Notes under the pieces: generated by a model | What the model saw: the letters and a program-made list of their open reading frames with translations, nothing else | Database searches by the model: none | What the model was told of the DNA's origin: nothing | Shown: in pieces, positions 1 to 64,000 of the stretch | How positions within the stretch are numbered: position 1 is the first letter of the stretch | Layout: every line of letters starts with the position of its first letter | Translations under genes and position numbers: made by a program | NCBI GenBank assembly: GCA_963971535.1 | Contig: OZ020589.1 | Coordinates: 84,882,964 to 84,946,963 of the forward strand | DNA from: Notolepis coatsorum | Lineage: Eukaryota > Chordata > Actinopteri > Aulopiformes > Paralepididae | DNA length: 64,000 nt | Reading direction: 5' to 3'

Positions 1-1589
1 GGGGAGTAGTGCGGGGCGGGGCTTTGTTTACCTTTTTTGGTAAATGGGCTAAACTAGGGCTGGTGTCCTGTTGTGAATATTTTGAATGAAGGCGGGACTG
101 GTCCGTCTCCCCTTAACTTTGTGTGTATGGGTTTGCTCATTCTACAGTATTTTGTGGTTTAGCTCTTTTATTCATTTAACCCTTTCATGGTGCACACCAC
201 AGTGGAGGGTGCTGTTTGCAATCACCACTGGTGCTCCGTGTTAACATCAGTCCTTTGTTTTTGATATATTGAAACAATGCCCGCCCGGCCGACACCATGG
301 GTGGGTCGGCCTGGCGAGTGGCTGGTGGGCTGTTAAGGCTTGTACCGCCACGGTATGGAATTGGCAACGATTAGAACTGTGTTCGAATTGCTGTTTTTTT
401 CTATTAAAAAAATTGTGTCTGGTGGAGGGGCCTTGAGGGCCAGCCGACGTCGACACATTGCGCGAGGTTGTTGACGTTATTAGCTTTGACCCAGCCGCAA
501 GCTATAACCGCTCAGGGTTTCCCCTCTCCGCAGGGGATTTTGGTCTTCTGCTGGAGCGCGGGCAGTATTGTCCTAGGCCCTACACCGCCTCACACCGCGC
601 AGCCAGAAGAAGAGAGAGCACGGCCTCGTCAGCGGCAATGACGGGGCCCTCGACAGGCGGCCATGTTTTTCCCCCGCCAGAGGTATCCTGGGCGTTGATT
701 CGACAGGTGTCCACAAGGCCGACAGCCTTGGCGGCCGAGGGATCGGCCATGTAGGATGGGTTCGGCTTGTACAAACAAGCCGTCACCGTCCTGCCGCGAG
801 CAGCCCGCTCTCCGATCACTCCCTTCCCCAACACCAGCGGAAGAAGTGGGCTCTGATTGTTTCCTTTGGCTGCGGGCCGCGTGCCTTCGTTGATGCGCGG
901 GCGGCCCCCCTTTTCGCTTCTCATGGGGACAGGGGCTGACACCCAGTTGATGGCTGAGCCTGGGTCTGTCCGTGAGAATGTTGTGCTGTCAAGCGGCTCC
1001 CACACCTTGAACTGTGTTGGTTGAGCCTGGTGTTACGTCTGTCAACTTAAGTGTTGTCAGCAGGGGGGCTCGAAACCTTTTGAGGCACACAGTGCGGGCT
1101 TCCCCGGCCTCGCCTTCGCCAGGCCAGGTATCATGTTGGTGCCTCCCACTCCTGAAATATTGGCAAGTGGTCGCAGCTCACATGATTTTGGGTGGTAGTA
1201 ATATCACTGCAGGGCTACGGTGTGTAGGAACCCATGGGGGTATTACACCTTGCATGTCCGGCTGCAGAACAACTCCTTCAGCATGTTCTGGAGGGGTGTT
1301 CAGTGGGGGGGCTTTTTTCATCGGAAGCCCCCCGTATCAGACCGGCACTTTCTGTCGGGGTTCCCCCTTGGGTGCGATTGCCTCGTGGGTGGTGTCAGGG
1401 TCAGGTGTTCCGACACGGAACGCGCTCCTCGCACGGTTCCAGGGTTGTCTACGCACAGCGGGGGGACCGGGCCAACTATCTACAGTTCCTGGCGGACCTG
1501 CGCCACGTGACGGCGGGTGCGTTGGGAGTGTCGTCACATATGACTATGGCAGTACCATATGTCGAGGTGGATGGAGAGAACGCTGAGGC

Positions 1590-2600
1590 GGGGACTTGTG
1601 TTTACACAACCCCACCCATTTTCAGGTTTGGTACAGACCCTGTTGTCAGGGTCTCCAGCAGGGACAGCTCTGGTCAACGAGATCCAATCTCTGTGGACGA
1701 AGCAAGCCATCGTCGTGGCGTTCTCCTCCCGGTGTTCTCTGCCCGAGAAGTCGGGAGGGAGGGGTGTAAGACCCAGGCTGGACCTGTCCCATGGGAAGGT
1801 TCAGCATTTTTTGGATCGTCTCCTACCTGTTGGACACTGTCAGGTGGGGGTCTGGTTCTCCTCCATAGACCTGTAGGATGCGTATGCGCATCCCCGATCT
1901 TCCATCCTAGGGCTTACCTACGCTTCCTTTGCAGGGTTAGCGTATGAGTACCAGAGGCTGCCGTTCGGTTTTCTCTGGCTCCCCGCATCTTCACCAAGTG
2001 CGTGGAGGCCGCACTGGGGCCTCTGCGTCGTCCGGGGTTACGGAGTGTTCTGCCCTGATGACGTTCTGGTCTTTCGCGGTCAAGGTGGATCGTCAGGTCT
2101 CGTACCAGGCAGGTCTCTACCAGCCTGGGGTTGCTGTAGACTGGATGTAGAGTACTCCTCTTCCCAGTCAACGGTTGGAGGGCTATGGGCATCCATCTCA
2201 GAGCGTGTTGTCAACACGCTCGGGAGGTTCCGTCCTAGGACGGTTACGGCGCTGTCTCACGTCGCGTTTTCACCGACGCCTCCCTCGCTGGTGACGCGTC
2301 GGGCCAACGCAGTAGGGGGCAGCTGGCAAACCATGCTGCCCGGTCTGCGCTACGTTCAATGTGTTGGTATTGAAAGCGGTCCTTCTGGTCCACAAATGGT
2401 GTTGATCAGGACGGACGATACGACGTCAGTGTCGTGTATCGACAGACAGGGAGGAGTACGCTCCCCCTGTCTGCACCAGGCGGCGGGCGGCTGGCTATGG
2501 GCGTCCTCCATCTGCGCGGCCTGAGGGCTCCCCACATCCCCGGCAGGGAGAATGTGGGTGCAGAGGTACTGTCGCGGGGCGGTCCTCATCCTGACGGGTG
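1590..2600 (+). pseudogene. DIRS reverse transcriptase / RNase H remnant
   Basis: Translated pieces resemble the DIRS polymerase. They include a segment before the palm, a conserved SSIDL motif near 1860 (the first catalytic aspartate region), the RLPFGF-like segment near 1955, and the D-D box region near 2050. An RNase H-like part follows at about 2240-2600. In this family the protein copies the element's RNA into DNA. It is a fossil with several breaks and is not expected to make a working enzyme. Confidence 0.75.
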
Positions 2601-2774
2601 AGGATTACGTCTGGACATGGCCAGGCAGGTCTGGGACTGATTCTTCCCATTACATCTGTTAGGTCAGTTGTTGGGACGGGTACGTTGAGGGGCGCAGGTT
2701 CTTGATCCTGATGGTGTTACCATCTGGAATGCGCATGCTCCCTCCACTGTCGCGCTTACGTGGGCAGATGACGT

Positions 2775-3724
2775 ATGTTCCAAGTGTGGTGTAAGGCGGG
2801 GGGCCGGGACTCAGTCTCCTGCCCCCTGGATGCTGTCCTTAGTTACCTCCAGTCTCTCCTTGATAGACTGTCGGCTTCGACGGTGAGGGTATATGCGGCG
2901 GCTATATCCTCCTATCATGAGGGGTTTGAGGGGATGTCTTGTTCAGCCACCCTCTTGTGAAGCGTTTCCTGCTTGGCGCTCGACGCGTTAAGCCAGTGCA
3001 ACGCTCCTTGGCTCCGACTTGGGATCTTCAATTGGTCCTCGGTCGGTTGTCCTTGGCCCCGTTTGAGCCGCTCGAGCAGGCGCCGTTGGGACAGCTGTCC
3101 TTCAAGACCGCGTTCCTACTGGCTGTCACTTCCGCTAAACGCGTAGGTGAGCTCTGTGCTCTCTCGGTACGTCCAGAGTGCCTGTCTTTTCGGACCGATT
3201 GCGGTGTCACTCTGCAACCTAATCCTGCTTTCGTGCCTAAGAATATCCGGAGTTCCTTCCGCTCCTGGGATATTGTGGTTCAGGCGTTTCGTCCTCCTCC
3301 TCACACTAGTGAGTTAGATGCGGGCCTTCACCTGTCATGTCCAGTCCGTGCTTGGGGATTTACCTCAGCCGTACTCAGGACTTCAGGGTTACCGACCAGC
3401 TTTGTCTGTTACGGTGGGGCTCGTGCTGGTGAGGCACTGTCGGAGCAGCGCCTGTCCCATTGGTTGTGCGAGGGCATTACCCTCTGCTACACGTTGGCTG
3501 GGCAGGATCCCCCTGGGGGCGTCAGGGTGCACTCCACTCGTGGGGTGGCTGCTTCTGCCGCTCTCCTGGGTGGGGCCTCGGTGGAGGACATCTGTGCTGC
3601 AGCTTCATGGTCCTCCCCGGGCCCCTTTGTAAGGTTTTACCTCATGGACATGACCGGGGGTTCTGTCTCCCAGGCGGTTCTGGGGTCTGTGGCCTTTCCT
3701 GCTTCCCGTCCTTTGGTCGGGTAG
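2775..3724 (+). pseudogene. DIRS tyrosine recombinase, longest part readable 2939-3724
   Basis: The readable 261-residue stretch shows the layout of a tyrosine recombinase. There is an arginine in TSAKRVGEL (about residue 67), an HSTRG box (H-x-x-R, about residue 198) and a tyrosine in VRFYL near residue 234. In DIRS elements this enzyme integrates the circular DNA intermediate without target-site duplication. The N-terminal part lies just upstream at about 2775-2960. The same protein recurs on the - strand at 7192-8429. This is part of a broken element. Confidence 0.85.
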
Positions 3725-3944
3725 CAGGAGTGTATGGGTATGGGCCACAGTGTGTTGAGTCACACGTGGTTCCGCCTGTACGGTGTGTTCAAGGGGTTCT
3801 AGTTCCCTCTTGTTCGCATTCAGGTGGAGTTGACTGCGCCCCCCCTTCGTTAGGAAGGATGGGGTGACAGGGCTCCCCGCACCCCTTGATGTGGGCTTAC
3901 GGGTCCTCAGGGGGTACATTTGTCGGGCTTCGCGTCCGCTCTTC

Positions 3945-4309
3945 CCCATATCTCATAAGGCTCAGAGCGGGACGCGATAGCAAATACGGCATATAACGAT
4001 AGGTTATGTAGATAACCTAGTTATATTAGTATTGGCTGAGCGTCCCGCTCTGCGCGGCCCTGAGTTCCCTCTTGAGGAATCTTTTCCTGGGACGGGTTTT
4101 TTGGCGAGGAAGGATGTGTGGTGACCAGAGTCACTGCTATATGGGCGGTGCCACCATGGGGGCGGAGCCCCATACAGGTGGGGTGCATGTAGTTTTTTGT
4201 TCGTGGGAGATACAATAGGTATCATAGGAGATAAGGATATCTCATAAGGCTCAGAGCAGGACGGTCAGCCAATACTAATATAACTAGGTTATCTACATAA
4301 CCTATCGTT
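3945..4309 (+). repeat. DIRS internal complementary region and right inverted terminal repeat
   Basis: The stretch near 3945-4060 and the stretch near 4222-4309 are largely reverse complements. Both carry GGTTATGTAGATAACC-type palindromes and GAGCGGGACG-type motifs. The junction of the two outer ends appears inside the element at about 3985-4020. This is the hallmark of DIRS elements, whose internal complementary region templates completion of the ends through a circle. Confidence 0.75.
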
Positions 4310-4630
4310 AGATATATAGATATATAGACCGAGTTCGACACGCATTCACACAAACCCGAAAAACCGGACTATCGAATTCTGGTCCGAAAGTCCGGACCAA
4401 ACAGCCCCTGTGTGAAAGCGACCTTAGTCAGTTTTTGTCTCAATTTTGTCTTTTTTGTTTTAGTCTAGATTTAGTCGAGGAAAACGGATGACATTTTTGT
4501 CTATTTTTAGTTAATGGAAAAAAACTTGTCAGAAGTCAGAAATAGTCAACATGGAACATTTTCTGATTGCGTATTTATTTTTTAACCTAGGGGAATCTGA
4601 GTCGGCGGCACAAGTGATACACAGGAAGTA
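4310..4630. other. AT-rich intergenic DNA with a dispersed-repeat fragment
   Basis: No gene is seen. The part at about 4425-4560 is rich in TTTAGTC and GTCGAGGAAAA-like words. It resembles the interior of a common fish dispersed repeat, whose end may also be present at about 12035-12150. I cannot assign the family. Confidence 0.4.
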
Positions 4631-4796
4631 TATATGTTGGTGTAGACATGGTCCAATGTATTGTTGCTCCTACAGTATATGTTGGTGTAGACATGGTCCA
4701 ATGTAGTGTTGCTCCTACAGTATATGTTGGTGTAGACATGGTCCAATGTATTGTTCCTCCTACAGTATATGTTGGTGTAGACATGGTCCAATGTAT
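4631..4796 (+). repeat. 45-bp minisatellite, about 3.7 copies
   Basis: Copies begin at 4631, 4676, 4721 and 4766, and each starts TATATGTTGGTGTAGACATG. Only a few base differences separate them. Because 45 is a multiple of three, the repeat stays open as a short periodic peptide in several frames. I do not regard that as coding. Confidence 0.95.
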
Positions 4797-6013
4797 GCAT
4801 CAAAGAGAGCATTACGGATGTGGTGACGTTGTTTCTGACCAGAGAGACGACGCTGAACTCTGTCTGTCTTCTGTTTGCTGTGTCTGGCAGTGGTTTATTC
4901 TATAACAACAGGATACTGTAAACTAAGTAAACAGAACACACAGTAGTACTAGTAGTAGTACACACTGATTGCAATCTACTTGCATAAAAACATTATATAA
5001 AATCACATTCGGAGGTCAGTGACCTGTTAAGCCTTAAGGTCCCCTTAAATCGTATTAGATCCCCAATTATCATATAATGGGGTATTATTGGAAAGCCACA
5101 CTCATTGGCTACAACCCTGTGCAAAGATTTTCTTGGTCGCCAAATGATTGACGGAGCTAGAGCCCCGGGAGTCGGGGGTGGTAATGTGTACTTTTGCGTA
5201 CTTTGGGGCACACCTCACATATCGGCATGTAACTCGAGAAACACTGAACGGATTTTGTCACCTGAAAGGGCAATCGACAGGCAACAAATAGGGCTTTAAT
5301 TCTATCTATATATTGTATTAAAATAAATGCACACCGAGCCACGAGAGGTCGGCAAAGAATCGTCCACATGTGGGCCCTTGGATGTTAAGAGGTTAATGTT
5401 TTTAAATATAATATTTTTGTAGCCAAGCGTAAAGACCATAACCCTATCAAAAACAGTAGTCAAAGTGTATATATTCATTTTTACCGATGTTTTATACGAT
5501 TGATCGGAAATATGAATTTATCGGAAAATGATCATTATCGTAAAAACTGCAAGGAAATGACTAAATCCAGATTCAACCCTGCCATTGGAAAGAGGAGCAT
5601 TTCCCCTATCCATAGATGTATGATTTGGCCATAATAAGGTCAAGGTCAAGTCCAAGGTCAAATATGAATTTATAATTAAAATCGATTATCATTAATTACT
5701 GTATCTACAAATACTTCTGTTTAATCATCTTCCCTTTATTCATTTGCTTAGATTTTTTGTACACATGATCTCAATAAGGTGGTGAATGAGCTCAGTCAGC
5801 ATTTTCTCGTACCCCGCAGATTTAACATGATCAAAGATGCAAAAATCATAAATCATAATTTATATTCTCCTTTTCTTCATTACAATTTACTCAGCCTAGT
5901 AACAGACACAATATTTCTGACACTGGAAATACATACCCCCAGGTCCCTAGATGTTCCTAGATACCAAGAACATGCAAATTGACCTTGCAGAAGTGGAGCA
6001 ATCTTCCATTTAT
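4797..6013. other. Anonymous intergenic DNA
   Basis: No supported gene. About 4990-5400 is moderately GC-balanced, non-repetitive within the window, and could be a decayed mobile element. About 5400-6000 is AT-rich. The short open frames here have no recognisable domains. Confidence 0.5.
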
Positions 6014-6178
6014 GTAAGGTTATGTATATAACCTAGTTATATGAGTACTGGCTAAGCGTCCCGCTCTTAAGCCTATCGAGATATACCTCATCTCATGTAC
6101 CTATTGTACTCCATCAACGAAAAAAACAAGTACACCCACACCTGCCGGGTCCCGCCCCCATGGCGGCGTAGCCTATAA

Positions 6179-6765
6179 CAGTGGTTCCCAAAGTCGGGGT
6201 CGCGACCCAAAGGTGGGCCGCGAGCAGCCACAGATGGGCCGCGAGATGATTTAAAAATTTTATTTATTTTTTTTTAATTTTTACATTTTTAATTTTTTTA
6301 TTTAAATTTTTTTTGTCAGGTCACTGAACTTAGAAGCAGGCCAGGACAGTGTTTCTAGTTGTATTCTAAAATTCTATTCTATTGTATTCTAAAATGTGAC
6401 TATATGGTTTATATTAACTTAATAAATAAACAAAAACGAAAAATCTACTTATTTCAACGAACATTTCAAACTAAATAACAGATTATGCACATAAAACGCT
6501 GAAAACAACCGAAGCAACAATAGTATTTTAATGAGGCTATTATTATTATCATTATTATTTTGCAACAAGTTAGCCCTCTCATAAATAGCACATATAAATG
6601 AATAACTAACTTGAACTAACTTAATAGGATTGAAGTGATATTTGGCTTAAAAAATCGGTCGCCTGGCAAAAAAAAAAAAAAAAAAGGCCAGACGATGTGC
6701 ATTGGGCCGCGGCTCTCTGACGCCTTATTTTCTGGGCCCCGGCCTGAAAAGTTTGGGAACCCCTG
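6179..6765. mobile_element. Non-autonomous hAT-type transposon, 587 bp
   Basis: The left end CAGTGGTTCCCAAAGT and the right end TTTGGGAACCCCTG are inverted repeats of the widespread hAT/Charlie type. The 8-bp target duplication GCCTATAA is intact on both sides (6171-6178 and 6766-6773). The empty site is visible in the opposite DIRS end near 10875-10882, where GCCTATAAGACAG occurs uninterrupted in inverted orientation. The interior is AT-rich with poly-T and poly-A runs and no transposase, so movement needed an enzyme from elsewhere. Confidence 0.93.
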
Positions 6766-6849
6766 GCCTATAAGACAGTAGGCATGGTCACCAAACACTC
6801 TTCCTCGCCAAAAATCCCGTTTCCAGTAAAAGATCCCTCAAAAGGGAAC

Positions 6850-6960
6850 TCAGGGCCGCTTAAGAGCGGGACGCTTAGCCAGTACTCATATAACTAGGTT
6901 ATATACATAACCTTACGTTATATTATCGTACTTGGCCATCACGTCCCACTCTTAAGCCTA
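6850..6960 (-). repeat. DIRS internal complementary region, copy 2
   Basis: It holds the two outer ends of the element in adjacent, complementary form: a GGTTATATACATAACC palindrome followed by the sequence that occurs inverted at 10975-11018 and the CTTAAG...GCGGGACG motif. This supports a DIRS-type circular intermediate for the family. Confidence 0.75.
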
Positions 6961-7191
6961 TCGAGATATGGGGTAGAGCGGACGCGAGGCCCGACAAATG
7001 TACCCCCTGAGGACCCGTAAGCCCACATTAAGGGGTTGGGGAGCCCCGTCACCCCATCCTTCCTAATGAAGGGGGGGCGCAGTCAACTCCACCTGAGTGC
7101 GAGCAAGAGGGAACTAGAACCCCTTGAACACACAGCACAGGCGGAACCACGTGTGACCTAACACACTGTGGCCCATACCCACACACTCCTG

Positions 7192-8429
7192 CTACCCTAC
7201 CAAAGGACGGGAAGCAGGAAAGGCCACAGACCCCAGAACCGCCTGGGAGACAGAACCCCCGGTCATGTCCATGAGGTAGGGATGTCCGATATTATCGGCC
7301 GACCGATATTATCGGCCGATATCGGCAGTAAAATGTGATATCGGAAAATATCGGTATCGGTTTAAAAAAAATAAAAAACAATAACAATATTTGTTATGTA
7401 TATATCCAGTGAAATGATTAGTTACCTGAAATTATTCAGTTTTTTGGACGGGGAAACCCTGCATATATCGGTATCGGTTGATATCGGTATCGGAAATTAA
7501 GAGTTGGACAATATCGGAATATCGGTATCGGTAAAAAAGCCAATATCGAGCATCCCTAGGTAAAACCTTACAAAGGGGCCCGGGGAGGACCATGAAGCTG
7601 CAGCACAGATGTCCTCCACCGAGGCCCCACCCAGGAGAGCGGCAGAGGCAGCCACCTCACAAGTGGAATGCGCCCTGACGCCCCCAGGGGGATCCAGCCC
7701 AGCCAACGTGTAGCAGAAGGCAATGCCATCGCACAACCAACGGGACAGGCACGAGAACCACCGTGACAGACAAAAAGCTGATCGGTAACCCTGAGGTCCT
7801 GAGTACGGCTGAGGTAAATTCCCAAAGCACGGACCGGACATGACAGGTGAAGGCCCGCATCTAACTCACTAGCGTGAGGAGGCGGACGAAACGCCTGAAC
7901 CACAATATCCCTGGAGCGGAAGGAACTCCGGATATTCTTAAGCACGAAAGCAGGATTAGGCCGCAGAGTGGCACCGCAATCGGAACGAAAAGACAGGCAC
8001 TCTGGACGTACCGAAAGAGCACAGAGCTCACTCACGCGTTTAGCGGAGGTGATGGCCAGCAAGAACGCGGTCTTGAAAGACAGCAGTCCCAACGGCGCTT
8101 GCCCGAGCGGCTCAAACGGGGCCAAGGACAACCGACCGAGGACCAATTGAAGATCACAAGACGGAGCCAAAGAGCGTTGCACCGGCTTAACGCGTCGAGC
8201 GCCAAGCAGGAAACTTCACAAGCGGGTGGCTGAACAAGACATTCCCCTCAAACCCCTCATGATAGGAGGATATAGCTGCCGCATATAGCCTCACCGTCGA
8301 AGCCGACAGTCTACCAAGGAGAGACTGGAGATAGCTAAGGACAGTATCCAGCGGGCAGGAGACTGGGTCCCAGCCCCCCGCCTTACACCACTCTTGGAAC
8401 ATACGTGACAGTGGAGGGAGCATGAGCAT
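7192..8429 (-). pseudogene. DIRS tyrosine recombinase, copy 2
   Basis: Closely similar to the + strand copy at 2775-3724, with the shared segments SAKRVSELCALSVRPECLSF and GGASVEDICAAASWSSPGP. It is interrupted by the MITE at 7278-7557. It belongs to a broken element. Confidence 0.85.
7278..7557. mobile_element. Short non-autonomous DNA transposon (MITE), 280 bp, ATATCGG-rich
   Basis: The ends are AGGGATG and CATCCCT. The flanks carry a short duplication, AGGT (7274-7277 and 7558-7561), extendable to AGGTA with a one-base shift. The empty site is seen in the other DIRS copy (3634-3645, inverted). Both ends are packed with TATCGGCCGATATCGG-type palindromes. The interior is AT-rich and non-coding. 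It is hAT-like in general look, but the 4-5 bp duplication is shorter than the usual 8 bp, so I leave the superfamily open. Confidence 0.8.
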
Positions 8430-8699
8430 TCCGAATGGTATTAACCACAGAAGGGTCCATCCTCTCCAGACTTAACCTCCCACCAGCCACACCAACAGGC
8501 GTTGGCCCAACACCGGGTACTGGAACAGTGACCCGTTTTGCTGCGAGAGGGCCGTCGCCGACTAAGGAATAACCCAAGGTGGAGCGACCAGTAGCTGGAT
8601 CAGGACCGGGAACCACACTGCCGTGCCCCGGTCCGGCGCGACCAGGACCACCGTACGTAGCCACGGTACACCCGGCCTGCACCCTGTTGTTAGCCCTTT

Positions 8700-9052
8700 T
8701 ACCCGTAAAAAAGGTAAATAAGACTCAGCGAAACCCCCCACATTAGCAACCGAATGACCTTCATCAATGAAACGGGCAAGAGGAGGGAAAAGCGGTATCC
8801 CGCGGCGGGGAATATTAGAACAACGACCCATTTCAGCATCAACATTAGCATTAGCAGTAGCATTAGCAGCATTAGCGTTAGCAGCGTGCTCCAGGATCGC
8901 CAGGAAAACGTCCACTGCAGTGGAACGTTCACCAAGCAACCCCGGCCCTGGCGCCGCAACATACTCCACAGCATTACCAATACCGACATTAATGCCTGAT
9001 GACACAGGGCCTACCTTTGTACAAGCCGGCTCGATAGCCAAACCTTGTACGC
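8700..9052 (-). pseudogene. DIRS first-frame (gag-like) remnant
   Basis: An open stretch encodes a low-complexity alanine/asparagine run (NANAANATANANVDAEM) and a following segment typical of the variable first protein of DIRS elements. It lies upstream of the recombinase on the same strand. Its start side is displaced by the hAT insertion at 9053. Assignment is by position more than by sequence. Confidence 0.5.
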
Positions 9053-10639
9053 TAGGGTGACCATATTTTGATTTCCAAAAAAGAGGACATGTCCCCCCAG
9101 CCTCGAGATACTTAATGATACTCTGGCATGCGTTGCTCATGGGACGACTGATTGCACTATGTTTTAATAACGCCGCGTGCGCACGCTCCCGCGCATGCAC
9201 ATAGATGTTCCCTCGCATAGCACAGACTAAAGACAGTGCCTAATTGCCTCTACGAATGGAATGTAACACATTTCATTCACAAGTTTTGTGTGAATGTATC
9301 TGAGAACATATTTGAACACACCTGACGACCGGCCATATTGTTATGCAAAGTAGTACTTAGCGAGTTGGCTCATCAGTCGAGTGCAGCACATTCCTGTGTG
9401 CATGCGTGTGCACATCCGTGCATGTGCGTGCTTCTGCTCACAGACTGGTTGCACGGTGTGCAACCCCCGTCCCATGAGCAACGCATGCCTGATGATACTC
9501 AACGTTTAATCAAAGATGCATTATTGTTTTAATATATTTAAAGTATGCCTCCTCTCTATGGATATACAAGTATTATTTTACTGTATATAACACAACAATA
9601 TCTCTCTATAACCAAAGACACACCAAACCAAAGTTACTCAACAATCAGCATGCTTGATTATGCCTAGACAAATCTCAATGGCACAATAATAACTTAAAAA
9701 TCAACCTGTAACAAAATAATAGCTCTCTTTTCAAGTCTTACTGGACAAAAATAAATAACAAAATATATGAAATGATAGAAAATAGAAAATCCAGTTAACA
9801 AATATATTTTTCAGACAAATCATTTTTTTCTTGCCATGTTTCAATGAGATATTGTGCAATGGTTTCTGCTGTCTCATTTGATGTATTTAACCTCGATTCA
9901 TTTTGTTTGCATGCCCACCCCTCTTCCAGTCAAAGTACTGTATTATGATTGGGAATATTTTCACTGCTCCGTGGTTTGATTTGAGTGCTTCATGTGCGAC
10001 ATCAATCGAGTCGAGTGGGGCGCTATAACAATTGGCTTCGGATTTAGTGCGCGCACTACTGAACTTTTTGGCAGTGTCAGAGTCTGGAAATGCCTTTTTT
10101 AGCAAGGCACAATCCATAGATTGTGATGTTTCAGAGTATGAAATGCAAACGCACCCTCCCTCCGCTGCATTTACTTTACAGCATCCTCTGTTTTCCCGGG
10201 TTTAACAAATAAGTCTGTCAACTTTGCAGACAAACTCTCAACTTGCACATGTCCAAGCTTTGCACACGGTGCACTCCGCCTCCCATTTGTTCTGACGGGT
10301 CGGTACATTTGGAATTTCTTCTGCAGTTCATCTGTAAAAGTACATTCTTTGGCATTGTGAACGTGAGCTGCGGTGCGCTCTGTCCCCTCTGCGTGTATCC
10401 TTTCTCTTCCTCTGTTTGTGAGCGTAGTTGTAGAGCCGCCCACAAAGCTTCTCAGGGATTACGTCACACACGCAACAGATTACCGTAGTATTCTGTGCAA
10501 TGCGCCAGTCAATTTAAGTATATGCAAACGGTCCGTGAAAGCCGGACATTATCATGAATTTATAAACCCCCTCCGGACGGCCCGGACAGGGCGTGAAAAG
10601 AGGACATGTCCGGGCAAAAGAGGACGTTTGGTCACCCTA
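9053..10639. mobile_element. hAT transposon, 1587 bp, decayed autonomous-type copy
   Basis: The terminal inverted repeats are TAGGGTGACC at the left and GGTCACCCTA at the right. Subterminal GAGGACATGTCC motifs are present at both ends. The 8-bp duplication TTGTACGC is intact on both sides (9045-9052 and 10640-10647). The interior holds a - strand transposase remnant (about 9850-10443). It inserted into the DIRS copy after that element had landed. Perfect flanking duplications suggest it is relatively young. Confidence 0.93.
9850..10443 (-). pseudogene. hAT transposase, N-terminal and partial remnant
   Basis: Two - strand pieces read like a fish hAT transposase. The first (10171-10443) has KECTFTDELQKKFQMYRPVR and LTDLFVKPGKTEDAVK, with only the first part of a BED-type zinc finger region. 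The second (9887-10117) has SMDCALLKKAFPDSDTAKKF. They lie in different frames. The catalytic DDE and dimerisation regions are absent, so the full-length (600-700 residue) enzyme is reduced to a fragment. It would have cut and pasted the element at its TAGGGTGACC ends. Confidence 0.65.
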
Positions 10640-10796
10640 TTGTACGCTGCTCCTTGGCCTGCTGCCGTCAGACGAGGAAACATCAACATAGGCCCGACAT
10701 GTCGCTGAAACATGCCCCGAAGATTCCAGGGGTAAGTAAACCTCCGGTAAGCATTCAACATTATGCAATTTCTCTGATCTTTTCATAACTACTAGT

Positions 10797-11018
10797 TACA
10801 TAAGGTGCACTGCGACCGTTATGATGGAAACGAAAATAGAGGAAGAGTGTTTGGTGACCATGCCTACTGTCTTATAGGCTACGCCGCCATGGGGGCGGGA
10901 CCCGGCAGGTGTGGGTGTACTTGTTTTTTTCGTTGATGGAGTACAATAGGTACATGAGATGAGGTATATCTCGATAGGCTTAAGAGCGGGACGCGATGGC
11001 CAAGTACGATAATATAAC
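10797..11018 (-). repeat. DIRS outer inverted terminal repeat, copy 2
   Basis: It is the reverse complement of the opposite end (6014-6170 and 6766-6840 once the hAT is set aside), including the TTATAGGCTACGCCGCCATG segment and the CTTAAGAGCGGGACG motif. It ends near GATAATATAAC at about 11018. Confidence 0.75.
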
Positions 11019-11340
11019 TTAGGCATGTACCTTTAGGTGAAATACAGCTTACAGCTTAACAGGTTAGTGCCACATGGAAGAGGTCTGGTTAGTGGTTAGA
11101 GTTAGAGGTGGTCTAGGTCTGGTTAGGGTAACTTAGGGGTAGTTAAGCATTCATTATTATTTATTATTATTATTTAGATAGATGGATGTAAAGGGCTAGA
11201 CCAACTCTTAACCCTATCCGGACCTAGACCACCTCTAAGTCACAACCCTAACTTAGGGGTTAGAGTTAGAGGTGGTCTATGTCTGGTTAGGGGTTAGACT
11301 TAGAGGTGGTCTAGGTCTGGTTATACTGATCCGATACCAG
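11019..11340. repeat. Inverted and direct GGTTAGAGTTAGAGG-type repeats
   Basis: The motif GGTTAGAGTTAGAGGTGGTCTAGGTCTGGTTAGGG occurs in pieces at about 11085-11130, about 11260-11300 and about 11285-11325. It is inverted at about 11205-11255. A TTATTATTATT run and AGATAGATGG sit between the arms. The fold-back layout suggests a decayed DNA element. It is not a telomere repeat, because the period is not 6 bp. Confidence 0.6.
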
Positions 11341-12450
11341 TGCATACATTAAAAAAATTAAAAAAATAATATTATATAAATTATAAAACCTTTTTTTCTT
11401 TTCTTTTTTACAGCTACTGTTTTATATGCTGTTTTTTTAGTAATAACTAGAGAGTAATGGTATTTATTCAACAACAGGTGAGTGTATAGATTAGTATTAG
11501 TATTTAGTAGGTTGTTGGCACATTGGGTCCGCACGGACGTTACACGTTGTTGCGCACTTCCTCCTATCCAGTCGGCTCCATTTAGGTCAGCTACTGTAGT
11601 AGCAGAGGCTCTGTTGTGATTTTTAATGCGAAATAAATATTCAACATTCTCTTTTGAGACTCCGCCTCAGACTCTTATCATTTGGCACTAAAAGCTAAAC
11701 ATTGTCACCGGTATGGCTGTCCGCAACATGTCATTAATTGTGTGCGAGAGGTCGATCAGTGACCACGTTAGCGCGAGCTAGCTTAGCCACTAGATGGAAA
11801 CAATGTAACGTTACTGGTGAAAAAGTGATTTACCTTGGAATACTCCTTTGCCAACTTGCTGTACTTTGCTTGCAGGTCTGCAGCTGGATTATGAATAGTC
11901 CCAACTTTAGCCAAGGTAACATTAAGCTAAAACTAGCTTTTCAAATAGCTCTTCAGCTAATGCTAATAACAGAGCTCCCCGTCACATTTTTGTGTCCTCA
12001 GTTGTGGTCAACGATATTTAATTAACTATTTAGTCACGTTAGCGTGACATGGTCTTCAATAACGTGACGTCACGTCTCGTTGTCGTCATGAAAAAAACCT
12101 TCGTTGACCAACATCTTTCGTCATCATTTTAGTTGACAAAATTAACACTGGTAGCAACCCCCCCCCCCCCCTATCCCTACTGAAATCCAACCCGCACGGA
12201 CCAAAACAAAGCGAATGGGGCTCTTTTTATTTGGCTCTGTTTGGCTGCATTACGTAGTCTACTTTTAAAGGTCCTCCTGGTCCAAATGTAACATGAACAT
12301 GGTGGCCTTACAGCGGCACATGCAATGGATGGGATGGGAGACTATGTATTTGTTTATTACCTTGACTTTTGAGGATGTCATTTCTGTTTTAATTTATTTT
12401 AAAACAAACCAGTATTTTGATGAATGATGAACGGTGCATCAAACTCTTCA
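11341..12450. other. Anonymous intergenic DNA with dispersed-repeat ends
   Basis: No supported gene. About 12035-12150 (GACGTCACGTCTCG...AAAATTAACACTGG) has the look of the end of a common fish dispersed repeat and may match the fragment at 4425-4560. A run of C follows at about 12161-12172. The short frame at 11738-12025 has no recognisable domain. Confidence 0.45.
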
Positions 12451-12570
12451 GAAATCTACTGTGAATCTACTGTAAATCTATGGTAAATCAATGTAAATCT
12501 ACTGTGAATCTACTCTAAATCTATGGTAAATCTACTATGAATCTACTTGAAATCTACTTGAAATCTGTGG
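12451..12570 (+). repeat. Degenerate tandem repeat, about 12-bp unit
   Basis: Imperfect copies of a 12-mer such as GTAAATCTACTG, with variants TATGGTAAATC and TTGAAATCTAC. It is non-coding. Confidence 0.8.
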
Positions 12571-13214
12571 TTGGGGCGCATCCAGTGTTATTTCAACAGA
12601 TCTTATGTTAACTCATTCAGCGCCGGGGATTAGTCGGGCCCTGTGGTCACATTGCCAAACGTTAAAATATAGTCACCTTGTTTGTAGAGCTATAACTATA
12701 TTGTATATTATAGCTATGGATACAATACTATGGCCCATTTGACATCACCTATCTTCTGTTCAAGATGCAAAAAAGAAATAATTTTTCCATCCATACGTTC
12801 CCGTTTTATACCGTGGTGAATATAAGTATGGTTTTAGAGCGGTCTAGGGTAATTCATTAAATCCTGAATTAAAGCCCTATACGTCGATTCCACTATACAG
12901 TATACACGTTGCCATGTCTTGCCTGTATACGCTATTATCCCGAAATCAAATCTAGATCATAGCTATTATGTTCCATCATGAATGCATGAAAGGGGGGGGT
13001 TTCTGATTATTTGATTGTCAGTAATGGCATTACCATTGAACACTAAAAACGGTTATCAGCCCGATCGGTATGAAAGCATTGCAGGATCAAGCTAAAATGT
13101 ACGTCAAATTGCCTTTACCTGTGGCCGGGAGTATTCCAAAAATAATATCTCAATTGTTTGATCGCCATCTGGTATATCCAATGTCCATTTCGTCGACGGC
13201 ATAATTCACCACAA
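12571..13214. other. Anonymous intergenic DNA
   Basis: No gene, repeat family or regulatory element recognised. It is AT-rich, with a short G run near 12992. Confidence 0.4.
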
Positions 13215-13820
13215 CATATGGATCGGAGATATTTGACGCGCTTCGATGGAACCGGGAGAACCGCACACATCACTCCTGTCCTCCACTCTCTCCACTGGCT
13301 CCCGATCAAACACTGCTTAAACTTGAAAACACTACTCCTCACCTTCAAAGCCCTCCACAGCCTGGCCCCCCCCTACCTGACTGATCTCCTTCTTCCCTAC
13401 CGCCCCACCCGTTCCCTCCGGTCCTCCTCCACTGCCTCCCTCACTGTCCCGACATCCAAACTCAAAAACGTTGGTGATCGGGCCTTCTCTCGCACTGCAC
13501 CCCGACTCTGGAACTCCCTCCCTCAGTCCATCAGAGACTCCCCTACACTCTCTACCTTCAAAGCTTGCTTCAAAACCCACCTGTTCTCCCTTGCCTTCAA
13601 CCCCCCCCCCCACCCATAAACCCCCCCCGTCTCCTGTCTTTTGTGCTATCATGCTGTCTTCCCTTTTCCCCCGATGGTCTCATCTTCCTTTTGTTTTTGT
13701 TTCTTTGTTGCTTCTTTGTTTTTGTTTCTTTGTTTTTGTTTCTTTGTTTTTACTTTGCTCCCGACTATTGTCAGCGACTTCGGGTCATTGAGAAGCGCTA
13801 TATAAATTAAATGAATTATT
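13215..13820 (+). mobile_element. 5'-truncated LINE (L2/CR1/Rex type), 3' end with reverse-transcriptase tail
   Basis: The frame ending at 13619 encodes the C-terminal tail of a non-LTR reverse transcriptase. Segments include HITPVLHSLHWLPI (about residue 38), LLLTFKALHSLAPPYLTDLL, and GDRAFSRTAPRLWNSLPQSI, which are typical of fish L2/CR1/Rex elements. All domains before this tail are missing, as expected from 5' truncation on target-primed insertion. The 3' UTR has TTTGTTTTTGTTTC runs. It ends with GAAGCGCTATATAAATTAA and an ATTA-type tail, matching the usual 3' end of such elements. The tail directly abuts the satellite array, whose first AGTGTGGG starts at 13821. Confidence 0.85.
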
Positions 13821-13948
13821 AGTGTGGGTGACCTGGCGAAGCCAGGTTGCCACCCACACTATACATATCCATACTCTTTTTATTAGTGTGGGTGACCTGG
13901 CGAAGCCAGGTTGCCACCCACACTATACATATCCATACTCTTTTTATT
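13821..13948 (+). repeat. 64-bp hairpin module, two tandem copies (5' end of U1)
   Basis: Each 64-bp copy begins AGTGTGGGTGACCTGGCGAA and ends with CTCTTTTTATT. Its first 40 bases fold into a stem. The outer stem is AGTGTGGGTG with CACCCACACT (10 bp). The inner stem is CCTGGC with GCCAGG (6 bp), around a GAA loop. The core GCGAAGC is the sequence known for forming an extraordinarily stable DNA mini-hairpin. Single copies start U2, U4, U6, U7, U11 and U16. Four copies form the 5' end of inverted U8. Confidence 0.95.
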
Positions 13949-14973
13949 TATTTATTTATTCCACCGATTTTGCAAACACTTTGCAACACGTAAGCGTTCG
14001 CGCCCCATACACGTGAAAGGTATCAAAACGAGCGGCTTGCCTATGGCAACACCGGTCTCCGAACTCGTAAAGTTTCACCGCACCGTCTGGCTACGAATCG
14101 ACTTTAAACGGTAAAATTTCGGAAATACAGTGCAATTTAGAGTTTCAAACACTTTGAACACTTTGCAACACGTAAGCGTTCGCGCACCATACACGTGAAA
14201 GGTATCAAAACGAGCGGCTTGCCTATGGCAATTGCGGTCTTCGAACCCGTAAAAGTTTCACCGCACCGTCTGGCTACGAATCGACTTTAAACGTTAACAT
14301 TTCGGTCCCATTGGGAATGCATTGCATTTTAGAGTGTAGCAGCTGAAATAATCTTTTTCCCCCTACCTTGGGTGAATTGCGAGTGTGATCTCAATTTTGG
14401 ACGTAGAAATAAAACAAACACATCAAAACGATGACACGGCTGTCATCCCGCTCACAAAAGAAAAATAAATGGAATTGGACATTTCTATCTCAACTGACGA
14501 CCATTTGTTTGAAGGTTCTCCTCCCCATTGACCGCCATGCAATCGCCCTCTAGAAATCACATTTTTCACACTATTTTTTAGCCTTCTGTTCCGATCGCCG
14601 AAGGAGTGCCACAATATCGCACGAATGCCACAATATCGCGCACAACCCTTCGCCTACTCGTTGTAGTGCTCATGTGCGCGTCACAACGCTTCATCTCTTA
14701 TAGTTTTCTTTTAATCAACGTGACAATGCAGTCATGCATCTGCCTCCATAGAAATGCATTGGATAGAAAATATGCAAGTCATAGTGATTGCTTCACCTGT
14801 GTGGCTCATGGCTCACTCATGATTGGTTCAGCTGTGTGGCTCGTGGCTGAGCTGCCAATGACATCATCCACTTAACCCATCATTGGCCATCACTGTGTTG
14901 CAGTACTGAATTGCTGACAGCGCCCTCTGTCTTGTGGGTTGTGTCATTGTACTCAGTAGGGATATCCTCTTTC

Positions 14974-15424
14974 ATTTTTCATTGGTCCATGTTGACCACC
15001 TTTCATTGGTCCATGTTGACCACTCCCCCGATCCTTAGACCACGCCCCCTTAGGCCACACCCCCTCAGTGTATCTCTTGAACCGTTTGTCGTAGAGACTT
15101 GCGGATTGTGCCATTGGTCGATGTTGACCACCTTTCATTGGTCGATGTTGACCACTCCCCCTGTTGACCACCTTTCATTGGTCGATGTTGACCACTCCCC
15201 CGATCCTTAGACCACGCCCCCTTAGGCCACACCCCCTCAGTGTAACTCTTGAACCGTTTGTCGTAGAGACTTGGGGATTGTGCCATTGGTCGATGTTGAC
15301 CACCTTTCATTGGTCGATGTTGACCACTCCCCCGATCCTTAGACCACGCCCCCTTAGGCCACACCCCCTCAGTGTATCTCTTGAACCGTTTGTCGTAGAG
15401 ACTTGCGGATTGTGCCATTGTACT
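14974..15424 (+). promoter_or_regulatory. E block of U1: promoter-like sub-repeats
   Basis: Sub-repeats of about 132 bp (short form) or 167 bp (long form, best seen in U14). Each carries two ATTGG motifs (inverted CCAAT boxes), a CCACGCCCCC GC-box-like motif and a CCACACCCCC motif. CCAAT and GC/CACCC boxes bind NF-Y and Sp/KLF factors in vertebrates. No TATA box or start site is identifiable, so promoter activity is inference. Other E blocks: 19349-19915, 24494-24600 (truncated), 27116-27394, 32933-33327, 38365-38828, 42012-42175 (inverted), 44450-44736, 47771-48057, 51405-51688, 55630-56086, 57673-58579 and 63118-63396. U3 and U15 have none. Confidence 0.45.
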
Positions 15425-15426
15425 CG

Positions 15427-18056
15427 GTGTAATAGTGTAATAGTGTGTAATAGTGTAATAGTGTAATAGTGTGTAATAGTGTAATAGTGTGTAATAGTGT
15501 AATAGTGTAATAGTGTGTAATAGTGTGTAATAGTGTAATAGTGTAATAGTGTGTAATAGTGTAATATTGTGTAATAGTGTAATAGTGTGTAATAGTGTAA
15601 TAGTGTGTAATAGTGTAATAGTGTAATAGTGTGTAATAGTGTAATAGTGTGTAATAGTGTGTAATAGTGTAATAGTGTGTAACAGTGTCTAATAGTGTAA
15701 TAGTGTAATAGTGTGTAATAGTGTAATAGTGTAATAGTGTGTAATAGTGTAATAGTGTAATAGTGTGTAATAGTGTAATAGTGTGTAATAGTGTAATAGT
15801 GTGTAATAGTGTAATAGTGTGTAATAGTGTAATAGTGTGTAATAGTGTAATAGTGTAATAGTGTGTAATAGTGTAATAGTGTAATAGTGTGTAATAGTGT
15901 AATAGTGTGTAATAGTGTAATAGTGTAATAGTGTGTAATAGTGTAATAGTGTAATAGTGTGTAATAGTGTAATAGTGTGTAATAGTGTAATAGTGTGTAA
16001 TAGTGTAATAGTGTAATAGTGTGTAATAGTGTAATAGTGTGTAATAGTGTAATAGTGTAATAGTGTGTAATAGTGTAATAGTGTAATAGTGTGTAATAGT
16101 GTAATAGTGTGTAATAGTGTAATAGTGTGTAATAGTGTAATAGTGTGTAATAGTGTAATAGTGTAATAGTGTGTAATAGTGTAATAGTGTAATAGTGTGT
16201 AATAGTGTAATAGTGTGTAATAGTGTAATAGTGTAATAGTGTAATAGTGTGTAATAGTGTAATAGTGTAATAGTGTGTAATAGTGTAATAGTGTGTAATA
16301 GTGTAATAGTGTGTAATAGTGTAATAGTGTAATAGTGTGTAATAGTGTAATAGTGTGTAATAGTGTAATAGTGTGTAATAGTGTAATAGTGTAATAGTGT
16401 GTAATAGTGTGTAATAGTGTAATAGTGTGTAATAGTGTAATAGTGTGTAATAGTGTAATAGTGTGTAATAGTGTAATAGTGTGTAATAGTGTAATAGTGT
16501 GTAATAGTGTGTAATAGTGTAATAGTGTAATAGTGTGTAATAGTGTAATAGTGTGTAATAGTGTAATAGTGTGTAATAGTGTAATAGTGTAATAGTGTGT
16601 AATAGTGTAATAGTGTAATAGTGTGTAATAGTGTAATAGTGTGTAATAGTGTAATAGTGTAATAGTGTGTAATAGTGTAATAGTGTAATAGTGTGTAATA
16701 GTGTAATAGTGTGTAATAGTGTAATAGTGTGTAATAGTGTAATAGTGTAATAGTGTGTAATAGTGTGTAATAGTGTGTAATAGTGTGTAATAGTGTAATA
16801 GTGTAATAGTGTGTAATAGTGTAATAGTGTGTAATAGTGTAATAGTGTGTAATAGTGTAATAGTGTGTAATAGTGTAATAGTGTAATAGTGTGTAATAGT
16901 GTAATAGTGTAATAGTGTGTAATAGTGTAATAGTGTGTAATAGTGTAATAGTGTAATAGCGTGTAATAGTGTAATAGTGTGTAATAGTGTAATAGTGTGT
17001 AATAATGTAATAGTGTGTAATAGTGTAATAGTGTAATAGTGTGTAATAGTGTAATAGTGTGTAATAGTGTAATAGTGTGTAATAGTGTAATAGTGTAATA
17101 GTGTGTAATAGTGTGTAATAGTGTAATAGTGTGTAATAGTGTAATAGTGTGTAATAGTGTAATAGTGTGTAATAGTGTAATAGTGTGTAATAGTGTAATA
17201 GTGTGTAATAGTGTAATAGTGTAATAGTGTGTAATAGTGTAATAGTGTAATAGTGTGTAATAATGTAATAGTGTGTAATAGTGTAATAGTGTGTAATAGT
17301 GTAATAGTGTGTAATAGTGTAATAGTGTAATAGTGTGTAATAGTGTAATAGTGTGTAATAGTGTAATAGTGTAATAGTGTGTAATAGTGTAATAGTGTGT
17401 AATAGTGTAATAGTGTAATAGTGTGTAATAGTGTAATAGTGTAATAGTGTGTAATAGTGTAATAGTGTGTAATAGTGTAATAGTGTAATAGTGTGTAATA
17501 GTGTAATAGTGTAATAGTGTGTAATAGTGTAATAGTGTGTAATAGTGTAATAGTGTGTAATAGTGTGTAATAGTGTAATAGTGTGTAATAGTGTAATAGT
17601 GTAATAGTGTGTAATAGTGTAATAGTGTGTAATAGTGTAATAGTGTAATAGTGTGTAATAGTGTAATAGTGTGTAATAGTGTAATAGTGTAATAGTGTGT
17701 AATAGTGTAATAGTGTAATAGTGTAATAGTGTAATAGTGTAATAGTGTGTAATAGTGTAATAGTGTAATAGTGTAATAGTGTAATAGTGTGTAATAGTGT
17801 AATAGTGTAATAGTGTGTAATAGTGTAATAGTGTGTAATAGTGTAATAGTGTAATAGTGTAATAGTGCAATAGTGTGTAATAGTGTAATAGTGTTATAGT
17901 GTGTAATAGTGTAATAGTGTAATAGTGTAATAGTGTGTAATAGTGTAATAGTGTGTAATAGTGTAATAGTGTGTAATAGTGTAATAGTGTGTAATAGTGT
18001 GTAATATTGTGTAATAGTGTGTAATAGTGTAATATTGTGTAATAGTGTAATAGTGT
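15427..18056 (+). repeat. 8/10-bp minisatellite array of U1 (2.6 kb)
   Basis: An irregular string of GTGTAATA (8 bp) and GTGTGTAATA (10 bp). Rare variants include GTGCAATA (about 17864) and GTGTTATA (about 17891). The + strand is almost free of C. Every frame of the - strand is free of stops because neither unit contains one in any phase, so the apparent 952-codon frame through it is not a gene. Confidence 0.98.
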
Positions 18057-18261
18057 TGCGGGTTGTGTCATTACACTCAGTAGGGATATCCTCTTTGATT
18101 GGTCTATGTTGACCACTCCCCCGATCATTAGGCCGCGCCCCCTTTTTGTATCCTTTGAACCGTTTGTCATAGAGACTCGCGAGAGACCCTCTCCCCCGTT
18201 GGCCGGCGGTGCACAGGCGTCACCCACACTTTCACAATTTCCCCCGTGCGGAATTGTCTAG
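18057..18261 (+). other. Terminal G block with 3' hairpin and CTAG end (prototype)
   Basis: This ~205-bp block closes U1 and recurs, with few changes, at the end of every complete unit. It starts GCGGGTTGTGTCATT, carries GTCACCCACACT (the inverse of the unit's left end), and finishes with a hairpin of ACAATT...AATTGT arms around a C/G-rich loop, then CTAG. Other CTAG ends: 21084, 23575, 26271, 32019, 37453, 43596, 46853, 50174, 54781, 56828, 59749 and 62208. The next unit always starts with T. This resembles the 3' end of Helitrons (hairpin plus CTRR). Confidence 0.8.
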
Positions 18262-19916
18262 TTAGTGTGGGTGACCTGGCGAAGCCAGGTTGCCACCCAC
18301 ACTATACATATCCATACTCTTTTTATTTATTTATTCCACCGATTTTGCAAACACTTTGCAACACGTAAGCGTTCGCGCCCCATACACGTGAAAGGTATCA
18401 AAACGAGCGGCATGCCTATGGCAACACCGGTCTCCGAACTCGTAAAGTTTCACCGCACCGTCTGGCTACGAATCGACTTTAAACGGTAAAATTTCGGAAA
18501 TACAGTGCAATTTAGAGTTTCAAACACTTTGAACACTTTGCAACACGTAAGCGTTCGCGCACCATACACGTGAAAGGTATCAAAACGAGCGGCTTGCCTA
18601 TGGCAATTGCGGTCTTCGAACCCGTAAAAGTTTCACCGCACCGTCTGGCTACGAATCGACTTTAAACGGTAAAATTTCGGTCCCATTGGGAATGCATTGC
18701 ATTTTAGAGTGTAGCAGCTGAAATAATCTTTTTCCCCCTACCTTGGGTGAATTGCGAGTGTGATCTCAATTTTGGACGTAGAAATAAAACAAACACATCA
18801 AAACGATGACACGGCTGTCATCCCGCTCACAAAAGAAAAATAAATGGAATTGGACATTTCTATCTCAACTGACGACCATTTGTTTGAAGGTTCTCCTCCC
18901 CATTGACCGCCATGCAATCGCCCTCTAGAAATCACATTTTTCACACTATTTTTTAGCCTTCTGTTCCGATCGCCGAAGGAGTGCCACAATATCGCACGAA
19001 TGCCACAATATCGCGCACAACCCTTCGCCTACTCGTTGTAGTGCTCATGTGCGCGTCACAACGCTTCATCTCTTATAGTTTTCTTTTAATCAACGTGACA
19101 ATGCAGTCATGCATCTGCCTCCATAGAAATGCATTGGATAGAAAATATGCAAGTCATAGTGATTGCTTCACCTGTGTGGCTCATGGCTCACTCATGATTG
19201 GTTCAGCTGTGTGGCTCGTGGCTGAGCTGCCAATGACATCATCCACTTAACCCATCATTGGCCATCACTGTGTTGCAGTACTGAATTGCTGACAGCGCCC
19301 TCTGTCTTGTGGGTTGTGTCATTGTACTCAGTAGGGATATCCTCTTTCATTTTTCATTGGTCCATGTTGACCACCTTTCATTGGTCCATGTTGACCACTC
19401 CCCCGATCCTTAGACCACGCCCCCTTAGGCCACACCCCCTCAGTGTATCTCTTGAACCGTTTGTCGTAGAGACTTGCGGATTGTGCCATTGGTCGATGTT
19501 GACCACCTTTCATTGGTCGATGTTGACCACTCCCCCTGTTGACCACCTTTCATTGGTCGATGTTGACCACTCCCCCGATCCTTAGACCACGCCCCCTTAG
19601 GCCACACCCCCTCAGTGTATCTCTTGAACCGTTTGTCGTAGAGACTTGCGGATTGTGCCATTGTACTCAGTAGGGATATCCTCTTTCATTTTTCATTGGT
19701 CCATGTTGACCCCCTTTCATTGGTCGATGTTGACCACTCCCCCGATCCTTAGACCACGCCCCCTTAGGCCACAGTTCACGGTTCAGTGTATCTCTTGAAC
19801 CGTTTGTCGTAGAGACTTGCGGATTGTGCCATTGGTCGATGTTGACCACCTTTCATTGGTCGATGTTGACCACTCCCCCGATCCTTAGACCACGCCCCCT
19901 TAGGCCACACCCCCTT

Positions 19917-20620
19917 TAAAAAAATCCGAAAAATCCGAAAACTCGGAAAAATCCCAAAACTCGGAAAAATCTAAAATCCGAAAAAGTTCAAAAACTCGGA
20001 AAAATCCCAAAACCCGAAAACTCGGAAAAATCCGAAAACTCGGAAACATCAAAAATCCGAAAAAGTTCAAAAACTCGGAAAAATCCCAAAACCCGAAAAC
20101 TCGGGAAAATCCGAAAAATCCGAAAACTCGGAAACATCAAAAATCCGAAAAAGTTCAAAAACTCGGAAAAGTCCGAAAACTCGGAAAAATCCAAAAACTC
20201 TGAAAATTCCGAAAACTCGGAAACATCAAAAATCCGAAAAAGTTCAAAAACTCGGAAAAATCCGAAAACTCGGAAACATCAAAAATCCGAAAAAGTTCAA
20301 AAACTCGGAAAAGTCCGAAAACCCGAAAACTCGGAAAAATCCAAAAACTCGGAAAAATCCGAAAACTCGGAAAAATCCGAAAACTCGGAAACATCAAAAA
20401 TCCGAAAAAGTTCAAAAATTCGGAAAAGTCCGAAAACCCGAAAACCCGGAAAAATGCAAAAACTCGGAAAATTCCGAAAACTCGGAAACATCAAAAATCC
20501 GAAAAAGTTCAAAAACTCGGAAAAGTCCGAAAACCCAAAAACTCTGAAAAATCCGAATACTCGGAAACATCAAAAATCCGAAAAAGTTCAAAAACTCGGA
20601 AAAGTCCGAAAACCGGAAAA
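19917..20620 (+). repeat. TCCGAAAA-type minisatellite of U2
   Basis: Imperfect copies of an ~18-bp word such as ACTCGGAAAAATCCGAAA. They are grouped into larger repeats of up to ~142 bp, marked by CATCAAAAATCCGAAAAAG. The strand is A-rich with few T. It sits precisely between the CACACCCCCTTT of an E sub-repeat and the first TAGTGTG of the 8/10-bp array. Sister arrays are in U6, U7 and U14. Confidence 0.95.
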
Positions 20621-20621
20621 A

Positions 20622-20879
20622 TAGTGTGTAATAGTGTAATAGTGTGTAATAGTGTAATAGTGTAATAGTGTGTAATAGTGTGTAATAGTGTGTAATAGTG
20701 TAATAGTGTGTAATAGTGTAATAGTGTAATAGTGTGTAATAGTGTAATAGTGTTATAGTGTAATAGTGTAATAGTGTGTAATAGTGTAATAGTGTGTAAT
20801 AGTGTGTAATAGTGTAATAGTGTGTAATAGTGTAATAGTGTGTAATAGTGTGTAATAGTGTAATATTGTGTAATAGTGT
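20622..20879 (+). repeat. Short 8/10-bp array of U2
   Basis: About 258 bp of GTGTAATA/GTGTGTAATA, with a GTGTTATA landmark near 20751. It has the same order of variants as the right-hand part of the long arrays. Confidence 0.95.
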
Positions 20880-21084
20880 TGCGGGTTGTGTCATTGCACT
20901 CAGTAGGGATATCCTCTTTGATTGGTCTATGTTGACCACTCCCCCGATCCTTAGGCCGCGCCCCCTTTTTGTATCCTTTGAACCGTTTGTCATAGAGACT
21001 CGCGAGAGACCCTCTCCCCCGTTGGCCGGCGGTGCACAGGCGTCACCCACACTTTCACAATTTCCCCCGCGCGGAATTGTCTAG

Positions 21085-23575
21085 TATATACTTATTATCT
21101 ATATTCTCAGATTTTCCAAACAACACTCGTGCCAGAGCGTTCGCGCCCCATACATGTGAAAGGTATCAAAACGACCGGCTTGCTCCAACTCGATGTGCTA
21201 TTCGAACTCGTAAAGTTTCACCGCACCGTCTGGCTACGAATCGACTTTAAACGGTAAAATTTCGGAAATACAGTGCAATTTAGAGTTTCAAACACTTTGC
21301 AACACGTAAGCGTTCGCGCACCATACACGTGAAAGGTATCAAAACGAGCGGCTTGCCTATGGCAACTGCGGTCTTCGAACTCGTAAAAGTTTCACCGCAC
21401 CGTCTGGCTACGAATCGACTTTAAACGGTAAAATTTCGGTCCCATTGGGAATGCATTGAATTTTAGAGTGTAGCAGCTGAAATAATCTTTTTCCCCCTAC
21501 CTTGGGTGAATTGCGAGTGTGATCTCAATTTTGGACGTAGAAATAAAACAAACACATCAAAACGATGACACGGCTGTCATCCCGCTCACAAAAGAAAAAT
21601 AAATGGAATTGGACATTTCTATCTCAACTGACGACCATTTGTTTGAAGGTTCTCCTCCCCATTGACCGCCATGCAATCGCCCTCTAGAAATAAATTTTTT
21701 TTTAGCCTTCTGTTCCGATCGCCGAAGGAGTGCCACAATATCGCACGAATGCCACAATCTCGCGCACAACCCTTCGCCTACTCGTTGTAGTGCTCTTGTG
21801 CGAGTCACAACGCTTCATCTCTTATAGTTTTCTTTTAATCAACGTGACAATGCAGTCATGTAAAGAAATGTCAGAATATGCAAGTCATTGTGCTCATGGC
21901 TGATTGGTTCAGGCTTAACAGCTGTGAGGCTCAGGGCTCATGGCTGAGCTGACCTGCCAATGACATCATCCACTTAACCCATCATTGGCCATCACTGTGT
22001 TGCACTACTGAATTGCTGGACAGCGCCCTCTGTCTTGTGGGTTGTGTCATTGTACTCAGTAGGAATAGTGTGTAATAGTGTAATAGTGTAATAGTGTGTA
22101 ATAGTGTAATAGTGTGTAATAGTGTAATAGTGTAATAGTGTAATAGTGTGTAATAGTGTAATAGTGTAATAGTGTGTAATAGTGTAATAGTGTGTAATAG
22201 TGTAATAGTGTAATAGTGTGTAATAGTGTAATAGTGTAATAGTGTGTAATAGTGTAATAGTGTGTAATAGTGTGTAATAGTGTAATAGTGTGTAATAGTG
22301 TAATAGTGTGTAATAGTGTAATAGTGTGTAATAGTGTGTAATAGTGTAATAGTGTAATAGTGTGTAATAGTGTAATAGTGTAATAGTGTGCAATAGTGTA
22401 ATAGTGTAATAGTGTGTAATAGTGTAATAGTGTAATAGTGTGTAATAGTGTAATAGTGTAATAGTGTGTAATAGTGTAATAGTGTAATAGTGTGTAATAG
22501 TGTAATAGTGTGTAATAGTGTAATAGTGTAATAGTGCAATAGTGTGTAATAGTGTAATAGTGTGTAATAGTGTAATAGTGTTATAGTGTGTAATAGTGTA
22601 ATAGTGTAATAGTGTGTAATAGTGTAATAGTGTGTAATAGTGTAATAGTGTAATAGTGTGTAATAGTGTAATAGTGTGTAATAGTGTAATAGTGTGTAAT
22701 AGTGTGTAATAGTGTAATAGTGTGTAATAGTGTAATAGTGTGTAATAGTGTAATAGTGTAATAGTGTAATAGTGTGTAATAGTGTAATAGTGTGTAATAG
22801 TGTGTAATAGTGTAATAGTGTAATAGTGTGTAATAGTGTAATAGTGTAATAGTGTAATAGTGTGTAATAGTGTAATAGTGTGTAATAGTGTGTAATAGTG
22901 TAATAGTGTAATAGTGTGTAATAGTGTAATAGTGTAATAGTGTGTAATAGTGTGTAATAGTGTAATAGTGTGTAATAGTGTAATAGTGTGTAATAGTGTG
23001 TAATAGTGTAATAGTGTGTAATAGTGTGTAATAGTGTAATAGTGTAATAATGTGTAATAGTGTGTAATAATGTAATAGTGTGTAATAGTGTAATAGTGTG
23101 TAATAGTGTAATAGTGTAATAGTGTGTAATAGTGTGTAATAGTGTAATAGTGTGTAATAGTGTAATAGTGTGTAATAGTGTAATAGTGTGTAATAGTGTG
23201 TAATAGTGTAATAGTGTGTAGTAATAGTGTAATAGTGTGTAATAGTGTGTAATAGTGTAATATTGTGTAATAGTGTGTAATAGTGTGTAATAGTGTAATA
23301 GTGTGTAATAGTGTGTAATAGTGTGTAATAGTGTGTAATAGTGTAATATTGTGTAATAGTGTAATAGTGTTGCGGGTTGTGTCATTGCACTCAGTAGGGA
23401 TATCCTCTTTGATTGGTCTATGTTGACCACTCCCCCGATCCTTAGGCCGCGCCCCCTTTTTGTATCCTTTGAACCGTTTGTCATAGAGACTCGCGAGAGA
23501 CCCTCTCCCCCGTTGGCCGGCGGTGCACAGGCGTCACCCACACTTTCACAATTTCCCCCGCGCGGAATTGTCTAG
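21085..23575 (+). repeat. Satellite unit U3, divergent 5' end, no E block
   Basis: It begins TATATACTTATTATCTATAT in place of the hairpin module. It has two C blocks, the first divergent (CCGGCTTGCTCCAACTCGAT). The D block is shortened: parts of the segment around 21680-21920 differ from or are missing relative to other units. The 8/10-bp array (22064-23370) starts directly after CTCAGTAGG, with no E block. U15 (59750-62208) has the same peculiar start and the same losses. Confidence 0.92.
22064..23370 (+). repeat. 8/10-bp array of U3 (1.3 kb)
   Basis: GTGTAATA/GTGTGTAATA mixture. The GTGCAATA...GTGTTATA landmark lies at about 22533-22586, some 790 bp from the right end. A GTGTGTAGTAATA variant occurs near 23217. 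Both details recur in U15. Confidence 0.97.
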
Positions 23576-26271
23576 TTAGTGTGGGTGACCTGGCGAAGCC
23601 AGGTTGCCACCCACACTATACATATCCATACTCTTTTTATTATTATTCTTTATTCTTTATTCCACCGATTTTGCAAACACTTTGCAACACGTAAGCGTTC
23701 GCGCCCCATACACGTGAAAGGTATCAAAACGAGCGGCTTGCCTATGGCAACACCGGTCTCCGATCTCGTAAAGTTTCACCGCAGCGTCTGGCTACGAATC
23801 GACTTTAAACGGTAAAATATCGGTCCCATTGGGAATGCATTGCATTTTAGAGTGTAGCAGCTGAAATAATCTTTTTCCCCCTACCTTGGGTGAATTGCGA
23901 GTGTGATCTCAATTTTAGACGTAGAAATAAAACAAACACAACAAAACGATGACACGGCTGTCAACCCGCTCACAAAAGAAAAATAAATGGAATTGGACAT
24001 TTCTATCTCAACTGACGACCATTTGTTTGAAGGTTCTCCTCCCCATTGACCGCCATGCAATCGCACTCTAGAAATCACATTTTTCACACTATTTTTTAGC
24101 CTTCTGTTCCGATCGCCGAAGGAGTGCCACAATATCGCACGAATGTCACAATATCGCGCACAACCCTTCGCCTACTCGTTGTAGTGCTCATGTGCGCGTC
24201 ACAACGCTTCATCTCTTATAGTTTTCTTTTAATCAATGTGACAATGCAGTCATGCATCTGCCTCCATAGAAATGCATTAGATAGAAAATATGCAAGTCAT
24301 AGTGATTGCTTCACCTGTGTGGCTCATGGCTCACTCATGATTGGTTCAGCTGTGTGGCTCGTGGCTGAGCTGCCAATGACATCATCCACTTAACCCATCA
24401 TTGGCCATCACTGTGTTGCACTACTGAATTGCTGACAGCGCCCTCTGTCTTGTGGGTTGTGTCATTGTACTCAGTAGGGATATCCTCTTTCATTTTTCAT
24501 TGGTCCATGTTGACCCCCTTTCATTGGTCGATGTTGACCACTCCCCCGATCCTTAGACCACGCCCCCTTAGGCCACACCCCCTCAGTGTATCTCTTGAAC
24601 TAGTGTGTAATAGTGTCTAATAGTGTAATAGTGTGTAATAGTGTAATAGTGTAATAGTGTGTAATAGTGTAATAGTGTGTAATAGTGTAATAGTGTAATA
24701 GTGTGTAATAGTGTAATAGTGTGTAATAGTGTAATAGTGTAATAGTGTGTAATAGTGTAATAGTGTGTAATAGTGTAATAGTGTGTAATAGTGTAATAGT
24801 GTGTAATAGTGTAATAGTGTGTAATAGTGTAATAGTGTAATAGTGTGTAATAGTGTAATAGTGTAATAGTGTGTAATAGTGTAATAGTGTGTAATAGTGT
24901 AATAGTGTAATAGTGTGTAATAGTGTAATAGTGTGTAATAGTGTAATGGTGTAATAGTGTGTAATAGTGTGTAATAGTGTAATAGTGTAATAGTGTGTAA
25001 TAGTGTAATAGTGTGTAATAGTGTAATAGTGTAATAGTGTAATAGTGTGTAATAGTGTAATAGTGTAATAGTGTGTAATAGTGTAATAGTGTGTAATAGT
25101 GTAATAGTGTAATAGTGTGTAATAGTGTAATAGTGTAATAGTGTGTAATAGTGTAATAGTGTAATAGTGTGTAATAGTGTAATAGTGTGTAATAGTGTGT
25201 AATAGTGTAATAGTGTGTAATAGTGTAATAGTGTAATAGTGTGTAATAGTGTAATAGTGTAATAGTGTGTAATAGTGTAATAGTGTAATAGTGTGTAATA
25301 GTGTAATAGTGTGTAATAGTGTAATAGTGTAATAGTGTGTAATAGTGTAATAGTGTGTAATAGTGTAATAGTGTGTAATAGTGTGTAATAGTGTAATAGT
25401 GTGTAATAGTGTAATAGTGTAATAGTGTGCAATAGTGTAATAGTGTAATAGTGTGTAATAGTGTAATAGTGTAATAGTGTGTAATAGTGTAATAGTGTAA
25501 TAGTGTGTAATAGTGTAATAGTGTAATAGTGTGTAATAGTGTAATAGTGTGTAATAGTGTAATAGTGCAATAGTGTGTAATAGTGTAATAGTGTGTAATA
25601 GTGTAATAGTGTTATAGTGTGTAATAGTGTAATAGTGTAATAGTGTGTAATAGTGTAATAGTGTAATAGTGTGTAATAGTGTAATAGTGTGTAATAGTGT
25701 GTAATAGTGTAATAGTGTGTAATAGTGTAATAGTGTGTAATAGTGTGTAATAGTGTAATAGTGTGTAATAGTGTGTAATAGTGTAATAGTGTAATAATGT
25801 GTAATAGTGTGTAATAGTGTAATAGTGTGTAATAGTGTAATAGTGTGTAATAGTGTAATAGTGTAATAGTGTGTAATAGTGTGTAATAGTGTAATAGTGT
25901 GTAATAGTGTAATAGTGTGTAATAGTGTAATAGTGTGTAATAGTGTGTAATAGTGTAATAGTGTGTAATAATGTGTAATAGTGTAATAGTGTGTAATAGT
26001 GTAATAGTGTGTAATAGTGTGTAATAGTGTGTAATAGTGTAATATTGTGTAATAGTGTAATAGTGTTGCGGGTTGTGTCATTGCACTCAGTAGGGATATC
26101 CTCGTTGATTGGTCTATGTTGACCACTCCCCCGATCCTTAGGCCGCGCCCCCTTTTTGTATCCTTTGAACCGTTTGTCATAGAGACTCGCGAGAGACCCT
26201 CTCCCCCGTTGGCCGGCGGTGCACAGGCGTCACCCACACTTTCACAATTTCCCCCGCGCGGAATTGTCTAG
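23576..26271 (+). repeat. Satellite unit U4 (subfamily B, single C block)
   Basis: One hairpin module, one C block, D block with subfamily-B markers (GTCAACCCGC, CGCACTCTAG, CGAATGTCAC), a truncated E block (24494-24600, broken off at CTCTTGAAC), the array (24601-26066) and a G block. Confidence 0.92.
24601..26066 (+). repeat. 8/10-bp array of U4 (1.5 kb)
   Basis: GTGTAATA/GTGTGTAATA string with the GTGCAATA...GTGTTATA landmark at about 25565-25618. It is joined directly to the truncated E block. Confidence 0.97.
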
Positions 26272-29200
26272 TTATTCTTTATTCTTTATTCCACCGATTT
26301 TGCAAACACTTTGCAACACGTAAGCGTTCGCGCCCCATACACGTGAAAGGTATCAAAACGAGCGGCTTGCCTATGGCAACACCGGTCTCCGAACTCGTAA
26401 AGTTTCACCGCACCGTCTGGCTACGAATCGACTTTAAACGGTAAAATTTCGGTCCCATTGGGAATGCATTGCATTTTAGAGTGTAGCAGCTGAAATAATC
26501 TTTTTCCCCCTACCTTGGGTGAATTGCGAGTGTGATCTCAATTTTGGACGTAGAAATAAAACAAACACATCAAAACGATGACACGGCTGTCAACCCGCTC
26601 ACAAAAGAAAAATAAATGGAATTGGACATTTCTATCTCAACTGACGACCATTTGTTTGAAGGTTCTCCTCCCCATTGACCGCCATGCAATCGCACTCTAG
26701 AAATCACATTTTTCACACTATTTTTTAGCCTTCTGTTCCGATCGCCGAAGGAGTGCCACAATATCGCACGAATGTCACAATATCGCGCACAACCCTTCGC
26801 CTACTCGTTGTAGTGCTCATGTGCGCGTCACAACGCTTCATCTCTTATAGTTTTCTTTTAATCAATGTGACAATGCAGTCATGCATCTGCCTCCATAGAA
26901 ATGCATTGGATAGAAAATATGCAAGTCATAGTGATTGCTTCACCTGTGTGGCTCATGGCTCACTCATGATTGGTTCAGCTGTGTGGCTCGTGGCTGAGCT
27001 GCCAATGACATCATCCACTTAACCCATCATTGGCCATCACTGTGTTGCAGTACTGAATTGCTGACAGCGCCCTCTGTCTTGTGGGTTGTGTCATTGTACT
27101 CAGTAGGGATATCCTCTTTCATTCGTCCATGTTGACCCCCTTTCATTGGTCGATGTTGACCACTCCCCCGATCCTTAGACCACGCCCCCTTAGGCCACAC
27201 CCCCTCAGTGTATCTCTTGAACCGTTTGTCGTAGAGACTTGCGGATTGTGCCATTGGTCGATGTTGACCACCTTTCATTGGTCGATGTTGACCACTCCCC
27301 CGATCCTTAGACCACGCCCCCTTAGGCCACACCCCCTCAGTGTATCTCTTGAACCGTTTGTCGTAGAGACTTGCGGATTGTGCCATTGTACTCGGTGTAA
27401 TAGTGTAATAGTGTGTAATAGTGTAATAGTGTGTAATAGTGTAATAGTGTAATAGTGTGTAATAGTGTAATAGTGTGTAATAGTGTAATAGTGTAATAGT
27501 GTGTAATAGTGTAATAGTGTAATAGTGTGTAATAGTGTAATATTGTGTAATAGTGTAATAGTGTATAATAGTGTAATAGTGTGTAATAGTGTAATAGTGT
27601 GTAATAGTGTAATAGTGTGTAATAGTGTGTAATAGTGTAATAGTGTAATAGTGTGTAATAGTGTAATAGTGTCTAATAGTGTAATAGTGTGTAATGGTGT
27701 AATAGTGTAATAGTGTGTAATAGTGTAATAGTGTAATAGTGTGTAATAGTGTAATAGTGTGTAATAGTGTAATAGTGTGTAATAGTGTAAGTGTAATAGT
27801 GTGTAATAGTGTAATAGTGTGTAATAGTGTAATAGTGTGTAATAGTGTAAAAGTGTGTAATAGTGTAATAGTGTAATAGTGTAATAGTGTGTAATAGTGT
27901 AATAGTGTAATAGTGTAATAGTGTGTAATAGTGTAATAGTGTAATAGTGTGTAATAGTGTAATAGTGTAATAGTGTGTAATAGTGTAATAGTGTGTAATA
28001 GTGTGTAATAGTGTAATAGTGTGTAATAGTGTAATAGTGTAATAGTGTGTAATAGTGTAATAGTGTAATAGTGCAATAGTGTAATAGTGTGTAATAGTGT
28101 AATAGTGTAATAGTGTGTAATAGTGTAATAGTGTGTAATAGTGTAATAGTGTAATAGTGTGTAATAGTGTAATAGTGTGTAATAGTGTAATAGTGTGTAA
28201 TAGTGTAATAGTGTGTAATAGTGTAATAGTGTGTAATAGTGTAATAGTGTGTAATAGTGTAATAGTGTGTAATAGTGTAATAGTGTAATAGTGTGTAATA
28301 GTGTAATAGTGTAATAGTGTGTAATAGTGTAATAGTGTGTAATAGTGTAATAGTGTGTAATAGTGTAATAGTGTAATAGTGTAATAGTGTAATAGTGCAA
28401 TAGTGCAATAGTGTAATAGTGTAATAGTGTAATAGTGTGTAATAGTGTAATAGTGTGTAATAGTGTGTAATAGTGTAATAGTGTGTAATAGTGTAATAGT
28501 GTGTAATAGTGTGTAATAGTGTGTAATAGTGTGTAATAGTGTGTAATAGTGTAATAGAGTGTAATAGTGTGTAATAGTGTGTAATAGTGTGTAATAGTGT
28601 AAGTGTGTAATAGTGTAATAGTGTAATAGTGTGTAATAGTGTAATAGTGTGTAATAGTGTAATAGTGCAATAGTGTAATAGTGTGTAATAGTGTGTAATA
28701 GTGTAATAGTGTGTAATAGTGTAATAGTGTGTAATAGTGTAATAGTGTAATAGTGTGTAATAGTGTAATAGTGTGTAATAGTGTGTAATAGTGTAATAGT
28801 GCAATAGTGTAATAGTGTGTAATAGTGTAATAGTGTAATAGTGTGTAATAGTGTAATAGTGTGTAATAGTGTAATAGTGTGTAATAGTGTGTAATAGTGT
28901 AATAGTGTGTAATAGTGTGTAATAGTGTAATAGTGTGTAATAGTGTAATAGTGTGTAATAGTGTAATAGTGTGTAATAGTGTGTAATAGTGTAATAGTGT
29001 GTAATAGTGTAATAGTGTGTAATAGTGTAATAGTGTAATAGTGTGTAATAGTGTGTAATAGTGTAATAGTGTGTAATAGTGTAATAGTGTGTAATAGTGT
29101 AATAGTGTGTAATAGTGTAATAGTGTGTAATAGTGTAATAGTGTGTAATAGTGTAATAGTGTAATAGTGTGTAATAGTGTAATAGTGTAATAGTGTGTAA

Positions 29201-32019
29201 TAGTGTAATAGTGTGTAATAGTGTAATAGTGTAATAGTGTGTAATAGTGTGTAATAGTGTAATAGTGTGTAATAGTGTAATAGTGTAATAGTGTGTAATA
29301 GTGTAATAGTGTGTAATAGTGTAATAGTGCAATAGTGTAATAGTGTGTAATAGTGTAATAGTGTAATAGTGTGTAATAGTGTGTAATAGTGTAATAGTGT
29401 AATAGTGTGTAATAGTGTAATAGTGTGTAATAGTGTAATAGTGTGTAATAGTGTAATAGTGTGTAATAGTGTAATAGTGTGTAATAGTGTAATAGTGTGT
29501 AATAGTGTAATAGTGTAATAGTGTGTAATAGTGTAATAGTGTAATAGTGTGTAATAGTGTGTAATAGTGTAATAGTGTGTAATAGTGTAATAGTGTGTAA
29601 TAGTGTAATAGTGTAATAGTGTGTAATAGTGTAATAGTGTAATAGTGCAATAGTGCAATAGTGTAATAGTGTAATAGTGTAATAGTGTGTAATAGTGTGT
29701 AATAGTGTAATAGTGTGTAATAGTGTAATAGTGTAATAGTGTGTAATAGTGTAATAGTGTGTAATAGTGTAATAGTGTGTAATAGTGTGTAATAGTGTAA
29801 TAGTGTGTAATAGTGTAATAGTGTGTAATAGTGTAATAGTGTGTAATAGTGTAATAGTGTAATAGTGTGTAATAGTGTAATAGTGTGTAATAGTGTAATA
29901 GTGTAATAGTGTAATAGTGTGTAATAGTGTGTAATAGTGTAAGTGTGTAATAGTGTAATAGTGTGTAATAGTGTAATAGTGTGTAATAGTGTAATAGTGC
30001 AATAGTGTAATAGTGTGTAATAGTGTGTAATAGTGTAATAGTGTGTAATAGTGTAATAGTGTGTAATAGTGTAATAGTGTAATAGTGTGTAATAGTGTAA
30101 TAGTGTGTAATAGTGTAATAGTGTGTAATAGTGTAATAGTGTGTAATAGTGTAATAGTGTGTAATAGTGTAATAGTGTAATAGTGTAATAGTGTGTAATA
30201 GTGTAATAGTGTGTAATAGTGTAATAGTGTAATAGTGTAATAGTGTGTAATAGTGTGTAATAGTGTGTAATAGTGTAATAGTGTGTAATAGTGTAATAGT
30301 GTAATAGTGTGTAATAGTGTGTAATAGTGTAATAGTGTAATAGTGTGTAATAGTGTAATAGTGTGTAATAGTGTAATAGTGTAATAGTGTGTAATAGTGT
30401 AATAGTGTAATAGTGTGTAATAGTGTAATAGTGTAATAGTGTGTAATAGTGTAATAGTGTGTAATAGTGTAATAGTGTAATAGTGTGTAATAGTGTAATA
30501 GTGTGTAATAGTGTAATAGTGCAATAGTGTAATAGTGTGTAATAGTGTGTAATAGTGTAATAGTGTGTAATAGTGTAATAGTGTGTAATAGTGTAATAGT
30601 GTGTAATAGTGTAATAGTGTAATAGTGTGTAATAGTGTAATAGTGTGTAATAGTGTAATAGTGTGTAATAGTGTAATAGTGTAATAGTGTGTAATAGTGT
30701 AATAGTGTGTAATAGTGTAATAGTGTGTAATAGTGTAATAGTGTAATAGTGTAATAGTGTGTAATAGTGTAATAGTGTGTAATAGTGTAATAGTGTGTAA
30801 TAGTGTAATAGTGTAATAGTGTGTAATAGTGTAATCGTGTAATAGTGTGTAATAGTGTAATAGTGTAATAGTGTGTAATAGTGTAATAGTGTGTAATAGT
30901 GTAATAGTGTGTAATAGTGTAATAGTGTAATAGTGTGTAATAGTGTAATAGTGTAATAGTGTAATAGTGTGTAATAGTGTAATAGTGTAATAGTGTGTAA
31001 TAGTGTAATAGTGTGTAATAGTGTGTAATAGTGTGTAATAGTGTAATAGTGTGTAATAGTGTGTAATAGTGTGTAATAGTGTGTAATAGTGTGTAATAGT
31101 GTAATAGTGTAATAGTGTGTAATAGTGTGTAATAGTGTAATAGTGTGTAATAGTGTAATAGTGTAAGTGTGTAATAGTGTAATAGTGTGTAATAGTGTAA
31201 TAGTGTGTAATAGTGTAATAGTGTGTAATAGTGTAATAGTGTGTAATAGTGTAATAGTGTAATAGTGTAATAGTGTGTAATAGTGTAATAGTGTAATAGT
31301 GTGTAATAGTGTAATAGTGTAATAGTGTGTAATAGTGTGTAATAGTGTAATAGTGTGTAATAGTGTAATAGTGTGTAATAGTGTAATAGTGTAATAGTGT
31401 GTAATAGTGTGTAATAGTGTAATAGTGTAATAGTGTGTAATAGTGTAATAGTGTGTAATAGTGTAATAGTGTAATAGTGTGTAATAGTGTAATAGTGTGT
31501 AATAGTGTGTAATAGTGTAATAGTGTAATAGTGTGTAATAGTGTAATAGTGTGTAATAGTGTAATAGTGTGTAATAGTGTAATAGTGTGTAATAGTGTAA
31601 TAGTGTAATAGTGCAATAGTGTGTAATAGTGTAATAGTGTTATAGTGTTATAGTGTGTAATAGTGTAATAGTGTGTAATAGTGTGTAATAGTGTGTAATA
31701 GTGTAATAGTGTGTAATAGTGTAATAGTGTGTAATAGTGTAATAGTGTGTAATAGTGTGTAATAGTGTGTAATAGTGTGTAATAGTGTAATATTGTGTAA
31801 TAGTGTAATAGTGTTGCGGGTTGTGTCATTGCACTCAGTAGGGATATCCTCTTTGATTGGTCTATGTTGACCACTCCCCCGATCCTTAGGCCGCGCCCCC
31901 TTTTTGTATCCTTTGAATCGTTTGTCATAGAGACTCGCGAGAGAGCCTCTCCCCCGTTGGCCGGCGGTGCACAGGCGTCACCCACACTTTCACAATTTCC
32001 CCCGCGCGGAATTGTCTAG
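26272..32019 (+). repeat. Satellite unit U5 (subfamily B), longest array
   Basis: No hairpin module: CTAG is followed at once by TTATTCTTTATTC. One C block, D block, E block 27116-27394 starting with the diagnostic TCATTCGTCCATG, array 27395-31815, and a G block with a few private changes (GTTTGAATCG, GAGAGAGCCTC). U16 shares the TCATTCGTCCATG marker. Confidence 0.92.
27395..31815 (+). repeat. 8/10-bp array of U5 (4.4 kb)
   Basis: The longest array in the window. It has private variants GTGTCTAATA (about 27671), GTGTAAAAGTG (about 27847), several GTGTAAGTG deletions (about 27788, 28601, 29939, 31163), GTGCAATA doublets (about 28394 and 29646), and two GTGTTATA next to each other near 31637. 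The 1652-codon - strand frame across it is a by-product of stop-free repeat units. Confidence 0.97.
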
Positions 32020-33327
32020 TTAGTGTGGGTGACCTGGCGAAGCCAGGTTGCCACCCACACTATACATATCCATACTCTTTTTATTTATTTATTCTTTATT
32101 CTTTATTCCACCGATTTTGCAAACACTTTGCAACACGTAAGCGTTCGCGCCCCATACACGTGAAAGGTATCAAAACGAGCGGCTTGCCTATGGCAACACC
32201 GGTCTCCGAACTCGTAAAGTTTCACCGCACCGTCTGGCTACGAATCGACTTTAAACGGTAAAATTTCGGTCCCATTGGGAATGCATTGCATTTTAGAGTG
32301 TAGCAGCTGAAATAATCTTTTTCCCCCTACCTTGGGTGAATTGCGAGTGTGATCTCAATTTTGGACATAGAAATAAAACAAACACATCAAAACGATGACA
32401 CGGCTGTCAACCCGCTCACAAAAGAAAAATAAATGGAATTGGACATTTCTATCTCAACTGACGACCATTTGTTTGAAGGTTCTCCTCCCCATTGACCGCC
32501 ATGCAATCGCACTCTAGAAATCACATTTTTCACACTATTTTTTAGCCTTCTGTTCCGATCGCCGAAGGAGTGCCACAATATCGCACGAATGTCACAATAT
32601 CGCGCACAACCCTTCGCCTACTCGTTGTAGTGCTCATGTGCGCGTCACAACGCTTCATCTCTTATAGTTTTCTTTTAATCAATGTGACAATGCAGTCATG
32701 CATCTGCCTCCATAGAAATGCATTGAATAGAAAATATGCAAGTCATAGTGATTGCTTCACCTGTGTGGCTCATGGCTCACTCATGATTGGTTCAGCTGTG
32801 TGGCTCGTGGCTGAGCTGCCAATGACATCATCCACTTAACCCATCATTGGCCATCACTGTGTTGCAGTACTGAATTGCTGACAGCGCCCTCTGTCTTGTG
32901 GGTTGTGTCATTGTACTCAGTAGGGATATCCTCTTTCATTTTTCATTGGTCCATGTTGACCCCCTTTCATTGGTCGATGTTGACCACTCCCCCGATCCTT
33001 AGACCACGCCCCCTTAGGCCACACCCCCTCAGTGTATCTCTTGAACCGTTTGTCGTAGAGACTTGCGGATTGTGCCATTGTACTCAGTAGGGATATCCTC
33101 TTTCATTTTTCATTGGTCCATGTTGACCCCCTTTCATTGGTCGATGTTGACCACTCCCCCGATCCTTAGACCACGCCCCCTTAGGCCACACCCCCTCAGT
33201 GTATCTCTTGAACCGTTTGTCGTAGAGACTTGCGGATTGTGCCATTGGTCGATGTTGACCACCTTTCATTGGTCGATGTTGACCACTCCCCCGATCCTTA
33301 GACCACGCCCCCTTAGGCCACACCCCC

Positions 33328-34024
33328 TTTAAAAAAACCGGAAAAATCCGAAAACTCGGAAAAATCCCAAAACTCGGAAAAATCTAAAATCCGAAAAAGT
33401 TCAAAAACTCGGAAAAATCCCAAAACCCAAAAACTCGGAAAAATCCGAAAAATCCGAAAACTCGGAAACATCAAAAATCCGAAAAAGTTCAAAAACTCGG
33501 AAAAGTCCGAAAACCCGAAAACTCGGAAAAATCCAAAAACTCGGAAAAATCTAAAATCCGAAAAAGTTCAAAAACTCGGAAAAATCCCAAAACCCAAAAA
33601 CTCGGAAAAATCCGAAAAATCCGAAAACTCGGAAACATCAAAAATCCGAAAAAGTTCAAAAACTCGGGAAAACCCGAAAACTCGGAAAAATCCAAAAACT
33701 CGGAAAATTCCGAAAACTCGGAAACATCAAAAATCCGAAAAAGTTCAAAAACTCGGAAAAATCCGAAAACTCGGAAACATCAAAAATCCGAAAAAGTTCA
33801 AAAACTCGGAAAAGTCCGAAAACCTGAAAACTCGGAAAAATCCAAAAACTCGGAAAAATTCGAAAACTCGGAAACATCAAAAATCCGAAAAAGTTCAAAA
33901 ATTCGGAAAAATTCGAAAACCCGAAAACCCGGAAAAATGCAAAAACTCGGAAAATTCCAAATACTCGGAAACATCAAAAATCCGAAAAAGTTCAAAAACT
34001 CGGAAAAGTCCGAAAACCGGAAAA
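33328..34024 (+). repeat. TCCGAAAA-type minisatellite of U6
   Basis: The same ~18-bp family and the same position as in U2, but with a different internal arrangement. Confidence 0.95.
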
Positions 34025-34025
34025 A

Positions 34026-37000
34026 TAGTGTGTAAGAGTGTAATAGTGTAATAGTGTGTAAGTGTGTAATAGTGTAATAGTGTGTAATAGTGTGTAATAG
34101 TGTAATAGTGTGTAATAGTGTGTAATAGTGTAATAGTGTGTAATAGTGTAATAGTGTGTAATCATGTAATAGTGTAATAGTGTGTAATAGTGTAATAGTG
34201 TAATAGTGTGTAATAGTGTGTAATAGTGTAATAGTGTAATAGTGTGTAATAGTGTAATAGTGTGTAATAGTGTGTAATAGTGTAATAGTGTAATAGTGTG
34301 TAATAGTGTAATAGTGTGTAATAGTGTAATAGTGTGTAATAGTGTAATAGTGTGTAATAGTGTAATAGTGTAATAATGTGTAATAGTGTAATAGTGTAAT
34401 AGTGTGTAATAGTGTAATAGTGTGTAATAGTGTGTAATAGTGTAATAGTGTGTAATAGTGTAATAGTGTAATAGTGTGTAATAGTGTAATAGTGTGTAAT
34501 AGTGTAATAGTGTGTAATAGTGTAATAGTGTAATAGTGTGTAATAGTGTAATAGTGTGTAATAGTGTAATAGTGTGTAATAGTGTAATAGTGTAATAGTG
34601 TGTAATAGTGTAATAGTGTGGAATAGTGTAATAGTGTGTAATAGTGTAATAGTGTGTAATAGTGTAATAGTGTAATAGTGTGTAATAGTGTAATAGTGTA
34701 ATAGTGTAATAGTGTAATAGTGTGTAATAGTGTAATAGTGCAATAGTGTGTAATAGTGTAATAGTGTGTAATAGTGTAATAGTGTTATAGTGTGTAATAG
34801 TGTAATAGTGTGTAATAGTGTAATAGTGTAATAGTGTGTAATAGTGTAATAGTGTGTAATAGTGTGTAATAGTGTAATAGTGTGTAATAGTGTGTAATAG
34901 TGTGTAATAGTGTAATAGTGTGTAATAGTGTAATAGTGTAATAGTGTGTAATAGTGTAATAGTGTAATAGTTAGTGTAATAGTGTGTAATAGTGTAATAG
35001 TGTAATAGTGTGTAATAGTGTAATAGTGAAATAGTGTAATAGTGTAATAGTGTAATAGTGTAATAGTGTAATAGTGTGTATAGTGTAATGTGTAATAGTG
35101 TAATAGTGTGTAATAGTGTAATAGTGTGTAATAGTGTAATAGTGTAATAGTGTATAGTGTAATAGTGTGATAGTGTAATAGTGTGTAATAGTGTAATAGT
35201 GTGTAATAGTGTAATAGTGTAATAGTGTAATAGTGTAATAGTGTGTATTAGTGTATAGTGTAATAGTGTGTAATAGTGTAATAGTGTAATAGTGTAATAG
35301 TGTAATAGTGTAATAGTGTGTAATAGTGTAATAGTGTGTAATAGTGTATAGTGTAATAGTGTGTAATAGTGTAATAGTGTGTAATAGTGTAATAGTGTAA
35401 TAGTGTGTAATGTGTAATAGTGTGTAATAGTGTGTAATAGTGTATATGTGTGTAATAGTGTGTAATAGTGTGTAATAGTGTAATAGTGTGTAATTGTGTA
35501 ATAGTGTATTGTGTATAGTGTAATAGTGTAATAGTGTGTAATAGTGTGTAATAGTGTAATAGTGTGTATAGTGTAATAGTGTATAGTGTGTAATGTGTAA
35601 TAGTGTAATAGTGTGTAATAGTGTAATATGTGTAATAGTGGTAATAGTGTAATAGTGTGTAATAGTGTAATAGTGTGTAATAGTGTAATAGTGTATAGTG
35701 TATAGTTAGTGTAATAGTGTGTAATAGTGTAATAGTGTGTATAGTGTAATAGTGTGTAATAGTGTAATAGTGTAATAGTGATGATGTGTAATAGTGTAAT
35801 AGTGTAATAGTGTGTAATAGTGTAATAGTGTAATAGTGTGTAATAGTGTAATAGTGTAATAGTGTGTAATAGTGTAATAGTGTGTAATGTGTAATAGTGT
35901 GTAATAGTGTGTAATAGTGTACTAGTGTGTAATAATAGTGTGTAATAGTGTAATAGTGTGTAATAGTGTAATAGTGTGTAATAGTGTGTAATAGTGTAAT
36001 AGTGTGTAATAGTGTAATAGTGTGTAATAGTGTAATAGTGTGTAATAGTGTAATAGTGTAATAGTGTAATAGTGTGTAATAGTGTAATAGTGTGTAATAG
36101 TGTGTAATAGTGTGTAATAGTGTAATAGTGTGTAATAGTGTAATAGTGTGTAATAGTGTGTAATAGTGTAATAGTGTGTAATAGTGTAATCGTGTAATAG
36201 TGTGTAATAGTGTAATAGTGTGGAATAGTGTAATAGTGTGTAATAGTGTAATAGTGTGTAATAGTGTAATAGTGTAATAGTGTGTAATAGTGTAATAGTG
36301 TAATAGTGTGTAATAGTGTAATAGTGTGTAATAGTGTAATAGTGTAATAGTGCAATAGTGTGTAATAGTGTAATAGTGTGTAATAGTGTAATAGTGTTAT
36401 AGTGTGTAATAGTGTAATAGTGTGTAATAGTGTAATAGTGTAATAGTGTGTAATAGTGTAATAGTGTGTAATAGTGTGTAATAGTGTAATAGTGTGTAAT
36501 AGTGTGTAATAGTGTGTAATAGTGTAATAGTGTGTAATAGTGTAATAGTGTAATAGTGTGTAATAGTGTAATAGTGTAATAGTGTGTAATAGTGTGTAAT
36601 AGTGTAATAGTGTAATAGTGTGTAATAGTGTAATAGTGTAATAGTGTGTAATAGTGTAATAGTGTGTAATAGTGTAATAGTGTAATAGTGTGTAATAGTG
36701 TAATAGTGTGTAATAGTGTAATAGTGTGTAATAGTGTAATAGTGTAATAGTGTGTAATAGTGTGTAATAGTGTAATAGTGTGTAATAGTGTAATAGTGTG
36801 TAATAGTGTAATAGTGTAATAGTGTGTAATAGTGTAATAGTGTAATAGTGTGTAATAGTGTAATAGTGTAATAGTGTGTAATAGTGTAATAGTGTAATAG
36901 TGTGTAATAGTGTAATAGTGTGTAATAGTGTAATAGTGTGTAATAGTGTGTAATAGTGTAATAGTGTGTAATAGTGTAATAGTGTGTAATAGTGTAATAG

Positions 37001-37164
37001 TGTGTAATAGTGTAATAGTGTAATAGTGTAATAGTGTGTAATAGTGTAATAGTGTGTAATAGTGTGTAATAGTGTGTAATAGTGTAATAGTGTGTAATAG
37101 TGTAATAGTGTGTAATAGTGTAATAGTGTGTAATAGTGTGTAATAGTGTAATAGTGTGTAATAG
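34026..37164 (+). repeat. 8/10-bp array of U6 (3.1 kb), internally duplicated and locally irregular
   Basis: The landmark GTGCAATA...GTGTTATA occurs twice, near 34738-34790 and 36350-36400. A private GTGTGGAATA also occurs twice (34617 and 36219), about 1.6 kb apart, which indicates an internal duplication. Between about 34960 and 35930 the units are irregular (GTGTATA, GTGTAATGTG, GTGGTAATA), unlike any other array here. Confidence 0.95.
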
Positions 37165-37289
37165 ATCATTTAGTTTGATCTGCCACTTCTTGGACACATG
37201 GTGCCATGAGAAAGGGTGAGTATTAAATAATACAACACGAAAGGGAGTTTGTGTTATAGTTAATAAAATCACATCTGTAGTCATCTTCA
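37165..37289 (+). other. Unique filler DNA inside U6
   Basis: About 125 bp starting AGATCATTTAGTTTGATCT (an imperfect palindrome) that occurs nowhere else in the window. It replaces the GCGGGTTGTGTCATT...GATATCC start of the G block. It has no frame of note and looks like filler copied or captured during a break-repair event. Origin unknown. Confidence 0.7.
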
Positions 37290-38828
37290 AATGGTCTATG
37301 TTGACCACTCCCCCGATCCTTAGGCCGCGCCCCCTTTTTGTATCCTTTGAAGCGTTTGTCATAGAGAATCGCGAGAGACCCTCTCCCCCGTTGGCCGGCG
37401 GTGCACAGGCGTCACCCACACTTTCACAATTTCCCCCGCGCGGAATTGTCTAGTTAGTGTGGGTGACCTGGCGAAGCCAGGTTGCCACCCACACTATACA
37501 TATCCATACTCTTTTTATTTATTTATTCTTTATTCTTTATTCCACCGATTTTGCAAACACTTTGCAACACGTAAGCGTTCGCGCCCCATACACGTGAAAG
37601 GTATCAAAACGAGCGGCTTGCCTATGGCAACACCGGTCTCGAACCCGTAAAAGTTTCACCGCACCGTCTGGCTACGAATCGACTTTAAACGGTAAAATAT
37701 CGGTCCCATTGGGAATGCATTGCATTTTAGAGTGTAGCAGCTGAAATAATCTTTTTCCCCCTACCTTGGGTGAATTGCGAGTGTGATCTCAATTTTGGAC
37801 GTAGAAATAAAACAAACACATCAAAACGATGACACGGCTGTCAACCCGCTCACAAAAGAAAAATAAATGGAATTGGACATTTCTATCTCAACTGACGACC
37901 ATTTGTTTGAAGGTTCTCCTCCCCATTGACCGCCATGCAATCGCACTCTAGAAATCACATTTTTCACACTATTTTTTAGCCTTCTGTTCCGATCGCCGAA
38001 GGAGTGCCACAATATCGCACGAATGTCACAATATCGCGCACAACCCTTCGCCTACTCGTTGTAGTGCTCATGTGCGCGTCACAACGCTTCATCTCTTATA
38101 GTTTTCTTTTAATCAATGTGACAATGCAGTCATGCATCTGCCTCCATAGAAATGCATTAGATAGAAAATATGCAAGTCATAGTGATTGCTTCACCTGTGT
38201 GGCTCATGGCTCACTCATGATTGGTTCAGCTGTGTGGCTCGTGGCTGAGCTGCCAATGACATCATCCACTTAACCCATCATTGGCCATCACTGTGTTGCA
38301 CTACTGAATTGCTGACAGCGCCCTCTGTCTTGTGGGTTGTGTCATTGTACTCAGTAGGGATATCCTCTTTCATTTTTCATTGGTCCATGTTGACCCCCTT
38401 TCATTGGTCGATGTTGACCACTCCCCCGATCCTTAGACCACGCCCCCTTAGGCCACACCCCCTCAGTGTATCTCTTGAACCGTTTGTCGTAGAGACTTGC
38501 GGATTGTGCCATTAGTCGATGTTGACCACCTTTCATTGGTCGATGTTGACCACTCCCCCTGTTGACCACCTTTCATTGGTCGATGTTGACCACTCCCCCG
38601 ATCCTTAGACCACGCCCCCTTAGGCCACACCCCCTCAGTGTATCTCTTGAACCGTTTGTCGTAGAGACTTGGGGATTGTGCCATTGGTCGATGTTGACCA
38701 CCTTTCATTGGTCGATGTTGACCACTCCCCCGATCCTTAGACCACGCCCCCTTAGGCCACACCCCCTCAGTGTATCTCTTGAACCGTTTGTCGTAGAGAC
38801 TTGCGGATTGTGCCATTGGTCGATGTTG

Positions 38829-39464
38829 ATCGGAAAAATCCGAAAACTCGAAAAAATCCCAAAACTCGGAAAAATCTAAAATCCGAAAAAGTTCAAAAAC
38901 TCGGAAAAATCCCAAAACCCGAAAACTCAGAAAAATCCGAAAACTCGGAAAAATCTAAAAAGTTCCAAAACTCCGAAAAATCCCAAAACTCGGAAAAATC
39001 CGAAAACTCGGAAACATCAAAAATCCGAAAAAGTTCAAAAACTCGGAAAAGTCCGAAAATCCGAAAACTCGGAAAAATCCAAAAACTCTGAAAATTCCGA
39101 AAACTCGGAAACATCAAAAATCCGAAAAAGTTCAAAAACTCTGAAAAGTCCGAAAACCCAAAAACTTGGAAAAATCCGAAAACTCGGAAACATCAAAAAT
39201 CCGAAAAAGTTCAAAAACTCGGAAAAGTCCGAAAACCCAAAAACTCGGAAAAATCCGAAAACTCGGAAACATCAAAAATCCGAAAAAGTTCAAAAACTCG
39301 GAAAAGTCCGAAAACCCGAAAACCCGAAAAAATCCAAAAACTCTGAAAATTCCAAAAACTCGGAAACAGCTAAAATCCGAAAAAGTTCAAAAACTCGGAA
39401 AAGTCCGAAAACCCAAAAACTCGGAAAAATCCGAAAACTTGAAAAAGTCAGAAAACTCGAAAAG
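38829..39464 (+). repeat. TCCGAAAA-type minisatellite of U7
   Basis: The same family as in U2, U6 and U14. It begins directly after GTCGATGTTGAT in an E sub-repeat, so the left junction differs from the other three. Confidence 0.93.
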
Positions 39465-39949
39465 TACGTTTTTGTTTTAGTTCGTTCGTTTTTTTGCGTT
39501 TTTGTTTTAGTTCGTTTGTTTTTTTCTCATATAGAGAGTGAGAGAGACAGAGGAGAGAGATAAGTGTGATACAGGCTCATATAGAGAGTGAGAGAGACAG
39601 AGGAGGAGAGAGAAGTGTGATACAGGCTCATATAGAGAGTGAGAGAGACAGAGGAGGAGAGAGAAGTGTGATACAGGCTCATATAGAGAGTGAGAGAGAC
39701 AGAGGAGGAGAGAGAAGTGTGATACAGGCTCATATAGAGAGTGAGAGAGTGAACTTTGAAGGCGTTTTTTCCAAAAAATAGTTTTAAGAGTTTTTCCTCA
39801 TACTCTGAGCCAGAAATCTCCACTTCAGTAGCACTCACATACACCAACCCTTCCAGTTCTATTCATATCTATGTTCTGAAGGTATTTACAGAAGGGTTTG
39901 TTGATATCGCATTCATACCCTGATTTATATCACATTTTATTCCTAAAAA
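39465..39949. other. Non-unit DNA inside U7, with a 51-bp minisatellite
   Basis: Two copies of a GTTTTTGTTTTAGTTCGTT phrase are followed by a 51-bp repeat (starts 39526, 39576, 39627, 39678 and 39729; CTCATATAGAGAGTGAGAGA). About 190 bp of unique AT-rich DNA follows. None of it occurs elsewhere in the window. Since 51 is a multiple of three, the repeat is open in several frames, but no protein is supported. Confidence 0.85.
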
Positions 39950-40173
39950 CTTTTTGTATCCTTTGAACCGTTTGTCATAGAGACTCGCGAGAGACCCTCT
40001 CCCCCGTTGGCCGGCGGTGCACAGGCGTCACCCACACTTTCACAATTTCCCCCGCGCGGAATTCCGCGCGGGGGAAATTGTGAAAGTGTGGGTGACGCCT
40101 GTGCACCGCCGGCCAACGGGGGAGAGTGTCTCTCGCGAGTCTCTATGACAAACGGTTCAAAGGATACAAAAAG
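39950..40173. repeat. 224-bp near-perfect palindrome at the U7/U8 tail-to-tail junction
   Basis: Two 112-bp G-block tails face each other with one mismatch seen between the arms (GAGGGTC against GAGTGTC in the same orientation). The centre is CCGCGCGGAATTCCGCGCGG (40052-40071). Both arms lack the final GTCTAG, so the junction lies inside the terminal hairpin. Confidence 0.95.
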
Positions 40174-40258
40174 GGGGCGTGGCCTAAGGATCGGGGGAGT
40201 GGTCAACATAGACCAATCAAAGAGGATATCCCTACTGAGTGCAATGACACAACCCGCA

Positions 40259-42011
40259 ACACTATTACACTATTACACAATATTACACACTATTACACTA
40301 TTACACTATTACACACTATTACACTATTACACACTATTACACTATTACACACTATTACACTATTAGACACTATTACACTATTACACACTATTACACTATT
40401 ACACTATTACACATTATTACACACTATTACACTATTACACACTATTACACTATTACACACTATTACACTATTACACACTATTACACTATTAGACACTATT
40501 ACACTATTACACACTATTACACTATTACACTATTACACATTATTACACACTATTACACTATTACACACTATTACACTATTACACACTATTACACTATTAC
40601 ACTATTACACACTATTACACTATTACACTATTACACACTATTACACACTATTACACTATTACACACTATTACACTATTACACACTATTACACTATTACAC
40701 TATTACACACTATTACACTATTACACACTATTACACTATTACACTATTACACACTATTACACTATTACACACTATTACACTATTACACTATTACACACTA
40801 TTACACTATTACACTATTACACACTATTACACTATTACACACTATTACACTATTACACACTATTACACTATTACACTATTACACACTATTACACTATTAC
40901 ACACTATTACACTATTACACACTATTACACTATTACACACTATTACACTATTACACTATTACACACTATTACACTATTAGACACTATTACACTATTACAC
41001 ACTATTACACTATTACACTATTACACACTATTACACTATTACACACTATTACACTATTACACTATTACACACTATTACACTATTACACACTATTACACTA
41101 TTACACACTATTACACTATTACACTATTACACACTATTACACTATTACACACTATTACACTATTACACACTATTACACTATTACACTATTACACACTATT
41201 ACACTATTACACTATTACACACTATTACACTATTACACTATTACACACTATTACACTATTACACTATTACACACTACACTATTACACTATTACACTATTA
41301 CACACTATTACACTATTACACACTATTACACTATTACACTATTACACACTATTACACTATTACACTATTACACACTAGTACACTATTACACACTATTACA
41401 CTATTACACTATTACACACTATTACACTATTACACACTATTACACTATTACACACTATTACACTATTACACTATTACACACTATTACACTATTACACTAT
41501 TACACACTATTACACTATTACACTATTACACACTATTACACTATTACACACTATTACAATATTACACTATTACACACTATTACACTATTACACACTATTA
41601 CACTATTACACTATTACACACTATTACACTATTACACACTATTACACTATTACACACTATTACACTATTACACTATTACACTATTACACACTATTACACT
41701 ATTAGACACTATTACACTATTACACACTATTACACTATTACACTATTACACACTATTACACAATATTACACTATTACACACTATTACACTATTACACTAT
41801 TACACACTATTACACTATTACACACTATTACACTATTACACTATTACACAATATTACACTATTACACACTATTACACTATTACACTATTACACACTATTA
41901 CACACTATTACACTATTACACACTATTACACACTATTACACTATTACACACTATTACACTATTACACTATTACACACTATTACACTATTACACACTATTA
42001 CACTATTACAC
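40259..42011 (-). repeat. 8/10-bp array of U8 (1.75 kb, inverted)
   Basis: Reads TATTACAC/TATTACACAC on the + strand. It has several TATTAGAC variants (about 40363, 40488, 40977 and 41703). I did not see the GTGTTATA landmark here. Confidence 0.97.
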
Positions 42012-43007
42012 CGAGTACAATGGCACAATCCGCAAGTCTCTACGACAAACGGTTCAAGAGATACACTGAGGGGGTGTGGCCTAAGGGGGCGTGGTCTAAG
42101 GATCGGGGGAGTGGTCAACATCGACCAATGAAAGGTGGTCAACATGGACCAATGAAAAATGAAAGAGGATATCCCTACTGAGTACAATGACACAACCCAC
42201 AAGACAGAGGGCGCTGTCAGCAATTCAGTACTGCAACACAGTGATGGCCAATGATGGGTTAAGTGGATGATGTCATTGGCAGCTCAGCCACGAGCCACAC
42301 AGCTGAACCAATCATGAGTGAGCCATGAGCCACACAGGTGAAGCAATCACTATGACTTGCATATTTTCTATCCAATGCATTTGTATGGAGGCAGATGCAT
42401 GACTGCATTGTCACATTGATTAAAAGAAAACTATAAGAGATGAAGCGTTGTGACGCGCACATGAGCACTACAACGAGTAGGCGAAGGGTTGTGCGCGATA
42501 TTGTGACATTCGTGCGATATTGTGGCACTCCTTCGGCGATCGGAACAGAAGGCTAAAAAATAGTGTGAAAAATGTGATTTCTAGAGTGCGATTGCATGGC
42601 GGTCAATGGGGAGGAGAACCTTCAAACAAATGGTCGTCAGTTGAGATAGAAATGTCCAATTCCATTTATTTTTCTTTTGTGAGCGGGATGACAGCCGTGT
42701 CATCGTTTTGATGTGTTTGTTTTATTTCTACGTCCAAAATTGAGATCACACTCGCAATTCACCCAAGGTAGGGGGAAAAAGATTATTTCAGCTGCTACAC
42801 TCTAAAATGCAATGCATTCCCAATGGGACAGATATTTTACCGTTTAAAGTCGATTCGTAGCCAGACGGTGCGGTGAAACTTTACGAGATCGGAGACCGGT
42901 GTTGCCATAGGCAAGCCGCTCGTTTTGATACCTTTCACGTGTATGGGGCGCGAACGCTTACGTGTTGCAAAGTGTTTGCAAAATCGGTGGAATAAAGAAT
43001 AAAGAAT

Positions 43008-43263
43008 AAATAAAAAGAGTATGGATATGTATAGTGTGGGTGGCAACCTGGCTTCGCCAGGTCACCCACACTAATAAAAAGAGTATGGATATGTATAGTG
43101 TGGGTGGCAACCTGGCTTCGCCAGGTCACCCACACTAATAAAAAGAGTATGGATATGTATAGTGTGGGTGGCAACCTGGCTTCGCCAGGTCACCCACACT
43201 AATAAAAAGAGTATGGATATGTATAGTGTGGGTGGCAACCTGGCTTCGCCAGGTCACCCACAC
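43008..43263 (-). repeat. Four tandem 64-bp hairpin modules (5' end of U8)
   Basis: Copies start every 64 bp, for example at 43031 and 43095 for the same ATAGTGTGGG word. They are practically identical and carry the GCGAAGC hairpin core. This is the highest copy number of the module in the window. Confidence 0.95.
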
Positions 43264-43298
<35 letters not shown>

Positions 43299-43299
43299 T
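43264..43299 (+). repeat. (AAT)n microsatellite at the U8/U9 junction
   Basis: About twelve AAT units link the 5' end of inverted U8 to a truncated + strand unit. On the U8 strand it reads ATT repeats, extending the normal TTATT that precedes AGTGTGGG. Confidence 0.97.
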
Positions 43300-43596
43300 G
43301 TAATAGTGTGTAATAGTGTAATAGTGTGTAATAGTGTGTAATAGTGTAATAGTGTGTAATAGTGTAATATTGTGTAATAGTGTAATAGTGTTGCGGGTTG
43401 TGTCATTGCACTCAGTAGGGATATCCTCTTTGATTGGTCTATGTTGACCACTCCCCCGATCCTTAGGCCGCGCCCCCTTTTTGTATCCTTTGAACCGTTT
43501 GTCATAGAGACTCGCGAGAGACCCTCTCCCCCGTTGGCCGGCGGTGCACAGGCGTCACCCACACTTTCACAATTTCCCCCGCGCGGAATTGTCTAG
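43300..43596 (+). repeat. Satellite unit fragment U9 (end of array plus G block)
   Basis: Only about 90 bp of 8/10-bp array and a full G block ending in CTAG at 43596. Everything 5' of the array is missing. Confidence 0.92.
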
Positions 43597-46500
43597 TTAT
43601 TTATTATTCTTTATTCCACCGATTTTGCAAACACTTTGCAACACGTAAGCGTTCGCGCCCCATACACGTGAAAGGTATCAAAACGAGCGGCTTGCCTATG
43701 GCAACACCGGTCTCCGAACTCGTAAAGTTTCACCGCACCGTCTGGCTACGAATCGACTTTAAACGGTAAAATATCGGTCCCATTGGGAATGCATTGCATT
43801 TTAGAGTGTAGCAGCTGAAATAATCTTTTTCCCCCTACCTTGGGTGAATTGCGAGTGTGATCTCAATTTTGGACGTAGAAATAAAACAAACACATCAAAA
43901 CGATGACACGGCTGTCAACCCGCTCACAAAAGAAAAATAAATGGAATTGGACATTTCTATCTCAACTGACGACCATTTGTTTGAAGGTTCTCCTCCCCAT
44001 TGACCGCCATGCAATCGCCCTCTAGAAATCACATTTTTCACACTATTTTTTAGCCTTCTGTTCCGATCGCCGAAGGAGTGCCACAATATCGCACAAATGT
44101 CACAATATCGCGCACAACCCTTCGCCTACTCGTTGTAGTGCTCATGTGCGCGTCACAACGCTTCATCTCTTATAGTTTTCTTTTAATCAATGTGACAATG
44201 CAGTCATGCATCTGCCTCCATAGAAATCCATTGGATAGAAAATATGCAAGTCATAGTGATTGCTTCACCTGTGTGGCTCATGGCTCACTCATGATTGGTT
44301 CAGCTGTGTGGCTCGTGGCTGAGCTGCCGAGCTGCCAATGACATCATCCACTTAACCCATCATTGGCCATCACTGTGTTGCAGTACTGAATTGCTGACAG
44401 CGCCCTCTGTCTTGTGGGTTGTGTCATTGTCCTCAGTAGGGATATCCTCTTTCATTTTTCATTGGTCCATGTTGACCACCTTTCATTGGTCGATGTTGAC
44501 CACTCCCCCGATCCTTAGACCACGCCCCCTTAGGCCACACCCCCCCAGTGTATCTCTTGAACCGTTTGTCGTAGAGACTTGCGGATTGTGCCATTGGTCG
44601 ATCTTGACCACCTTTCATTGGTCGATGTTGACCACTCCCCCGATCATTAGACCACGCCCCCTTAGGCCACACCCCCTCAGTGTATCTCTTGAACCGTTTG
44701 TCGTAGAGACTTGCGGATTGTGCCATTGTACTCGGTTTAATAGTGTAATAGTGTGTAATAGTGTAATAGTGTAATAGTGTGTAATAGTGTAATAGTGTGT
44801 AATAGTGTAATAGTGTAATAGTGTGTAATAGTGTAATAGTGTAATAGTGTGTAATAGTGTAATAGTGTGTAATAGTGTAATAGTGTGTAATAGTGTAATA
44901 TTGTGTAATAGTGTAATAGTGTAATAGTGTGTAATAGTGTAATAGTGTAATAGTGTGTAATAGTGTAATAGTGTATAATAGTGTGTAATAGTGTAATAGT
45001 GTGTAATAGTGTAATAGTGTAATAGTGTGTAATAGTGTGTAATAGTGTAATAGTGTGTAATAGTGTAATAGTGTGTAATAGTGTAATAGTGTAATAGTGT
45101 GTAATAGTGTAATAGTGTAATAGTGTAATAGTGTGTAATAGTGTAATATTGTGTAATAGTGTAATAGTGTGTAATAGTGTAATAGTGTGTAATAGTGTGT
45201 AATAGTGTAATAGTGTGTAATAGTGTGTAATAGTGTAATAGTGTGTAATAGTGTGTAATAGTGTAATAGTGTGTAATAGTGTAATAGTGTGTAATAGTGT
45301 AATAGTGTAATAGTGTGTAATAGTGTAATAGTGTGTAATAGTGTAATCGTGTGTAATAGTGTAATAGTGTGTAATAGTGTAATAGTGTGTAATAGTGTAA
45401 TATTGTGTAATAGTGTAATAGTGTAATAGTGTGTAATAGTGTAATAGTGTGTAATAGTGTGTAATAGTGTAATAGTGTGTAATAGTGTAATAGTGTGTAA
45501 TAGTGTGTAATAGTGTAATAGTGTAATAGTGTGTAATAGTGTAATAGTGTGTAATAGTGTAATAGTGTAATAGTGTAATAGTGTGTAATAGTGTAATAGT
45601 GTAATAGTGTGTAATAGTGTAATAGTGTGTAATAGTGTAATAGTGTAATAGTGTAATAGTGTGTAATAGTGTAATAGTGTGTAATAGTGTAATAGTGTAA
45701 TAGTGTGTAATAGTGTGTAATAGTGTAATAGTGTAATAGTGTGTAATAGTGTAATAGTGTAATAGTGTGTAATAGTGTAATAGTGTAATAGTGTGTAATA
45801 GTGTAATAGCGTAATAGTGTAATAGTGTAATAGTGTGTAATAGTGTAATAGTGTAATAGTGTGTAATAGTGTAATAGTGTGTAATAGTGTAATAGTGTAA
45901 TAGTGTGTAATAGTGTGTAATAGTGTAATAGTGTAATAGTGTAATAGCGTGTAATAGTGTAATAGTGTAATAGTGTAATAGTGTGTAATAGTGTAATAGT
46001 GTGTAATAGTGTAATAGTGTGTAATAGTGTAATAGTGTAATAGTGTGTAATAGTGTAATAGTGTGTAATAGTGTAATAGTGTAATAGTGTAATAGCGTGT
46101 AATAGTGTAATAGTGTAATCGTGTGTAATAGTGTAATAGTGTGTAATAGTGTAATAGTGTAATAGTGTGTAATAGTGTGTAATAGTGTAATAGTGTGTAA
46201 TAGTGTAATAGTGTAATAGTGTAATAGCGTGTAATAGTGTAATAGTGTAATAGTGTGTAATAGTGTAATAGTGTAATAGTGTGTAATAGTGTAATAGTGT
46301 AATAGTGTGTAATAGTGTAATAGTGTAATAGTGTGTAATAGTGTGTAATTGTGTAATATTGTGTAATAGTGTAATAGTGTAATAGTGTAATAGTGTGTAA
46401 TAGTGTGTAATAGTGTAATAGTGTGTAATAGTGTAATAGTGTGTAATAGTGTGTAATAGTGTAATAGTGTAATAGTGTGTAATAGTGTAATAGTGTGTAA

Positions 46501-46853
46501 TAGTGTAATAGTGCAATAGTGTGTAATAGTGTTATAGTGTGTAATAGTGTAATAGTGTAATAGTGTGTAATAGTGTAATAGTGTGTAATAGTGTGTAATA
46601 GTGTAATAGTGTGTAATAGTGTAATATTGTGTAATAGTGTAATAGTGTTGCGGGTTGTGTCATTGCACTCAGTAGGGATATCCTCTTTGATTGGTCTATG
46701 TTGACCACTCCCCCGATCCTTAGGCCGCGCCCCCTTTTTGTATCCTTTGAACCGTTTGTCATAGAGACTCGCGAGAGACCCTCTCCCCCGTTGGCCGGCG
46801 GTGCACAGGCGTCACCCACACTTTCACAATTTCCCCCGCGCGGAATTGTCTAG
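43597..46853 (+). repeat. Satellite unit U10 (mosaic, no hairpin module)
   Basis: No hairpin module, one C block, D block with mixed markers (GTCAACCCGC of B with CGCCCTCTAG of A) and a private 9-bp GAGCTGCCG duplication near 44325. E block 44450-44736, array 44737-46648, G block. Practically identical to U11 from the D block onward. Confidence 0.92.
44737..46648 (+). repeat. 8/10-bp array of U10 (1.9 kb)
   Basis: It has the same order of 8- and 10-bp units and the same variants (GTGTAATC, GCGTAATA, GTGTATAATA) as the U11 array 3321 bp further on. Landmark GTGCAATA...GTGTTATA near 46511-46536. Confidence 0.97.
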
Positions 46854-49800
46854 TTAGTGTGGGTGACCTGGCGAAGCCAGGTTGCCACCCACACTATACA
46901 TATCCATACTCTTTTTATTATTTATTATTCTTTATTCCACCGATTTTGCAAACACTTTGCAACACGTAAGCGTTCGCGCCCCATACACGTGAAAGGTATC
47001 AAAACGAGCGGCTTGCCTATGGCAACACCGGTCTCCGAACTCGTAAAGTTTCACCGCACCGTCTGGCTACGAATCGACTTTAAACGGTAAAATATCGGTC
47101 CCATTGGGAATGCATTGCATTTTAGAGTGTAGCAGCTGAAATAATCTTTTTCCCCCTACCTTGGGTGAATTGCGAGTGTGATCTCAATTTTGGACGTAGA
47201 AATAAAACAAACACATCAAAACGATGACACGGCTGTCAACCCGCTCACAAAAGAAAAATAAATGGAATTGGACATTTCTATCTCAACTGACGACCATTTG
47301 TTTGAAGGTTCTCCTCCCCATTGACCGCCATGCAATCGCACTCTAGAAATCACATTTTTCACACTATTTTTTAGCCTTCTGTTCCGATCGCCGAAGGAGT
47401 GCCACAATATCGCACAAATGTCACAATATCGCGCACAACCCTTCGCCTACTCGTTGTAGTGCTCATGTGCGCGTCACAACGCTTCATCTCTTATAGTTTT
47501 CTTATAATCAATGTGACAATGCAGTCATGCATCTGCCTCCATAGAAATCCATTGGATAGAAAATATGCAAGTCATAGTGATTGCTTCACCTGTGTGGCTC
47601 ATGGCTCACTCATGATTGGTTCAGCTGTGTGGCTCGTGGCTGAGCTGCCGAGCTGCCAATGACATCATCCACTTAACCCATCATTGGCCATCACTGTGTT
47701 GCAGTACTGAATTGCTGACAGCGCCCTCTGTCTTGTGGGTTGTGTCATTGTCCTCAGTAGGGATATCCTCTTTCATTTTTCATTGGTCCATGTTGACCAC
47801 CTTTCATTGGTCGATGTTGACCACTCCCCCGATCCTTAGACCACGCCCCCTTAGGCCACACCCCCCCAGTGTATCTCTTGAACCGTTTGTCGTAGAGACT
47901 TGCGGATTGTGCCATTGGTCGATCTTGACCACCTTTCATTGGTCGATGTTGACCACTCCCCCGATCCTTAGACCACGCCCCCTTAGGCCACACCCCCTCA
48001 GTGTATCTCTTGAACCGTTTGTCGTAGAGACTTGCGGATTGTGCCATTGTACTCGGTTTAATAGTGTAATAGTGTGTAATAGTGTAATAGTGTAATAGTG
48101 TGTAATAGTGTAATAGTGTGTAATAGTGTAATAGTGTAATAGTGTGTAATAGTGTAATAGTGTAATAGTGTGTAATAGTGTAATAGTGTGTAATAGTGTA
48201 ATAGTGTGTAATAGTGTAATATTGTGTAATAGTGTAATAGTGTAATAGTGTGTAATAGTGTAATAGTGTAATAGTGTGTAATAGTGTAATAGTGTATAAT
48301 AGTGTGTAATAGTGTAATAGTGTGTAATAGTGTAATAGTGTAATAGTGTGTAATAGTGTGTAATAGTGTAATAGTGTGTAATAGTGTAATAGTGTGTAAT
48401 AGTGTAATAGTGTAATAGTGTGTAATAGTGTAATAGTGTAATAGTGTAATAGTGTGTAATAGTGTAATATTGTGTAATAGTGTAATAGTGTGTAATAGTG
48501 TAATAGTGTGTAATAGTGTGTAATAGTGTAATAGTGTGTAATAGTGTGTAATAGTGTAATAGTGTGTAATAGTGTGTAATAGTGTAATAGTGTGTAATAG
48601 TGTAATAGTGTGTAATAGTGTAATAGTGTAATAGTGTGTAATAGTGTAATAGTGTGTAATAGTGTAATCGTGTGTAATAGTGTAATAGTGTGTAATAGTG
48701 TAATAGTGTGTAATAGTGTAATATTGTGTAATAGTGTAATAGTGTAATAGTGTGTAATAGTGTAATAGTGTGTAATAGTGTGTAATAGTGTAATAGTGTG
48801 TAATAGTGTAATAGTGTGTAATAGTGTGTAATAGTGTAATAGTGTAATAGTGTGTAATAGTGTAATAGTGTGTAATAGTGTAATAGTGTAATAGTGTAAT
48901 AGTGTGTAATAGTGTAATAGTGTAATAGTGTGTAATAGTGTAATAGTGTGTAATAGTGTAATAGTGTAATAGTGTAATAGTGTGTAATAGTGTAATAGTG
49001 TGTAATAGTGTAATAGTGTAATAGTGTGTAATAGTGTGTAATAGTGTAATAGTGTAATAGTGTGTAATAGTGTAATAGTGTAATAGTGTGTAATAGTGTA
49101 ATAGTGTAATAGTGTGTAATAGTGTAATAGCGTAATAGTGTAATAGTGTAATAGTGTGTAATAGTGTAATAGTGTAATAGTGTGTAATAGTGTAATAGTG
49201 TGTAATAGTGTAATAGTGTAATAGTGTGTAATAGTGTGTAATAGTGTAATAGTGTAATAGTGTAATAGCGTGTAATAGTGTAATAGTGTAATAGTGTAAT
49301 AGTGTGTAATAGTGTAATAGTGTGTAATAGTGTAATAGTGTGTAATAGTGTAATAGTGTAATAGTGTGTAATAGTGTAATAGTGTGTAATAGTGTAATAG
49401 TGTAATAGTGTAATAGCGTGTAATAGTGTAATAGTGTAATCGTGTGTAATAGTGTAATAGTGTGTAATAGTGTAATAGTGTAATAGTGTGTAATAGTGTG
49501 TAATAGTGTAATAGTGTGTAATAGTGTAATAGTGTAATAGTGTAATAGCGTGTAATAGTGTAATAGTGTAATAGTGTGTAATAGTGTAATAGTGTAATAG
49601 TGTGTAATAGTGTAATAGTGTAATAGTGTGTAATAGTGTAATAGTGTAATAGTGTGTAATAGTGTGTAATTGTGTAATATTGTGTAATAGTGTAATAGTG
49701 TAATAGTGTAATAGTGTGTAATAGTGTGTAATAGTGTAATAGTGTGTAATAGTGTAATAGTGTGTAATAGTGTGTAATAGTGTAATAGTGTAATAGTGTG

Positions 49801-50174
49801 TAATAGTGTAATAGTGTGTAATAGTGTAATAGTGCAATAGTGTGTAATAGTGTTATAGTGTGTAATAGTGTAATAGTGTAATAGTGTGTAATAGTGTAAT
49901 AGTGTGTAATAGTGTGTAATAGTGTAATAGTGTGTAATAGTGTAATATTGTGTAATAGTGTAATAGTGTTGCGGGTTGTGTCATTGCACTCAGTAGGGAT
50001 ATCCTCTTTGATTGGTCTATGTTGACCACTCCCCCGATCCTTAGGCCGCGCCCCCTTTTTGTATCCTTTGAACCGTTTGTCATAGAGACTCGCGAGAGAC
50101 CCTCTCCCCCGTTGGCCGGCGGTGCACAGGCGTCACCCACACTTTCACAATTTCCCCCGCGCGGAATTGTCTAG
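46854..50174 (+). repeat. Satellite unit U11, recent duplicate of U10 plus one hairpin module
   Basis: It is 3321 bp against 3257 bp for U10, and the 64-bp difference equals one hairpin module. E block 47771-48057, array 48058-49969, G block. The few differences seen include GATCATTAG (44641) against GATCCTTAG (47962), CGCCCTCTAG against CGCACTCTAG, and one base in CTTTTAATC. Confidence 0.93.
48058..49969 (+). repeat. 8/10-bp array of U11 (1.9 kb)
   Basis: The translated - strand of this array and that of U10 read the same over more than 600 codons, so the unit order is the same. Confidence 0.97.
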
Positions 50175-53100
50175 TTATTTATTTATTCTTTATTCCACCG
50201 ATTTTGCAAACACTTTGCAACACGTAAGCGTTCGCGCCCCATACACGTGAAAGGTATCAAAACGAGCGGCTTGCCTATGGCAACACCGGTCTCCGAACTC
50301 GTAAAGTTTCACCGCACCGTCTGGCTACGAATCGACTTTAAACGGTAAAATATCGGTCCCATTGGGAATGCATTGCATTTTAGAGTGTAGCAGCTGAAAT
50401 AATCTTTTTCCCCCTACCTTGGGTGAATTGCGAGTGTGATCTCAATTTTGGACGTAGAAATAAAACAAACACATCAAAACGATGACACGGCTGTCAACCC
50501 GCTCACAAAAGAAAAATAAATGCCACCCACACTATACATATCCATACTCTTTTTATTATTTATTTATTCTTTATTCCACCGATTTTGCAAACACTTTGCA
50601 ACACGTAAGCGTTCGCGCCCCATACACGTGAAAGGTATCAAAACGAGCGGCTTGCCTATGGCAACACCGGTCTCCGAACTCGTAAAGTTTCACCGCACCG
50701 TCTGGCTACGAATCGACTTTAAACGGTAAAATATCGGTCCCATTGGGAATGCATTGCATTTTAGAGTGTAGCAGCTGAAATAATCTTTTTCCCCCTACCT
50801 TGGGTGAATTGCGAGTGTGATCTCAATTTTGGACGTAGAAATAAAACAAACACATCAAAACGATGACACGGCTGTCAACCCGCTCACAAAAGAAAAATAA
50901 ATGGAATTGGACATTTCTATCTCAACTGACGACCATTTGTTTGAAGGTTCTCCTCCCCATTGACCGCCATGCAATCGCACTCTAGAAATCACATTTTTCA
51001 CACTATTTTTTAGCCTTCTGTTCCGATCGCCGAAGGAGTGCCACAATATCGCACGAATGTCACAATATCGCGCACAACCCTTCGCCTACTCGTTGTAGTG
51101 CTCATGTGCGCGTCACAACGCTTCATCTCTTATAGTTTTCTTTTAATCAATGTGACAATGCAGTCATGCATCTGCCTCCATAGAAATGCATTGGATAGAA
51201 AATATGCAAGTCATAGTGATTGCTTCACCTGTGTGGCTCATGGCTCACTCATGATTGGTTCAGCTGTGTGGCTCGTGGCTGAGCTGCCAATGACATCATC
51301 CACTTAACCCATCATTGGCCATCACTGTGTTGCAGTACTGAATTGCTGACAGCGCCCTCTGTCTTGTGGGTTGTGTCATTGTACTCAGTAGGGATATCCT
51401 CTTTCATTTTTCATTGGTCCATGTTGACCACCTTTCATTGGTCGATGTTGACCACTCCCCCGATCCTTAGACCACGCCCCCTTAGGCCACACCCCCTCAG
51501 TGTATCTCTTGAACCGTTTGTCGTAGAGACTTGCGGATTGTGCCATTGGTCAATCTTGACCACCTTTCATTGGTCGATGTTGACCACTCCCCCGATCCTT
51601 AGACCACGCCCCCTTAGGCCACACCCCCTCAGTGTATCTCTTGAACCGTTTGTCGTAGAGACTTGCGGATTGTGCCATTGTACTCGGTTTAATAGTGTAA
51701 TAGTGTGTAATAGTGTAATAGTGTAATAGTGTGTAATAGTGTAATAGTGTGTAATAGTGTAATAGTGTAATAGTGTGTAATAGTGTAATAGTGTAATAGT
51801 GTGTAATAGTGTAATAGTGTAATAGTGTGTAATAGTGTGTAATAGTGTAATAGTGTGTAATAGTGTAATATTGTGTAATAGTGTAATAGTGTAATAGTGT
51901 GTAATAGTGTAATAGTGTAATAGTGTGTAATAGTGTAATAGTGTATAATAGTGTGTAATAGTGTAATAGTGTGTAATAGTGTAATAGTGTAATAGTGTGT
52001 AATAGTGTGTAATAGTGTAATAGTGTGTAATAGTGTAATAGTGTGTAATAGTGTAATAGTGTGTAATAGTGTAATAGTGTAATAGTGTGTAATAGTGTAA
52101 TAGTGTAATAGTGTAATAGTGTGTAATAGTGTAATATTGTGTAATAGTGTAATAGTGTAATAGTGTGTAATAGTGTAATAGTGTGTAATAGTGTGTAATA
52201 GTGTAATAGTGTGTAATAGTGTGTAATAGTGTAATAGTGTGTAATAGTGTGTAATAGTGTAATAGTGTGTAATAGTGTAATAGTGTGTAATAGTGTAATA
52301 GTGTAATAGTGTGTAATAGTGTAATAGTGTGTAATAGTGTAATAGTGTGTAATAGTGTAATAGTGTGTAATAGTGTAATATTGTGTAATAGTGTAATAGT
52401 GTAATAGTGTGTAATAGTGTAATAGTGTGTAATAGTGTGTAATAGTGTAATAGTGTGTAATAGTGTAATAGTGTAATAGTGTGTAATAGTGTGTAATAGT
52501 GTAATAGTGTAATAGTGTGTAATAGTGTAATAGTGTGTAATAGTGTAATAGTGTAATAGTGTAATAGTGTAATAGTGTGTAATAGTGTAATAGTGTAATA
52601 GTGTGTAATAGTGTAATAGTGTAATAGTGTGTAATAGTGTAATAGTGTGTAATAGTGTAATAGTGTGTAATAGTGTAATAGTGTGTAATAGTGTGTAATA
52701 GTGTAATAGTGTAATAGTGTGTAATAGTGTAATAGTGTAATAGTGTGTAATAGTGTAATAGTGTAATAGTGTGTAATAGTGTAATAGCGTAATAGTGTAA
52801 TAGTGTAATAGTGTGTAATAGTGTAATAGTGTAATAGTGTGTAATAGTGTAATAGTGTGTAATAGTGTAATAGTGTAATAGTGTGTAATAGTGTGTAATA
52901 GTGTAATAGTGTAATAGTGTAATAGCGTGTAATAGTATAATAGTGTAATAGTGTAATAGTGTGTAATAGTGTAATAGTGTGTAATAGTGTAATAGTGTGT
53001 AATAGTGTAATAGTGTGTAATAGTGTAATAGTGTAATAGTGTAATAGCGTGTAATAGTGTAATAGTGTAATAGTGTGTAATAGTGTAATAGTGTAATAGT

Positions 53101-54781
53101 GTGTAATAGTGTAATAGTGTAATAGTGTGTAATAGTGTAATAGTGTAATAGCGTGTAATAGTGTAATAGTGTAATAGTGTGTAATAGTGTAATAGTGTGT
53201 AATAGTGTAATAGTGTAATAGTGTGTAATAGTGTAATAGTGTAATAGTGTAATAGCGTGTAATAGTGTAATAGTGTGTAATAGTGTAATAGTGTGTAATA
53301 GTGTAATAGTGTGTAATAGTGTAATAGTGTAATAGTGTGTAATAGTGTAATAGTGTAATAGTGTGTAATAGTGTAATATTGTGTAATAGTGTAATAGTGT
53401 AATAGTGTGTAATAGTGTAATAGTGTGTAATAGTGTGTAATAGTGTAATAGTGTGTAATAGTGTAATAGTGTGTAATAGTGTAATAGTGTGTAATAGTGT
53501 AATAGTGTGTAATAGTGTAATAGTGTGTAATAGTGTAATAGTGTGTAATAGTGTAATAGTGTAATAGTGTGTAATAGTGTAATATTGTGTAATAGTGTAA
53601 TAGTGTAATAGTGTGTAATAGTGTAATAGTGTGTAATAGTGTAATAGTGTGTAATAGTGTAATAGTGTAATAGTGTGTAATAGTGTGTAATAGTGTAATA
53701 GTGTGTAATAGTGTAATAGTGTGTAATAGTGTAATAGTGTAATAGTGTAATAGTGTAATAGTGTGTAATAGTGTAATAGTGTAATAGTGTGTAATAGTGT
53801 AATAGTGTAATAGTGTAATAGTGTGTAATAGTGTAATAGTGTGTAATAGTGTAATAGTGTGTAACAGTGTAATAGTGTGTAATAGTGTGTAATAGTGTAA
53901 TAGTGTAATAGTGTGTAATAGTGTAATAGTGTAATAGTGTAATAGTGTAATAGTGTGTAATAGTGTAATAGCGTAATAGTGTAATAGTGTGTAATAGTGT
54001 AATAGTGTAATAGTGTGTAATAGTGTAATAGTGTGTAATAGTGCAATAGTGTAATAGTGTGTAATAGTGTGTAATAGTGTAATAGTGTAATAGTGTAATA
54101 GCGTGTAATAGTGTAATAGTGTAATAGTGTGTAATAGTGTAATAGTGTAATAGTGTGTAATAGTGTAATAGTGTGTAATAGTGTAATAGTGTAATAGTGT
54201 AATAGCGTGTAATAGTGTAATAGTGTAATAGTGTGTAATAGTGTAATAGTGTAATAGTGTGTAATAGTGTAATAGTGTAATAGTGTGTAATAGTGTGTAA
54301 TAGTGTAATAGTGTAATAGTGTAATAGCGTGTAATAGTGTAATAGTGTAATAGTGTAATAGTGTGTAATAGTGTGTAATAGTGTAATAGTGTGTAATAGT
54401 GTAATAGTGTAATAGTGTGTAATAGTGTAATAGTGTAATAGTGTAATAGCGTGTAATAGTGTAATAGTGTAATAGTGTGTAATAGTGTAATAGTGTAATA
54501 GTGTGTAATAGTGTAATAGTGTAATAGTGTGTAATAGTGTGTAATAGTGTAATATTGTGTAATAGTGTAATAGTGTTGCGGGTTGTGTCATTGCACTCAG
54601 TAGGGATATCCTCTTTGATTGGTCTATGTTGACCACTCCCCCGATCCTTAAGCCGCGCCCCCTTTTTGTATCCTTTGAACCGTTTGTCATAGAGACTCGC
54701 GAGAGACCCTCTCCCCTGTTGGCCGGCGGTGCACAGGCGTCACCCACACTTTCACAATTTCCCCCGCGCGGAATTGTCTAG
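50175..54781 (+). repeat. Satellite unit U12 with a partial C/D duplication at its 5' end
   Basis: A broken first copy (50175-50520, C block and the start of D up to GAAAAATAAA) is followed by a restart at 50521 with TGCCACCCACACTATACATA, which is the 3' arm of a hairpin module. A full C, D, E (51405-51688), array (51689-54576) and G block follow. G has CCTTAAGCCGCG and CCCCTGTTGG as private changes. Confidence 0.92.
51689..54576 (+). repeat. 8/10-bp array of U12 (2.9 kb)
   Basis: GTGTAATA/GTGTGTAATA with many GCGTAATA/GCGTGTAATA variants (about 52790, 52923, 53046, 53150, 53252, 53969, 54100, 54203, 54326 and 54448). Several are about 102-126 bp apart, hinting at a higher-order repeat. Confidence 0.97.
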
Positions 54782-56828
54782 TTATTTATTTATTCTTTAT
54801 TCCACCGATTTTGCAAACACTTTGCAACACGTAAGCGTTCGCGCCCCATACACGTGAAAGGTATCAAAACGAGCGGCTTGCCTATGGCAACACCGGTCTC
54901 CGAACTCGTAAAGTTTCACCGCACCGTCTGGCTACGAATCGACTTTAAACGGTAAAATATCGGTCCCATTGGGAATGCATTGCATTTTAGAGTGTAGCAG
55001 CTGAAATAATCTTTTTCCCCCTACCTTGGGTGAATTGCGAGTGTGATCTCAATTTTGGACGTAGAAATAAAACAAACACATCAAAACGATGACACGGCTG
55101 TCAACCCGCTCACAAAAGAAAAATAAATGGAATTGGACATTTCTATCTCAACTGACGACCATTTGTTTGAAGGTTCTCCTCCCCATTGACCGCCATGCAA
55201 TCGCACTCTAGAAATCACATTTTTCACACTATTTTTTAGCCTTCTGTTCCGATCGCCGAAGGAGTGCCACAATATCGCACGAATGTCACAATATCGCGCA
55301 CAACCCTTCGCCTACTCGTTGTAGTGCTCATGTGCGCGTCACAACGCTTCATCTCTTATAGTTTTCTTTTAATCAATGTGACAATGCAGTCATGCATCTG
55401 CCTCCATAGAAATGCATTAGATAGAAAATATGCAAGTCATAGTGATTGCTTCACCTGTGTGGCTCATGGCTCACTCATGATTGGTTCAGCTGTGTGGCTC
55501 GTGGCTGAGCTGCCAATGACATCATCCACTTAACCCATCATTGGCCATCACTGTGTTGCACTACTGAATTGCTGACAGCGCCCTCTGTCTTGTGGGTTGT
55601 GTCATTGTACTCAGTAGGGATATCCTCTTTCATTTTTCATTGGTCCATGTTGACCCCCTTTCATTGGTCGATGTTGACCACTCCCCCGATCCTTAGACCA
55701 CGCCCCCTTAGGCCCCACCCCCTCAGTGTATCTCTTGAACCGTTTGTCGTAGAGACTTGCGGATTGTGCCATTAGTCGATGTTGACCACCTTTCATTGGT
55801 CGATGTTGACCACTCCCCCTGTTGACCACCTTTCATTGGTCGATGTTGACCACTCCCCCGATCATTAGACCACGCCCCCTTAGGCCACACCCCCTCAGTG
55901 TAACTCTTGAACCGTTTGTCGTAGAGACTTGGGGATTGTGCCATTGGTCGATGTTGACCACCTTTCATTGGTCGATGTTGACCACTCCCCCGATCCTTAG
56001 ACCACGCCCCCTTAGGCCACACCCCCTCAGTGTATCTCTTGAACCGTTTGTCGTAGAGACTTGCGGATTGTGCCATTGTACTCGGTGTAATAGTGTAATA
56101 GTGTGTAATAGTGTAATAGTGTGTAATAGTGTAATAGTGTAATAGTGTGTAATAGTGTGTAATAGTGTAATAGTGTAATAGTGTAATATTGTGTAATAGT
56201 GTAATAGTGTAATAGTGTGTAATAGTGTAATAGTGTGTAATAGTGTAATAGTGTAATAGTGTGTAATAGTGTAATAGTGTGTAATAGTGTGTAATAGTGT
56301 AATAGTGTAATCGTGTGTAATAGTGTAATAGTGTCTAATAGTGTAATAGTGTCTAATAGTGTGTAATAGTGTAATAGTGTAATAGTGTGTAATAGTGTGT
56401 AATAGTGTAATAGTGTAATAGTGTGTAATAGTGTAATAGTGTGTAATAGTGTAATAGTGTAATAGTGTGTAATAGTGTAATGGTGTGTAATAGTGTAATA
56501 GTGTGTAATAGTGTAATAGTGTGTAATAGTGTAATAGTGTAATAGTGTAATAGTGTGTAATAGTGTAATAGTGTAATAGTGTGTAATAGTGTAATAGTGT
56601 GTAATAGTGTAATAGTGTGTAATAGTGTAATAGTGTAATAGTGTGTAATAGTGTGTAATAGTGTAATATCCTTAGACCACGCCCCCTTAGGCCACACCTT
56701 AGGCTGCGCCCCCTTTTTGTATCCTTTGAACCGTTTGTCATAGACTCGCGAGAGACCCTCTCCCGTTGGCCGGCGGTGCACAGGCGTCACCCACACTTTC
56801 ACAATTTCCCCTGCGCAGAATTGTCTAG
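54782..56828 (+). repeat. Satellite unit U13 (subfamily B), short, hybrid E/G end
   Basis: No hairpin module. C and D blocks, E block 55630-56086, a short array (56087-56669), then an E fragment (CCTTAGACCACGCCCCCTTA) fused to the second half of G (TTAGGCTGCGCCCCC...). G also has small private losses (CATAGACTCGCG, CTCTCCCGTTGG). CTAG at 56828. It is the shortest complete unit. Confidence 0.92.
56087..56669 (+). repeat. 8/10-bp array of U13 (0.6 kb)
   Basis: A short array with GTGTCTAATA (about 56332 and 56350), GTGTAATC and GTGTAATGG variants. It ends abruptly in E-type sequence. Confidence 0.96.
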
Positions 56829-57672
56829 TTATTCTTTATTCTTTATTCCACCGATTTTGCAAACACTTTGCAACACGTAAGCGTTCGCGCCCCATACACG
56901 TGAAAGGTATCAAAACGAGCGGCTTGCCTATGGCAACACCGGTCTCCGAACTCGTAAAGTTTCACCGCACCGTCTGGCTACGAATTGACTTTAAACGGTA
57001 AAATATCGGTCCCATTGGGAATGCATTGCATTTTAGAGTGTAGCAGCTGAAATAATCTTTTTCCCCCTACCTTGGGTGAATTGCGAGTGTGATCTCAATT
57101 TTGGACGTAGAAATAAAACAAACACATCAAAACGATGACACGGCTGTCAACCCGCTCACAAAAGAAAAATAAATGGAATTGGACATTTCTATCTCAACTG
57201 ACGACCATTTGTTTGAAGGTTCTCCTCCCCATTGACCGCCATGCGATCGCACTCTAGAAATCACATTTTTCACACTATTTTTTAGCCTTCTGTTCCGATC
57301 GCCGAAGGAGTGCCACAATATCGCACGAATGTCACAATATCGCGCACAACCCTTCGCCTACTCGTTGTAGTGCTCATGTGCGCGTCACAACGCTTCATCT
57401 CTTATAGTTTTCTTTTAATCAATGTGACAATGCAGTCATGCATCTGCCTCCATAGAAATGCATTGGATAGAAAATATGCAAGTCATAGTGATTGCTTCAC
57501 CTGTGTGGCTCATGGCTCACTCATGATTGGTTCAGCTGTGTGGCTCGTGGCTGAGCTGCCAATGACATCATCCACTTAACCCATCATTGGCCATCACTGT
57601 GTTGCAGTACTGAATTGCTGACAGCGCCCTCTGTCTTGTGGGTTGTGTCATTGTACTCAGTAGGGATATCCT

Positions 57673-58579
57673 CTTTCATTTTTCATTGGTCCATGTTGAC
57701 CACCTTTCATTGGTCGATGTTGACCACTCCCCCAATCCTTAGACCACGCCCCCTTAGGCCACACCCCCTCAGTGTATCTCTTGAACCATTTGTCGTAGAG
57801 ACTTGCGGATTGTGCCATTGTACTCAGTAGGGATATCCTCTTTCATTTTTCATTGGTCCATGTTGACCCCCTTTCATTGGTCGATGTTGACCACTCCCCC
57901 GATCCTTAGACCACGCCCCCTTAGGCCACACCCCCTCAGTGTATCTCTTGAACCGTTTGTCGTAGAGACTTGCGGATTGTGCCATTGTACTCAGTAGGGA
58001 TATCCTCTTTCATTTTTCATTGGTCCATGTTGACCACCTTTCATTGGTCGATGTTGACCACTCCCCTGATCCTTAGACCACGCCCCCTTAGGCCACACCC
58101 CCTCAGTGTATCTCTTGAACCGTTTGTCGTAGAGACTTGCGGATTGTGCCATTGGTCGATGTTGACCACCTTTCATTGGTCGATGTTGACCACTCCCCCT
58201 GTTGACCACCTTTCATTGGTCGATGTTGACCACTCCCCCGATCCTTAGACCACGCCCCCTTAGGCCACACCCCCTCAGTGTATCTCTTGAACCGTTTGTC
58301 GTAGAGACTTGCGGATTGTGCCATTGTACTCAGTAGGGATATCCTCTTTCATTTTTCATTGGTCCATGTTGACCCCCTTTCATTGGTCGATGTTGACCAC
58401 TCCCCCGATCCTTAGACCACGCCCCCTTAGGCCACAGTTCACGGTTCAGTGTATCTCTTGAACCGTTTGTCGTAGAGACTTGCGGATTGTGCCATTGGTC
58501 GATGTTGACCACCTTTCATTGGTCGATGTTGACCACTCCCCCGATCCTTAGACCACGCCCCCTTAGGCCACACCCCCTT
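57673..58579 (+). promoter_or_regulatory. Largest E block (U14), about six promoter-like sub-repeats
   Basis: The long form repeats every 167 bp: TTGTACTCAG at 57651, 57818 and 57985. Each copy has ATTGG pairs, TGTTGACCACTCCCCCGATC, CCACGCCCCC and CCACACCCCC. The short 132-bp form follows. Function is inferred from motif content only. Confidence 0.45.
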
Positions 58580-59266
58580 TAAAAAAATCCGAAAAATCCG
58601 AAAACTCGGAAAAATCCCAAAACTCGGAAAAATCTAAAATCCGAAAAAGTTCAAAAACTCGGAAAAATCCCAAAACCCGAAAACTCGGAAAAATCCGAAA
58701 ACTCGGAAACATCAAAAATCCGAAAAAGTTCAAAAACTCGGAAAAATCCCAAAACCCGAAAACTCGGGAAAATCCGAAAAATCCGAAAACTCGGAAACAT
58801 CAAAAATCCGAAAAAGTTCAAAAACTCGGAAAAGTCCGAAAACTCGGAAAAATCCAAAAACTCGGAAAATTCCGAAAACTCGGAAACATCAAAAATCCGA
58901 AAAAGTTCAAAAACTCGGAAAAATTCGAAAACTCGGAAACATCAAAAATCCGAAAAAGTTCAAAAACTCGGAAAAGTCCGAAAACCCGAAAACTCGGAAA
59001 AATCCAAAAACTCGGAAAAATCCGAAAACTCGGAAACATCAAAAATCCGAAAAAGTTCAAAAATTCAGAAAAGTCCGAAAACCCGAAAACCCGGAAAAAT
59101 GCAAAAACTCGGAAAATTCCGAAAACTCGGAAACATCAAAAATCCGAAAAAGTTCAAAAACTCGGAAAAGTCCGAAAACCCAAAAACTCTGAAAAATCCG
59201 AATACTCGGAAACATCAAAAATCCGAAAAAGTTCAAAAACTCGGAAAAGTCCGAAAACCGGAAAAA
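58580..59266 (+). repeat. TCCGAAAA-type minisatellite of U14
   Basis: Near-copy of the U2 array 19917-20620, with small differences such as one missing piece near its start and a few base changes. Confidence 0.95.
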
Positions 59267-59544
59267 TAGTGTGTAATAGTGTAATAGTGTGTAATAGTGT
59301 AATAGTGTAATAGTGTGTAATAGTGTGTAATAGTGTGTAATAGTGTAATAGTGTGTAATAGTGTAATAGTGTAATAGTGTGTAATAGTGTAATAGTGTTA
59401 TAGTGTGTAATAGTGTAATAGTGTAATAGTGTGTAATAGTGTAATAGTGTGTAATAGTGTGTAATAGTGTAATAGTGTGTAATAGTGTAATAGTGTGTAA
59501 TAGTGTGTAATAGTGTGTAATAGTGTAATATTGTGTAATAGTGT
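59267..59544 (+). repeat. Short 8/10-bp array of U14
   Basis: Matches the U2 array in order, apart from a few unit gains and losses. GTGTTATA near 59396. Confidence 0.95.
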
Positions 59545-59749
59545 TGCGGGTTGTGTCATTGCACTCAGTAGGGATATCCTCTTTGATTGGTCTATGTTGA
59601 CCACTCCCCCGATCCTTAGGCCGCGCCCCCTTTTTGTATCCTTTGAACCGTTTGTCATAGAGACTCGCGAGAGACCCTCTCCCCCGTTGGCCGGCGGTGC
59701 ACAGGCGTCACCCACACTTTCACAATTTCCCCCGCGCGGAATTGTCTAG

Positions 59750-62208
59750 TATATACTTATTATCTATATTCTCAGATTTTCCAAACAACACTCGTGCCAG
59801 AGCGTTCGCGCCCCATACATGTGAAAGGTATCAAAACGACCGGCTTGCTCCAACTCGATGTGCTATTCGAACTCGTAAAGTTTCACCGCACCGTCTGGCT
59901 ACGAATCGACTTTAAACGGTAAAATTTCGGAAATACAGTGCAATTTAGAGTTTCAAACACTTTGCAACACGTAAGCGTTCGCGCACCATACACGTGAAAG
60001 GTATCAAAACGAGCGGCTTGCCTATGGCAACTGCGGTCTTCGAACTCGTAAAAGTTTCACCGCACCGTCTGGCTACGAATCGACTTTAAACGGTAAAATG
60101 TCGGTCCCATTGGGAATGCATTGAATTTTAGAGTGTAGCAGCTGAAATAATCTTTTTCCCCCTACCTTGGGTGAATTGCGAGTGTGATCTCAATTTTGGA
60201 CGTAGAAATAAAACAAACACATCAAAACGATGACACGGCTGTCATCCCGCTCACAAAAGAAAAATAAATGGAATTGGACATTTCTATCTCAACTGACGAC
60301 CATTTGTTTGAAGGTTCTCCTCCCCATTGACCGCCATGCAATCGCCCTCTAGAAATCAATTTTTTTTTAGCCTTCTGTTCCGATCGCCGAAGGAGTGCCA
60401 CAATATCGCACGAATGCCACAATCTCGCGCACAACCCTTCGCCTACTCGTTGTAGTGCTCTTGTGCGAGTCACAACGCTTCATCTCTTATAGTTTTCTTT
60501 TAATCAACGTGACAATGCAGTCATGTAAAGAAATGTCAGAATATGCAAGTCATTGTGCTCATGGCTGATTGGTTCAGGCTTAACAGCTGTGAGGCTCAGG
60601 GCTCATGGCTGAGCTGACCTGCCAATGACATCATCCACTTAACCCATCATTGGCCATCACTGTGTTGCACTACTGAATTGCTGGACAGCGCCCTCTGTCT
60701 TGTGGGTTGTGTCATTGTACTCAGTAGGAATAGTGTGTAATAGTGTAATAGTGTAATAGTGTGTAATAGTGTAATAGTGTGTAATAGTGTAATAGTGTAA
60801 TAGTGTGTAATAGTGTAATAGTGTAATAGTGTGTAATAGTGTAATAGTGTGTAATAGTGTAATAGTGTAATAGTGTGTAATAGTGTAATAGTGTAATAGT
60901 GTGTAATAGTGTAATAGTGTGTAATAGTGTGTAATAGTGTAATAGTGTGTAATAGTGTAATAGTGTGTAATAGTGTAATAGTGTGTAATAGTGTGTAATA
61001 GTGTAATAGTGTAATAGTGTGTAATAGTGTAATAGTGTAATAGTGTGCAATAGTGTAATAGTGTAATAGTGTGTAATAGTGTAATAGTGTAATAGTGTGT
61101 AATAGTGTAATAGTGTAATAGTGTGTAATAGTGTAATAGTGTAATAGTGTGTAATAGTGTAATAGTGTGTAATAGTGTAATAGTGTAATAGTGCAATAGT
61201 GTGTAATAGTGTAATAGTGTGTAATAGTGTAATAGTGTTATAGTGTGTAATAGTGTAATAGTGTAATAGTGTGTAATAGTGTAATAGTGTGTAATAGTGT
61301 AATAGTGTAATAGTGTGTAATAGTGTAATAGTGTGTAATAGTGTAATAGTGTGTAATAGTGTGTAATAGTGTAATAGTGTGTAATAGTGTAATAGTGTGT
61401 AATAGTGTAATAGTGTAATAGTGTAATAGTGTGTAATAGTGTAATAGTGTGTAATAGTGTGTAATAGTGTAATAGTGTAATAGTGTGTAATAGTGTAATA
61501 GTGTAATAGTGTGTAATAGTGTAATAGTGTGTAATAGTGTGTAATAGTGTAATAGTGTAATAGTGTGTAATAGTGTAATAGTGTGTAATAGTGTGTAATA
61601 GTGTAATAGTGTGTAATAGTGTAATAGTGTGTAATAGTGTGTAATAGTGTAATAGTGTGTAATAGTGTGTAATAGTGTAATAGTGTAATAATGTGTAATA
61701 GTGTGTAATAGTGTAATAGTGTGTAATAGTGTAATAGTGTGTAATAGTGTAATAGTGTGTAATAGTGTGTAATAGTGTAATAGTGTGTAATAGTGTAATA
61801 GTGTGTAATAGTGTAATAGTGTGTAATAGTGTGTAATAGTGTAATAGTGTGTAGTAATAGTGTAATAGTGTGTAATAGTGTGTAATAGTGTAATAGTGTG
61901 TAATAGTGTGTAATAGTGTGTAATAGTGTAATAGTGTGTAATAGTGTGTAATAGTGTGTAATAGTGTGTAATAGTGTAATATTGTGTAATAGTGTAATAG
62001 TGTTGCGGGTTGTGTCATTGCACTCAGTAGGGATATCCTCTTTGATTGGTCTATGTTGACCACTCCCCCGATCCTTAGGCCGCGCCCCCTTTTTGTATCC
62101 TTTGAACCGTTTGTCATAGAGACTCGCGAGAGACCCTCTCCCCCGTTGGCCGGCGGTGCACAGGCGTCACCCACACTTTCACAATTTCCCCCGCGCGGAA
62201 TTGTCTAG
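59750..62208 (+). repeat. Satellite unit U15, near-copy of U3
   Basis: The same TATATACTTATTATC start, double C block, shortened D block and absence of an E block as U3. Array 60730-62003, G block ending in CTAG at 62208. Differences from U3 include GTCGGTCCC for TTCGGTCCC and AAATCAATTTT for AAATAAATTTT. Confidence 0.93.
60730..62003 (+). repeat. 8/10-bp array of U15 (1.3 kb)
   Basis: Nearly the same order as U3, with the GTGCAATA...GTGTTATA landmark at about 61192-61242 and the GTGTGTAGTAATA oddity near 61852. Confidence 0.97.
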
Positions 62209-64000
62209 TTAGTGTGGGTGACCTGGCGAAGCCAGGTTGCCACCCACACTATACATATCCATACTCTTTTTATTATTTATTTATTCTTTATTCCACCGAT
62301 TTTGCAAACACTTTGCAACACGTAAGCGTTCGCGCCCCATACACGTGAAAGGTATCAAAACGAGCGGCTTGCCTATGGCAACACCGGTCTCCGAACTCGT
62401 AAAGTTTCACCGCACCGTCTGGCTACGAATCGACTTTAAACGGTAAAATTTCGGTCCCATTGGGAATGCATTGCATTTTAGAGTGTAGCAGCTGAAATAA
62501 TCTTTTTCCCCCTACCTTGGGTGAATTGCGAGTGTGATCTCAATTTTGGACGTAGAAATAAAACAAACACATCAAAACGATGACACGGCTGTCAACCCGC
62601 TCACAAAAGAAAAATAAATGGAATTGGACATTTCTATCTCAACTGACGACCATTTGTTTGAAGGTTCTCCTCCCCATTGACCGCCATGCAATCGCACTCT
62701 AGAAATCACATTTTTCACACTATTTTTTAGCCTTCTGTTCCGATCGCCGAAGGAGTGCCACAATATCGCACGAATGTCACAATATCGCGCACAACCCTTC
62801 GCCTACTCGTTGTAGTGCTCATGTGCGCGTCACAACGCTTCATCTCTTATAGTTTTCTTTTAATCAATGTGACAATGCAGTCATGCATCTGCCTCCATAG
62901 AAATGCATTGGATAGAAAATATGCAAGTCATAGTGATTGCTTCACCTGTGTGGCTCATGGCTCACTCATGATTGGTTCAGCTGTGTGGCTCGTGGCTGAG
63001 CTGCCAATGACATCATCCACTTAACCCATCATTGGCCATCACTGTGTTGCAGTACTGAATTGCTGACAGCGCCCTCTGTCTTGTGGGTTGTGTCATTGTA
63101 CTCAGTAGGGATATCCTCTTTCATTCGTCCATGTTGACCCCCTTTCATTGGTCGATGTTGACCACTCCCCCGATCCTTAGACCACGCCCCCTTAGGCCAC
63201 ACCCCCTCAGTGTATCTCTTGAACCGTTTGTCGTAGAGACTTGCGGATTGTGCCATTGGTCGATGTTGACCACCTTTCATTGGTCGATGTTGACCACTCC
63301 CCCGATCCTTAGACCACGCCCCCTTAGGCCACACCCCCTCAGTGTATCTCTTGAACCGTTTGTCGTAGAGACTTGCGGATTGTGCCATTGTACTCGGTGT
63401 AATAGTGTAATAGTGTGTAATAGTGTAATAGTGTGTAATAGTGTAATAGTGTAATAGTGTGTAATAGTGTAATAGTGTGTAATAGTGTAATAGTGTAATA
63501 GTGTGTAATAGTGTAATAGTGTAATAGTGTGTAATAGTGTAATATTGTGTAATAGTGTAATAGTGTATAATAGTGTAATAGTGTGTAATAGTGTAATAGT
63601 GTGTAATAGTGTAATAGTGTGTAATAGTGTGTAATAGTGTAATAGTGTAATAGTGTGTAATAGTGTAATAGTGTCTAATAGTGTAATAGTGTGTAATGGT
63701 GTAATAGTGTAATAGTGTGTAATAGTGTAATAGTGTAATAGTGTGTAATAGTGTAATAGTGTGTAATAGTGTAATAGTGTGTAATAGTGTAAGTGTAATA
63801 GTGTGTAATAGTGTAATAGTGTGTAATAGTGTAATAGTGTGTAATAGTGTAAAAGTGTGTAATAGTGTAATAGTGTAATAGTGTAATAGTGTGTAATAGT
63901 GTAATAGTGTAATAGTGTAATAGTGTGTAATAGTGTAATAGTGTAATAGTGTGTAATAGTGTAATAGTGTAATAGTGTGTAATAGTGTAATAGTGTGTAA
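62209..64000 (+). repeat. Satellite unit U16, cut by the window edge
   Basis: One hairpin module, one C block, D block of subfamily B, E block 63118-63396 with the TCATTCGTCCATG marker of U5. The array from 63397 follows the start of the U5 array, including GTGTCTAATA, GTGTAAGTG and GTGTAAAAGTG. The array continues beyond the window. Confidence 0.92.
63397..64000 (+). repeat. 8/10-bp array of U16 (partial)
   Basis: Its order matches the first 600 bp of the U5 array (27395 onward) at an offset of 36,002 bp. Continues past the edge. Confidence 0.97.

What the first reader, a model, noticed from the sequence alone, without database searches (positions are those of the whole stretch)
13821..64000. 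Head-to-tail array of a putative rolling-circle (Helitron/Helentron-like) element turned satellite
Seen directly: every unit ends in a hairpin plus CTAG. Its left end AGTGTGGGTGAC is inverted as GTCACCCACACT near the right end. A strong hairpin sits at the left end, the core is a minisatellite, and copies abut as CTAG|T. Known: Helitrons end in a hairpin plus CTRR and can form tandem copies. Helentron-derived HINE elements have subterminal inverted repeats and core tandem repeats, and some have grown into satellites (DINE-TR1 in Drosophila, pearl-type elements in bivalves). Inference: this fish satellite arose the same way. I do not know of this unit being described.
Basis: partly seen in the sequence, partly recalled or inferred. 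Interest (0 to 1): 0.75.

Follow-up and report, generated by a model that had tools for sequence, protein, structure and literature searches.

The report
Jumping gene that built satellite DNA
The repeat array consists of defective copies of a rolling-circle jumping gene (a Helentron) whose intact, protein-coding relatives sit elsewhere in the same genome, and it seems to have grown partly because new copies insert beside old ones at a landing site each copy carries.

Summary
Observation mostly right; interpretation well supported. The window's genome (3.4 Gb) holds 2,351 copies of the right end and 1,747 of the left hairpin (up to 2 mismatches; reversed-pattern controls 0). A copy on C1 sharing both ends with the window's units encodes 2,771 residues with Rep, PIF1 helicase and C-terminal endonuclease domains: a Helentron. 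The window has no coding part of it but keeps 111 identical bp of its 3' region in one unit. Copies insert at TT (34 of 34 left, 34 of 34 right host flanks used); two of three insertions tested have paralogous empty sites. So the window is an array of non-autonomous (HINE-type) Helentrons. Correction: only 7 of 14 units carry the AGTGTGGG left end. Hairpin-less units follow another copy's CTAG (312, against 364 with hairpin, exact patterns); of 19 further cores fetched on C1, none is a clean hairpin-less copy beside host DNA. That fits self-insertion beside an older copy's 5' hairpin plus unequal exchange; results against the simplest form exist. Such self-insertion was proposed for Fusarium Helitrons (PMC5148889, passages). 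Predicted 3' hairpin weak. Host taxon untested.

The parts
13816..64000 (+). Array of non-autonomous Helentron units, continuing at least to G000:C13:84964963 (18 kb beyond the window)
13260..13820 (+). Left flank: 3' end of what looks like an L2/CR1-type LINE, tail GCGCTATATAAATTAAATGAATTATT = insertion target (family name recalled, not tested)
   Evidence: similar tails precede other copies
13819..13947 (+). Two tandem H blocks (64-bp 5' terminal hairpin module)
18262..18326 (+). H block (5' end; hairpin; 5' subterminal inverted repeat AGTGTGGGTGAC)
23576..23640 (+). H block
32020..32084 (+). H block
37454..37518 (+). H block
43010..43266 (-). Four tandem H blocks of the inverted element, bordered by (TAA)n
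46854..46918 (+). H block; this unit equals the preceding H-less unit except for H and 3 substitutions
62209..62273 (+). H block
26272..26300 (+). H-less unit start (CTAG|TTATT...TTCCACCG); others begin at 43597, 50175, 54782, 56829
21085..21135 (+). Type-B unit start (CTAG|TATATACTTATTATC); another at 59750
18713..19320 (+). Conserved core block C (one of 14 full copies on the + strand; one inverted at 42189-42796, one 134-bp fragment at 50389)
19920..20620 (+). AAAACTCGG-type minisatellite, also present in the autonomous element
15427..18056 (+). GTGTAATA-type minisatellite lying where the autonomous copy has its coding region (one of several such stretches)
37174..37284 (+). 111 bp identical to the autonomous copy's sequence just before its R block: remnant of an internal deletion
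18057..18261 (+). R block (205 bp, 3' end): 3' subterminal inverted repeat GTCACCCACACT, weak hairpin, CTAG
20880..21084 (+). R block
23371..23575 (+). R block
26067..26271 (+). R block
31815..32019 (+). R block
37281..37453 (+). R block (first 32 positions not matched)
40060..40258 (-). R block of the inverted element, joined head-to-head with a partial R block (39950-40063) at a palindrome centred on 40061/40062
43392..43596 (+). R block
46649..46853 (+). R block
49970..50174 (+). R block
54577..54781 (+). R block
56697..56828 (+). R block (partial)
59545..59749 (+). R block
62004..62208 (+). R block
56751..61751 (+). Segment repeated 11,305 bp further on (into the sequence beyond the window): higher-order repeat, sign of unequal exchange

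Best explanation
The array is made of non-autonomous Helentron (HINE-type, Helitron2 lineage) elements. The units keep the core block and 3' end, and half of them the 5' hairpin end, of a larger autonomous Helentron; the coding region is missing and a GTGTAATA minisatellite lies in its place. The Rep/helicase/endonuclease protein of the autonomous copies presumably moves them by rolling-circle replication. New copies insert at TT in TTATT-like sites such as (TTA)n tracts and LINE tails. Such a site also lies just inside the element's own 5' hairpin and again after CTAG in tandem joints. Copies that land there produce head-to-tail joints CTAG|TT, runs of 5' hairpins and hairpin-less units. Unequal exchange then duplicates blocks. 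Shown: shared ends, autonomous partner, a deletion remnant, TT insertion with empty sites, copies with host flanks, tandem joints, association of hairpin-less units with a preceding CTAG in the samples examined, a higher-order repeat. Inferred: rolling-circle movement in trans, self-insertion as the seeding step, unequal exchange as the growth step.
For: Autonomous copy with H, core, A and R blocks and a 2,771-residue frame with Rep, PIF1 and endonuclease domains (motifs HIH near 1513 and YMLSY near 1746, motif meaning recalled; phmmer match to Helraiser 7lcc E 2.5e-20). 42 of 65 Helitron_like_N matches lie in open frames of at least 2,700 residues (counted by hand). No match of the protein in the window, but 111 identical bp of the autonomous copy's 3' region at 37174-37284. 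2,351 right ends and 1,747 left hairpins, reversed control 0. Host flanks TT/TT in 34 of 34 and 34 of 34 used. Empty sites at 28 and 12 paralogous places for 2 of 3 joined-flank blocks searched; 9 fetched and aligned, 7 with TT and 2 with TG at the joint. Exact joints: CTAG then H-less core 312, CTAG then H 364. Of 19 C1 cores fetched because no exact H or CTAG joint was listed: 15 host-flanked, each starting with an altered H; 2 with a 5'-cut H remnant; 1 after CTAG; 1 after an internal R fragment. Window units 43597-46853 and 46854-50174 differ by the 64-bp H and 3 substitutions. The sequence next to H resembles the host target. 11,305-bp offset repeat over about 5 kb.
Against: Exact H-H joints (194; the pattern sees only the 64-bp spacing) are fewer than H-less joints (312); simple nested insertion predicts equality. 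Reading the exact-match C1 lists by hand, strict bracket balance of hairpins and ends fails in the arrays at 44.65-44.68 and 73.37-73.43 Mb unless hairpins were lost, mutated or blocks amplified; 6 kb upstream of the first held another H-less unit, not the missing hairpins. Among 13 neighbouring H pairs on C1 the spacing is 64 bp in 10 (others 63, 59, 121), although free choice among TT sites should also give 67-68. The predicted 3' hairpin is no better than shuffles. Transposition itself was not observed.
Confidence: 0.8

Rival explanations
1. Rolling-circle read-through or a joined-end circle made concatemers that were integrated as ready-made tandem arrays, as proposed for centromeric plant Helitrons and termination bypass.
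For: Direct CTAG|TTAGTGTG joints are frequent (364) and are what a joined-end circle would give; joined ends are reported by PCR for a Fusarium Helitron2 element (PMC5148889 abstract and passages).
Against: A concatemer should carry H in every unit, yet 312 of the 676 joints counted by the two exact patterns are H-less; window units run from 2.0 to 5.7 kb, leaving out the 6.1-kb interval that holds the inverted element and the cut last one, and core blocks differ by up to 51 substitutions.
Confidence: 0.2
2. H is a 64-bp VNTR: hairpin-mediated slippage between flanking TTA repeats deletes or duplicates it, giving 0, 1 or several H without self-insertion.
For: Window units 43597-46853 and 46854-50174 differ by exactly 64 bp plus 3 substitutions; 10 of 13 H-H spacings on C1 are 64 bp; the hairpin is strong; CTAG|TTA...TTA microhomology would give the same joint.
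Against: Slippage should also delete H in copies beside host DNA, but none of the 15 host-flanked cores fetched, nor the 2 with a 5'-cut H, is cleanly H-less (one contig, 19 of 29 unassigned cores fetched), whereas 312 of 676 CTAG-flanked units are.
Confidence: 0.2
3. An ordinary satellite whose ends resemble a transposon by chance.
For: Part of the array shows satellite-type higher-order repetition.
Against: Autonomous partner with the same ends, copies with host flanks, and empty sites.
Confidence: 0.01

Closest known systems
Helentrons and HINEs / DINE-1 (PMC4067079: abstract start, passages and one section seen)
   Same: Subterminal inverted repeats with a palindrome or hairpin at the 5' end, palindrome near the 3' end, TT insertion, endonuclease in the autonomous partner, internal tandem repeats in some non-autonomous copies.
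   Different: Here whole multi-kb units, not only internal repeats, form long head-to-tail arrays, with autonomous copies in or beside some arrays; the 3' end is CTAG, which that paper reports for a Phytophthora proto-Helentron.
FoHeli elements of Fusarium (Helitron2; PMC5148889: abstract and passages seen)
   Same: Asymmetric inverted repeats, hairpins at both ends in some subgroups, TNAT^T insertion in two subgroups, proposed self-insertion giving several 5' ends with one 3' end; a three-copy tandem is reported in Metarhizium acridum.
   Different: Here H-less and multi-H joints are counted in hundreds and lie in satellite arrays, so their dependence on a preceding 3' end can be tested.
Tandem arrays of centromeric plant Helitrons (Xiong et al. 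2016; not read, seen only as described in PMC12628747 passages)
   Same: Tandem arrays of Helitron parts, multiple 5' ends with single 3' ends.
   Different: There the model is rolling-circle amplification of truncated templates; here the 14 window units keep 13 right ends.
DINE-TR1 of Drosophila and Helitron-linked satellites of Crassostrea (listing and passages only; details recalled)
   Same: Satellite DNA derived from Helentron-like elements.
   Different: Those expand internal repeats; here the whole element is the repeat unit.

Membership tests
Helentron / HINE | Autonomous partner with Rep and PIF1 helicase sharing both termini | tested here: met
   H 100%, R 98% (positions 9-205 of 205), core 96.7% identity to the window's blocks; Helitron_like_N E 8.4e-38, PIF1 E 2.5e-24. 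One copy read in full.
Helentron / HINE | C-terminal endonuclease domain in the autonomous protein | tested here: met
   Exo_endo_phos at 2560-2761 of 2771, E 2.8e-14
Helentron / HINE | Subterminal inverted repeats near the 5' end and some 40-60 bp before the 3' end | tested here: met
   AGTGTGGGTGAC within 2 nt of the 5' end; GTCACCCACACT starts 43 nt from the 3' end
Helentron / HINE | Palindrome/stem-loop near the 3' end | tested here: inconclusive
   Inverted repeat CAATT..AATTG at the 13 ends but folding no better than shuffles
Helentron / HINE | Insertion in a TT dinucleotide without further target duplication | tested here: met
   34 of 34 and 34 of 34 host flanks used; 7 of 9 aligned empty sites have TT, 2 have TG
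Helentron / HINE | Phylogenetic placement of the Rep/helicase among Helentrons | not tested
   No tree was built
Helentron / HINE | Rolling-circle transposition catalysed by the partner protein | not testable with these tools
   Needs an assay
Canonical Helitron (Helitron1) | 5'-TC end and A^T insertion site | tested here: not met
   5' end (T)TAGTG and TT sites; only 3' CTAG fits CTRR

The most novel reading that the evidence does not exclude
The element is a self-seeding satellite: it carries its preferred target beside its own 5' hairpin and restores it at each tandem joint, so each insertion makes the next neighbouring insertion likelier, and transposition itself, not only recombination, builds multi-kb satellite arrays with autonomous copies embedded in them.
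Probability: 0.5. Interest if true: 0.65.

Novelty: new variant of a known kind. Interest (0 to 1): 0.55.

Why it matters
How transposons become satellites is usually inferred from dead remnants. Here a coding element with long open Rep/helicase/endonuclease frames, copies beside host DNA, empty sites, small clusters and long arrays are in one genome, so seeding by self-insertion can be separated from rolling-circle read-through and from unequal exchange by counting joints and by experiment.

Tried and rejected
Alternative 5' initiation (elements that start at TTATT without H): not supported as main route, because no clean host-flanked H-less copy was among the cores fetched (19 of the 29 unassigned cores among the first 100 on C1 were fetched, 10 were not). 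Strict bracket model of nesting: tried by hand on C1 lists, it fails (see evidence against). Relative in viral contigs: one scan with 1,001 residues of the protein found none (the tool says records of the window's own genome may be left out). Pfam on 10 frames from the window's first 13.7 kb: no family above its cut-off, two weak matches below it. Host species: not determined. Literature: the listings showed no title or abstract describing this unit; that is not proof that none exists, since most subscription journals are not held. Rows dropped before counts: one of 20 fetched left flanks (L072, preceded by a cut H and minisatellite) and 4 of 19 unassigned cores were left out of the 34 left flanks; 10 of the 30 loci were left out of the 34 right flanks because element sequence follows.
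Full report
What is there. The array starts at 13816-13821 next to the tail of what looks like an L2/CR1-type LINE (name recalled) and fills most of the rest of the window. It continues at least 18 kb further on the contig. On the + strand there are 13 right ends...AATTGTCTAG followed by T. A 205-bp right block (R), a 608-bp core block (C) and internal minisatellites recur in the units. The left-end block (H, 64 bp) is a strong hairpin (-18.7 kcal/mol, 0 of 200 shuffles as good) and is an optional module: 7 of 14 unit starts have it, 5 start at TTATT...TTCCACCG, 2 at TATATACTTATT. One element is inverted and carries four H blocks.

What it is. In the window's own genome (3.42 Gb) the right end occurs 2,351 times and the H hairpin 1,747 times with up to 2 mismatches; the reversed patterns occur 0 times. 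A search with the Helitron_like_N family gave 65 matches, 42 of them in open frames of at least 2,700 residues (counted by hand). One copy was read: three H blocks, the C block, the AAAACTCGG minisatellite, a short GTGTAATA stretch, a 2,771-residue frame and the R block ending in GTCTAG, about 20 kb in all including a nested retrotransposon frame. The protein has Helitron_like_N, DUF6570, PIF1 and a C-terminal endonuclease domain, motifs that look like the HUH and two-tyrosine motifs of Helitron Rep (recalled) and matches the Helraiser structure (7lcc, E 2.5e-20). Rep, helicase and endonuclease together mark Helentrons (PMC4067079 passages; PMC5148889 passages). The window gives no tblastn match to the protein, but 111 bp at 37174-37284, just before an R block, are identical to the sequence just before the R block of the autonomous copy, as an internal deletion would leave.

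Ends and target. Behind the right end, 20 of 30 loci continue directly into sequence that is not the element; of the other ten, seven continue into an H-less unit, one into a type-B unit and two into H blocks. These 30 are the first listed of 2,351, all on C1; five of the 20 belong to one 6-kb tandem repeat, L050 and L051 share their flank, and one (L053) reaches another H after a (TTA)n tract. Host flanks end in TT on the left (19 of the 20 first fetched, plus 15 of 19 later ones; 34 of 34 used) and start with TT on the right (34 of 34 used); 22 of 34 right flanks begin TTATTATT. By eye, 6 of the 19 left flanks are LINE tails like the window's. Joined flanks of three insertions were searched: two matched 28 and 12 paralogous places spanning the joint, and nine fetched places align through it, seven with TT and two with TG where the element sits; the third gave no spanning hit. 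So insertion is at TT and leaves TT on both sides; whether one T each belongs to the element or TT is duplicated cannot be told.

How arrays form. Exact-pattern counts: H directly after CTAG 364, H-less core after CTAG 312, H after H 194, H before core 881, cores 1,917, type-B starts 110. The patterns differ in length and strictness, so the counts do not add up to one census. Of the first 100 cores on C1, 56 have an exact H, 15 follow CTAG, 29 neither. Of those 29, 19 were fetched: 15 are host-flanked and still begin with H, altered; 2 have a 5'-cut H remnant (one of them, L114, lies 4.4 kb behind another H); 1 follows CTAG; 1 follows an internal R fragment. In this sample H-less units depend on a preceding copy. 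The sequence right after H (TTTTTATT then ATT/TATT repeats) looks like the host target, so a copy inserted there leaves an H in front and an H-less unit behind. This is the self-insertion already proposed for Fusarium Helitron2 elements (PMC5148889, abstract and passages). Two window units differ only by H and 3 substitutions. An 11,305-bp offset repeat shows block duplication. Against the simple model: H-H joints are fewer than H-less joints, bracket balance fails in two arrays read by hand, and 10 of 13 H-H spacings are 64 bp; contraction and amplification may account for this but were not tested. A copy with two H blocks and empty paralogues (C1:174261839-174265974) suggests that composite 5' ends can move as a unit; later duplication of H is not excluded.

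Autonomous copies in arrays. Comparing the lists by hand (the last two capped and exact), Rep matches lie within about 30 kb of tandem joints at C1:73.38, C1:129.98, C6:120.27, C7:152.91, C7:152.99 and C8:45.38 Mb; others in the listed range, such as C1:222.90, C1:281.16, C1:307.05 and C4:118.20 Mb, have no listed joint that near.

Novelty. Helentrons, HINEs, tandem Helitrons, Helitron-derived satellites and 5' self-insertion are all described. New, as far as the listings show, is this element and the scale: the whole unit acting as a multi-kb satellite with autonomous partners in or beside some of the arrays and countable joint types.

Noticed in passing
window 39950-40258: Near-perfect palindromic head-to-head joint of two 3' ends (arms match for 112 bp with one mismatch), both lacking the final GTCTAG, centred on AATT; could be a fold-back product or an assembly artefact.
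   Followed up: partly
window 39463-39949: Sequence not seen in the other units I read, with a 51-bp minisatellite (CTCATATAGAGAGTGAG...), next to the inverted element.
   Followed up: no
window 43264-43298: (TAA)11 tract beside the four inverted H blocks, i.e. a host-like (TTA)n target inside the array.
   Followed up: no
L039-L041 (C1:73.364-73.390 Mb): The autonomous copy contains a Copia-type retrotransposon frame (614 residues, minus strand) and a shorter reverse-transcriptase-like frame; families judged by eye.
   Followed up: no
P0001 124-340 and about 985-1190: An N-terminal region occurring twice by eye; the first copy matches PDB 8add ('ATP-dependent DNA helicase', 213 residues, E 3.4e-37), possibly a protease-like domain (recalled).
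   Followed up: no
C1:17575541-17602911: Five right ends at about 6-kb spacing, each with an H, separated by other DNA: a tandem repeat that carries one element per unit.
   Followed up: partly
C1:74789448-74811384: Six elements in a row separated by some 50-65 bp rather than abutting; the spacers were not read.
   Followed up: no
window 50175-50903: Unit with a 381-bp internal duplication joining a core fragment to a partial H block.
   Followed up: no
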